Source: Phenylobacterium sp. (GTDB lineage Bacteria > Pseudomonadota > Alphaproteobacteria > Caulobacterales > Caulobacteraceae). Taken from it: DNA of 42,144 nt. Under the pieces are notes generated by a model, which saw only the letters and a program-made list of their open reading frames with translations, ran no database searches and was not told the origin of the DNA. Where the stretch lies: NCBI RefSeq assembly GCF_013911965.1, contig NZ_JACESE010000009.1, positions 133,085-175,228 on the forward strand, in the 5' to 3' direction. The stretch's first letter is position 1. The number at the start of each line of letters is the position of its first letter. Shown here piece after piece: positions 1 through 42,144 of the stretch. The translations under genes were made by a program, and so were the position numbers.

Positions 1-171
1 GCCGAAGGCCCCGGCGCCGCCTTTCACGGAGTGAACCGCGCGAAAGACGGCGTTGATGGTCTCCGGATCGTCGTCCCCGGCTTCCATGGCGAGGAGACCC
101 GACTCCATGTCGGTGAGGAGCTCCTCACACTCCTGGAAGAAGGTCGCCTTGATACTCTCGAACGGATCCAC
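1..171 (-). CDS. cheA: Chemotaxis histidine kinase CheA, N-terminal part only
   Basis: This is the first 57 codons of CheA; the rest lies beyond the left edge of the window. The visible part is the P1 (Hpt) domain, with the phosphorylation motif HSVKGGAG and its histidine at residue 47, preceded by an acidic helix typical of CheA. In the family, this histidine takes phosphate from the kinase domain and passes it to CheY and CheB. The start is a GTG at 171 (VDPFES), chosen because a GGAG ribosome site lies about seven bases upstream and the P1 helix begins immediately. The gene follows cheY by 50 bases on the same strand, so it is the fourth visible gene of the mcp-led operon. Identification is firm despite truncation by the window edge. 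Confidence 0.93.
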   Translation of the reverse strand, partial: MDPFESIKATFFQECEELLTDMESGLLAMEAGDDDPETINAVFRAVHSVKGGAGAFG

Positions 172-221
172 GGGCTGACTCCGGGCTCAGGACTGGTTTT
201 CGGACTCGGGCGTCGGCCGCC

Positions 222-587
222 TCAGGCGGCGACGCGGCGGATCGCATCCACCAGCTTGGTCGGGTTGAAGGGCTTCACGATCCAGCCGGTGGCGCCGGCG
301 GCGCGGGCGCGCTCCTTCTTGGTGGCGTCGCTCTCGGTGGTCAGCACCAGGATCGGAGTGGCGCGGTGGGACGGATCGGCCCGGACGCCCTCGATGACGC
401 CGAACCCGTCGAGGCGCGGCATGTTGATGTCGGTGATCACCACGTCGGCGCCCTCGGCGCGCAGCACTTCAAGGCCTTCGACGCCGTCGACGGCTTGCAG
501 TACGCGATAGCCGGCCTGCACGAGCGCCATGTTGAGCATCTCGCGCATGGTCCGTGAGTCGTCGATCGTCAGGACAGTCTTGGTCAC
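222..587 (-). CDS. cheY: Chemotaxis response regulator CheY
   Basis: A single-domain receiver protein of 121 residues, the usual CheY length. The acidic pair is Asp9-Asp10, the phosphoacceptor is Asp53 (ITDINMP), the switch position is Thr83/Thr84 and the conserved lysine is Lys105 in the KPF motif, so all catalytic residues are present. Phosphorylated by CheA, it would bind the flagellar switch or act as a phosphate sink; chemotaxis clusters of this lineage carry several CheY copies, so which role applies cannot be read from sequence. The start overlaps the stop of the upstream STAS gene by four bases, implying translational coupling, and cheA follows 50 bases later. Confidence 0.95.
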   Translation of the reverse strand: MTKTVLTIDDSRTMREMLNMALVQAGYRVLQAVDGVEGLEVLRAEGADVVITDINMPRLDGFGVIEGVRADPSHRATPILVLTTESDATKKERARAAGATGWIVKPFNPTKLVDAIRRVAA

Positions 588-880
588 AGGTTCGCCCCCT
601 CGGGTTCGTAGTCGATCTGGGGTCCGCCAAAGGCGGCCAATTGTTCAAGGAAACCTTCAGAGGCCTGCTCCACGCGAAGGGGCAGGCCGTCTTCGGCCCA
701 GGTGGTCCGCGCCGACAGGAGGACCTGAAGGCAGAGACCGCCGAGCCGGCTCACCTGCGAGGCGTCAACCCGCAGGGGCCGCCCGCGCAGGGCCAGGAGC
801 TCTGCGCGCAGCGGGTCGGCGGCCTGGAGGTCGAGCACCGGGCTCAGACTGACTTCAGCAACGGACGAATCGTCGGACAT
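584..880 (-). CDS. STAS-domain protein of the chemotaxis operon (CheX position)
   Basis: A 98-residue protein with a single STAS-like fold: beta strands around LSPVLDLQAADPLRAELLAL, then LRVDASQVSRLGGLCLQVLLSA, the segment where anti-anti-sigma-type proteins carry their phosphorylatable Ser/Thr. The conserved DASQVSRLGG stretch includes a serine at the usual site. It sits between the MCP (44 bases upstream) and cheY (four-base overlap), where alphaproteobacterial che operons, including that of Caulobacter, encode a small STAS protein sometimes named CheX. This is not the CheX phosphatase of other bacteria, so no symbol is given. A role in tuning the CheA/MCP array is inferred only from position. 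Confidence 0.85.
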   Translation of the reverse strand: MSDDSSVAEVSLSPVLDLQAADPLRAELLALRGRPLRVDASQVSRLGGLCLQVLLSARTTWAEDGLPLRVEQASEGFLEQLAAFGGPQIDYEPEGANL

Positions 881-924
881 CGGTTCCCCCTCCAGACTTG
901 ATCACCGACTTAAGGTGAAAATTC

Positions 925-2886
925 TTAAAACTCTTCCCACCCTTCGGCGTCCGCCGCGGGCTCCAGTTTGCGGGCCGCCGAACCGTCGCGGGCGCTCGCG
1001 CGGGGGGCTTGCGCATAGCGGCCGGCGAAGGACTCGCCACGGCTCGGGCTGCGGGCGGGCGCGGCGGCCGCCGCGGCCGGCTCCTGGCCTTCGCCGACCT
1101 TGAAGCGGGAGACGCTGGTGGCGAGGCTTTCGGCCTCGCTGGCCAGCGAATGGCTGGCGGCGGTGGTCTCTTCCACCATGGCCGCGTTCTGCTGGGTCAC
1201 GCGGTCCATTTCGTTCACGGCGGTGTTCACCTGATGCAGGCCGGTGGCCTGCTCCTGAGCCGAAGCGGCGATTTCGGAGACGAGGCTGTCGATCTCGGCC
1301 ACCTGTGCGACAATCCGCTGCAGGGCCTCGCCCGTCTGGCCCACGAGGCCGACCCCCTGTTCGACCTGCTGGCTCGAGGCGCTGATCAGGGCCTTGATCT
1401 CCTTGGCCGCGTCGGCCGAGCGCTGGGCCAGGGCCCGGACCTCGGAGGCCACGACCGCGAAGCCCTTGCCGGCCTCGCCCGCGCGGGCGGCTTCGACGCC
1501 GGCGTTCAGGGCCAGCAGGTTGGTCTGGAAGGCGATCTCGTCGATCACCCCGATGATCTGGCTGATCTGTTCGGCGGACTTCTCGATTTCGCTCATGGCG
1601 TCCACCGCATTGCGGACGACCACGCCGGTCTTTTCGGCGTCCCCGCGCGAGGCGGCGACGACGGTCGAGGCCTGCTTGGCGCCTTCGGCGCTCTTGCGGA
1701 CGGTCGCCGTGATCTCGTCGAGCGCCGCGGCCGTCTCCTCCAGGCTGGCGGCCTGCTGCTCGGTGCGGCGCGACAGGTCGTCGGCCGCCTGGCTGATCTC
1801 GCCGGCGCCCGAGCGCATGGCCCGCACATTGGTGGCGACGACGCCCATGGCGTCCTGGAGCTGGCCGATGGCGGCGTTGAAGTCGTCGCGCAGCTTGACG
1901 TAGTCGTCCGGGAAGGCCTCGGCGATGCGATAGGTCAGGTCGCCGCGGGCGAGATGGTCGAGGCCGGCGGCGAGGCCGGCCACGACGCGAGCCTGTTCGG
2001 CGGCGGCCTCGGAGCGGGCGGCCTCGTTGCGGGCGCGCTCGGCCTCGGCGGCGCGGCGCTGCTCGTCGGTCTGGCCTTCCAGGCGGACCTTCTCGATGGC
2101 CGCTTCCTTGAAGACCTGGACGGCCTGGGCCATTTCGCCCACCTCGTCCTTGCGGCCGCGGGCGGGGATCTCAACCGAATGGTCGCCCTCGGCCAGACGG
2201 CGCATGGCCGCGGTCATGGCGGCGATCGGTCCGGCGATGCCGCGCGACAGGATCAGGCCCATGGCCACGGCCACCAGCACGGCGGCCGCCAGAGCGGCGC
2301 TGATCATGATGTAGGTGTTGCGGTTGGTGGCGGCGAGGCGGGCCTTCTGAACCTTGATCGCCTCGGCTTCGGCCGCCGAGATGGCGTCGATCGGCGTCTC
2401 GATGTTGGCCATCAGCTGATCGGCGATCCCGTCGTTGCCGATCATGTCCGTGGCATCCTGGTAGGTCAGCGGATTGCCGGCCAGGGCCGAGCCGACCTCG
2501 ACGATGTCGGTGTACCATTTGTCGCCGGCGGCCCGCGCCGAATCGAGCTGCTGGACCATCTCCGGCTTGTCGGCGATCAGCGGCTTCAGAGTGTCCAGCG
2601 CCTTGTGGAAGTTGGCGCGGTGGGCGGCGGCGCGCTCCAGATAGAACGGGTCGAGCGAGACCAGGTAGCCTCGGTAGCTGTTCTCCTGGCGCGCCAGGAG
2701 GAAGCTCGCCTGCGTCGCTGCGGCGATAGCCTCCTGGCTTCGGGTCACCTCGTAGCGGGCGGCGGTGAGCTGGCTCAGATTGTAGAAGGTCGCAGCGCCG
2801 GTGGCCGCGATGACGAGCACCATGATGGCGAAGCCGGCCATCAGCTTGCGTGAAATCTTCCAGTCGTTGAACGACATAGTTGCCAT
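925..2886 (-). CDS. Methyl-accepting chemotaxis protein with WEEF tether
   Basis: A transmembrane chemoreceptor of about 653 residues that heads the che operon. In order it has a short cytoplasmic start, a first membrane helix ([19 protein letters not shown]), a helical periplasmic sensor of about 155 residues of CHASE3 or four-helix type, a second helix ([19 protein letters not shown]), a HAMP domain, a second HAMP-like segment ([13 protein letters not shown]) and the signalling hairpin with the conserved core around [20 protein letters not shown]. The chain ends in GWEEF, a pentapeptide of the kind that tethers CheR and CheB. The reading frame is open to 2973, but the upstream part resembles no signal or membrane segment. 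The start is placed at ATG 2886; ATG 2877, with GGATGG upstream, is an equally good alternative. The ligand cannot be predicted. Confidence 0.92.
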
Positions 2887-3263
2887 CCCAGTCCCATTGG
2901 CGCCATCAGGGGTTGACGGACTCGCCAGTTCGCCTCCAAGTCGAGGCTTGAGAAGGGCGCAGCGATTCACCATGGCCGGCGCCCGTTAACATTGGGCCGA
3001 GAACAGGCTTAAGCGTTGAACAAACGGTTACCCGACGTCACCGAACGTGGTTGGGCAAATTGGGTAATCGCTTTGTTTTTACGGGATTGCGCCGGGTGCG
3101 ACATTCTAGCGCGCGGCATCCGGCGGGGGGCGGACGCTAGGCTTCCCGCCCTGTGGCGAAGCGGCGCTGCGTGACGGAAAATCTTTCTTAAAGCCTCCCG
3201 TCATTTGCTGCTCCATCGCCGCAGCCCGGAATCCGGGTCCATCGGCCCGACCTGGAATGGCGC
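2887..3263. promoter_or_regulatory. Divergent intergenic region between the che operon and the receiver/Hpt pair
   Basis: About 375 bases without a convincing gene; it must hold the promoters for both directions. Visible structure: an 11-base inverted repeat, CGGTTACCCGA at 3025-3035 and, on the other strand, CGATTACCCAA at 3060-3070 (9 of 11 matching); and a tandem 9-base direct repeat, TTGGGCAAA then TTGGGTAAT, at 3051-3068. TTAA words occur at 2986 and 3009, but no proper CtrA pair (TTAA-N7-TTAA) is present. I could not assign -35/-10 boxes with confidence. Confidence 0.5.
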
Positions 3264-3860
3264 ATGGCCCTCGAACCGACCTCGCGCGCGCGCTTCAACC
3301 TCGAAAAGGCCTCTGTGCTCATGCTCGAGGGCAGCGGCATGGGCATGGACATTCTTGTCCAGATCGTCACGGGCCTGGGCGCGAAGTCGCTCTACCGCTG
3401 CGCCTCCGTCGAGGAAGCCCAGGATGCGGTGAAGAAGAACTCGATCGACCTGATCATCGCCGACTCCCTGACGAACGGGGAGGGCTACGAGTTCGTCTCC
3501 TGGCTCAGGAAGTCGGCCGGCGAACCGAACTGCTTCACCCCGGTGGTGGTGACGGCGGCGCACACGCCGGTCTCCATGGTCGCCAAGGCCCGCGATTGCG
3601 GCGCCCATTACATCATCAAGAAGCCGCTCACGCCGGTGGTGGTCCTCGAGCGGATCCTGTGGATCGCCCGCGAGGCCCGTCCCTTCATCGAATGCGACGC
3701 CTATGTGGGGCCCGAGCGGCGGCACAAGAACGAAGGCCCGCCCGACGGCGTGCCGCGCCGTCGCGACGACCTTCCGCCCGAGGTCGGCCTGGCGCAGGAA
3801 CCCAATATGAGCCAGGACGAGGTCGACAACCTGATGGCCGCCCGAAAGGTCACCCTATGA
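3264..3860 (+). CDS. Degenerate receiver-domain protein with FliM-like C-terminal peptide
   Basis: A 198-residue protein. Residues 15-135 form a CheY-like receiver: Asp67 (DLIIADSLT) stands at the phosphoacceptor position, Thr97 at the switch position and Lys120 at the conserved lysine. The acidic pair that binds magnesium is replaced by Glu22-Gly23, so phosphorylation may be weak or absent. The tail of about 55 residues is charged, contains YVGPERRH, and near the end has NMSQDEVDNLM (residues 181-191), which resembles the N-terminal CheY-binding peptide of FliM (consensus LSQxEIDxLL). The stop overlaps the start of the next gene by four bases, and the pair diverges from the che operon. A role in chemotaxis or flagellar switching is inferred; the exact function is unknown. 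The ribosome site is weak. Confidence 0.8.
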   Translation: MALEPTSRARFNLEKASVLMLEGSGMGMDILVQIVTGLGAKSLYRCASVEEAQDAVKKNSIDLIIADSLTNGEGYEFVSWLRKSAGEPNCFTPVVVTAAHTPVSMVAKARDCGAHYIIKKPLTPVVVLERILWIAREARPFIECDAYVGPERRHKNEGPPDGVPRRRDDLPPEVGLAQEPNMSQDEVDNLMAARKVTL

Positions 3861-4333
3861 GCGCAGTTCGCATCCATCGCCCGAAGTACGCGCTCGCGGC
3901 CATGCTGCGGAAACCGGGCGGCAAGACCGTGGCCGAGGCGGTCGAAGCGGCCGACGCCAATCTGGAAGGCCTGAAGGAAGCCGCCTGGCCGCAGCTCGAC
4001 GCGGGTCTGGCCGATGTGGAGGCCTGCTTCGCGCGCTATGGCGAGGCCTTCGACGAGACGCTCATCGGCGACCATTACCAGAAGGCCGTGGGGCTGATCG
4101 GTCTGCCGAGTCTTTGCGGCCTCGACGCCCTGGAGAACGCCGCCCACAGCCTCTGTGACCTGCTCGACCGGCTGCGGACCACCGGCAAGTGGGATCGCGA
4201 CGGGATCAAGGTCCACATCCAGGCCCTGCGCCTGCTGCGCACCCTGCCTCCAGGCGAAGAGACCGCGGCGGCGCCGATCCTCGACGGCCTGCGCCGGGTG
4301 CGCGAGCGCCACGCCATCCTCTCGGCCAACTGA
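3857..4333 (+). CDS. Small helical protein, possibly Hpt-like, partner of the receiver protein
   Basis: A 158-residue, mostly alpha-helical, soluble protein with no signal peptide. It starts inside the stop codon of the receiver gene (ATGA), so the two are translationally coupled. The segment around residues 86-105 (CGLDALENAAHSLCDLLDRL) looks like an Hpt helix with a histidine at 97, but the usual HxxKG follow-up is not kept, so phosphotransfer is doubtful. Proteins of this size and composition occur beside alphaproteobacterial che operons without a settled function; I do not recognise a named family. A scaffold or inactive Hpt partner for the upstream receiver is a guess from adjacency. The gene ends seven bases before the convergent putR. 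Confidence 0.75.
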   Translation: MSAVRIHRPKYALAAMLRKPGGKTVAEAVEAADANLEGLKEAAWPQLDAGLADVEACFARYGEAFDETLIGDHYQKAVGLIGLPSLCGLDALENAAHSLCDLLDRLRTTGKWDRDGIKVHIQALRLLRTLPPGEETAAAPILDGLRRVRERHAILSAN

Positions 4334-4340
4334 GCGTTCC

Positions 4341-4802
4341 TCAGAGCGGCAGCCGCACGGTGTTCTTCACCTCTTCCAGGACGGCGTAGGTCCGCGTCTC
4401 GCGCACGCCCGGCATCTGCACCAGCACCTCGCCCAGGAAGCTCCGGTAGGCGTCCATGTCGGCGACCCTCGCCTTGATGAGGTAGTCGAAGCCGCCGGCC
4501 ACCATGTGGCATTCCAGGATCTCGGGCGCCTTGCGCGCGGTCCGGGCGAACTCGTCGAACAGATCGCCCGTGGTCCGGTCGAGCTGCACCTCCACGAAGA
4601 TCAGCAGCCCGCGATCGATGGCGGCGGGGTCGATCAGGGCGGCGAAGCCCTGAATCACGCCGGTGTCGCGCAACCGCTTCACGCGTTCATGGCAGGCGGC
4701 CGGCGACAGGTGGCAGCGTTGCGCCAGAGCCTGGTTGGTGATGCGCCCGTCGGCCTGCAGGACGCGCAGGATGCGCAGATCCGTCTCGTCAAGATTCGCC
4801 AT
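4341..4802 (-). CDS. putR: Lrp/AsnC-family regulator of proline catabolism (PutR)
   Basis: A 153-residue Lrp/AsnC regulator. Residues 1-60 carry the winged helix-turn-helix (ETDLRILRVLQADGRITN, then QALAQRCHLSPAACHERVKRL), and residues 65-150 the RAM ligand-binding domain (VEVQLDR, then CHMVAGGFDYLIKARVADM). It is divergent from putA, the arrangement known for PutR of Agrobacterium, Rhodobacter and relatives, which activates putA when proline is available. The PutA here lacks its own DNA-binding domain, which fits the need for a separate regulator. The same frame stays open far upstream, antisense to putA, but the Lrp domain begins at ATG 4802, so that extension is ignored. An 18-bp palindrome in the divergent region is a likely site. 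Confidence 0.92.
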   Translation of the reverse strand: MANLDETDLRILRVLQADGRITNQALAQRCHLSPAACHERVKRLRDTGVIQGFAALIDPAAIDRGLLIFVEVQLDRTTGDLFDEFARTARKAPEILECHMVAGGFDYLIKARVADMDAYRSFLGEVLVQMPGVRETRTYAVLEEVKNTVRLPL

Positions 4803-4870
4803 ATTGGGCCTTTTTATCTCAAAGCTTCGACAATCAGCCGGAACTAACGAAGCACATTCGGCCCGTGGCG

Positions 4871-4888
4871 CGATAGTTCGAACCATCG
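4871..4888. promoter_or_regulatory. Palindromic operator candidate for PutR upstream of putA
   Basis: CGATAGTTCGAACCATCG is an 18-bp inverted repeat, perfect except for one pair (A4875 against C4884), in the 105-bp putR-putA gap. Lrp-type regulators bind such partially palindromic sites. It ends 20 bases before the putA start and lies just upstream of the putA ribosome site (GGAGG at 4898-4902). A second, wider inverted repeat, GCTTCG at 4824-4829 and CGAAGC at 4848-4853, lies on the putR side. Binding by PutR is inferred from position. Confidence 0.6.
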
Positions 4889-4907
4889 GCCGATTGCGGA
4901 GGCGAGC

Positions 4908-7900
4908 ATGAACTGGGACGAACTGGACTTCGGCAAGTATCGCGACGAGCCGGACGCGGTCGGCGACCTGCTGGCCGATCCGCCCCTGTCGGCCGCCGCC
5001 CAGGGCGAGGTCCGGCAGGCCGCCGAGCGCCTGGTGCGCGGCGCGCGCCGCCAGGCCGACCGTCAGGGGGTGGTGGAGAGCTTCCTGCAGGAGTTCGGCC
5101 TGGGCACGCGCGAGGGGCTGGCGCTGATGTGCCTGGCCGAGGCCCTGCTGCGCACGCCGGACGAGGACACCCGCGACCGCCTGATCGCCGAGAAGATCGG
5201 CAGCGCCGACTGGGCCTCCCATCTCGGCAAGTCCGACAATCTCTTCGTCAACGCCTCGACCTGGGGGCTGATGCTCACCGGCCGCCTCGTGGAGCCCGAC
5301 GAGGAGGCGCGCCGCGACCTGGCGGGCTTCCTGCGCCGACTGACCAGCCGGCTGGGCGAGCCGGTGATCCGCGCCGCCGTGGCCCAGGCCGTCCGCATCA
5401 TGGGCGAGCAGTTCGTGCTTGGTCGCACGATCGAGGCGGGCCTCAAGCGGGCGCGGGAGGAGGGCTATCTGTGCTCCTTCGACATGCTGGGCGAGGGCGC
5501 CCGCACCGCCGCCGACGCGGCGCGCTACGAGGCCGCCTACGCCGCGGCCATCGAGACCGTCGGCAAGGGCGCCAAGGGGGCGGGGCCGGAGACCGGCCAC
5601 GGAATCTCGGTCAAGCTCTCGGCGCTCTGCCCCCGCTACGAGGCGACGCAGGAGGCGCGGGTCTGGACCGAACTCTATCCGCGCCTGAAGCGGCTCGCAG
5701 TCCTGGCCGCGGGTTACGACCTCAACTTCACCCTGGACGCCGAGGAGGCCGACCGCCTCGTCCTGTCGCTGAAGCTGCTGGACCGGCTGGCGCGGGAGCC
5801 GGACCTTGGCGAGTGGAAGGGGCTGGGGCTCGCCGTCCAGGCCTATCAGAAGCGCGCGCCGCAGGTGATCGGGGCCCTGGCCGAGCTCGCCCGCGTCACC
5901 GGCCGCCGGCTGATGGTCCGGCTCGTCAAGGGCGCCTACTGGGACACCGAGATCAAGCGCGCCCAGGTGAACGGCCGGCGGGACTATCCGGTCTACACGA
6001 CCAAGGCGGCGACCGATCTCTCCTACCTCGTCTGCGCCCGTGCGCTGGTGGAGGCCGCGCCCCACCTCTACGCCCAGTTCGCGACGCATAACGCCCATTC
6101 GCTGGCGGCGGTGCGCCAGATGGCGGACGAGGCCGGCGTCGTCGTCGAGTTCCAGCGCCTGCACGGCATGGGCGAGGCGCTCTATGCCGCCGCCGAGGCG
6201 GAGGGGCCCCTGCGCCTGCGCGCCTACGCGCCGGTCGGCGGGCACGAGGACCTGTTGCCCTATCTCGTCCGCCGGCTCCTGGAGAACGGCGCCAACACCT
6301 CCTTCGTCCACGCCCTCCTCGACGAGCGGGTGCCGGTGGAGCAGGTGGTCTCCGATCCGATCGCGCAGGTGAAGGCCGCCGGCGGCGGACGCCATCCGAA
6401 GATCCCGCCGCCTCCGGCCCTTTACGGCCCGGCCCGCCGCAACTCGCACGGACCGGACCTCACCATCGCCGCCACGCGCGAGCGGCTGTCGCAGGACGCC
6501 CGGGCCCTGCCGCCCGCGGCCGGCGGACCCGTGGTGGGCGGCGCCCTGCTCGGCGACGGGGCGGGGCGGCCCGCCTTCAGCCCCAGCGACGGCGCCCGCC
6601 TGGTGGGCCATGTGCGCGAGGCCGGCGAGGCCGACATCGCCGCCGCCTTCGCCGCCGCGCGCAAGGCGCAGCCCGCCTGGGACGCCGTCGGCGGTCCGGC
6701 GCGGGCGGAAGTCCTGCGCGCGATGGGCGATGCGCTGGAGGCCGAACGCGACCGGCTGATCGGGCTCTGCGCCCGCGAGGCGGGCAAGACCCTGGCCGAC
6801 GGGATCGCCGAGGTACGCGAAGCCGTCGACTTCTGCCGCTACTACGCCCACCTGGCCGAGACGCGCTTCGCCGGGCCGGAGGCGCTGAGCGGCCCGTCGG
6901 GTGAGGTGAACACGCTGGAGCTGCGCGGCCGCGGCGTCTTCGTCTGCATCAGCCCCTGGAACTTCCCGCTGGCCATTTTCACCGGCCAGGTCTGCGCCGC
7001 GCTGGCCGCCGGCAACGCGGTGCTGGCCAAGCCCGCCGAACAGACGCCGCTGATCGCCGCCGAGGCCGTCCGGCTCTTCGTCAAGGCCGGCCTTCCGCCG
7101 GATGTCCTCGCCCTGCTGCCGGGCGCGGGCGAGACCGTGGGCGCGGCTCTGGTCGGCCATCCCGACTGCGACGGCGTCGCCTTCACCGGCGGCACGGACA
7201 CCGCCTGGCGGATCAACCGCACGCTCGCCGAGCGGCGCGGCCCCATTGTGCCCTTCATCGCCGAGACCGGCGGGCTCAACGGCATGTTCGTCGACACCAC
7301 AGCCCTGCGCGAACAGGTGATCGACGACGTGATCCTCTCGGCCTTCGGCTCGGCGGGTCAGCGCTGCTCGGCGCTCCGCCTGCTCTTCCTGCCCAGGGAG
7401 ACGGCCGATGGGCTGATCGCCGGCCTGGTCGGCGCCATGGACGCCCTGATGCTCGGCGATCCCGCCGATCCGTCCACCGATGTCGGTCCGGTGATCGACG
7501 AGGAGGCGCGCGCCGCGCTGGAGGCCCACGCCCAACGCCTGGAGCGGGAGGCGAAGATCCTTCACCGTCTGGCCGCGCCGGAAGGCGGGACCTTCTTCGC
7601 CCCCATCCTGGCTGAGATCGACCGGCCGTCCTTCCTGGAGAAGGAGGTCTTCGGTCCGGTCCTGCACGTGGTGCGCTACGGCCCCGGCGAGCTCGAAGGG
7701 CTGGCGCGGGAACTCGCCGGCCTCCGCTACGGGCTGACGCTTGGCGTGCATTCCCGGATCGAGGCCTTCGCCGATCGTGTCCGCGCCCTCGTCCCGGCGG
7801 GCAACGCCTATGTGAACCGCACCATGATCGGCGCCGTGGTCGGCGTGCAGCCCTTCGGGGGCGAGGGGCTCTCCGGCACCGGGCCGAAGGCCGGCGGCCC

Positions 7901-7988
7901 GAACGCCCTGTCGCGCTATGCGGTGGAGCGGGCGCTCAGCGTCAACATCGCCGCCCAGGGCGGCGACCCGGCGCTCCTGAACCTCTAG
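4908..7988 (+). CDS. putA: Bifunctional proline dehydrogenase / P5C dehydrogenase PutA (short type)
   Basis: A 1026-residue enzyme that oxidises proline to glutamate in two steps, using FAD and quinone, then NAD. Residues from about 60 to 490 form the proline dehydrogenase barrel (VRLVKGAYWDTEIKRAQ; RRLLENGANTSFVHAL with the proline-binding arginines). From about 530 to 1010 lies the aldehyde dehydrogenase domain, with Glu786 in the AETGG motif and the nucleophile Cys820 in GQRCSA, 34 residues apart as is typical. There is no N-terminal ribbon-helix-helix domain, so this is the short, enzyme-only class, in keeping with the separate putR. GGAGG six bases before the ATG supports the start. The stop overlaps the convergent downstream gene by four bases. 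Confidence 0.97.
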   Translation: MNWDELDFGKYRDEPDAVGDLLADPPLSAAAQGEVRQAAERLVRGARRQADRQGVVESFLQEFGLGTREGLALMCLAEALLRTPDEDTRDRLIAEKIGSADWASHLGKSDNLFVNASTWGLMLTGRLVEPDEEARRDLAGFLRRLTSRLGEPVIRAAVAQAVRIMGEQFVLGRTIEAGLKRAREEGYLCSFDMLGEGARTAADAARYEAAYAAAIETVGKGAKGAGPETGHGISVKLSALCPRYEATQEARVWTELYPRLKRLAVLAAGYDLNFTLDAEEADRLVLSLKLLDRLAREPDLGEWKGLGLAVQAYQKRAPQVIGALAELARVTGRRLMVRLVKGAYWDTEIKRAQVNGRRDYPVYTTKAATDLSYLVCARALVEAAPHLYAQFATHNAHSLAAVRQMADEAGVVVEFQRLHGMGEALYAAAEAEGPLRLRAYAPVGGHEDLLPYLVRRLLENGANTSFVHALLDERVPVEQVVSDPIAQVKAAGGGRHPKIPPPPALYGPARRNSHGPDLTIAATRERLSQDARALPPAAGGPVVGGALLGDGAGRPAFSPSDGARLVGHVREAGEADIAAAFAAARKAQPAWDAVGGPARAEVLRAMGDALEAERDRLIGLCAREAGKTLADGIAEVREAVDFCRYYAHLAETRFAGPEALSGPSGEVNTLELRGRGVFVCISPWNFPLAIFTGQVCAALAAGNAVLAKPAEQTPLIAAEAVRLFVKAGLPPDVLALLPGAGETVGAALVGHPDCDGVAFTGGTDTAWRINRTLAERRGPIVPFIAETGGLNGMFVDTTALREQVIDDVILSAFGSAGQRCSALRLLFLPRETADGLIAGLVGAMDALMLGDPADPSTDVGPVIDEEARAALEAHAQRLEREAKILHRLAAPEGGTFFAPILAEIDRPSFLEKEVFGPVLHVVRYGPGELEGLARELAGLRYGLTLGVHSRIEAFADRVRALVPAGNAYVNRTMIGAVVGVQPFGGEGLSGTGPKAGGPNALSRYAVERALSVNIAAQGGDPALLNL

Positions 7989-8638
7989 GTCCGTTCGACG
8001 AGGCCGTGCTGTCGCAGGCGCCACAGCAGGGTCTCGATGCGATCCTGGCCAAAGAAGGGCTCGCCCCGGAAGACCATGGTCGGCACGCCCCAGTGGCCGC
8101 TGGCCTCGAGGGCCGCGTGGCTGGCCTCGATGGCCGCCTCCAGCCGCTCTCCTTCCTCGGCGACCGTGCGCTCCAGGGCGGCGAAGTCGAGGCCGGCGCG
8201 TTCGGCGGCGCGGGCGAGGTGGTCGCCCTGATGCCAGTTCTCCGTCCGCCCGCCCCAGATCAGGGGCGCGACCTCGCCGATGAACTCGAGCCCCCGCCCG
8301 GCCTCGGTCGCCGCCTGGCCGAGGTGCGTGATGCGGCGGATATAGGGCTGCTCAGCGGGGACCTCGCCGGTGGCCATGTCCATCACGATCGGGTCCGGCT
8401 GCGGACGGCCGAAGGGCAGGCCGAGCATCTCGGCCGTGCGCAGGCAGTCGAGGCCGGTGTAGCGCGGCCACTTCGGGTTCTGCCGCTTGAAGAAGCCGTC
8501 GACCCGCACCGCCAGCGGATAGACGGGGCGGAGGCGGACCTCGACCGCATAGCGCTGCGCGATCTCCAGCAGGCGTGGCGTGGCGAGATAGGAGTAGGGG
8601 CTGCGGAACGACCAGAAGACGTCGAAGCTCAGGGACAA
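7985..8638 (-). CDS. DsbA-family / 2-hydroxychromene-2-carboxylate isomerase-like protein
   Basis: A thioredoxin-fold protein of about 217 residues in the kappa-GST/HCCA-isomerase group. The N-terminal motif FRSPYSYLA (serine at about residue 13) replaces the CxxC of oxidising DsbA proteins, and the C-terminal GHWGVPTMVFRGEPFFGQDR is the family signature with the cis-proline. These enzymes bind glutathione and isomerise aromatic ring-cleavage products; the real substrate is unknown and no aromatic-degradation genes are nearby. The frame is open to 8716, but a TTG at 8638 has GGAGG eight bases upstream and gives the normal family length, so it is preferred. No signal peptide is seen, so the protein is probably cytoplasmic. 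It is convergent with putA and shows no operon partner. Confidence 0.85.
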   Translation of the reverse strand: MSLSFDVFWSFRSPYSYLATPRLLEIAQRYAVEVRLRPVYPLAVRVDGFFKRQNPKWPRYTGLDCLRTAEMLGLPFGRPQPDPIVMDMATGEVPAEQPYIRRITHLGQAATEAGRGLEFIGEVAPLIWGGRTENWHQGDHLARAAERAGLDFAALERTVAEEGERLEAAIEASHAALEASGHWGVPTMVFRGEPFFGQDRIETLLWRLRQHGLVERT

Positions 8639-8850
8639 GGCGGTTTCCTCCGGGACGCCGCCTGATCGGCGGTCTTGGCCAGCCTCCCCTGTCGCAGGCG
8701 CGGAGCTTCGCTGCAAGCGCAGGCGGAGCGGCTGTGGAATCTGCCCGCCGCTTCGGCGCCTGAGGGAATCTGCGCCGCGCCGCAGGCTTGCCGCTCGCCG
8801 ACGCGCCGCGTCCCCCGGCCAATGGGCGCGTCAGGTCATCGGGGGGAGCC

Positions 8851-10431
8851 ATGGGAGTCAGCCGGCGTCATTTCCTTCAGCGGCTGGGTGCGGTCGGCGG
8901 CGGGGGCGCAGCCTTCGCAGCCATGGGCGCGCTGGGTCTCATGCCTCACGTGGCCACCGCGGCGCCGGCCCTGCCCGCTGACTTCGGCCTGGGCCGCAGG
9001 GTGGTGATCCTGGGGGCCGGCGTCGCAGGCCTGGTGGCGGCCTACGAGCTGGAGCGCGCCGGCTTCTCCGTGACGGTGCTCGAGGCCCGGGACCGCCTGG
9101 GCGGCCGCAACTGGACCTTGCGCGGCGGCGACAAGGTGGAGATGGACGGCGAGGCCGCCCAGACCGTCACCTTCGCCGACGGCGTCTATATGAACGCCGG
9201 GCCCGCCCGCATCCCCAGCCACCACGAGGGCGTGCTCTCCTACTGCCGGAAGCTGGGCGTGCCGCTGGAGGTGGAAATCAATGTCAGCCGGAGCGCCTAT
9301 CTGGCGCCCGAAGGCGCGAGGCCCATCCAGCTTCGCCAGGGGATCAACGACACCCGCGGCTATGTGGCCGAACTGCTCGCCAAGGCGGTGAACAGGGGCG
9401 CGCTGGACGCCGAGCTCAGCCTTGAGGACCGCGAAAGGCTCATGCCCTTCCTGAAGGCCTATGGCGACCTCGACGGGGAGATGAGCTTCAAGGGCACGGA
9501 GCGTTCCGGCTTCGCCCAGGTCCCCGGAGCCGCCGACCAATTCGGTGTGGCCCGCCCGCCCGTGCCGCTGAAGGACCTGCTGGCCAATCCGACGCTCGGG
9601 GCCACCCTGTTCGAAGACAACATCAACATGCAGGCGACGATGTTCCAGCCTGTCGGCGGCATGGATCAGATTGTCGCCGGCTTCGAGCGCGCAATCCGCA
9701 GCCCGGTGGTCCGCAACGCCGAGGTGGTGCAGATCCGCCAGTCCGAAAGCGGCGTGAAGATCGCCTATCGCGACCGCGCCAGCGGCGAGCGCCGGAGCGT
9801 CGAAGCCGACTACACGATCATCACCATCCCGCTCGCCCTGCTGGCCCGGATCGACAACGACTTCCCCAAGGCGGTGAAGGACGCCGTCGGCAGCGTGCCC
9901 AACGCCTTCTCCAACAAGATCGGCTTCGAGGCCCCCCGGTTCTGGGAGAAGGACCAGATCTATGGCGGCATCTCCTGGGTGGGCGGGGACACCTCGCTCA
10001 TCTGGTATCCCAGCAACGGACTGCACACCGAGCGCGGCATGCTGCTGGCCTGCTACGGCTCCGGCCCCGGCGCGAAGGCGTTCGCGGCGCGGCCGCTGGC
10101 TGAACAGATCGCCATGGCGCGCGCCGCCGTGGGCCGCGTGCACCCCGGACATGAGGGCGAACTCAGCAAGCCGGTGGTGGTCAACTGGAGCAAGATCCCC
10201 TTCAACTACGGTCCCTGGCCCGACTGGCAGGGCCAGGCCGGCCAGGAGGGCCACATGGACAGTCCCGCCTACCGCCTGCTGAACCGGCCGAGCGGTCGGG
10301 TCCACTTCGCCGGCGCGCATCTGAGCCAGACGCCCGGCTGGCAGGAAGGCGCGGTCTTCTCCGCGCACCGCACCATCGCCGCGCTCGCCGACCAGGTGCG
10401 CCAGGCCGCCCTGGCGCAGCCCGCCGCCTGA
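8851..10431 (+). CDS. Tat-exported flavin monoamine oxidase family protein
   Basis: A 526-residue FAD amine oxidase. It begins with a twin-arginine signal (SRRHFLQRLG followed by a hydrophobic stretch and ATAAP), so it should be exported folded with its cofactor. Next comes the dinucleotide-binding motif VVILGAGVAGLVAAYELE with LEARDRLGGR, and near the end the FAD-binding HFAGAHLSQTPGWQEGA. The start is ATG 8851, with GGGGGGAG directly upstream; an earlier in-frame ATG would bury the Tat signal. Members oxidise amines or amino acids (tryptophan monooxygenase, L-amino-acid oxidase) to imines and hydrogen peroxide; the substrate is not predictable. An exported RidA homologue follows by 42 bases, probably in the same transcript. 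Confidence 0.92.
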   Translation: MGVSRRHFLQRLGAVGGGGAAFAAMGALGLMPHVATAAPALPADFGLGRRVVILGAGVAGLVAAYELERAGFSVTVLEARDRLGGRNWTLRGGDKVEMDGEAAQTVTFADGVYMNAGPARIPSHHEGVLSYCRKLGVPLEVEINVSRSAYLAPEGARPIQLRQGINDTRGYVAELLAKAVNRGALDAELSLEDRERLMPFLKAYGDLDGEMSFKGTERSGFAQVPGAADQFGVARPPVPLKDLLANPTLGATLFEDNINMQATMFQPVGGMDQIVAGFERAIRSPVVRNAEVVQIRQSESGVKIAYRDRASGERRSVEADYTIITIPLALLARIDNDFPKAVKDAVGSVPNAFSNKIGFEAPRFWEKDQIYGGISWVGGDTSLIWYPSNGLHTERGMLLACYGSGPGAKAFAARPLAEQIAMARAAVGRVHPGHEGELSKPVVVNWSKIPFNYGPWPDWQGQAGQEGHMDSPAYRLLNRPSGRVHFAGAHLSQTPGWQEGAVFSAHRTIAALADQVRQAALAQPAA

Positions 10432-10473
10432 GCCGCGCCCCCGCCATCAAGACCCACAAAAGAGGAGACGCCC

Positions 10474-10971
10474 ATGCGCCCCATCGCGCTCGCCGCCACC
10501 ACCGCCGCCGCTCTCGCCGCCTTCGCCGCTCCGGCCGCGGCCGAGATCACGCGCGTCGGGTCGGAGACTTCGCCCATCGCCAGCGCCGTCGTGGTGCCGG
10601 CTGGCTACGACATGATCTATGTCAGCGGCATCACCCCGCCGGTGACCAACGAAGGAGCGCCGGAAGGGACGCCGCGCGAGTTCGGCGACACCAGGACCCA
10701 GACCATCGGCGTCCTCAACAGGATCAAGGCGATCCTTGAGGCCCAGGGCGCGACCCTGGGCGACGTGGTGATGATGCGCGTCCTTCTGGTGGGCGATCCC
10801 GCCCTGGACGGAAAGATGGACTTCGCCGGCATGATGGAGGGCTACCGCCAGTTCTTCGCCAACGCCGAACAGCCCAACAAGCCGGCGCGGATCACGTCCC
10901 AGGTGGCCGCTCTGGTGGCGCCGGGCATGATGGTCGAGATCGAGGTGCAGGCGGCCGTCAAGCGCGACTAG
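10474..10971 (+). CDS. Exported RidA/YjgF-family protein
   Basis: A 165-residue protein with a clear Sec signal peptide (MRPIALAATTAAALAAFAAPAAA, cut near residue 23) followed by a RidA fold. The conserved arginine region ARITSQVAALVAPGMMVEIEVQAAV is present. RidA enzymes hydrolyse reactive enamines and imines made by amino-acid and amine-processing enzymes. Most RidA proteins are cytoplasmic; this one should be periplasmic, like the Tat-exported amine oxidase encoded 42 bases upstream. The pairing suggests it clears the imine product of the oxidase. A strong ribosome site (AGAGGAGA) precedes the ATG. Confidence 0.9.
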   Translation: MRPIALAATTAAALAAFAAPAAAEITRVGSETSPIASAVVVPAGYDMIYVSGITPPVTNEGAPEGTPREFGDTRTQTIGVLNRIKAILEAQGATLGDVVMMRVLLVGDPALDGKMDFAGMMEGYRQFFANAEQPNKPARITSQVAALVAPGMMVEIEVQAAVKRD

Positions 10972-11075
10972 GCCTTTGCGCGCTTCCCCGCATCAGCCGG
11001 CCTGACTAGGATGCCGGCCGAAAGTGACGAACGGATTGGCGTGCAGCAGGCCGCCGTCACCGGGGAAGGGCCTTC

Positions 11076-12326
11076 TTGAACCACGCTCAGATCGCCACCC
11101 TCGTGGTGCTCGCCGCCGTCGTCGCCGCCCTGCTCAGCGACCGGGTGCGGGCCGATGTGGCGGCCATGGCGGCGGCCGCCGTCCTCGCCGGCCTGGGCGT
11201 CGTGACCCTGGAGGATCTCGGGCGCGGCCTGGCCAGCCCCGCCCTGGTGGCGCTGGCCTCGCTGTTCATCATCGCGCGCGCGCTCGACGTCACCGGGGTC
11301 ATGGGCGTGATCATCCGCTCGGCGGCGAGCATGACCGACCGGCTGGGGCGGGCCTCGGCGCCCCTGATCATCAGCCTCTGCGGCGCGCTCTCGGGCTTCC
11401 TCAACAACACCCCGCTGGTCATCCTGGCCGCGCCGGTGATGCAGGATTCGGCCAAGCGGCTGGGCATTTCGCCCAAGCGGCTGCTCATCCCGCTCTCCTA
11501 CGCCTCGATCATGGGCGGCGCCTGCACCCTGATCGGGACCTCCACCAACCTGCTGGTGGACGACATGGCCCGCCGCCAGCATCTGCCGCCCTTCTCGCTG
11601 TTCGAGATCACCGGGGTCGGTCTGGCCATCGCCGCCGTGGGCGCCCTCTATCTGGCCTTCGTGGCGCCGCGGCTGCTGCCGTCCACGGACGGCACGGAGC
11701 CGACGCCGGCGCTGTCGGAGCTGGCGCCGCCGCTGAAGCTCGTTCCGGGCCTCGTCAGCGTCACCATCTTCGCCTTCGTGCTGGGCGCCGCGGCCGGCGG
11801 CCTGTCCATCGCCGTCGTGGCCTTCGTGGGCGCCACCGCCCTTCTGGCGCTGCAGGTGCTCAAGCCGGAGGAAGCCTATTCGGGACTGCGGCCCCAGGTG
11901 CTGCTGATGATCGGCGGCATGCTGGTGGTGGGCGAGGCGCTCGGCAAGACGGGCCTCGCCTTCCAGGCCACCAATATCGTCGCCGGCTGGACGCAGCCGC
12001 TCGGGCCCATCGCCGCCCTGGCGGTGATCTACATCGCCACCTCGATCCTGACCGAGATCATGTCCAACGCGGCCGTGGCGGTGCTCATCACGCCGCTCGC
12101 CATCGGTCTGGCGGAGAATCTGGGCGTGGCGCCGCGCCCCTTCGTGGTGGCGGTCATGATGGCCGCCAGCGCCTCCTTCGCGACCCCGGTCGGTTATCAG
12201 ACCAACGCCATCGTCCACCAGATCGGACGCTACACCTATATGGACTTCGTGCGCGTGGGCCTGCCGCTCAACATCCTGTCGGCCATCGTGGCCGTCTGGG
12301 CGATCCCGAAATTCTTCCCCTTCTAG
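11076..12326 (+). CDS. SLC13/DASS-type anion permease
   Basis: A 416-residue integral membrane protein with about eleven hydrophobic helices and two inverted-repeat halves. Family motifs are GFLNNTPLVI in the first half, GTSTNLLV next to it, and TEIMSNAAVAVLITPL plus SFATPVGYQTNAI in the second half, the SNT-like substrate and sodium sites of SLC13 (DASS) carriers. Many bacterial SLC13 members carry two TrkA-C domains in the middle; here the central loop is short and has none. Candidate substrates are sulfate, dicarboxylates or other anions; the sequence does not decide. The start is a TTG at 11076 preceded by GGAAGGG. The gene follows ridA by 104 bases and ends seven bases before the convergent otsA. 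Confidence 0.88.
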   Translation: MNHAQIATLVVLAAVVAALLSDRVRADVAAMAAAAVLAGLGVVTLEDLGRGLASPALVALASLFIIARALDVTGVMGVIIRSAASMTDRLGRASAPLIISLCGALSGFLNNTPLVILAAPVMQDSAKRLGISPKRLLIPLSYASIMGGACTLIGTSTNLLVDDMARRQHLPPFSLFEITGVGLAIAAVGALYLAFVAPRLLPSTDGTEPTPALSELAPPLKLVPGLVSVTIFAFVLGAAAGGLSIAVVAFVGATALLALQVLKPEEAYSGLRPQVLLMIGGMLVVGEALGKTGLAFQATNIVAGWTQPLGPIAALAVIYIATSILTEIMSNAAVAVLITPLAIGLAENLGVAPRPFVVAVMMAASASFATPVGYQTNAIVHQIGRYTYMDFVRVGLPLNILSAIVAVWAIPKFFPF

Positions 12327-12333
12327 ACGGCGG

Positions 12334-13730
<1,397 letters not shown>

Positions 13731-13731
<1 letters not shown>

Positions 13732-14924
13732 CAGCCGTTCGCCGCCGCGCGCGGCGGCTCTCCGCCCCCGACGCCCCCGCGGGGCAGGACGAGATGCATG
13801 TGCGGGTAGGGGATGTCGATCCCGGCGGCGTCCCACGCCTGCTTGATGCGGCGGTTGAAGGCGCGGCCCACGCCCCACTGGGCGCCCGGCTCCGTCTTGA
13901 TCCGCCCGCGCAGCACCACGCCGCTGTCGGCCAGGGACAGCACGTCCATGATCTCCAGGGGTTCGAGGATCTTGTCGGCGAAGGCCGGATCGGCGCGCAT
14001 CTCCTCCACCACCTGGGCCATCACCTCGAACGCCTTGTCGATGTCGGACTCGTAGGAAATGCCCAGCTCCGCCACGTGATAGGAGAAGGTCTTGGTCATG
14101 TTGTGGATCACCTGCGCCTCGCCATAGGGCAGGACGTGCAGGGTTCCGTCCAGACCGCGCAGCCGGATGGTGCGCATGGTCATCTGCTCGACCACGCCGC
14201 TGGCCCCGTTGATGTCCACCACGTCGCCCACGGCGACGATGTCTTCGGCGACCAGGAAGATGCCGGTCAGGAAGTCCTTCACCAGGGTCTGGGCGCCGAA
14301 GCCCACGGCCAGGCCGACGACGCCGGCGCCGGCCAGCAACGGCCCGATGGCGACGCCGACCTCGGCCAGGATCATCATGCCCCCGACGATGATGATCACG
14401 CCCTTGGCCACGCCGTGCAGCAGCGGCCCGATCGTGTTCAGTTGGGCGGTCCGGCGGACCTGGCCCTCGCGGCTGTGCGCCATCCGCTGGAGGAGCCGGT
14501 TGATGAGCAGGCTGGCCAGCTCCACGGCGGCGAAGGTCGCCACCGCGAGAATGGCGATCCGGATGGCGGCCTCCACGATCTGCTGCCCCAGGCCGACGGA
14601 CAGCCAGCCCAGCACGTCGAAGCCCCAGATCCCGGCCAGGGTCACCAGGGCGGCGAGGACCAGGGCCACCTCGACCACGTTCCACGCCAGGGTCGCCACG
14701 CGCCGCGTGCGGATCGTCTTTTCCGCATCGGCCGGCCCGGGCACGGCGCGAGCGCCCTGCCGCAGCAGCCGGCGCGCCAGGACGCCCAGTGCGATCGCGA
14801 TCGCCACCGCCAGGACCGACAGGCCGACGTTCAGGGCCAGGGCGGCGGGGCCAAGGGTGATCAGGGCGACCCAGCTCTCGCGTACGCTGGAGATGATCGT
14901 TTCACTGGCGGTGGTCGTGTCCAA
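13731..14924 (-). CDS. MscS-family small-conductance mechanosensitive channel
   Basis: A 397-residue channel. There are four or five hydrophobic helices, then the pore helix and beta domain signature GLAVGFGAQTLVKDFLTGIFLVAED, in three stretches GLAVGFGAQ, LVKDFLTGIF and VGDVVDI, followed by the cytoplasmic vestibule ending in IPYPHMHLVLP. Such channels open under membrane tension to release solutes in osmotic downshock. The frame is open to 14978, but a TTG at 14924 has GGAGGAG nine bases upstream and is the likely start. The stop overlaps the otsA start, so solute release and trehalose production are expressed together. This clustering suggests an osmotic-stress operon. Confidence 0.93.
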
Positions 14925-15167
14925 GGGACGGCTCTCCTCCGATTTGGCGCGGGCTGGCCGGCGAGGGCGCGGCCGCACGAGGCCGGCGCGCCTACGGCGA
15001 AGCCACGATCCAGAATGGCTCGCGCGCGTTTTTGGTTCAGCAACTCAGGGCCGCTCGTTTAGAGCTAGCACGGCCCTGACGCGGCTCGCCCCGGGCTCAC
15101 CAAGCTGTGAACCGGATCGGGGGGCGGGTGCGACGGCGGCGAAACCGATGCCTGGCGGACAAGCAGC
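14925..15167. promoter_or_regulatory. Divergent region between mscS-otsA and the channel gene
   Basis: A gap of about 240 bases carrying promoters for both directions. The clearest structure is a bulged inverted repeat at 15046-15078: CAGGGCC pairs with GGCCCTG, and inside it GCTC pairs with GAGC around a GTTTA loop, leaving a six-base bulge on one side. GGTTC-N17-CGTT at 15034-15059 partly resembles the general-stress sigma factor EcfG consensus (GGAAC-N16/17-CGTT), with two mismatches in the first box, reading towards the channel gene. No coding frame is convincing. Confidence 0.45.
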
Positions 15168-15977
15168 TTGACCTCAGACCAACTCCGAAAGACGCCCGAC
15201 CGGACCCGCGCCTTCCGCCGGTTCCGCGCCAAGCTGCGCGCCCTCTATCACGGGGAGTCGCCGCAGGCGGTCCGCTTCCGTCTGGCGGTGATCGGAGTGG
15301 ACCTGGCGCTGATCGCCTTCTTCATCGCCGCGCCCTTCCTGCGGGATTCGCGCCTTTTCCTGCCGCTGGACCTGGCCGTGGCGGCCATCCTCGCCACCGA
15401 CCTCGCCGCCCGGGCTCTGGCCTGGCGGACGGTCAAGGACTGGATCCGGCGGCCGATCGTCATGGTCGACCTGTTCGTGCTCCTCACCCTGCTGCTGCCG
15501 ACGGTCCTGATCAACCTCGCCTTCCTGCGCGTGCTGCGGATCTGGACCCTGTTCAACAGCGAGTTCTTCTGGGACACGGTCGGTCACCGGTTCGACGACA
15601 CCCGATGGGAGGATGTGATCCGGGCGGCGGCCACCCTGATCACCTTCGTCTTCGTCGCGACCGGCTTCGTCTACACCATCTATGTGGGCGAAGACGGCGG
15701 GGTCAGCGGCTATGTGGACGCCCTCTATTTCACCGTCACCTCGCTGACGACCACCGGCTATGGCGACATCATCCTGCCCGGAGTCAGCGGGCGTCTGATC
15801 TCCATCGTGATCATGATCGCGGGCATCACCCTGTTCGTGCGGTTCGCCCAGGCGCTCTTCCGGCCCTACAAGGTGCGGTTCGCCTGCCACGTCTGCGGCC
15901 TGATGCGACACGAGCCGGACGCGGTGCACTGCAAGGCCTGCGGGGCGCTTCTCAACATCCCAAACGACGAGGCCTGA
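15168..15977 (+). CDS. Potassium-channel-like protein with C-terminal zinc ribbon
   Basis: A 269-residue membrane protein of the voltage-gated-like ion channel group. Hydrophobic helices lie at about 36-57, 63-86, 96-127, 151-173 and 208-231. The pore loop has TTTGYGD (194-200), the potassium selectivity filter. After the last helix comes a four-cysteine zinc ribbon, Cys240/Cys243 and Cys255/Cys258, an unusual cytoplasmic add-on in place of a TrkA-N (RCK) domain. A voltage-sensor-like S4 is weak: only RVLRIW shows spaced arginines. The start is TTG 15168 with a weak ribosome site; it is the least certain point. It is divergent from mscS-otsA, which supports a role in ion balance under osmotic stress. 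Confidence 0.87.
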   Translation: MTSDQLRKTPDRTRAFRRFRAKLRALYHGESPQAVRFRLAVIGVDLALIAFFIAAPFLRDSRLFLPLDLAVAAILATDLAARALAWRTVKDWIRRPIVMVDLFVLLTLLLPTVLINLAFLRVLRIWTLFNSEFFWDTVGHRFDDTRWEDVIRAAATLITFVFVATGFVYTIYVGEDGGVSGYVDALYFTVTSLTTTGYGDIILPGVSGRLISIVIMIAGITLFVRFAQALFRPYKVRFACHVCGLMRHEPDAVHCKACGALLNIPNDEA

Positions 15978-16031
15978 GGGCGGAAACGGCCGGACAAATT
16001 TCGGCCTTCCCCAATTCAAACGCCCCGAACG

Positions 16032-16046
16032 GAGAACGCTGTTCTC
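16032..16046. repeat. Inverted repeat upstream of the ElpS-like gene
   Basis: GAGAAC-GCT-GTTCTC, a perfect six-base inverted repeat, lies in the 296-bp gap between the channel gene and the ElpS-like gene, about 100 bases before the Pho-box-like array. It could be an operator. The same gap has a weak GGCCG/CGGCC stem (15988-16006) just after the channel stop that may help end transcription. Confidence 0.4.
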
Positions 16047-16141
16047 GGCTCGCCTCGCTCCGGCGCGGATAAAAACGACCGAAAAACAGTCGGTTAGACC
16101 GTAGCGTTGCTCAGGCGCCGCACAACCGCGGCTGCAAGGAA

Positions 16142-16170
16142 CTGTCACACAACCGTTCCCGACCTGTCAC
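16142..16170 (+). promoter_or_regulatory. Pho-box-like array upstream of the ElpS-like gene
   Basis: CTGTCAC occurs at 16142-16148 and again at 16164-16170, exactly 22 bases apart, with a weaker CCGTTCC at 16153-16159 between them. The three seven-base units thus repeat every 11 bases with four-base spacers, the geometry of a PhoB binding site (CTGTCAT-N4-CTGTCAT). The array ends 103 bases before the ATG of the ElpS-like gene. This predicts phosphate-starvation control; the middle unit is poor, so occupancy is uncertain. Confidence 0.65.
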
Positions 16171-16273
16171 GGAGGCTACCTAGAAGGACCTCGGGCAAGC
16201 GGGCGTTCAGGTCTCGGGGGAGACTTGGGACTGGCCGGCGCCTGCGAATTTCATCGCCACGGCGGAGAGCAAG

Positions 16274-17734
16274 ATGACCGGCACCACCAATCTCAGAAAC
16301 CTTCTGATCATGTCGCTGAGCGCGATGGCCCTGGCGGCCTGCGGCGGCGGCGCGTCGGAAGTGGCTTCGCCCGGCGAGGGCGCCTTCCCGCCGTCGAACG
16401 GCGGCGGCTCGGGCGGCGGCAGCGGCGGCGGCTCGGGCGGCTCGGGTTCGGCGGCCAGCGACTGCCCGACCGGCTTCACCAATGTCGGCACGATCGCCAA
16501 CAACACCCTGCGCAACTGCCAGCTGCCGGCCAAGATCACCGGCAACCTCGTGGTTCCGCTGCGCTCGGGCACCATCTATTCGATCAGCGGCCGCGTGGAC
16601 GTGGGCGACGACATGGGCGGCGACGCCGCTGCGCCGAAGGCCGGCGCGGTGAAGGGCACGCTGACCATCGAGCCGGGCGTGAAGCTCTTCGGTTCGGCCG
16701 GTCTCGACTACATCGTCGTCAACCGCGGCTCGCAGATCTACGCCGAAGGCACCTCGGCCCAGCCGATCGTCTTCACCAGCCGCCAGAGCGTCGAGGGCAC
16801 GACCGGCGTCGACTCGATCGGCCAGTGGGGCGGCCTCGTCGTCCTGGGCCGCGCGCCGATCTCCAACTGCCCCGGCACGACCGCCCCGGGCACGGCCAAC
16901 TGCGAAGCCCAGGTCGAAGGCACGAACGCCTTCTACGGCGGCAACTCGGCCACCGATAACAGCGGCGTGATGAAGTATGTCCGCGTCCAGCACTCCGGCT
17001 TCCAGATCCTGCCGAACAACGAGCTGAACGGGATCACCTTCGCCGGCGTCGGCTCGGGCACGCTGCTCGACTACATCCAGGTCCACAACTCGTCGGACGA
17101 CGGCATCGAGTGGTTCGGCGGCACCGTGAACGCCAAGCACCTGGTGCTGACCGGCAATGACGACGACAGCATGGACACCGACGTCGGCTTCAACGGCGCC
17201 ATCCAGTTCGCCATCGTCGTCCAGCGCGCCAACGGCGGCGACCGCGGCAACGAGGCCTCCGGCTCCAACCGGACCCCGGCCTCCAATCCGAAGTTCGCCA
17301 ACGTGACCATGGTCGGCCGCGGGTCTTCGGACGTGATCGTCATGAACTCGGGCACCAACAACGTGTTCGCCAACTCGGTCTTCACGGCCTCGGGCACGAC
17401 GGCGGCCTGCCTCGACATCGACGACACGAACACCACCGGTTCGTTCAACTCGGTGTTCTTCTCCTGCCCGGTCGCCTTCCGTGACGACTCCAACGTCGGC
17501 GCGACGGCCACCCAGGCCATCTTCGCGGCGGGTGCGAACAACACCGCCAACGGCACGTCGACCCTGACGAGCACCTTCATCAACGGCGCGAACGAGAACG
17601 CGGTCCCGGCCGCGAACCTGACCTCGATCTCGTCCTTCTTCACCAACACCACCTACATCGGCGCGGTGCGGAACTCGAGCGACACCTGGTGGCAGGGCTG
17701 GACCTGCGGCCTGACGTCCGGCTCGTCCTGCTGA
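16274..17734 (+). CDS. ElpS-like extracellular/surface lipoprotein
   Basis: A 486-residue lipoprotein. The signal MTGTTNLRNLLIMSLSAMA ends in the lipobox LAAC, with the lipidated cysteine at 23, followed by a Gly/Ser-rich linker (about residues 40-58) and a repetitive Asn/Gly/Thr-rich domain that looks like a right-handed beta-helix, closing with DTWWQGWTCGL. In Caulobacter crescentus a phosphate-starvation lipoprotein, ElpS, is encoded beside a TonB receptor and the type II secretion genes that export it. The same order here (lipoprotein, TonB receptor, gspC-N) suggests this is its counterpart and a substrate of the adjacent secretion system. The Pho-box-like array upstream agrees. The enzymatic or binding function is unknown. 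GGAGAG precedes the ATG. Confidence 0.82.
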   Translation: MTGTTNLRNLLIMSLSAMALAACGGGASEVASPGEGAFPPSNGGGSGGGSGGGSGGSGSAASDCPTGFTNVGTIANNTLRNCQLPAKITGNLVVPLRSGTIYSISGRVDVGDDMGGDAAAPKAGAVKGTLTIEPGVKLFGSAGLDYIVVNRGSQIYAEGTSAQPIVFTSRQSVEGTTGVDSIGQWGGLVVLGRAPISNCPGTTAPGTANCEAQVEGTNAFYGGNSATDNSGVMKYVRVQHSGFQILPNNELNGITFAGVGSGTLLDYIQVHNSSDDGIEWFGGTVNAKHLVLTGNDDDSMDTDVGFNGAIQFAIVVQRANGGDRGNEASGSNRTPASNPKFANVTMVGRGSSDVIVMNSGTNNVFANSVFTASGTTAACLDIDDTNTTGSFNSVFFSCPVAFRDDSNVGATATQAIFAAGANNTANGTSTLTSTFINGANENAVPAANLTSISSFFTNTTYIGAVRNSSDTWWQGWTCGLTSGSSC

Positions 17735-17740
17735 CGGCTC

Positions 17741-17771
17741 TCGGGCGGCGGGGATCGTCCCCGCCGCCCGA
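17741..17771. terminator. Perfect 14-bp hairpin between the lipoprotein and TonB receptor genes
   Basis: TCGGGCGGCGGGGA at 17741-17754 pairs perfectly with 17758-17771 around a three-base TCG loop, starting seven bases after the lipoprotein stop. There is no T-tract, so it is more likely a stabilising or attenuating stem that lets the lipoprotein be made in excess over the receptor than a full terminator. Confidence 0.75.
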
Positions 17772-17805
17772 TCTCGTCCACGTCGATTCCCACAGGGCTG
17801 CGAAC

Positions 17806-20400
17806 ATGAAGATCTCCCTTTCCCTGAGCGCGATGCTGCTCGCGACGACGGCGCTGTTTGCGCCGCAGACCGCCCTTGCTCAGACGGAAGGGTCTGAGAC
17901 CGAGGTCGAGGAACTGGTCGTCCGGGGTCGCTACATCCCCGACGTCATGCGCGAAACGGCCGAAGTGGCCACCATCCTGACCGCCGACGACCTGCAACGG
18001 CAGGGCGACGATACGGCGGCCGAGGCCCTGACCCGCCTGTCCGGCCTGTCGGTCGTGGGCGGCCGCTTCGTCTATGTCCGCGGCCTGGGCGAGCGCTATT
18101 CCTCGGCCCTGCTGAACGGCTCGCCGCTGCCGAGCCCCGAGCCGCTGCAGCGCGTCGTGCCGCTCGACCTCTTCCCGTCGAACGTGCTGGCCGGCACCAC
18201 GGTGCAGAAGACCTACTCGGCCGCCTATTCCGGCGAGTTCGGCGGCGGCGTGATCGACCTGCAGACGGTCGCCGTGCCTTACGAGCCCTTCGTGTCCCTG
18301 GGCTTCAGCGTCGGCGGCAACACCGAAACCACCTTCGACGACGGCCTCGTCTACTACGGCTCCGACACCGACTGGACGGGCTATGACGACGGCACGCGCG
18401 ACACCCCGGACGAGCTTGACCTGGCGCTGCGCAGCGGTCTGCGGGTCGACAGCTCCAACTTCACCGACGAAGAGCTCCAGGACATCGGCCAGTCCTTCGT
18501 CAATGCGCCGCTGAACCTGCTGCAGCGCTCCTCCAGCATCGACCCGAACTACTCCATCGACGTCTCGGCCGGCACCTCGGTCGACCTCGGCTGGGGTTCG
18601 CTCGGCGTGGTCGCCGTCGCCGGCTTCGACAACTCCTGGCGCACCCGGCACGGCGTTCAGCAGGAAGGCATCGTCCAGGGTTCGGATCTCGAGGTCCGCA
18701 CCGACTACGACTACGTCTCCACCCAGAACGACGTTGTGCTGAACGGCCTGCTCGGCGTCGGCCTCGACTGGGGTCAGAACGAGATCCGCTGGACCAACCT
18801 CTACGTCCACTCGACCACGAAGGAAGCCCGCTCGCGCGCCGGCTACGACGAACTGGCCGGGGCGGACGTGCGCGACGACTACACCGAGTGGTTCGAGCGC
18901 GCCCTGATCAACACCCAGCTCACCGGCGCGCACGAGTTCGGCGATCTGCAGGTCGACTGGCGCACGGCCTTCGCCCGCACCTCGCGGGACGCCCCCTACG
19001 AGAAGGGCATCCGCTACCGCCTGGTGAACGGCGTCTATCTGCACAACGCTTCGCAGGAGCAGAACTACACCCGCTTCAGCGAAGTCGAGGACTCGGTGCT
19101 CAGCGCCGGCCTCGACCTCTCCTACACCCTGCCGCTGTCCAGCGTGCGTGAGGTGATCCTGTCGGGCGGCGTGGCCTATATGGACAACGACCGCCACGCC
19201 GAGGCCCGCGAGTTCCGCTTCCTGGCGCTGAACAACTCGCTGTCGCTCGCCGAGCAGATGCAGCGCGTCGACTTCCTGCTGTCGGACTACAACATCCGGC
19301 CGGACGGTCTGGTGATCCGCGAGACCACCGGCGCCGAAGGGGCCGCGGCCTACGAGGCGGCGCTGGAGACGAAGGCGGCCTACATCCAGGCCGACGCCGA
19401 GATCTTCCCACTGGTCCGCCTGGCGGCCGGCGTCCGCTACGAAGACGCCACCCAGTCGGTGACGCCGATCGACCTGTTCGGCGCCTCCAGCCCGGCGGTT
19501 CCCGATCCGCTGGAAAACGCCTACTGGCTGCCGACGGCGACGGTGACCTGGAACTTCTACGAGGACATGCAGCTGCGCTTCGGCGCGTCCAAGACCATCG
19601 CCCGTCCGCAGTTCCGCGAACTGGCGCCGCAACAGTACCTCGACCCCGACAACGACCGCCTGTTCATCGGCAACCCGTACCTGACCGACAGCGAGCTTCT
19701 GAACATCGACGCCCGCTACGAATGGTACTTCGCCAACCAGCAGTATCTGACGCTCGGCGCCTTCTATAAGGACATCGACAAGCCGATCGAGTCGGTGGTC
19801 AACGAGGCCGGGGCGACGGTCCAGCAGACCTACATCAACGCCCCGAAGGCGATGCTCTACGGCGTCGAGGCCGAGGTGAAGAAGGTCTTCGAGCCCGTCG
19901 TCGACACGCCCTGGCTCGCCAACAAGCGCTGGCTGATCCAGGCCAACTACACCTACTCCAAGTCCGAAGTGCAGGTGGACTCGGGCGACGTGGTCTTCCC
20001 GCTGGCGGGCGGCGGCGCCTCCCGTCCGGCCGAAGACTACGTGACCGACGGCAGCCAGCTGCAAGGCCAGTCCGAGCATCTGGCCAACCTGCAGTTCGGC
20101 TTCGAGGACGATGTCGCCCAGTCCCAGGCGACCCTCCTGGTGGCCTATGCCAGCGAGCGCATCACCGCCCGCGGCCGTCCCGGCCAGCCCGACCTCTATC
20201 AGGATCCGGGCACGATCGTGGACTTCACCTATCGCAAGATGGTCCCGGTCATGGGCTACGACCTGACCTTCTCCTTCGAGGCCCGCAACCTGCTGGCCGA
20301 GGACTACGAGGAGTATCAGGAACTCGGCTCGGGCCGCGTGAACAACAACACCTACGACCTCGGCCGCTCCTTCTCGGTCGGCGTTTCCACCCGCTTCTGA
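17806..20400 (+). CDS. TonB-dependent outer-membrane receptor of the phosphate island
   Basis: An 864-residue outer-membrane receptor. A Sec signal (to about residue 26, ALAQ) is followed by a TonB-box-like stretch EVEELVVRG, a plug domain (residues about 40-170, including FVYVRGLGERYSSALLNGSPLPS) and a long beta-barrel ending in phenylalanine (SFSVGVSTRF), the normal OmpA-assembly signal. The start is ATG 17806, 71 bases after the lipoprotein stop, and the signal peptide begins directly there; the longer open frame upstream reads through the hairpin and is not used. Probably co-transcribed with the ElpS-like gene. A substrate such as a phosphorylated compound is inferred from context only. 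A strong terminator follows. Confidence 0.92.
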   Translation: MKISLSLSAMLLATTALFAPQTALAQTEGSETEVEELVVRGRYIPDVMRETAEVATILTADDLQRQGDDTAAEALTRLSGLSVVGGRFVYVRGLGERYSSALLNGSPLPSPEPLQRVVPLDLFPSNVLAGTTVQKTYSAAYSGEFGGGVIDLQTVAVPYEPFVSLGFSVGGNTETTFDDGLVYYGSDTDWTGYDDGTRDTPDELDLALRSGLRVDSSNFTDEELQDIGQSFVNAPLNLLQRSSSIDPNYSIDVSAGTSVDLGWGSLGVVAVAGFDNSWRTRHGVQQEGIVQGSDLEVRTDYDYVSTQNDVVLNGLLGVGLDWGQNEIRWTNLYVHSTTKEARSRAGYDELAGADVRDDYTEWFERALINTQLTGAHEFGDLQVDWRTAFARTSRDAPYEKGIRYRLVNGVYLHNASQEQNYTRFSEVEDSVLSAGLDLSYTLPLSSVREVILSGGVAYMDNDRHAEAREFRFLALNNSLSLAEQMQRVDFLLSDYNIRPDGLVIRETTGAEGAAAYEAALETKAAYIQADAEIFPLVRLAAGVRYEDATQSVTPIDLFGASSPAVPDPLENAYWLPTATVTWNFYEDMQLRFGASKTIARPQFRELAPQQYLDPDNDRLFIGNPYLTDSELLNIDARYEWYFANQQYLTLGAFYKDIDKPIESVVNEAGATVQQTYINAPKAMLYGVEAEVKKVFEPVVDTPWLANKRWLIQANYTYSKSEVQVDSGDVVFPLAGGGASRPAEDYVTDGSQLQGQSEHLANLQFGFEDDVAQSQATLLVAYASERITARGRPGQPDLYQDPGTIVDFTYRKMVPVMGYDLTFSFEARNLLAEDYEEYQELGSGRVNNNTYDLGRSFSVGVSTRF

Positions 20401-20408
20401 CGGGTCGC

Positions 20409-20445
20409 TCCGGGGGCGGCGAATGCGCCGTCCCCGGATTATTTT
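20409..20445 (+). terminator. Intrinsic terminator after the TonB receptor
   Basis: A 13-pair stem (20409-20421 with 20426-20438, one G-T pair) closes on an AATG loop and is followed by TTATTTT at 20439-20445. It lies nine bases after the receptor stop and separates the lipoprotein/receptor unit from the gsp operon, which then needs its own promoter. Confidence 0.85.
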
Positions 20446-20481
20446 CGGACAGGTGCGGCGAAGCGTCTCCAAACCCGGCCG

Positions 20482-20499
20482 CTGTCATCCGTTTGTCAC
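20482..20499 (+). promoter_or_regulatory. Pho box upstream of the gsp operon
   Basis: CTGTCAT-CCGT-TTGTCAC: two near-consensus seven-base PhoB half-sites in direct orientation with the canonical four-base spacer. It lies between the terminator at 20409-20445 and the gspC start at 20575, the expected place for a PhoB-activated promoter. This predicts that the whole secretion operon is induced by phosphate limitation. Confidence 0.82.
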
Positions 20500-20574
20500 T
20501 GAAAGTTTACATGAACTCCCGGCGGGCGCGCCCTTTTGGCGTCCCACCTGATCCTCGGGACTTCGGAGAACTCC

Positions 20575-21390
20575 GTGAACCTTCCCGCCGTGATCCGCGG
20601 CGTTTCCGTTCGGCCCCGGACGATCCTGGCCGTGACGGAGGTGGCCCTCGTCGTGGTCCTGAGCGTCCAGGCCGCACGCCTGGCCTGGAGTCTCGCCGCC
20701 CCGCCGCCGGGGCCCCTCGGCGCCCCCGCCGTCACCGCGCCGACGACCGCCGCTGACACCGACATCCTCGCCCGCTTCGATCCCTTCTTCCGCCAGGGCC
20801 TGGCGGCCGCCGCCGCCGCGGACGCCGCCCCGCAAGGCGATCTCCAGCTCTTCGGCGTCCGCACCGGCGGTCCCGGTGGCGGCTCGGCCATCATCGGCGC
20901 AGCCGGCGGAGAGCAGCGGCTCTACACCGTCGGCGAACGGCTGCCGGGCGGCCTGACCCTCGCCGCCGTCGCCGCCGACCACGTGATGCTGGGACAGGGC
21001 GCAGGCGCCCGGCGCCTGAGCTTTCCGGTCCCTGGCGCGACGCACGGCGCGGCTCCTCCTCCGCCGCCGCCTCCGGCTGCGGCCACGGGCGAGAGCCAGG
21101 CGGCGGTCACCGGCGCTCAGCTGCGCGCGGCCATGACGCTGACCCCGCGCATGCAGGGCGGCCGCCCGGCCGGCTACGCCGTCATGGCGCGCGGCGCACA
21201 GGGGAGCGCCATCCTCGCCCGTGCGGGCCTCCAGCCGGGCGACGTGCTGCTCGCCGTCGACGGCTCCGAACTCAACCCCGAACGCGTCGGCGAACTCGCC
21301 GACATCCTCGCCTCGGCCGGCCACGTCGACCTCCGCTACGAGCGGGGCGGCCAGGTCATGACCACACGCCTGCGGATGACTGCCCCGTGA
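20575..21390 (+). CDS. gspC: Type II secretion inner-membrane protein GspC
   Basis: A 271-residue GspC. It has a short cytoplasmic N-terminus, one membrane helix (TILAVTEVALVVVLSVQAA), a periplasmic homology region (DLQLFGVRTGG, AIIG, YTVGERLPGG) that binds the secretin, a proline/alanine linker and a C-terminal PDZ domain (AILARAGLQPGDVLLAVDG) thought to help choose substrates. The GTG at 20575 has GGAG six bases upstream and leaves a normal-length cytoplasmic tail; a TTG at 20536 is also in frame but lacks a good site. It is the first gene of a twelve-gene operon, and its stop overlaps the gspD start by four bases. Confidence 0.9.
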   Translation: MNLPAVIRGVSVRPRTILAVTEVALVVVLSVQAARLAWSLAAPPPGPLGAPAVTAPTTAADTDILARFDPFFRQGLAAAAAADAAPQGDLQLFGVRTGGPGGGSAIIGAAGGEQRLYTVGERLPGGLTLAAVAADHVMLGQGAGARRLSFPVPGATHGAAPPPPPPPAAATGESQAAVTGAQLRAAMTLTPRMQGGRPAGYAVMARGAQGSAILARAGLQPGDVLLAVDGSELNPERVGELADILASAGHVDLRYERGGQVMTTRLRMTAP

Positions 21391-23432
21391 AACGACTGAT
21401 CTGCGCCCTCGCCCTCGTCACGGCCACAGGCGCGAGCCTGCCGCCTGCACCCGCCTATGCTCAGCAGCAGATCCTGAACCTGCAGGACGCCGACATCCGC
21501 GTCTTCATCCAGGACGTGGCCCGGGCCACCGGCCAGACCTTCATCATCGACCCGCGGGTCCAGGGGAAGGTGACCATCACCAGCCAGGAGCCGCTGTCGC
21601 GGACGGAGCTCTTCGAGGTGATGCTCTCCACCCTGCGCGCCAACGGCCTGGTGGCCGTGCCGGCCGGCGCCGGCGTCTACCGCATCACGCCGGAGGAGGG
21701 GGCGGCGGCCCAGCCCTCCAGCCTGTCGGGCGGCGGCGGATACGGCTTCTCCACCCAGGTCTTCCGGCTGCGCAGCATCGACGCGGCCTCGGCCGCCGAG
21801 ACGCTGAAGCCCCTGATCGGGCGCCAGGGCGTGGTCATGCCGAGTCCCCGCGGCAACCTGCTGGTCGTCGCCGACTATGCCGACAACCTGGCGCGCATCC
21901 GCAGCCTGCTCGGCCAGATCGACACCGATCGGACGCTGACGGAGACGGTGACGCTGCGATCCTCCTCGGCGCGGGAGATGGCCGGCGTGGTCAATCAGCT
22001 GCTCAACCCGCCCGGGGCCGATCCCAACGCCCGCAACGGCATCGTCTCGGTCGTCGTGGTGGAGAGCAGCAATTCGCTCATCCTTCGCGGCGAGCCGGAC
22101 GCCGTCCGCCCCATCCTGTCGGTGGTCGAGGACCTCGACCGCCGCGCCGAAACCAGCGGCGACGTCCGCGTCATCAACCTCCAGCACGCCGACGCCGAAC
22201 AGCTGGTGCCGGTCCTGCAGCAACTCGTCGGCCAGGCCGTGACGCCGGCCGGCGGCGAGGGCGAGGCGTCCGCCGCGCCGGCGGCGGCCGCCGCGGCGGG
22301 GCAGGGCCAGACGGCCACGGCCGGCGGCGGCGGGCGGCGCGCCAACATCGCCCGCTATCCCGGGGCCAATTCCATCATCATCGCCGCCGACCCCGAGACC
22401 CAGCGCGTCCTGGGGGAGGTGATCCGCAAGCTCGACAATCGCCGCCGGCAGGTGCTGGTCGAGGCCATCGTGGTCGAGCTGTCCGACAACGCGGCCAAGG
22501 CTCTGGGCGTCCAGCTCGCCATCGCCGGCCAGAACGGCTCCTCGGTGCCCTTCGCCGCCACCAACTATTCGAACACTGCGCCGAACCTGCTGACCCTCGG
22601 CGCCGCCGCGGCGGCCGAGGGCGAACTGGACGAGGATTCCGCGGCGCTCCAGAGCCTGCGCCAGGCCGCCCTCGATTCCCTCCTGGGCGCTGGCGGCATC
22701 ATCGCCGGCGGTTACGGCCAGAACGACGACGCCATCTTCGGCTTCATCATCAATGCGGTGAAGACGGACACGACCTCGAACCTGCTCTCCACGCCTTCGG
22801 TGATGACGCTCGACAACCAGGAGGCCACCATCCTGGTGGGCCAGGAGATCCCGATCACCACGGGCGAGGTGCTGGGCGACGCCAACACCAACCCCTTCCG
22901 CACGGTGCAGCGCCAGGATGTCGGCATCCAGCTGGAGGTGAAGCCCCAGATCAACGCGGGCGGGGCCATCACGCTCTTCCTGCGCCAGGAGGTCTCCTCC
23001 ATCGCCGGGCCGGTCAGCGAGGACTTCAACGAGCTCATCCTCGACAAGCGCGAGATCGAAACCACCGTGGCCGTGGACGACGGCGACATCGTCGTGCTGG
23101 GCGGGCTCCTGGACCGCAACGAGCGGGTGACGGTGGAGCGCACGCCGATCCTGGGCGACGTCCCGGTGCTTGGAAACCTCTTCCGCTCCAATTCCCGCGC
23201 CAATGTGCAGCGCAACCTGATGGTCTTCATCCGCCCGACCATCATCGACAGCGCCGCCTCGGCCCGGGCGGTCACCGCGCCGCGCTATGACTACATCCGT
23301 CGCCAGGAGCTCTCGCGCAGTCCCGACGGGATCAGCGACCTCGACGCTCTCGTCCGCGACTACATGCAGGCGGAGCCCGTGACGGCCGCCCCGGCGATCC
23401 CGCCGCCGCCCGCGCCGCCGACGGCGAACTGA
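21387..23432 (+). CDS. gspD: Type II secretion secretin GspD
   Basis: A 681-residue outer-membrane secretin starting at a GTG that overlaps gspC. A Sec signal (to AYAQ, about residue 26) precedes the N0 domain (QDADIRVFIQDVARATGQTF), three N1-N3 repeats including an Ala/Gly-rich insert near residue 290, and the C-terminal secretin barrel (LSTPSVMTLDNQEATILVGQ; GDVPVLGNLFRS; VFIRPTII). It forms the outer-membrane pore through which folded proteins leave. No separate pilotin (GspS) gene was found in the window. Confidence 0.96.
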   Translation: MKRLICALALVTATGASLPPAPAYAQQQILNLQDADIRVFIQDVARATGQTFIIDPRVQGKVTITSQEPLSRTELFEVMLSTLRANGLVAVPAGAGVYRITPEEGAAAQPSSLSGGGGYGFSTQVFRLRSIDAASAAETLKPLIGRQGVVMPSPRGNLLVVADYADNLARIRSLLGQIDTDRTLTETVTLRSSSAREMAGVVNQLLNPPGADPNARNGIVSVVVVESSNSLILRGEPDAVRPILSVVEDLDRRAETSGDVRVINLQHADAEQLVPVLQQLVGQAVTPAGGEGEASAAPAAAAAAGQGQTATAGGGGRRANIARYPGANSIIIAADPETQRVLGEVIRKLDNRRRQVLVEAIVVELSDNAAKALGVQLAIAGQNGSSVPFAATNYSNTAPNLLTLGAAAAAEGELDEDSAALQSLRQAALDSLLGAGGIIAGGYGQNDDAIFGFIINAVKTDTTSNLLSTPSVMTLDNQEATILVGQEIPITTGEVLGDANTNPFRTVQRQDVGIQLEVKPQINAGGAITLFLRQEVSSIAGPVSEDFNELILDKREIETTVAVDDGDIVVLGGLLDRNERVTVERTPILGDVPVLGNLFRSNSRANVQRNLMVFIRPTIIDSAASARAVTAPRYDYIRRQELSRSPDGISDLDALVRDYMQAEPVTAAPAIPPPPAPPTAN

Positions 23433-23433
23433 G

Positions 23434-24939
23434 ATGACCGCCCCCGTCCATCCGCTGCTGCCCTACGGCTTCGCCAAGCGGCACGGCGTGGTCCTGCTGG
23501 GCGTCGACGAGGCGTCCGAAGGCGCCGCGCGCGTGGGCCTGCGCGAGGGCGCCGACCCGCTGGCGCTCACCGAGGCGCGCCGCGCGCTCGGCCGGCCGCT
23601 CCGGGTGGAGCCGCTGGGGCGCACCGAGTTCGAACGTCGCCTGTCGGAAGCCTATGCGGGCGACGGCCTGGCCGCCTCCGGCGCGGACGACCTCGACATG
23701 CCGGGCGGACTGGACAGCCTGGCCGAAGACATCCCCGCCGCCGCCGACCTGCTGGACAGTCAGGACGACGCGCCGATCATCCGCCTCATCAACGGCGTCA
23801 TCGCCGAGGCCATCCGCCGCGGCGCCTCCGACGTCCATATCGAGCCGTTCGAGACGGCGCTCCTCGTCCGCCTGCGCATCGACGGCGTGCTGCGCGAGGT
23901 GCTCAGCCTGTCGCCGCGGCTCGCCCCGCTCATCGTCAGCCGCATCAAGGTGATGGCCAGGCTCGACATCGCCGAGCGGCGCGTGCCCCAGGACGGCCGC
24001 ATCTCGCTGGCGCTCGGCGGCCGGTCGCTGGACGTGCGGGTCTCGACCCTGCCCTCGCGCGCCGGCGAGCGGGTGGTGATGCGGATCCTCGACCAGGAGC
24101 AGGCCGGCATTCCGCTGGAACAGCTCGGCATGCGCCCGGCGGTGCTCTCGGCCTTCGAGGCGGCCCTGCGCGAGCCCAACGGCGTCATCCTGGTCACCGG
24201 GCCCACGGGCTCGGGCAAGACCACCACCCTCTATGCCGGCCTGACGCGCCTGAACGACGCCAGCCGCAACATCCTGACGATCGAAGACCCGGTCGAATAC
24301 GCCGTGGCGGGCGTCGGTCAGACCCAGGTCAACGCCAAGGTCGGCATGACCTTCGCCGCGGGCCTGCGGGCCATCCTGCGCCAGGATCCGGACGTGGTCA
24401 TGGTCGGCGAGATCCGCGACGTGGAGACCGCCCAGATCGCCGTCCAGGCCAGCCTCACCGGCCATCTGGTGCTGTCGACCGTCCACACCAACGACGCGGC
24501 GGGCGCCGTCACGCGCCTGCGCGACATGGGGGTGGAGCCCTTCCTGCTGGCCTCCACGATCCGCGTCATCATCGCCCAGCGTCTGGTGCGCCGCCTCTGC
24601 CCCCACTGCCGCCGCGCCGAACCGGCGGACGCCGCGACGGCGAGGCTCGCCGGTGTCGCCGAGGGCCAGATGCTCTTCCGCGCCCAGGGCTGCGCCCAGT
24701 GCGGCCAGACCGGCTATGCCGGCCGCGTCGGCGTCTATGAGGCCATCCGGGTGGACGACCGCATCCGCCGCCTGATCAGCGAGAGCGCCGGCGAGGACGA
24801 CATCGCCGCGGCCGCCCAGGCGGCCGGCGGCGGCACCCTGTCCAGCGAGGCGCGCGCCTATGTGCTCGAAGGCCTGACGACGGTCGAGGAGGCGCTGCGG
24901 GTGACGCGCCAGGAGACGGCGGGCCATGGCGAGCTTTGA
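23434..24939 (+). CDS. gspE: Type II secretion ATPase GspE
   Basis: A 501-residue cytoplasmic hexameric ATPase that drives pseudopilus assembly. It has an N-terminal N1E-like region, the Walker A motif GPTGSGKTTTLYAGL with Lys262, an Asp box (ILTIEDPVEY), Walker B (DVVMVGEIRD), a His box (LVLSTVHTND) and a four-cysteine zinc element (CPHC and CAQC, about residues 389-430) characteristic of GspE/PilB. It starts one base after the gspD stop and overlaps gspF by 14 bases. Confidence 0.97.
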   Translation: MTAPVHPLLPYGFAKRHGVVLLGVDEASEGAARVGLREGADPLALTEARRALGRPLRVEPLGRTEFERRLSEAYAGDGLAASGADDLDMPGGLDSLAEDIPAAADLLDSQDDAPIIRLINGVIAEAIRRGASDVHIEPFETALLVRLRIDGVLREVLSLSPRLAPLIVSRIKVMARLDIAERRVPQDGRISLALGGRSLDVRVSTLPSRAGERVVMRILDQEQAGIPLEQLGMRPAVLSAFEAALREPNGVILVTGPTGSGKTTTLYAGLTRLNDASRNILTIEDPVEYAVAGVGQTQVNAKVGMTFAAGLRAILRQDPDVVMVGEIRDVETAQIAVQASLTGHLVLSTVHTNDAAGAVTRLRDMGVEPFLLASTIRVIIAQRLVRRLCPHCRRAEPADAATARLAGVAEGQMLFRAQGCAQCGQTGYAGRVGVYEAIRVDDRIRRLISESAGEDDIAAAAQAAGGGTLSSEARAYVLEGLTTVEEALRVTRQETAGHGEL

Positions 24940-26134
24940 CTATGTCGCCCTCGACCTGGCCGGCCGCACCCGCACCGGCAGCCTGAAGGCGCCCGACGAG
25001 GCCGCCGCCCGCGAGACGCTGGAGCGCCGCCGCCTGGCTCCGGTGAAGGTCAGCCCCGGCGCCGCCCGTCCGTCCTCCGCCGCGCCGGTGCTGGGCGGGC
25101 GGCTGGACACGCGCCAGCTGGCCCTCGTCACCCGGCAGCTCGCCACCCTGATCGCCGTGGCGCCGCTGGAGGAGTCCCTGCGCACCATCGCCGCCCAGGC
25201 CGAGAAGCCCGCCGTGCGCCGGGCGCTGAACGCCGTCCATGCCGGCGTGCTGGAAGGCTATCGCCTCTCCGACGCCATGGGGCGCGAGGGCCGGGCCTTC
25301 CCGCCGCTCTACCGCGCCATGGTGGCGGCGGGCGAAAGCTCCGGCTCGCTGCCGTCCATCCTCGAACGCCTCGCCGACCTGCTCGAGCGTGACCAGGAGG
25401 CCCAGAGCAAGGTCACCGCCGCGCTCATCTATCCGGCGGTGCTCGCCGTCACGGCCCTGCTGGTCGTCCTGGCGCTGATGACCTTCGTGGTGCCCAAGGT
25501 GGTCGACCAGTTCGAATCCATGGGCCAGACCCTGCCGCTGCTCACCCGGGTGGTGATCGGCGCGTCGGATGCGGTGCGCAGCTACGGCCTCGTCATCCTG
25601 GCCCTGCTGGTCATCGCGGGCTTCGGGGCCGCCCAGGCCCTGCGGCGGCCGGAGATCCGTCTGCGGGCCGACGCCGCCCTGCTGCGCCTGCCCCTGATCG
25701 GGCGCCTGATCCGCGACCTTCACGCCGCCCGGCTCGCCCGCACGCTCTCGACCATGATCGCCAGCGGCCTGCCGATCCTGGAGGGGCTTCTGATCACCGC
25801 TCCCACGGTCCACAACCGTGTCCTGCGCCAGGCGACCCTCGACATGGCCGAGATGATCCGCGAGGGCGGCAGCCTGTCGGCGGCGATGCGCAAGGTGGGC
25901 GTCTTCCCGCCGCTGCTGGTCTACATGGCCGCCAGCGGGGAGAACAGCGGCCGGGTGGACCTGATGCTGGGCCGCGCCGCGGAATATCTGGAGCGGGAGT
26001 TCGCCACCTTCACGGCCGTGGCCCTCAGCCTGCTGGAGCCCGCCATCATCGTCCTCATGGGCGGGCTGGTGGCGGTGATCGTGCTCTCGATCCTCCTGCC
26101 CATCCTGCAGATCAACACCCTGGCCTTCGGCTAG
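24926..26134 (+). CDS. gspF: Type II secretion inner-membrane platform protein GspF
   Basis: A 402-residue inner-membrane protein with the usual two repeated cytoplasmic domains and three membrane helices (around 170-190, 215-240 and 370-395). The family signature GESSGSLPSILERLADLLERD is present in two stretches, and its second copy reads SGENSGRVDLMLGRAAEYLER. It couples the GspE motor to pseudopilin assembly. The length matches the family. It overlaps gspE and is followed by gspG after 22 bases with an AGGAG ribosome site. Confidence 0.96.
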   Translation: MASFDYVALDLAGRTRTGSLKAPDEAAARETLERRRLAPVKVSPGAARPSSAAPVLGGRLDTRQLALVTRQLATLIAVAPLEESLRTIAAQAEKPAVRRALNAVHAGVLEGYRLSDAMGREGRAFPPLYRAMVAAGESSGSLPSILERLADLLERDQEAQSKVTAALIYPAVLAVTALLVVLALMTFVVPKVVDQFESMGQTLPLLTRVVIGASDAVRSYGLVILALLVIAGFGAAQALRRPEIRLRADAALLRLPLIGRLIRDLHAARLARTLSTMIASGLPILEGLLITAPTVHNRVLRQATLDMAEMIREGGSLSAAMRKVGVFPPLLVYMAASGENSGRVDLMLGRAAEYLEREFATFTAVALSLLEPAIIVLMGGLVAVIVLSILLPILQINTLAFG

Positions 26135-26156
26135 GCGCGTCATTCAAGGAGTAAGC

Positions 26157-26603
26157 ATGACCCGTCGCGACATCCGCACCCGTCCGGCCAGCGAGGCCGG
26201 CTTCACCCTGGTGGAGCTGATGGTCGTGGTCGTGATCCTGGGCCTCCTGGCCACGGTGGTCATGATCAATGTCCTGCCGAGCCAGGACCGCGCCATGCGC
26301 GAAAAGGCCAAGGCCGACATCTCCACCCTCGAGCAGGCGGTGGAGACCTACCGGCTGGAGATGCTGACCTATCCGACGACGGCCCAGGGGCTGCAGGCGC
26401 TGGTCCAGGCGCCGGCCGGCCTGTCGCGGCCCGAGCGCTACCGCGACGGCGGCTATATCCGCCGCCTGCCGGACGATCCCTGGGGCAATCCCTATCAGTA
26501 CGCCTATCCCGGCGAGCGCGGCCGGTTCGACGTCTATTCGTTCGGCGCCGACGGGGCCAAGGGCGGCGAAGGCGAGGATGCGGACATCGGCAACTGGAAC
26601 TGA
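26157..26603 (+). CDS. gspG: Type II secretion major pseudopilin GspG
   Basis: A 148-residue major pseudopilin. A leader of about 17 residues is followed by the prepilin peptidase site G-FTLVELMVVVVILGLL, with Glu at +5, and the C-terminal GspG fold with its calcium-loop region (DDPWGNPYQYAYPG, then SFGADGAKGGEGEDADIGNW). It forms the shaft of the pseudopilus. Cleavage needs the GspO peptidase encoded at 31271-32020. It has its own strong ribosome site, fitting its high expected stoichiometry, and overlaps gspH by 26 bases. Confidence 0.97.
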   Translation: MTRRDIRTRPASEAGFTLVELMVVVVILGLLATVVMINVLPSQDRAMREKAKADISTLEQAVETYRLEMLTYPTTAQGLQALVQAPAGLSRPERYRDGGYIRRLPDDPWGNPYQYAYPGERGRFDVYSFGADGAKGGEGEDADIGNWN

Positions 26604-27069
26604 GCCGCGTCCGCGCCAGGGCTCGGAGGCCGGCTTCACCCTCGTGGAGCTGATGGTGGTGCTCGTCATCATCGGCCTCCTGGGCGCGGCCGTGGTGATG
26701 ACGGCGCCGGACGGCCGCGGCGAGGTGCGCCGCGAGGCCGAGGCCTTCGCCGTGCGCCTGCAGCGGGCGCGCGAGGAGGCGCTGCTGACCAACCGCGCCG
26801 TCGAGGTGCAGGTGGACGGGGAGGGCTACGCTTTCCGCACCCTGCGCCGCGGCGAATGGGAAGCGCTGGCCGCAGACCCGTTCGAGGCCCACCGCTGGGA
26901 CGACGGCGTCACCGCCCGCCTGACGGCTCTGGACGGCCGGGACGGCGTGCGCTTCGACCCCACCGGCGCGGCCGAGCCCGCGGAGGTGACGGTCTCCCGC
27001 GCCGACCAGCGCATGCGGGTGGCGGTGAGCGAAACCGGCGAGGTGCGGATCGATGCGCCCAGCCGCTGA
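26578..27069 (+). CDS. gspH: Type II secretion minor pseudopilin GspH
   Basis: A 163-residue minor pseudopilin with the leader cut site G-FTLVELMVVLVIIGLLG (Glu at +5) and a C-terminal beta-rich domain in which REAEAFAVRLQRAREEALL matches the GspH/FimT family. It is thought to join the pseudopilus tip complex to the GspG shaft. The ATG lies 26 bases inside gspG. The overlap is longer than its neighbours', but a start further in would leave too short a leader. Confidence 0.92.
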   Translation: MRTSATGTEPRPRQGSEAGFTLVELMVVLVIIGLLGAAVVMTAPDGRGEVRREAEAFAVRLQRAREEALLTNRAVEVQVDGEGYAFRTLRRGEWEALAADPFEAHRWDDGVTARLTALDGRDGVRFDPTGAAEPAEVTVSRADQRMRVAVSETGEVRIDAPSR

Positions 27070-27427
27070 CCTGGCCCCCGATCGGGGGTTCACCCTTATC
27101 GAACTGCTGGTGGCGCTGGCGGTCTTCAGCCTCGCCGTGCTCGCCCTCCTGAACCTGGCGGGCGAGAACACGCGGACGGCCCAGGTGGTCGAGACGCGCA
27201 CCCTGGCCGCCATGGTCGCCGAGAACGCCGCCATCGAGGCGCTCATCTCGCCGCAGCCGCCGACGCTGGGCCAGGAGGACGGCGCCGCGCGGCTGGGCGA
27301 TCGCGACTGGCTCTGGCGGCGCACGGTGACGGCGACCGAGGGACTGCTGCGGATCGACGTCCAGGTCGCCGCCGAAGGCGAGCGCCAGGTGGCGGCGGAA
27401 GTCACCGTCTTCCGGGGGGGCGCATGA
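27053..27427 (+). CDS. gspI: Type II secretion minor pseudopilin GspI
   Basis: A 124-residue minor pseudopilin, normal for GspI. The leader MRPAADLAPDRG is cut before FTLIELLVALAVFSLAVLALL (written here with its Glu at +5), and the small beta domain contains WLWRRTVTATEGLLRIDV. With GspJ and GspK it forms the tip that starts pseudopilus assembly. It overlaps gspH by 17 bases and gspJ by four. Confidence 0.92.
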   Translation: MRPAADLAPDRGFTLIELLVALAVFSLAVLALLNLAGENTRTAQVVETRTLAAMVAENAAIEALISPQPPTLGQEDGAARLGDRDWLWRRTVTATEGLLRIDVQVAAEGERQVAAEVTVFRGGA

Positions 27428-28005
27428 AGGGCTTCACCCTGGTGGAGATGCTGGTGGCGCTGGCCATCTTCAGCCTGCTTTCGGCGGCGGGCGTGGCGGT
27501 GCTGGGCTTCGCCGCCGACAATCGCGCCGTGGTCCGTGAGCGGATGGACGAGCTGGCCGCCCTGCAGAGCGCCCGGGCCCTGATCAAGGCCGACCTGGAA
27601 CAGGCGGCCGACCGCCGCACCCGCACCGCCGACGGCGCGGCCGGCCGGGCGCTGACGGGGGGCGAAGCGCCGGGAACGCCGCTTCTGGCCTTCACCCGCC
27701 GCGGCTGGGACAATCCCGACGCCGCGCCGCGGGCCTCCATGCAATATGTCGAGTACGAGCTGGAGGGCGACCGGCTCGAACGCCGCGCCCGCGCCGCGCT
27801 CGACGGCGCCCCGCTGGGCGAACCCCAGGTGCTGCTGCGCGGCGTGCGCCGCGCCGAGGTGGACTTCTATTCGCGCGGCCAGTGGGCGCCGGCCTGGGCC
27901 GGCACGCCAACCCAACCCCTGCCGCAGGCGATCCGCCTGACCATGGAGCTGGAGGACTTCGGCGAGATCACCCAGGTGGTCCTGTTGCCGGGGGCCCTGT
28001 CGTGA
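27424..28005 (+). CDS. gspJ: Type II secretion minor pseudopilin GspJ
   Basis: A 193-residue minor pseudopilin. The leader is very short (MKG), then FTLVEMLVALAIFSLLSAAG with Glu at +5, followed by a beta domain with the GspJ-typical features ALIKADLEQAADRRTR and VEYELEGDRLERRARAALD. It belongs to the I-J-K tip complex. It starts in the gspI stop and its own stop overlaps the GTG of gspK. Confidence 0.92.
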   Translation: MKGFTLVEMLVALAIFSLLSAAGVAVLGFAADNRAVVRERMDELAALQSARALIKADLEQAADRRTRTADGAAGRALTGGEAPGTPLLAFTRRGWDNPDAAPRASMQYVEYELEGDRLERRARAALDGAPLGEPQVLLRGVRRAEVDFYSRGQWAPAWAGTPTQPLPQAIRLTMELEDFGEITQVVLLPGALS

Positions 28006-28982
28006 GGACTCGTCCGGCCGCCGAACGGGGCGTGGCCCTGCTCACCGTCCTGCTGCTCGTCGCGGTGCTGGCGACGCTCGCCGCCGTGGTGCTGGACGAC
28101 ATCCGCTTCGGCCTGCGCCGCACGGCCAACGCCCAGGCGGTGGGCCAGGCCCGCTGGTACGCGCTCGGCGCCGAGGCCCTGGCGCGCGAACAGGTGGAGC
28201 GACTGCTGCGCGCCTCCCCCGAACGCATCACGGCCGCCGGCGGCTGGAACGGCCGGGCCTACAGCTTCCCGGTGGAGGAGGGGCTGATTCAGACCAGGAT
28301 CAGCGACGCCACCGCCTGCTTCAACCTGAACAGCGTCGTACAGGGCGTGGGCGAGCAACTCTCCGCCCGCCCCGCCGGCGCCGAGCAGTTCCGCGCCCTC
28401 CTGGAGGGCCTGCGCTTCGCTCCGCGCGACGCGGAGATGCTGGCCGCCGCCCTGACGGACTGGATCGATTCCGACGCCGTTCGCGAGGCCGGCGGGGCGG
28501 AGGACGCAGCCTATCTCGACGGCGAGGCCGGCTACCGCACCGGCGGAACCCTGCTGGCTGAGGCGAGCGAACTGCGCGCCATCCGCGGCTTCACGCCGGA
28601 GGCCTATGCGCGCATGCGGCCCTGGGTCTGCGCCCTGCCGACCACGGACCTCTCGCCGGTGAACGTCAACACGCTGACCCCGGAACAGGGCGTTCTGATC
28701 ACCATGCTCACCAAGGGCGCGCTCAGCCCCTCGGCCGGGGCGCGCCTGATCGAGGGGCGTCCGGCCGAAGGCTGGACGCAGACGAGCTTCTGGCAGGAAC
28801 CGGCGATGCGGGAACACATCCCCCTCGACGGAGAGCTCCAGGTCTCCGCCCGCCCGCGCTTCTTCGCCCTGCAGACGCAGGTCGACTATCTCGACGCCGA
28901 GGTGGTCGCCAGCGGCCTCTTCGAGGTCGAAACCTCCGGCCAGGTCCGCCTGACCGCCCGCCGATGGACCTACGACGAATGA
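28002..28982 (+). CDS. gspK: Type II secretion tip pseudopilin GspK
   Basis: A 326-residue protein, the largest pseudopilin. After a short leader (RTRPAAERG) comes the hydrophobic helix VALLTVLLLVAVLATLAAV, which lacks the Glu at +5, as is usual for GspK. The large helical insert follows (residues about 100-250, including ALTDWIDSD and VNVNTLTPEQGVLI). It caps the pseudopilus and may contact substrates. The start is GTG 28002, overlapping gspJ by four bases; the frame is open further upstream, but that part lies inside gspJ. Confidence 0.93.
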   Translation: MRTRPAAERGVALLTVLLLVAVLATLAAVVLDDIRFGLRRTANAQAVGQARWYALGAEALAREQVERLLRASPERITAAGGWNGRAYSFPVEEGLIQTRISDATACFNLNSVVQGVGEQLSARPAGAEQFRALLEGLRFAPRDAEMLAAALTDWIDSDAVREAGGAEDAAYLDGEAGYRTGGTLLAEASELRAIRGFTPEAYARMRPWVCALPTTDLSPVNVNTLTPEQGVLITMLTKGALSPSAGARLIEGRPAEGWTQTSFWQEPAMREHIPLDGELQVSARPRFFALQTQVDYLDAEVVASGLFEVETSGQVRLTARRWTYDE

Positions 28983-30088
28983 ACCGAACCCGCATCGTCA
29001 TCGCCGGCCACACGCCGGAGGCTGAACCCGCCTATCTGATCCTGGACGAGCTCGGCTCGGTCGTCGGCCGCGGCGTGCTCGCCGTGCAGGACGGTTCGGC
29101 GCTCGCCCCGCTGCGCACGGTGCTCGTCATCCCGGGCGCCGAGGTGCTCGTCCGCTGGCTGCCCCTGCGCGCCGGAAGCGAGGCCCAGGCGCGCGGGGCT
29201 GCGCTGGCCGCGCTGGAGGATCAGCTGGCGGCGCCTGAGGGGGCCCACGCCGCCGTCGGTCCGGCGGACGCCGAGGGGTTGCGGCCCTGCGCCGTCATCG
29301 CCGCCCGTCGGCTTCAGGCCTGGCTCGACCATGCGCGCCTGCACGGCCTTTCGCCGGAGGTGGTGATCCCCGACTGCCTGGCGCTCCCGGCGCCGCCGGA
29401 CGATGAGGCGGTCCTGACGGCGGCTTTCGAGGAGACCGTGGCGGTGCGAGGCGCGCGCCTCGCCTTCAGCGGCGAGCCCGATCTCGTCGCGGCGGTGGCG
29501 GCCGACCGTCCGCAGACGCGCCTGGAAGGGCCGGCGTTGGAGCGGGCCCTGGCCGAGGCCGCCGGCGCCCCGGCGGTCAACCTGCTGCAGGGCGCCTTCG
29601 ATCCGAAGCGGCAGGCCGAGCTCGGCTGGCGGGACTTCCGTCGCGTGGCCGCGCTCGCCGCCGCCGTGCTGCTGAGCCCCCTCGTCATCTGGGGCGCCCA
29701 GGCCGCCGCCTTCCACATCCGCGCCGAGCGCGCCGAGGCCCGCGCGGAGGCCAAGCTCGCCGCCCTGCTGCCCGAGGGGGCGGAGGTCACCGACGTCGCC
29801 GTCCAGGCCGAAGCCCTGCTCGCCCAGGCGATGGTGGGACAGGGCGGCGGCGCGAGCGGCCTGGCCGCCATCCTGCTCGGCGCGCTGGAGCCGCTCGACC
29901 AGGCGCAGCTCGAAAGCCTGATCATCATGCCCGACGGCACGGCCCGCGCGGCGGTCAGCCTGGCGGCCTATTCCGACACCGAAGCCCTCGCCCAGGCCCT
30001 GCAGGCCGAGGGGCTCTCCATGCGCGAGGAGGGTTCGCGCGAAGAGGGCGACCGCGTGGTCGCCGACATCATTCTGGGAGCCCGCTGA
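28979..30088 (+). CDS. gspL: Type II secretion protein GspL
   Basis: A 369-residue bitopic protein. The cytoplasmic half has the actin-like fold that binds GspE (residues 1-220), a single membrane helix lies near 225-245 (ALAAAVLLSPLVIWGAQAA), and the periplasmic end is a ferredoxin-like domain that pairs with GspM. It links the ATPase to the inner-membrane platform. The start is the ATG overlapping the gspK stop; an ATG five codons earlier is also in frame and cannot be excluded. Confidence 0.9.
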   Translation: MNRTRIVIAGHTPEAEPAYLILDELGSVVGRGVLAVQDGSALAPLRTVLVIPGAEVLVRWLPLRAGSEAQARGAALAALEDQLAAPEGAHAAVGPADAEGLRPCAVIAARRLQAWLDHARLHGLSPEVVIPDCLALPAPPDDEAVLTAAFEETVAVRGARLAFSGEPDLVAAVAADRPQTRLEGPALERALAEAAGAPAVNLLQGAFDPKRQAELGWRDFRRVAALAAAVLLSPLVIWGAQAAAFHIRAERAEARAEAKLAALLPEGAEVTDVAVQAEALLAQAMVGQGGGASGLAAILLGALEPLDQAQLESLIIMPDGTARAAVSLAAYSDTEALAQALQAEGLSMREEGSREEGDRVVADIILGAR

Positions 30089-30555
30089 TGCGCGACTGGT
30101 GGAACGGCCGTTCTCGGCGCGAACAGGTGCTGCTCGGCGTCATGGGCGCCTTGGTCGCAGGCTTCCTGCTCTGGTTCGGCGTCGCCGCGCCGCTCCAGGC
30201 GGCGGCCGCATCGGCGCGGGATCACCTCGCCCAGGCGCGGGCGGACGAGGCCCTGGTGGACGCGGTGGCCGAACGTGTCGCCGCCCAGGGACAGGCGCCG
30301 TCCGCATCGTCCGCCGCCGGACCGGTGGACCGTGTCGTCGCCGACACGGCGGCCGTCGCCGGCCTGCAGGTGGTCCGCGTCGAGGCGGCCGAGGGCGGGG
30401 TCCAGGCGGTGGTGTCGGGTCCCAGCACGTCGATCCTCCCCTGGCTCGCCTTCCTGGCCCGGGAGCAGGGGGTCGCCGCCCGCCATCTGACCCTGGTGAA
30501 GGGCGAGGGCGGCGTCCTCGACCTCGACGCCACCTTCGTGCGGGCCGCCCCATGA
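30088..30555 (+). CDS. gspM: Type II secretion protein GspM
   Basis: A 155-residue inner-membrane protein with a short cytoplasmic tail (RDWWNGRSRREQ, a typical GspM start), one membrane helix (VLLGVMGALVAGFLLWFGVA) and a periplasmic ferredoxin-like domain. It stabilises GspL. The start shares one base with the gspL stop and the stop overlaps gspN. Confidence 0.9.
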   Translation: MRDWWNGRSRREQVLLGVMGALVAGFLLWFGVAAPLQAAAASARDHLAQARADEALVDAVAERVAAQGQAPSASSAAGPVDRVVADTAAVAGLQVVRVEAAEGGVQAVVSGPSTSILPWLAFLAREQGVAARHLTLVKGEGGVLDLDATFVRAAP

Positions 30556-31274
30556 GCCCGCAGCGGCTGGACGGCCGCGCCCTGGCCGGCCTCTTCGCCC
30601 TGGCCGCCGTCCTGGCGCTCCTGGCCGCCGCGCCTCTGAGCCTGGTTCTCGGCGAACGCGCCGCCGCCGCCGGCCTTTCCGCCCAGAGCGTCAGCGGCAC
30701 GGTCTGGCGCGGCCGTCTGCAGGGCGCCAGCTTCCGAGACCTGCCCCTCGGCGAGGTCCGCCTGGGGCTCAACCCCTTCACGCTGCTGATCGGCCGCGTT
30801 CATCTGGGCTTCTCGGCCGACCAGGCGAAGGGGACGCTGCGCCTGGCGCCGCAGGGCGCAGCCTTCCACGACATGGATCTCACCGCGCCCACCTCGGCGC
30901 TCGCGCCACAGTTCCCCCTGTCCGGCCTGGCGGAGTTCTCGGACCTGAGCCTCGATGTCCTCGGCGGAGCCTGTCGCAGGGCGGGCGGCCAGGTGCGGCT
31001 GAGCGAACTCGCCCTCGACGGCGCGCCCCTGCCGGGGCTCGTCCTGAGCGGCGCGCCGGCCTGCGCCGACGGGGCGGTGCGCCTGCCGCTTTCCGGGCAG
31101 GCCGAGGGCGTCGATGTGCAGGCCGATCTGATCGTCCGCCCGGACGGCGCCTACCAGCTCACCACCACGCTGCGCACCACGCGGCCGGAGCTCGATGCGG
31201 TGCTGACCGACGCCGGCTATGTCCGCGGTCTCGACGGCTACAGCCGAACCCAGGCGGGGCGCCTCGGCCGCTAG
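30552..31274 (+). CDS. gspN: Type II secretion protein GspN
   Basis: A 240-residue protein with an N-terminal membrane anchor (LAGLFALAAVLALLAAAPLSL) and the GspN periplasmic domain, including SGTVWRGRLQGASFRDLPLGEV in pieces SGTVWRG and LPLGEVRLGLNP. GspN is found only in some type II systems and its role is unclear. It is the last gene of the operon and overlaps the convergent gspO by four bases, so no terminator fits between them. Confidence 0.88.
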   Translation: MSPQRLDGRALAGLFALAAVLALLAAAPLSLVLGERAAAAGLSAQSVSGTVWRGRLQGASFRDLPLGEVRLGLNPFTLLIGRVHLGFSADQAKGTLRLAPQGAAFHDMDLTAPTSALAPQFPLSGLAEFSDLSLDVLGGACRRAGGQVRLSELALDGAPLPGLVLSGAPACADGAVRLPLSGQAEGVDVQADLIVRPDGAYQLTTTLRTTRPELDAVLTDAGYVRGLDGYSRTQAGRLGR

Positions 31275-32020
31275 AGGCCGAGCGGACCGTAAAGCCAGGC
31301 GAGCCAGCCCCCGAGGGCCAGAAAGACGCCGAACGGCACGGGCTGGTCGCCCGCCACGGGCCGGCCGATCAGCCGCAGGATGAGCACGGCGGCGAGCCCG
31401 CTCAGCGAGGCCGCGATCATGATGGTCGGCAGGGCCCAGGCCCCGCACCAGGCGCCGGCTCCCGCCAGCAGATAGGCGTCGCCGCCGCCCAGGCCCTCGC
31501 GTCGGCGCAGCCGTCTGTAGAGCCAGGCGATCAGCGCCAGGACGAGGAAGCCCAGGGCCGCGCCGAGGGCGGCGTCGGCCAGGGCCCCGGCGCCAGCCAG
31601 GGACGCCGCAGCGAGGCCCGTGACGATCAGGGGAAGGGTGAGCAGCCGCGGCAGCCAGAAGTGCTCGGCGTCCAGCAGGGCCAGCAGCAGGAGTTGCCAG
31701 GCGTAGAGCGCGCCCAGGGCCCCTTCGGCGCCCGGATGGGCCAGGCCGGCCCAGAGCGCCAGCGCCGGGCAGGCGAGCTCAAGCGCCAGATAGCGCCGCG
31801 GGATCGGCGCGGCGCAGGTCCGGCAGCGCCCACGAAACAGGATGAACGACGCGATCGGAACGAGGTCCAGGGGGCCGAGCGTCCGTTCGCAGCCGGGGCA
31901 GGCCGAGCGCCCGAAGACGACCGGAAGCCCCCGCGGCAGCCGGACCGAGACGAGGCCGAGGAAGCTGCCGACGAAGGGGCCGATCAGGACGGGCAGGATC
32001 AGCCAGGCGAGATCGGACAA
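31271..32020 (-). CDS. gspO: Prepilin peptidase GspO (PilD type)
   Basis: A 249-residue polytopic inner-membrane aspartic protease that cuts the leaders of GspG-K and methylates the new N-termini. An N-terminal helix (GPFVGSFLGLVSVRLPRG) is followed by a cytoplasmic loop with two CxxC zinc pairs (CPGC, CRTC), then the membrane core with the catalytic aspartates in LLDAEHFWLP and the GxGD-like GLGGGDAY. It is on the minus strand, convergent with gspN and 32 bases downstream of the pstS-like gene, so it may be transcribed with the phosphate-binding operon rather than with gspC-N. Confidence 0.94.
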   Translation of the reverse strand: MSDLAWLILPVLIGPFVGSFLGLVSVRLPRGLPVVFGRSACPGCERTLGPLDLVPIASFILFRGRCRTCAAPIPRRYLALELACPALALWAGLAHPGAEGALGALYAWQLLLLALLDAEHFWLPRLLTLPLIVTGLAAASLAGAGALADAALGAALGFLVLALIAWLYRRLRRREGLGGGDAYLLAGAGAWCGAWALPTIMIAASLSGLAAVLILRLIGRPVAGDQPVPFGVFLALGGWLAWLYGPLGL

Positions 32021-32052
32021 GGGTGCGCCGCCTCGCCTGGCTCAGACGCCGG

Positions 32053-33084
32053 TCAGGGCCGGCGCATCGGCGTCATGCCGGAGGCGACGCTCTTCATGGC
32101 CTCGTGCTGGTCGGCCGGCAGCGGGATCAGGCCACGGCCCTGCAGATAGCCGCCGCGGCCGGTGGCGGCGTCGGAGGCGAACTCGTTGACGAACTCCTGC
32201 AGGCCCTGGGTCACGCCGACATGGGCCTTCTTCACGTAGATGTAGAGCGAGCGCGAGAGCGGGTAGGAGCCGTCGGCGATGGTCGGCACGGTGGGCTCGA
32301 CGCCGTCGATCGGCATGGCCTTCACCTGGTCCTGGTTCTCTTCCATGAAGGAATAGCCGAAGACGCCGAGCGCGCCGGGCGTCTTGGTCAGGGTCTGGAC
32401 GATGGCGTTGTCGTTCTCGCCCGCATCGACCCAACCCTCGCGGCGCAGGGGATGGGTCGTCTGCTTGAACTCGTCCTCGTCCCGCGCCTTCAGCGCCTGA
32501 ACGGTCGGGAAGGTCAGGGCGCCGGCCTCGATGCCCAGTTCGATGAAGGCGTCGCGGGTGCCCGAGGTGGGCGGCGGGCCGTAGACCAGGATGCGGTTGT
32601 CGGCCAGGCCCGGACCGATCTCGTTCCAGTTCGTGTAGGGATTGTCGACGAACTGGCCGCCGCGCAGCGTCTTGGCGCTGAGGGCGAGATAGAGGTGCGG
32701 CAGGCGGAACTGATAGGTCGGCGCATTGCGGTCGGCGGCGATGACGATGCCGTCGAAGCCGACCTTCATCTCGACGATGTCGTTGACGCCGTTGGCCCGG
32801 CAGGTGTCGAACTCCGCGGCGGTCATCCGGCGCGAGGCGTTGGCGATGTCGGGAAAGTTGTCGCCGACGCCGCTGCAGAAGAGCTTGATGCCGCCGCCGG
32901 TGCCGAGCGACTCCACCTTGGGCGCCTTCATGCCGGTCTTGCGGCCGAAATTCTCCGCCACCCGGGTGGTGAAGGGGAAGACGGTCGAGGAGCCCGCGGC
33001 CCACACATAGTCGCGGGCGGCGTGGGCCGATCCGGCGGCGCTGATCGCGACCGCGGCGGCGCAGAGGGCCAGAAGCTTCTTCAT
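32053..33084 (-). CDS. PstS-like phosphate-binding protein
   Basis: A 343-residue periplasmic binding protein with a Sec signal (MKKLLALCAAAVAISAAGSAHA). The phosphate-binding fold starts with WAAGSSTVFPFT and contains ESLGTGGGIKLFC, PDIANASRRM and PPTSGTRDAF, the segments that ring phosphate in PstS proteins. No PstC, PstA or PstB gene is in the window, so it must serve a transporter elsewhere or act as a free scavenger; in Pseudomonas, PstS-like DING proteins and phosphatases are exported in phosphate stress. It lies 60 bases after the phytase gene on the same strand, and a GGAGAAAG ribosome site precedes the ATG. Confidence 0.9.
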   Translation of the reverse strand: MKKLLALCAAAVAISAAGSAHAARDYVWAAGSSTVFPFTTRVAENFGRKTGMKAPKVESLGTGGGIKLFCSGVGDNFPDIANASRRMTAAEFDTCRANGVNDIVEMKVGFDGIVIAADRNAPTYQFRLPHLYLALSAKTLRGGQFVDNPYTNWNEIGPGLADNRILVYGPPPTSGTRDAFIELGIEAGALTFPTVQALKARDEDEFKQTTHPLRREGWVDAGENDNAIVQTLTKTPGALGVFGYSFMEENQDQVKAMPIDGVEPTVPTIADGSYPLSRSLYIYVKKAHVGVTQGLQEFVNEFASDAATGRGGYLQGRGLIPLPADQHEAMKSVASGMTPMRRP

Positions 33085-33113
33085 CGGTCTTTCTCCAGAC
33101 AGGGTCGCTGGCG

Positions 33114-33128
33114 TGCGGATCGTCCGCA
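33114..33128. repeat. Small hairpin between phytase and pstS-like genes
   Basis: TGCGGA-TCG-TCCGCA forms a six-pair stem with a three-base loop in the 60-bp gap. It has no T-tract and may set relative transcript levels of the two genes. Confidence 0.4.
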
Positions 33129-33144
33129 GTGTCGGGTGGAAGGC

Positions 33145-34263
33145 CTAAGGCGCCGCCGGGTCGATTTCCAGGGCCGACTTCACGGCGCGCCAGTCGACGA
33201 GCTTGAAGTTCTGCAGCTCGCGGACCACGCCGCCGGTCGCGCCTTCGGTGTCGGCGTCGTCCTGGACGACGATCAGCCCTTCCGCATAGGGGCCCACGGG
33301 GCCGCCGAGGGCGGCGACGCCGTCGGTGCCGGTCACCGCGTCCACGTCGCCGGCCGCGGCCACGGAGAAGCGGCCCTGGTAGTCGGCGGCCTCGCCGGCC
33401 ACGCGCCAGACGGCGAAGGCGTTGTCGCCCTGGCTGGAGGCGATCAGATAGGTCTTGCCGGAGTCGCGCAGCAGGGTGAGGCCCTCGACATCGGGCGTCA
33501 GGCGCGGACCCGGCGCGGGCTCCAGCAGGGTGCGGGCGCCGCCCTTTGCGGGATCGATCGAGTAGCGCCAGATCCCCTTGGCCTCTTCCCCCACATAGAG
33601 GGCGCCGGTCGCATCGTCGATGACGCAGCCCTCGGCCTGCGAGCCGACGGCGAACGCCTGCTCCTCCACCCAGGTGGGCCGGCCCTGTTCGGCCGCGATG
33701 CGGAGCTGGCGCACGTCGCCGGCCTGGCCGACCACGACCACCAGCGTCTCCTCGCCGCGGCGGCCCATGCAGAGGCCATAGGGTTCGGAGACGGGCGCGC
33801 TCGCCAGACCCCAGGTCTTCACCTCGAGGGTGGCGGGATCCATCAGGAACAGCAGCGCGCCGCCCCGCGTGCGATGGCTGGCGGCCACCAGCACCTGCTC
33901 GCGCTCGCCGACCAGGAAGCCGGGGCGCAGATCGACATTGTTCAGCGGGCCTTCCGGCAGAAAGGCGCGGACCTCGCCGTCGAGGCCGTAGACGTAGAGG
34001 CCGGCCTTCTTGTCGGTGCCGAAGATCACGGCGCGGGAGGGGTCGCGCGGATCGGCCCAGATTTCCGGATCGTCGGCGGCGTCGCTGCGGGCGGTGCCGA
34101 CGGCCTGCGTCTCGGCCGCGGCCGGCACGGGAACGCCCGTCAGGGTCGGATCCTTGGGCGAGTCGGAGCGGAGCTCCGGATCGAACGCCGCGCAGGCGGC
34201 GAGCGACAACGCGAAGGCCGTGGCGAGCGCCACGGCCGGCAGGCGGTTTTGCAGTTGGATCAA
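33145..34263 (-). CDS. Beta-propeller 3-phytase lipoprotein
   Basis: A protein of about 372 residues. The N-terminus (IQLQNRLPAVALATAFALS) ends in a lipobox LAAC, so it should be a lipoprotein. The body matches the calcium-dependent beta-propeller phytases: DDPEIWADPRDPSRAVIFGTDKKAGLYVYGLDG in successive motifs DDPEIW, GTDKKAGLYVY and EGPLNNVDLRPGF, then EPYGLCM, GSQAEGCVIDD, VGEEAKGIWRY and DVEGLTLL. The family releases phosphate from phytate. An in-frame ATG lies at 34284, but TTG 34263 has GGAGG five bases upstream and starts directly at the lipoprotein signal, so it is preferred. It sits between a secreted phosphatase and a PstS-like gene. Confidence 0.9.
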   Translation of the reverse strand: MIQLQNRLPAVALATAFALSLAACAAFDPELRSDSPKDPTLTGVPVPAAAETQAVGTARSDAADDPEIWADPRDPSRAVIFGTDKKAGLYVYGLDGEVRAFLPEGPLNNVDLRPGFLVGEREQVLVAASHRTRGGALLFLMDPATLEVKTWGLASAPVSEPYGLCMGRRGEETLVVVVGQAGDVRQLRIAAEQGRPTWVEEQAFAVGSQAEGCVIDDATGALYVGEEAKGIWRYSIDPAKGGARTLLEPAPGPRLTPDVEGLTLLRDSGKTYLIASSQGDNAFAVWRVAGEAADYQGRFSVAAAGDVDAVTGTDGVAALGGPVGPYAEGLIVVQDDADTEGATGGVVRELQNFKLVDWRAVKSALEIDPAAP

Positions 34264-34332
34264 GGCGGCCTCCGTCGCAGACATTCTGCCCGCGGACGAT
34301 GACAGTTGTTCGACGAAGGGCCGCCTTGTCCG

Positions 34333-35424
34333 CTACTCCGTCAGACGCGCGCGCAGCGCCGCACGCTCCTCGGGTCCCACGCCGAGCGCCTTTTCGAGAT
34401 AGGCGTCCACCGATCCGTACTGCTTTTCGATGGCTGCGAACGTCGCCTCGATATAGGCCGGCTCCGTCCGCATCAGCACCCGTATCACCTCCGGCGGCAG
34501 GCGGGCGAACATGGCCGCGTCCGGGTCGTCGGGATTGATCGTCAGGCTCGTTCCGAGCAGCGTCTCGCTCATGGCGTAGTCGGCCACGACGATGTCGCGC
34601 GGCACGCCCAGCGCGCTCAGAACCAGGGCGGAGCCGACGCCCGTACGGTCCTTGCCCGCCGAGCAGTGCATCAGCATCGGCGTCTCGCCGGCCAGGAGCC
34701 GCTTAAAGAGTTCGCGGTATTCCCCGGCGTACTGCTCGTGCATCTGGCCGTAGAAGCCGATGAAGGTCGCGCGCATCGACTCCGCGGTCAGCGGTCCCTT
34801 GCCGAAGAGCTCCGACAGGTTGGCCCCCAGGCTCGCCTTGGGAGAGTTCACGAACACCGGCGCGGTCCCGACCCACAGGGTGGGCTCGATGGCCCGTTCC
34901 TCGTCGGTGCGCAGATCGCAGACCAGGCGCACGCCCAGCGCATTGACCTTCTGGAAGTCCGCGGCCGTCAGGCGGGCCAGCGTGTTGGAGCGGTAGACCT
35001 GCCCCCACTTCACGTGGCGGCCGTCCTTTGTCGGATAGCCGCCGATGTCGCGGAAGTTGGCGGCGCCTTCCAGCGGCACGACGCGGGCGGCGGTCCACAG
35101 GCCCTGGCGGGCGCCGTCGCCCTGCACGAAGAAGTAGGGCCGAACGCCGGCCCCGGCGGGATCGGTGAAGGTCGCCTGGCCATCGGTATCGTCATTGGCC
35201 GCCAGACGGCGCTGGGCGGGCGGAGCGTCGGGCCTTGCGGCCACATAGACGTCCACCGGGGCGCCCGCTTTGGCGGCCTTCCAGGTCACGGTGAAGGTGC
35301 GACCCTCCTGGGCGACGGCGGCCTGCGTGACGGGAGCCTGCGTGAGGGGGGCCGCGGCCGAGGCCGCCGTCGTCAGGACGGCGGCGGCGAGGGCGGCGCT
35401 CGCGAGCATGAGCTGTCGGGTCAT
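34333..35424 (-). CDS. Secreted tyrosine/inositide-type phosphatase (HCxxGxxR)
   Basis: A 363-residue exported phosphatase. A Sec signal (to ASAAAP, about residue 25) precedes a small beta domain (residues 40-115) and the catalytic domain. That domain shows NFRDIGGYPTKDG, VYRSNTL, LVCDLRTDEER and the active loop HCSAGKDRTG with Cys254 and Arg260. This is the PTP group that includes mycobacterial PtpB and Listeria LipA, whose members act on phosphotyrosine and phosphoinositides. Between a TonB receptor (13 bases upstream) and a phytase (69 bases downstream), a nutritional role in stripping phosphate from inositol phosphates or other esters is likely, though not shown. Confidence 0.9.
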   Translation of the reverse strand: MTRQLMLASAALAAAVLTTAASAAAPLTQAPVTQAAVAQEGRTFTVTWKAAKAGAPVDVYVAARPDAPPAQRRLAANDDTDGQATFTDPAGAGVRPYFFVQGDGARQGLWTAARVVPLEGAANFRDIGGYPTKDGRHVKWGQVYRSNTLARLTAADFQKVNALGVRLVCDLRTDEERAIEPTLWVGTAPVFVNSPKASLGANLSELFGKGPLTAESMRATFIGFYGQMHEQYAGEYRELFKRLLAGETPMLMHCSAGKDRTGVGSALVLSALGVPRDIVVADYAMSETLLGTSLTINPDDPDAAMFARLPPEVIRVLMRTEPAYIEATFAAIEKQYGSVDAYLEKALGVGPEERAALRARLTE

Positions 35425-35437
35425 CGGTCGTTTCTCC

Positions 35438-38301
35438 CTAGAAGTTGAAGCGCACGCCGGCGAGGTAGCGGCGGCCGGTGCCTTCCACCTCGATCGGGCG
35501 GTTCGTCGCGCCCTGGTAGCGGCGGCCGATTTCGTCGGTCAGGTTGTTGGCGTCGAAGAACAGGGTCAGCTCGGGCCGCACCTGGTAGCGGAGCGACAGG
35601 TCGAGCTGCTCGGTGGCGTCCCAGTAGGTCTCGTCGGTGGCGCCCACGCTCGGCTCGTCCAGCCAGGCGTCCCGCCACTGATAGGAGATGCGCGCCGAGA
35701 CCCCGTAGCGCTCGTAGAAGAGCGAGGCGTTCACCAGCGTGTCCGACATGCCCGGATAGGCCGAGGTGGTTCCGCCCGGCGTCTTGAATTCGCCGTCCAG
35801 GAAGGTGAGGTTCCCCTGGAAGCCGAGGCCCGCCAGCGGACCCGGCAGGAAGTCCCACTGCTGCAGATAGGCGAACTCGACGCCGCTCAGCTCGCCGTCC
35901 GAGCCGTTGAGGGTGGTGGCGTAGTCATAGCCGGTCCGGTCCACGCCCCCCGCGTCGTAGCGGTCGTCCGTGATCACCGTGGTGGCGTCGAAGATCACGT
36001 CGTCCACCTTCCGGTAAAAGGCGCTGACCGAGGCGAGGCCGGCGCCCGGCAGGTACCATTCCAGAGCCGCATCCAGGCCCCACGCGCGCTCCGGCTCCAG
36101 GTCCGGGTTGCCGCCGGTGACGGTCTCGCTGACGTCGTCGACCGCCACGCTGGTGCGGATCTCGCCGAAGGACGGGCGGGCCACGCCGCGGATCAGGGCG
36201 GCGCGCGCCTTGATGTCGCGCGTGATCTCATAGTTCACGTGCAGCGAGGGGAAGAGGTCGGTGTAGTCGTTCTCCACCTCCAGCGGCGTCAGCACGCCCC
36301 CGGCGGCGATGACGCCGGCGCTGGTCAGGTCCACCCGCTCCACCCGCAGGCCGGCCAGGATCTCCCAGGGCCCCGAGTCCACTTGTTCTGAACGTAGGCC
36401 GACAGGATGTCCTCATCGACCGTGAAGCGGTCCTGCGGCTGGACGAGACCGTTCGGATCGTAGAGGCCGGCGGCCGTGGCCTGGGCCAACAGGGCGTCCA
36501 GGTCCTCGCGCAGGCCCGGATTGTCGACATAGGTCACGCCCCAGCCGCGCTGGAAATCGCTGTCCCACGGGGCGGCGGTGATGCGCGGGGTGACGCTCCA
36601 GGTCGTCCCGAGCCGGCCCGCCAGGACCTGCAGCTGGGGCGTGGCGCCGGGCAGGCCGGAGAAGGTGTTGCCGTCGGCGCGGCGCTGGTCGTACTTCACG
36701 CCCGCCTTCAGCACGGCCGCGGCGCCGAAGGAGGTCCAGTCGCGGGCGATGTCGAGCTGGCCGGTCCAGGAGTCGGTGTTCGTCTCCGCGACGATCGGGA
36801 TCAGCACGTCGACCACGGAGCCCGTCTGCGGCAGATCGGCCAGGGCCGCGCCGCGGGAGAAGGTCGCGCCGGGCGTGGAGCGGTAGAGGTCGAGGTCCGG
36901 AATCCCGGCCTCGGCGCCGGTCCAGGCGAGCGACAGGCGGCCCGTGCCGGACGCGAAGTTCTCCTGGACGAGCGGCAGGTTTATGCCGGCGTCGGTGTGG
37001 GTGTAGTTCAGCCGCCAGGCGACGTCCCAGCCGAAGACGTTCTCGTGATCGCCGCCGAGGGTGTTGGCGAAGGTGTCGGAGTAGTAGCGGCCGTACTGCC
37101 AGGTGCCGGTATAGCCGGCGCCGTCGACGAAGCCTGAGTCGCCCACGCGGTTGGCCGGCGACTGGGTGCGGGCGCGCGAGAGCTGGAAGTCGTACTGGTT
37201 GCGCTGCTCGCGGTCGATGAACTCCGAATAGAGGCTGTCGAAGAAGATCCGGCCGCCGCCGTCCGGGCGATATTCGACGCCGAAGTGGCCGGCGTTGTTC
37301 TCCCGCTCCAGCCGATAGGAGCGGAACGAGAAGTCGTCGGCGGTCGACATGTCGCCGTCGCGGCTCCAGGTGATCTCGCGGTTGTCGGTCGTCTGGTTGC
37401 GGCGGTAGTGGGCCAGCGCCGCCGTCACGCCGAAGCGGTCGCCCGACCAGGAGACGCGGCCGGAGAACTGCCGCTGCGGCCCGTCGCCCAGCTCCATCTC
37501 GCCATAGCCGGCGTCGCCGGAGACGTGCAGGCCGCGCTGGTCGAAGGGCGAGCCGGTGACGATGTTGATCCGCCCCGCCAGGGCCTCGGCCGGCTGGTCG
37601 GGGGTCAGGGTCTTGTTGATCTCCAGGGACTGGATGACCACGGCGGGCACGGAGTCGAAGCGGAACACCCGCTCCTCGGCGCCCAGCACGTTGATCCCGT
37701 CCACCGCCACCACGGTCCAGCGCTCCGGCGCGCCGCGCAGCTGGACGTAGCGCTCCTGGCCCTGGTCGCGCTCGATGGCCACGCCCGGCAAGCGCGACAG
37801 GGCCGCGGCCGCCGACTGGTCGGGGAAGCGGCCGATGGCGTCGGCGGCGACGATAGAGACGATGTTCTCCGCCGCCCGCTGCTGGGCGATGGCCGCGGCC
37901 TGGGAGCCGACGATCGGGCTGGCGGTGACGACCACCTCCCCGACCTCGGTGTGGTCCGTGCGGCCGAGGACGATCTGCAGGGGCTGCGCGGTCGGGGCGC
38001 TCACCTGGATCGTACGGGTTTCGAAGCCGGGATAGCGCGCCTCGACCAGGTGCGCGCCGGCCGGCAGGGCGAGTTCGAAGCGGCCCTCGCGGTCGGTGCT
38101 GGTGCGCAGGTCCAGAGCCGGGACGGCGATCTGCACGGCGGCGAGGTAGCGGCCCGCCCCGTCGACCACGCGGCCTTCGACAGATGCGGCGGCGGCCGGG
38201 CTGGCGGCCGGAGCCTGGGCGTGGGCGAGGCCCGCGAGCGGCGCGGACATGGCCGTGGCGAGGAGGAGGGCCTTCAAGGCCCGGCGAGCTGGTTGCGACA
38301 T
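35438..38301 (-). pseudogene. TonB-dependent receptor interrupted by a one-base frameshift
   Basis: A receptor that would be about 954 residues. The first part (38301 down to about 36380) has a Sec signal, a carboxypeptidase-regulatory-like domain (SVEGRVVDGAGRYLAAVQIA), a plug (NIVSIVAADAIGRFPDQSAA; RYVQLRGAPERWT) and half of a barrel up to YVQNK. From there the barrel continues in another frame (DSGPWEILAGLRVERVDL) to the terminal phenylalanine at 35438 (YLAGVRFNF). The total length is two bases more than a multiple of three, so restoring one base near 36379-36384 (for example TGGAC to TGGGAC) rejoins the frames. It is either a recent inactivation or a sequence error; the rest is well preserved. 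It heads the phosphatase-phytase-pstS operon. Confidence 0.9.
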
Positions 38302-38308
38302 GGAGACC

Positions 38309-38324
38309 CCCGTCTTGAGACGGG
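38309..38324. repeat. Inverted repeat at the receptor start codon
   Basis: CCCGTCT-TG-AGACGGG is a perfect seven-base inverted repeat whose near end is seven bases upstream of the receptor ATG. On the receptor mRNA its 3' arm runs into the GGGGG that serves as ribosome site, so it could block translation or be an operator. Confidence 0.55.
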
Positions 38325-38341
38325 CGGTCGGATATCAATTC

Positions 38342-38359
38342 GAACGCATGTACAGTGTG
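38342..38359 (+). promoter_or_regulatory. 18-bp repeat, copy 1 (operator candidate, receptor side)
   Basis: GAACGCATGTACAGTGTG, with a TGTACA core, matches the copy at 38464-38481 at 16 of 18 positions, same orientation. It lies 41 bases upstream of the TonB receptor start, where it could block that promoter. Confidence 0.65.
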
Positions 38360-38366
38360 AAGCCTG

Positions 38367-38381
38367 CGCGAAGTTTTCGCG
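38367..38381. repeat. Inverted repeat between the two operator candidates
   Basis: CGCGAA-GTT-TTCGCG, a perfect six-base inverted repeat with three-base spacer, lies within the divergent region. It may be a further protein-binding site; nothing else assigns it. Confidence 0.4.
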
Positions 38382-38463
38382 ACATCCGCGGATCAAACGC
38401 CGATTTGTCACCGATCTACGCGGCTGGGCTGCGATCCGCACGTCAAGCGCGCGGCCTAAGAGA

Positions 38464-38481
38464 GAACGAATGTACAGTTTG
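38464..38481 (+). promoter_or_regulatory. 18-bp repeat, copy 2 (operator candidate, TetR side)
   Basis: GAACGAATGTACAGTTTG, the second copy of the TGTACA-centred repeat, ends 32 bases before the TetR-type regulator start. One copy near each divergent start suggests control of both promoters by the regulator, including itself. Confidence 0.65.
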
Positions 38482-38513
38482 CCAGCCGAAGCGCCCTGCG
38501 CCATGAAGCGCAC

Positions 38514-39701
38514 ATGAGCGAGACGGCGCGCGATTCCCGTTCCGGCGCCGCCGAGCGGCTGGCCGCGGCGGCCCTCGACCTGGCGCTGGAGGCCGGGCTG
38601 GAGGCGGTGACGGCCCGAGCCGTGGCCGAGCGGGCGGGGGCCAGCGTCTCGGCGACCAACTACCATTTCGGCGGTCTGCCGGCCCTGACGCGCCAGGTGC
38701 GTCGCGCCTGCGTCGCCCACTGCCGCGCCTGGCGGGCGGCCAATCCGCCGGCCACGGCCCCGGCGGCGGCCTGGAGCTCGCAGGCCGCACGGATGGCGGC
38801 GGCCATGATGCGGGCGCTGGACGACCTGCGGCCCTGGCTGCTGCTGATGTCCGATTTCTGGGGCGAGGCGGAGGCGGGCTTCGCCGAGCACGGCGAGGAC
38901 GTGGCCGCCGAGGCCGCCGCCTGGACCGACCACTGGCGCGCGGCGGCGCAGGCCGGCGGCGCGCGGGGCGAGGCGGCCGAGGCCTTCGCCTATCTCGCCC
39001 AGGGGCTGGTGGATCTGCTGATGGGCGAGCCCGACGCCGCCGTGCGCGCGGCCTGGATCATCGATCCCCTGGCGCGGCTGGAGGCGCGGCTGTCACGCGC
39101 CCCGCTGGCCGGCGCCGCGCCCGACCCCGCCGTGCGGCTGCTGGCCGACGCCCCCTCGGCCGAGGGGGCGCGCAAGATCCTGGCCGCGGCCATCGCGGTG
39201 ATCGGCGAGCGCGGCGTGGCGCGGATGACCCAGCGCGAGGTGGCGGCCAAGGCCGGCCTGTCGCTGGCGGCCACCACTTACTTCTTCCGGACCAAGAGCG
39301 ACCTGGTCCGCGCCGCCTTCCACGAGCTGCACCGCCAGGTGCGCCTGCAGGTGTTGGAGGGGCAGGAGCGGCGGCTGAACTGGCCGACCCTGGGCGCCGA
39401 CCTGCTCATCAACCAGGCCGGCCGTGTGCGGGCCCTGAGCGCCCTGGTGCGCGCCGCGGCCCGCGATCCGGCGCTGCGGCCGCTGGCCGAGGAGAACCGC
39501 GCCACCCGCGGGGCCACCTCGCTCGGCATACTGCGCGCCAGCGGGGTGGAGGACGCCGACGGCCTGGACGCCTTCCTCTGGTCGACCCTGATGGGCGCGG
39601 TCTTCCATCGCGCCCGGCTGGCGCCGGCCGAGGCCCAGGCGGACGTCGTCGCGGCCGGCGACGCCCTGCTGCCCGTGGTGTTCGAAGCGGCGCGGCCTTA
39701 A
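38514..39701 (+). CDS. Tandem TetR regulator (two TetR DNA-binding domains in one chain)
   Basis: A 395-residue regulator, about twice the normal TetR length. Residues 12-60 form one TetR helix-turn-helix (LDLALEAGLEAVTARAVAER, then AGASVSATNYHFGG), followed by a helical ligand-type domain to about 195. Residues 218-266 form a second helix-turn-helix (AIAVIGERGVARMTQREVAA, then KAGLSLAATTYFFRTKSDL), again followed by a helical domain. This is an in-frame internal duplication or fusion: a pseudo-dimer on one chain. It is divergent from the TonB receptor-phosphatase-phytase operon, and the two 18-bp repeats between them are likely targets. The ligand is unknown. The ribosome site (GAAG) is modest. 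Confidence 0.88.
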   Translation: MSETARDSRSGAAERLAAAALDLALEAGLEAVTARAVAERAGASVSATNYHFGGLPALTRQVRRACVAHCRAWRAANPPATAPAAAWSSQAARMAAAMMRALDDLRPWLLLMSDFWGEAEAGFAEHGEDVAAEAAAWTDHWRAAAQAGGARGEAAEAFAYLAQGLVDLLMGEPDAAVRAAWIIDPLARLEARLSRAPLAGAAPDPAVRLLADAPSAEGARKILAAAIAVIGERGVARMTQREVAAKAGLSLAATTYFFRTKSDLVRAAFHELHRQVRLQVLEGQERRLNWPTLGADLLINQAGRVRALSALVRAAARDPALRPLAEENRATRGATSLGILRASGVEDADGLDAFLWSTLMGAVFHRARLAPAEAQADVVAAGDALLPVVFEAARP

Positions 39702-39708
39702 GCGCGGC

Positions 39709-39951
39709 TCAGCCGGCCTTGTGCTCGTCGCCCGAGCCCGGATCGAGCAGCTTGTGGGCGTGGATGATGAAGTAGCGCATCAGGGCGTTGTCGACCGTGG
39801 CCTGGGCCTTGGCGCGCCAGGCGGCCAGGGCCTCCTCGTAGGAGGCGAAGGCGCCCACCAGGTCGATCTCCTTCGGATTGCGGAAATGGATGTGCTCCAC
39901 ATCCTCCAGTTCGCCGCCGATCACGATGTGCAAAAGCTGTTTGTCGGGCAT
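39709..39951 (-). CDS. DUF4170 family small protein
   Basis: An 80-residue soluble protein, PDKQLLHIVIGGELEDVEHI onwards, with FRNPKEIDLVGAFASYEEAL and AMVDNALMRYF-type features (here TVDNALMRYFIIHAHKL). It matches the DUF4170 family, common in alphaproteobacteria and of unknown function, often found beside an inositol-monophosphatase-like gene as here. The start is ATG 39951 with GAGG upstream; the longer open frame runs into the neighbouring gene. It follows the CysQ-like gene by 17 bases and ends seven bases from the convergent TetR gene. Confidence 0.85.
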   Translation of the reverse strand: MPDKQLLHIVIGGELEDVEHIHFRNPKEIDLVGAFASYEEALAAWRAKAQATVDNALMRYFIIHAHKLLDPGSGDEHKAG

Positions 39952-39968
39952 AGAATCCTCAGCGAGGG

Positions 39969-40766
39969 TCAGTTTGGTATGGCGATATGCCGGACGCGGT
40001 CCATGATCAATGGGGCCAGCCGCGGCGTCGCGCACAAGAGGCTACGCTGCGACGGAACCTGCTGATTGTAGGTGAACGCGCCACCGAGATGATCGCCGCA
40101 CCAGGCGCCCGATTCCCGGGCCACCAGATCGGCCGCCGCCAGGTCCCAGTCGGCCTTGTTGACCAGGGCCAGCGCCGCGTCGAACTGGCCCGAGGCCACC
40201 AGGCACATGCGATAGGCGGTGGAGTTGCGCGCCTCCACCCGCATCCTCGGCCACGGTTCGGGCCACGACGGATGGCCGAACATCCGCGCGTCGCCCACCA
40301 TGCCGCAGCCCTCCAGCCGCTCGGTGCGGGCCGGCGCGATCATGGAGCCGTTCAGCCAGGCCCCGCCGCCGGCCGTGGCGGTGTAGACCTCGCCCACCTG
40401 GGGGGCATAGACGACGCCCGCGATGGGCTGGCCGTCCTCGACCACGGCGGCCGAGATCACCCACCAGGGGCGGTCCTTCATATAGGCGCGCGTGCCGTCG
40501 ATGGGGTCGACCACGAAGACGCGCCGCCGCGACAGGCGGTCCAGGTCGTCGGCCGTCTCCTCCGACAGCCAGCCATAGTGCGGCCGCGCATCGCCCAGCT
40601 TGGACTTCAGCAGGGCGTCGGTGGCGAAGTCGGCGTTGGTGACGGGGGAATTGCCCTCCTTCCACGCCACCTTCAGGCCCCGCGCCCGCAGGTCGAGCGC
40701 CAGCGTCCCGGCCTCGACGGCCGCCGCCAGGAGCAGGGAGAGGTCCTCGGCGGCGGTGGTCGTCAT
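39969..40766 (-). CDS. Inositol monophosphatase / CysQ-like phosphatase
   Basis: A 265-residue enzyme of the lithium-sensitive, magnesium-dependent phosphatase superfamily. Metal ligands are seen in WLSEETADD (Glu69/Glu70), VVDPIDGTRAYM (Asp87, Asp90) and DWDLAAADLVARESG. The family includes inositol monophosphatase (SuhB), CysQ (3'-phosphoadenosine 5'-phosphate) and histidinol phosphatases; sequence alone does not choose, but the TRAYMKDRPWW region leans towards CysQ-like members. No signal peptide. The ATG overlaps the pmbA stop by four bases, so the two are coupled. Confidence 0.88.
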   Translation of the reverse strand: MTTTAAEDLSLLLAAAVEAGTLALDLRARGLKVAWKEGNSPVTNADFATDALLKSKLGDARPHYGWLSEETADDLDRLSRRRVFVVDPIDGTRAYMKDRPWWVISAAVVEDGQPIAGVVYAPQVGEVYTATAGGGAWLNGSMIAPARTERLEGCGMVGDARMFGHPSWPEPWPRMRVEARNSTAYRMCLVASGQFDAALALVNKADWDLAAADLVARESGAWCGDHLGGAFTYNQQVPSQRSLLCATPRLAPLIMDRVRHIAIPN

Positions 40767-42094
40767 TTGCCCGCGATCGCCAGGCTGTCGACCAGCAGGG
40801 AGGGCGAGTTCGACGCCCCCCGGATCTCCAGATCCGATCCGGGGACCAGCCGGGCGTACATCTCGATCAGATTGCCGGCGACCGTGATCTCGCTGACCGG
40901 ATAGGCGATCTCGCCGTCCTCGAACCAGAAGCCCGAACACCCCACCGACCAGTCGCCGGTGTTGCCGTTCAGCGACGGCCCGAACATGGAGGTGACCAAG
41001 AGGCCCGTCCCCGCCGACTTCATCAGCGCGGCCTTGTCGTCGGTCCCCGGCTGCACCGTCAGGTTCGAGACCCCCACGCCCGGCGGCCCCGCCAGCCCGC
41101 GCGAGGCGTGGCCGGTGGTCTCGAGACCCAGCTGCCGCGCGCTGGCGGAATTGAGCAGCCAGGTGGTCAGCACGCCGCGGTCGATCAGGTCCATCTTCGT
41201 CGCCGCCACGCCCTCGTCGTCGAAGGGGGCCGAGCCCAGGCCCCGCGGACGCAGCGGATCGTCGGTGATGGTCACGTGCTTGCCGAACACCTCCTTCCCC
41301 AGCCTGTCCTTCAGGAAGGAGGAGCCGCGGGCGATGGCCGGGCCGGAAATGGCGCCGATCAGGGGGCTGATGATCGACATGGCCACGCGGTTCTCGAAGA
41401 TCACCGGCGCGGTGGTCGAGGCGATCTTGCGCGAGCCCAGGCGCGCGGTCGCCCGCTCGCCCGCCGTGGTCCCGATGCCGGCGGCGTCCGGCAGGTCGGC
41501 GTGCCAGCGGGTGGAGCGCCCGTCATAGCCGGTCTCCATCGACTGGCCGTCGCCGGCGATGGCCGAGGCGCCGAGCGAGAAGCCCGAGGCCTGGTGCGCG
41601 CCGGAAAAGCCGTGGCTGGTGGCCATCACCCAGCGGGCGGACGACCAGCCGGCCGTGGCCCCGTCGGAATTGACCACGCCCGGCACGGCCCGCGCGGCGG
41701 CCTCGGCCTCCCGCGCCCGGTCCTCCAGGGTCTCCGGCGAAAGGGCGGTGGCGTCATAGAGCTCCAGGTCCGGCAGGGGCCCGCGGGCCAGCCGCTCCTC
41801 CGGCGCGAAGCCGGCATAGGGGTCCTCGGGCGCGAGCCTGGCCATGGCCACGGCCCGCTCCACCAGCTTGGCGCGCGCCTCGGGCGACAGGTCGGAGCCG
41901 GAGACGGTCGCCTGCCGGCGCCCGACGAAGACGCGCAGGCCGAGGTCGCGGCTCTCCTCGCGCTCCACCTCCTCCAGTTCGCCCCCACGGACGGTGATGG
42001 AAAGGGCCTGGCGTTCGGCGGCCACAGCCTCGGCCGCATCGGCCCCGGCCCTCTTGGCCGCGTCGATCAGCTCAGCGAGCAGGTTTTGATCCAT
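40763..42094 (-). CDS. pmbA: TldE/PmbA metalloprotease-family protein
   Basis: A 443-residue PmbA (TldE), complete in the window. It shows the N-terminal alpha/beta domain (ADAAEAVAAERQALSITVRG, GELEEVEREESRDLGLRVFV) and the C-terminal beta domain (GSSFLKDRLGKEVFG; PFDDEGVAATKMDLIDRGVL; GNTGDWSVGCSGFWFEDGEI). With TldD it forms a protease that matures peptides such as microcin B17 and degrades CcdA; PmbA itself lacks the HExxH zinc site carried by TldD. TldD is not in this window. It leads a three-gene unit with the CysQ-like and DUF4170 genes; only 50 bases upstream of it are visible. Confidence 0.95.
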   Translation of the reverse strand: MDQNLLAELIDAAKRAGADAAEAVAAERQALSITVRGGELEEVEREESRDLGLRVFVGRRQATVSGSDLSPEARAKLVERAVAMARLAPEDPYAGFAPEERLARGPLPDLELYDATALSPETLEDRAREAEAAARAVPGVVNSDGATAGWSSARWVMATSHGFSGAHQASGFSLGASAIAGDGQSMETGYDGRSTRWHADLPDAAGIGTTAGERATARLGSRKIASTTAPVIFENRVAMSIISPLIGAISGPAIARGSSFLKDRLGKEVFGKHVTITDDPLRPRGLGSAPFDDEGVAATKMDLIDRGVLTTWLLNSASARQLGLETTGHASRGLAGPPGVGVSNLTVQPGTDDKAALMKSAGTGLLVTSMFGPSLNGNTGDWSVGCSGFWFEDGEIAYPVSEITVAGNLIEMYARLVPGSDLEIRGASNSPSLLVDSLAIAGK

Positions 42095-42144
42095 GCGACG
42101 GATATGGCCCGCGGCGGGTGCGGGGGCAAGCGGGGGGAGCGCTG

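Follow-up and report, generated by a model that had tools for sequence, protein, structure and literature searches.

A probable cluster of predicted Pho-regulon units beside gspO of a Caulobacter-type type II secretion system in Phenylobacterium

Gene content of the locus

The stretch analyzed here (hereafter the window) comprises 42,144 nucleotides of contig NZ_JACESE010000009.1 from a Phenylobacterium species. Its plus strand carries an elpS–tbdrA pair followed by gspC–N, faced on the minus strand by gspO–pstS–phytase–phosphatase–tbdrB. The core of the type II secretion system (T2SS) extends over 20536..31274 (+), and Pfam profiles recognize each of its genes: gspC (20536-21390), gspD (21387-23432), gspE (23434-24939), gspF (24926-26134), gspG (26157-26603), gspH (26578-27069), gspI (27053-27427), gspJ (27424-28005), gspK (28002-28982), gspL (28964-30088), gspM (30088-30555) and gspN (30552-31274; PF01203). 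The prepilin peptidase gene gspO (31271..32020, minus strand; PF06750 and PF01478) is convergent with gspN and completes the C–N plus O set, as the original prediction had it.

The first plus-strand gene of the locus (16274..17734) encodes a 486-residue putative lipoprotein with a LAAC lipobox (ALAAC) and no Pfam or NCBIfam match. Its predicted kinship with ElpS draws support from this lipobox and from gene order: it holds the position of cc0170 in C. crescentus (PMC2996285), ahead of a TonB receptor and gspC–N, with gspO convergent. The adjoining tbdrA (17806..20400, plus strand) encodes a TonB-dependent receptor (PF00593/PF07715) whose match to TIGR01782 lies under the cut-off of that profile. 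A second receptor had likewise been predicted, and its domains are present; tbdrB (35438..38301, minus strand) is split by a frameshift in the assembly into two overlapping frames, 36325-38301 (CarboxypepD_reg and plug) and 35438-36382 (barrel). In ten relatives tbdrB is a single open frame. The receptor of the present strain may be non-functional.

The pstS product (32053..33084, minus strand) matches the PBP_like_2 profile, with PF12849 above cut-off, and its match to TIGR02136 falls under that profile's cut-off. A profile search of the genome recovered it as the only PF12849 protein, with no other PstCAB candidate; pstC is located elsewhere, on contig C2. The neighboring gene (33145..34284, minus strand) encodes a phytase of the beta-propeller type (PF02333, E=1.5e-61) that aligns at length with the solved phytases 1poo, 1cvm, 1qlg and 3amr, and is a predicted lipoprotein (SLAAC). 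The phosphatase (34333..35424, minus strand) has a signal-like N-terminal stretch, matches PF13350 and is nearest to the solved chains 8dhi and 1ywf; a search for related loci with it yielded four distant matches in Acidobacteriota and acetic acid bacteria. Its P-loop, HCSAGKDRTG, is of a type found in phosphoinositide-acting enzymes. The phosphatase, phytase and PstS-like assignments of the original prediction are thereby corroborated.

Divergent from tbdrB lies a regulator with two TetR domains (38514..39701, plus strand; PF00440 twice). In the intervening gap, GAACG-N-ATGTAC repeats at 38342-38353 and 38464-38475 constitute candidate operators, and GAACGNWTGTAC recurs in 7 of 8 tbdrB–tetR gaps of relatives. 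The original prediction closed the region at 38301; the double-TetR gene nonetheless holds the same place in relatives, where it accompanies the tbdrB–phosphatase pair. Beyond it, all on the minus strand, are a small conserved gene (39739-39951), an inositol-monophosphatase family gene (39969-40940) and pmbA (40763-42094), which are old neighbors of the Pho box–pstS unit.

Predicted Pho boxes and transcription units

Pho-box-like sites are found before both plus-strand units, as had been noted. The one preceding elpS (16142..16170, plus strand) consists of perfect CTGTCAC heptamers at 16142 and 16164, 22 bp apart, which corresponds to a pair of 11-bp repeats, the one in the middle being weak. 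The exact 22-bp pair is conserved in 13 of the 15 genus genomes whose upstream DNA could be read and in none of four readable loci outside the genus. The gspC box CTGTCATCCGTTTGTCAC (20482..20499, plus strand), a perfect two-repeat site 54 bp upstream of gspC, is equally perfect in 11/11 genomes of the same T2SS clade (clade-1: the window and 10/10 relatives, counting G176, which was assigned by gspC alone). Sites scoring at least 22/24 were absent from 20 Markov shuffles of the window, and 320-bp stretches drawn at random from these loci attain the gspC-box score with a frequency of 0.003, true sites included.

A further box that the original prediction had not mentioned, TCGTCGAACAACTGTCAT (34299..34316, minus strand), has its far end 32 bp upstream of the phytase and occupies the place of the pstS box of relatives. 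It is imperfect, and as its score of 19/24 is reached by 4.6% of random 320-bp stretches, its weight rests on conservation: the pstS/phytase box scores 19-21/24 in 9 of 10 clade-1 genomes and 17 in the tenth (G162). The distance from its far end to the phytase is 32 bp in the window, G196 and G214 alike, and to pstS about 190-250 bp in the phytase-less clade-1 genomes. Before tbdrB–phosphatase there is no good box, the best scoring 16/24. Elsewhere in the family, 8 of 17 other loci scanned show no pstS box of at least 18, and gspC upstream regions of six Caulobacter-like loci reach 15 at best. With the elpS pair also absent from all four loci outside the genus, the scan is no sure guide, given that the C. 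crescentus T2SS is PhoB-regulated.

By their predicted boxes, elpS, gspC and phytase-pstS-gspO are candidate members of the Pho regulon, and the retention of the three boxes in close relatives bears out the view of the locus as one of phosphate starvation. The single phytase-phosphatase-PstS operon that had been proposed does not hold up in the same way. Gaps of 13-60 bp would permit one transcript from tbdrB to gspO; the conserved phytase box and the boundaries of the phosphatase-bearing cassette favor two units. The minus-strand genes accordingly look like a phytase-pstS-gspO unit that begins at its own predicted box, and a phosphatase and receptor that belong to a TetR cassette.

Distinct histories of the elpS–tbdrA pair and the T2SS

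ElpS relatives are present in 66 of 149 family genomes, at identities of up to 69%, with 76% in two genus members, and in Caulobacter-like genomes they adjoin the T2SS. In every stretch of sufficient length tbdrA adjoins elpS. The two are also adjacent in all 20 examined genomes that possess ElpS and lack a T2SSC match (gspC), 17 of which lack a T2SSG match as well. Across 20 genomes the identity matrices of elpS and tbdrA correlate at r=0.97 and those of gspD and gspE at 0.96, as against 0.77-0.79 for the cross pairs. In trees whose rows were built on the window columns, gspD and gspE place the window in clade-1 with 100% bootstrap, whereas AU tests reject a clade-1 placement of its elpS (p 4e-8) and tbdrA (p 5e-64), these p values being optimistic as the tested groups were picked after the first trees. 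On this phylogenetic evidence the elpS–tbdrA pair and the T2SS core of the window differ in ancestry. Taken together with the retention of the pair in genomes lacking a gspC match, this speaks against a T2SS accompanied by its substrate, and argues for a lipoprotein–receptor importer that teamed with the T2SS in some lineages only.

More specifically, ElpS might in the main be no T2SS cargo but the surface-exposed partner in a bipartite outer-membrane importer of phosphorus compounds whose channel is TbdrA; the two would form a proteobacterial counterpart of the lipoprotein-receptor pairs of Bacteroidetes. Such a unit would have been exchanged between genomes and only in some cases have joined a T2SS, beside whose gspO further phosphorus genes (pstS, phytase) then gathered; we place this proposal a little short of an even chance. 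No SusD-type profile matches ElpS, so the likeness to a SusCD importer would be one of function. Searches of the PDB with phmmer and profiles gave no match for its fold, and a hint of a beta-helix is weak (1 of 16 members, E=0.086). In C. crescentus ElpS arrives at the cell surface even when the T2SS is lacking, cc0171 (the tbdrA counterpart) is constitutive, and gspE/gspL rise only 1.7-fold in poor medium (PMC2996285); the latter two observations suggest that joint control may be loose.

Growth of the gspO end

Among 40 readable T2SS genomes pstS lies beside gspO in 10, all of one clade and amounting to all 10 readable clade-1 genomes, the phytase in four (the window, G196, G214 and G205, the last two added by a search of 13 further genomes) and the phosphatase cassette in the window alone. 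Conservation with the T2SS, implied for both enzymes by the original prediction, is hence partly borne out for the phytase (4/40) and fails for the phosphatase (1/40). Six genus genomes have both a T2SS and the phytase, which are adjacent in four. The phytase apparently reached the gspO side in two events, one in the window/G196/G214 branch and one in G205.

In the former branch the phytase separates pstS from the Pho box found ahead of this gene in relatives, suggesting that it has taken over the promoter of the sole PstS. The pmbA and inositol-monophosphatase-family genes precede pstS in the same order in six phytase-less relatives (G144 among them ending at a contig edge), and precede phytase-pstS in G196 and G214. 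G196 DNA matches that of phytase-less relatives at 83-88% up to about the phytase start (for G162, to just before the box). In five phytase-less relatives no convincing phytase remnant was detected between box and pstS (best tblastn E 0.74), DNA matches being confined to a few of 13-32 bp (best E 0.005). Gain in the window/G196/G214 branch is therefore preferred over loss in the relatives.

The tetR, tbdrB and phosphatase genes remain together in relatives, and in the window pmbA, the inositol-monophosphatase-family gene and the small gene stay on their far side. To judge from this gene order, the cassette is an insertion upstream of the pstS/phytase box, between the box and its old neighbors. 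The full gene set was observed in one genome only, that of the window.

Functional interpretation

Taken as a whole, the locus is probably a cluster of Pho-regulon units that has built up beside gspO of a Caulobacter-type T2SS. Three units, elpS-tbdrA, gspC-N and phytase-pstS-gspO, each begin at a predicted Pho box, the phytase appears to have captured the promoter of the cell's sole PstS, and PhoB would turn on all three together at low phosphate. ElpS and TbdrA, as an outer-membrane lipoprotein-receptor pair, would bind and import a phosphorus-bearing ligand; the lipid-anchored phytase would release phosphate from phytate-like substrates, and PstS would pass it to PstCAB. The T2SS would act in parallel and not as a dedicated phytase exporter; it might, for example, export an ElpS-shedding protease, as has been suggested in C. 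crescentus. The cassette probably responds to a ligand of its own TetR protein.

The original prediction envisaged instead a dedicated scavenging system for organic phosphate, possibly phytate, with phytase and phosphatase perhaps exported or displayed by the T2SS. The seemingly independent settling of the phytase beside gspO in two lineages and its adjacency to the T2SS in most genus genomes having both are in keeping with this, and a report by Putker et al., listed among the references of PMC5082522, is by its title about T2SS-dependent phosphatase secretion in Pseudomonas putida. A relaxed lipoprotein pattern, however, fits 34 of 35 such phytases and a strict one 17 of them, 26 of the 35 belong to genomes without a T2SSC match, and none lies within about 9 kb beyond gspL at the 24 T2SS loci that could be read in other genera. 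With the phosphatase beside the T2SS in the window alone, T2SS secretion of either enzyme is not specially supported, and we regard a dedicated exporter as unlikely. Export of PstS itself, on the pattern of the DING protein Psp of P. fluorescens, is more unlikely still. In the available part of PMC2225411 the Psp gene lies beside a T2SS and secretion is reduced in an hxcR mutant, which would accord with the constant pstS–gspO adjacency in clade-1; that organism, however, has a separate PstS besides Psp, whereas the window's protein, as the sole PF12849 member found, presumably serves PstCAB and is for that reason not a first choice as a DING-type protein. Moreover, PstS relatives 55-71% identical are spread through the family, and no gsp gene was found at 18/18 of their loci (about 4 kb on each side, contig permitting).

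A third reading, overlapping with the preferred one, takes the cassette as a module for uptake of phytate or inositol phosphates that works with any nearby phytase. The phytase to which the cassette is linked is a single-domain enzyme in the window and a tandem one in G071, G086 and G056, and the P-loop of the cassette's phosphatase is of the phosphoinositide-enzyme kind. A Flavobacterium phytase/TonB-receptor pair is induced at low phosphate, according to the accessible text of PMC8115612. Against this, the stretches read around the more distant cassettes contain no phytase (8/8: G026, G140, G190, G196, G214, G130, G133 and G148) and the window's receptor is frameshifted, so that we consider the idea doubtful. 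Slightly less probable is that Pho-regulated genes merely drifted together by rearrangement, with nothing beyond PhoB control linking the modules. Every module occurs alone elsewhere and the full set was observed in a single genome; yet the precise placement of the phytase between Pho box and pstS, its apparent double arrival beside gspO, and the proximity of the closest cassettes to a phytase in 3/3 Caulobacter-like loci with continuing contig count against drift alone.

Comparison with known systems and implications

Much of the locus varies a gene arrangement already known from Caulobacter, as the original prediction recognized. It shares with the C. crescentus locus (PMC2996285) a lipoprotein of phosphate starvation and the order elpS, TonB receptor, gspC-N and convergent gspO; it differs in having pstS, phytase and the tetR-tbdrB-phosphatase cassette after gspO, and in the apparently separate histories of elpS-tbdrA and the T2SS core. 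The C. crescentus PhoB regulon includes the T2SS, PstSCAB, TonB receptors and a phytase; PMC11208175 takes a regulon view, and the portion available does not describe a phytase under a pstS promoter beside a T2SS. The Hxc T2SS of P. fluorescens likewise has beside it a phosphate-binding-protein gene with a predicted Pho box, Psp being, from the same partial source (PMC2225411), an extra, exported homologue, unlike the window PstS. Flavobacterium PusCD shares the theme of low-phosphate lipoprotein-receptor pairs, and a phytase is listed there with a TonB receptor; its lipoproteins are of the SusD type in the text available of PMC8115612, whereas ElpS has no SusD profile.

The locus suggests, step by step, how a phytase gene that inserts downstream of the sole pstS promoter can become phosphate-controlled. 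Such positional control would differ from the situation in three Pseudomonas strains, for which the available part of PMC5082522 gives no evidence of PhoBR control of the phytase. Should the elpS-tbdrA pair work in the absence of a T2SS, the connection of ElpS with this system in the literature would be secondary, a matter of shedding; the role of ElpS becomes testable through the pair, and the ligand of the pair would be the next question.

Gene content of the locus

In the window, part of contig 33 of a draft genome of 3.86 Mb, profile searches bore out the predicted gspC to gspN set on the plus strand. They did likewise for the minus-strand genes convergent with gspN: gspO, the gene for a PBP_like_2 protein, those for a phytase (PF02333) and a phosphatase (PF13350), and a TonB receptor gene. 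The ElpS-like lipoprotein of the original prediction (16274-17734), for which these searches returned no Pfam or NCBIfam family match, indeed occupies the elpS position of the Caulobacter crescentus locus, as described in the consulted part of PMC2996285. Both TonB receptors claimed for the locus are present by domain, namely tbdrA after elpS and tbdrB beside the phosphatase, but the latter (35438-38301, minus strand) is split, its plug half ending and its barrel half starting in another frame at about 36325-36382. The tbdrB counterpart is a single open frame in ten relatives, and the split might reflect either decay or an assembly slip.

Upstream of elpS (12334-15977) the neighbors lie on both strands, with profile matches to an ion-channel protein (15168-15977, plus strand) and an MscS-type channel (13731-14978, minus strand). 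The latter frame overlaps mechanically with one matching glycosyltransferase family 20 (12334-14685, minus strand), and both starts need care.

Probable stepwise assembly of the minus strand

Several genomes of our comparison samples (G-numbers) show a simpler order, namely pmbA, an inositol-monophosphatase family gene, a Pho box, pstS and gspO, with gspN convergent (G140, G190, G198, G026, G162 and G059; in G144 the contig ends within the inositol-monophosphatase family gene). In G196 and G214 the phytase sits between the Pho box and pstS. The same is seen in the window, where a tetR/tbdrB/phosphatase cassette (34333-39701) additionally separates the Pho box from three genes that adjoin the cassette at 39739-42094, namely a small gene, the inositol-monophosphatase gene and pmbA. 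Compared with five relatives that lack the phytase, the DNA of G196 matches at 83-88% as far as roughly the beginning of the phytase gene, the match with G162 stopping just before the Pho box. Beyond the match, no convincing phytase remnant was found in these five relatives (best tblastn E 0.74), and DNA searches returned a few matches of 13-32 bp (best E 0.005). Two successive insertions would explain this strand.

The window's cassette is closer to versions from Caulobacter-like genomes (57-58% identity for the phosphatase and 70-75% for the receptor halves) than to those of relatives within its own genus from clade-1, the type II secretion system (T2SS) clade containing the window's gspC-N (39-44% and 46-57%, respectively), which suggests acquisition by transfer. 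In G071, G086 and G056 the cassette occurs near a tandem phytase; the contigs of G064 and G142 end just past tetR, and the surroundings of the G146 cassette lay outside this survey. Such two-domain phytases, with the weaker domain first and the stronger second, are found in the fetched loci L084-L086 and most of L002-L024, mostly as one frame of about 690-770 residues.

Linkage to the T2SS

T2SSC matches were recovered in 34/149 family and 18/101 genus genomes; five are common to both samples, giving 47 genomes. Forty are readable beyond the T2SS, comprising 35 with at least 8.7 kb past gspL, the window, G059, G144, G214 and G205; the seven left out (G176, G193, G002, G049, G066, G135 and G139) are shortened or have a gspC-like gene away from gspE. 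The pstS gene adjoins gspO in 10 of the 40, every one of them in clade-1. The expected conservation of the enzymes with the T2SS held in part for the phytase, which adjoins gspO in 4/40 (the window, G196, G214 and G205), but not for the phosphatase cassette, which adjoins the T2SS in 1/40. G205 belongs to another T2SS clade and its phytase is accompanied by a different type of TonB receptor, encoded divergently; hence, this looks like a second event. Among the 24 readable loci outside the genus no phytase lies beside gspO. All 18 T2SS-positive genus genomes (5 + 13) were searched for a phytase and six have one, adjoining gspO in four.

In 38 of the 41 loci L095-L135 a TonB receptor of a type other than tbdrB (about 26-40% identical to it) lies close to the phytase, divergent or in line. 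Three further loci (L078, L080 and L081, from G066, G002 and G049) have a gspC-like gene immediately before elpS-tbdrA, with no other gsp match in the stretch and a T2SSG match elsewhere in the genome.

Pho boxes and candidate operators

Pho boxes were sought with the pattern [CT]TGTCA[CT]-N4-[CT]TGTCA[CT] (maximum score 24), simplified here from the E. coli consensus printed in PMC2225411. The sole perfect site in the window lies 54 bp upstream of gspC, and 20 Markov shuffles of the window yielded no site scoring at least 22. This box is perfect in 11/11 clade-1 genomes (G176 being placed there by gspC alone), weaker (18-21) at roughly the same position in six other genus genomes, and scores 15 to 22 outside the genus, six Caulobacter-like loci being at 15. 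Before elpS, 13 of the 15 genus genomes readable in this region carry two perfect heptamers at a distance of 22 bp, the remaining two having a 23-bp spacing and a single heptamer, respectively; the pair is absent from all four readable loci outside the genus. The phytase box scores 19 in the window, its far end 32 bp upstream of the gene, and 21 at the same distance in G196 and G214. In the seven clade-1 genomes without a phytase at pstS the corresponding box is set back from pstS by about 190-250 bp, scoring 20-21 in six of them and 17 in G162. As a control, sites of at least 18 precede 9 of the 17 other family pstS genes with readable upstream DNA; among random 320-bp stretches (about 3000 draws, true sites included) 4.6% reach 19 and 0.3% reach 24.

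Upstream of tbdrB there is no good Pho box (best 16/24). The tbdrB-tetR gap contains two GAACG-N-ATGTAC repeats, which we infer to be candidate operators of the TetR protein, and GAACGNWTGTAC is present in 7/8 relatives' gaps.

PstS and the proposed function of the locus

The PstS-like protein is probably the genuine PstS: it is the one PF12849 protein in its genome, which has a full pstC match on contig 2. In C. crescentus too, pstS is named separately from pstCAB-phoUB in the consulted part of PMC11208175. PstS relatives occur in 79/149 family genomes, 72 of them strong (55-83% identity excluding the window's own; one shortened by a contig end) and seven weak (E above 1e-15).

The locus probably works as follows: PhoB would switch on all three Pho-box units, ElpS-TbdrA would take in a phosphorus ligand, the lipid-anchored phytase would release phosphate for import by PstS-PstCAB, and the T2SS would export other proteins, perhaps a protease that sheds ElpS. 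The sequence itself shows the three Pho boxes, the order of the genes, that PF12849 is represented by a single protein, the apparent insertions and the elpS-tbdrA pairing. T2SS-dependent phytase secretion, as originally proposed, is possible; the window's phytase is a predicted lipoprotein (SLAAC), as are, with it included, 34/35 phytases of its type by a relaxed pattern and 17/35 by a strict one. The consulted part of PMC8115612 offers a parallel in Flavobacterium, where low-phosphate lipoprotein-receptor pairs are known and a phytase is listed together with a TonB receptor. Titles and abstract openings of the mainly open-access literature on ElpS, the PhoB regulon, phytase, T2SS and Hxc/DING yielded no description of the phytase-pstS-gspO unit.

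The elpS-tbdrA pair as a separate unit

Comparative sequence evidence indicates that elpS and tbdrA form a unit in their own right. ElpS relatives occur in 66/149 family genomes, of which 33 have no T2SSC match. In all 20 fetched from these 33 a tbdrA relative directly follows elpS on the same strand, and in 17 of the 20 T2SSG was also not found; for G001, G080 and G085 the T2SSG search gave a weaker match. Conversely, ElpS is found in 33 of the 34 T2SSC-positive family genomes (the exception being G030), although not near gspC in G135 and G139.

Across the 20 genomes in which all four genes are present, the identity matrices of elpS and tbdrA correlate at 0.97 and those of gspD and gspE at 0.96, versus 0.77-0.79 for the cross pairs. 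The window's gspD and gspE fall within clade-1 with 100% bootstrap, whereas AU tests reject such a placement for its elpS and tbdrA (p 4e-8 and 5e-64). The tests also reject placing gspD and gspE together with G154 and G161 (p 1e-8 and 0.003), but do not reject this for elpS and tbdrA (p 0.28 and 0.48); all these p values are optimistic because the groups were picked after the first trees. According to the consulted part of PMC2996285, an elpS-cc0171 interaction was already proposed in C. crescentus, and ElpS is reported to reach the surface there without the T2SS. To this, the present analysis adds that, from genome to genome, elpS-tbdrA is independent of the T2SS, and that its two genes are exchanged together.
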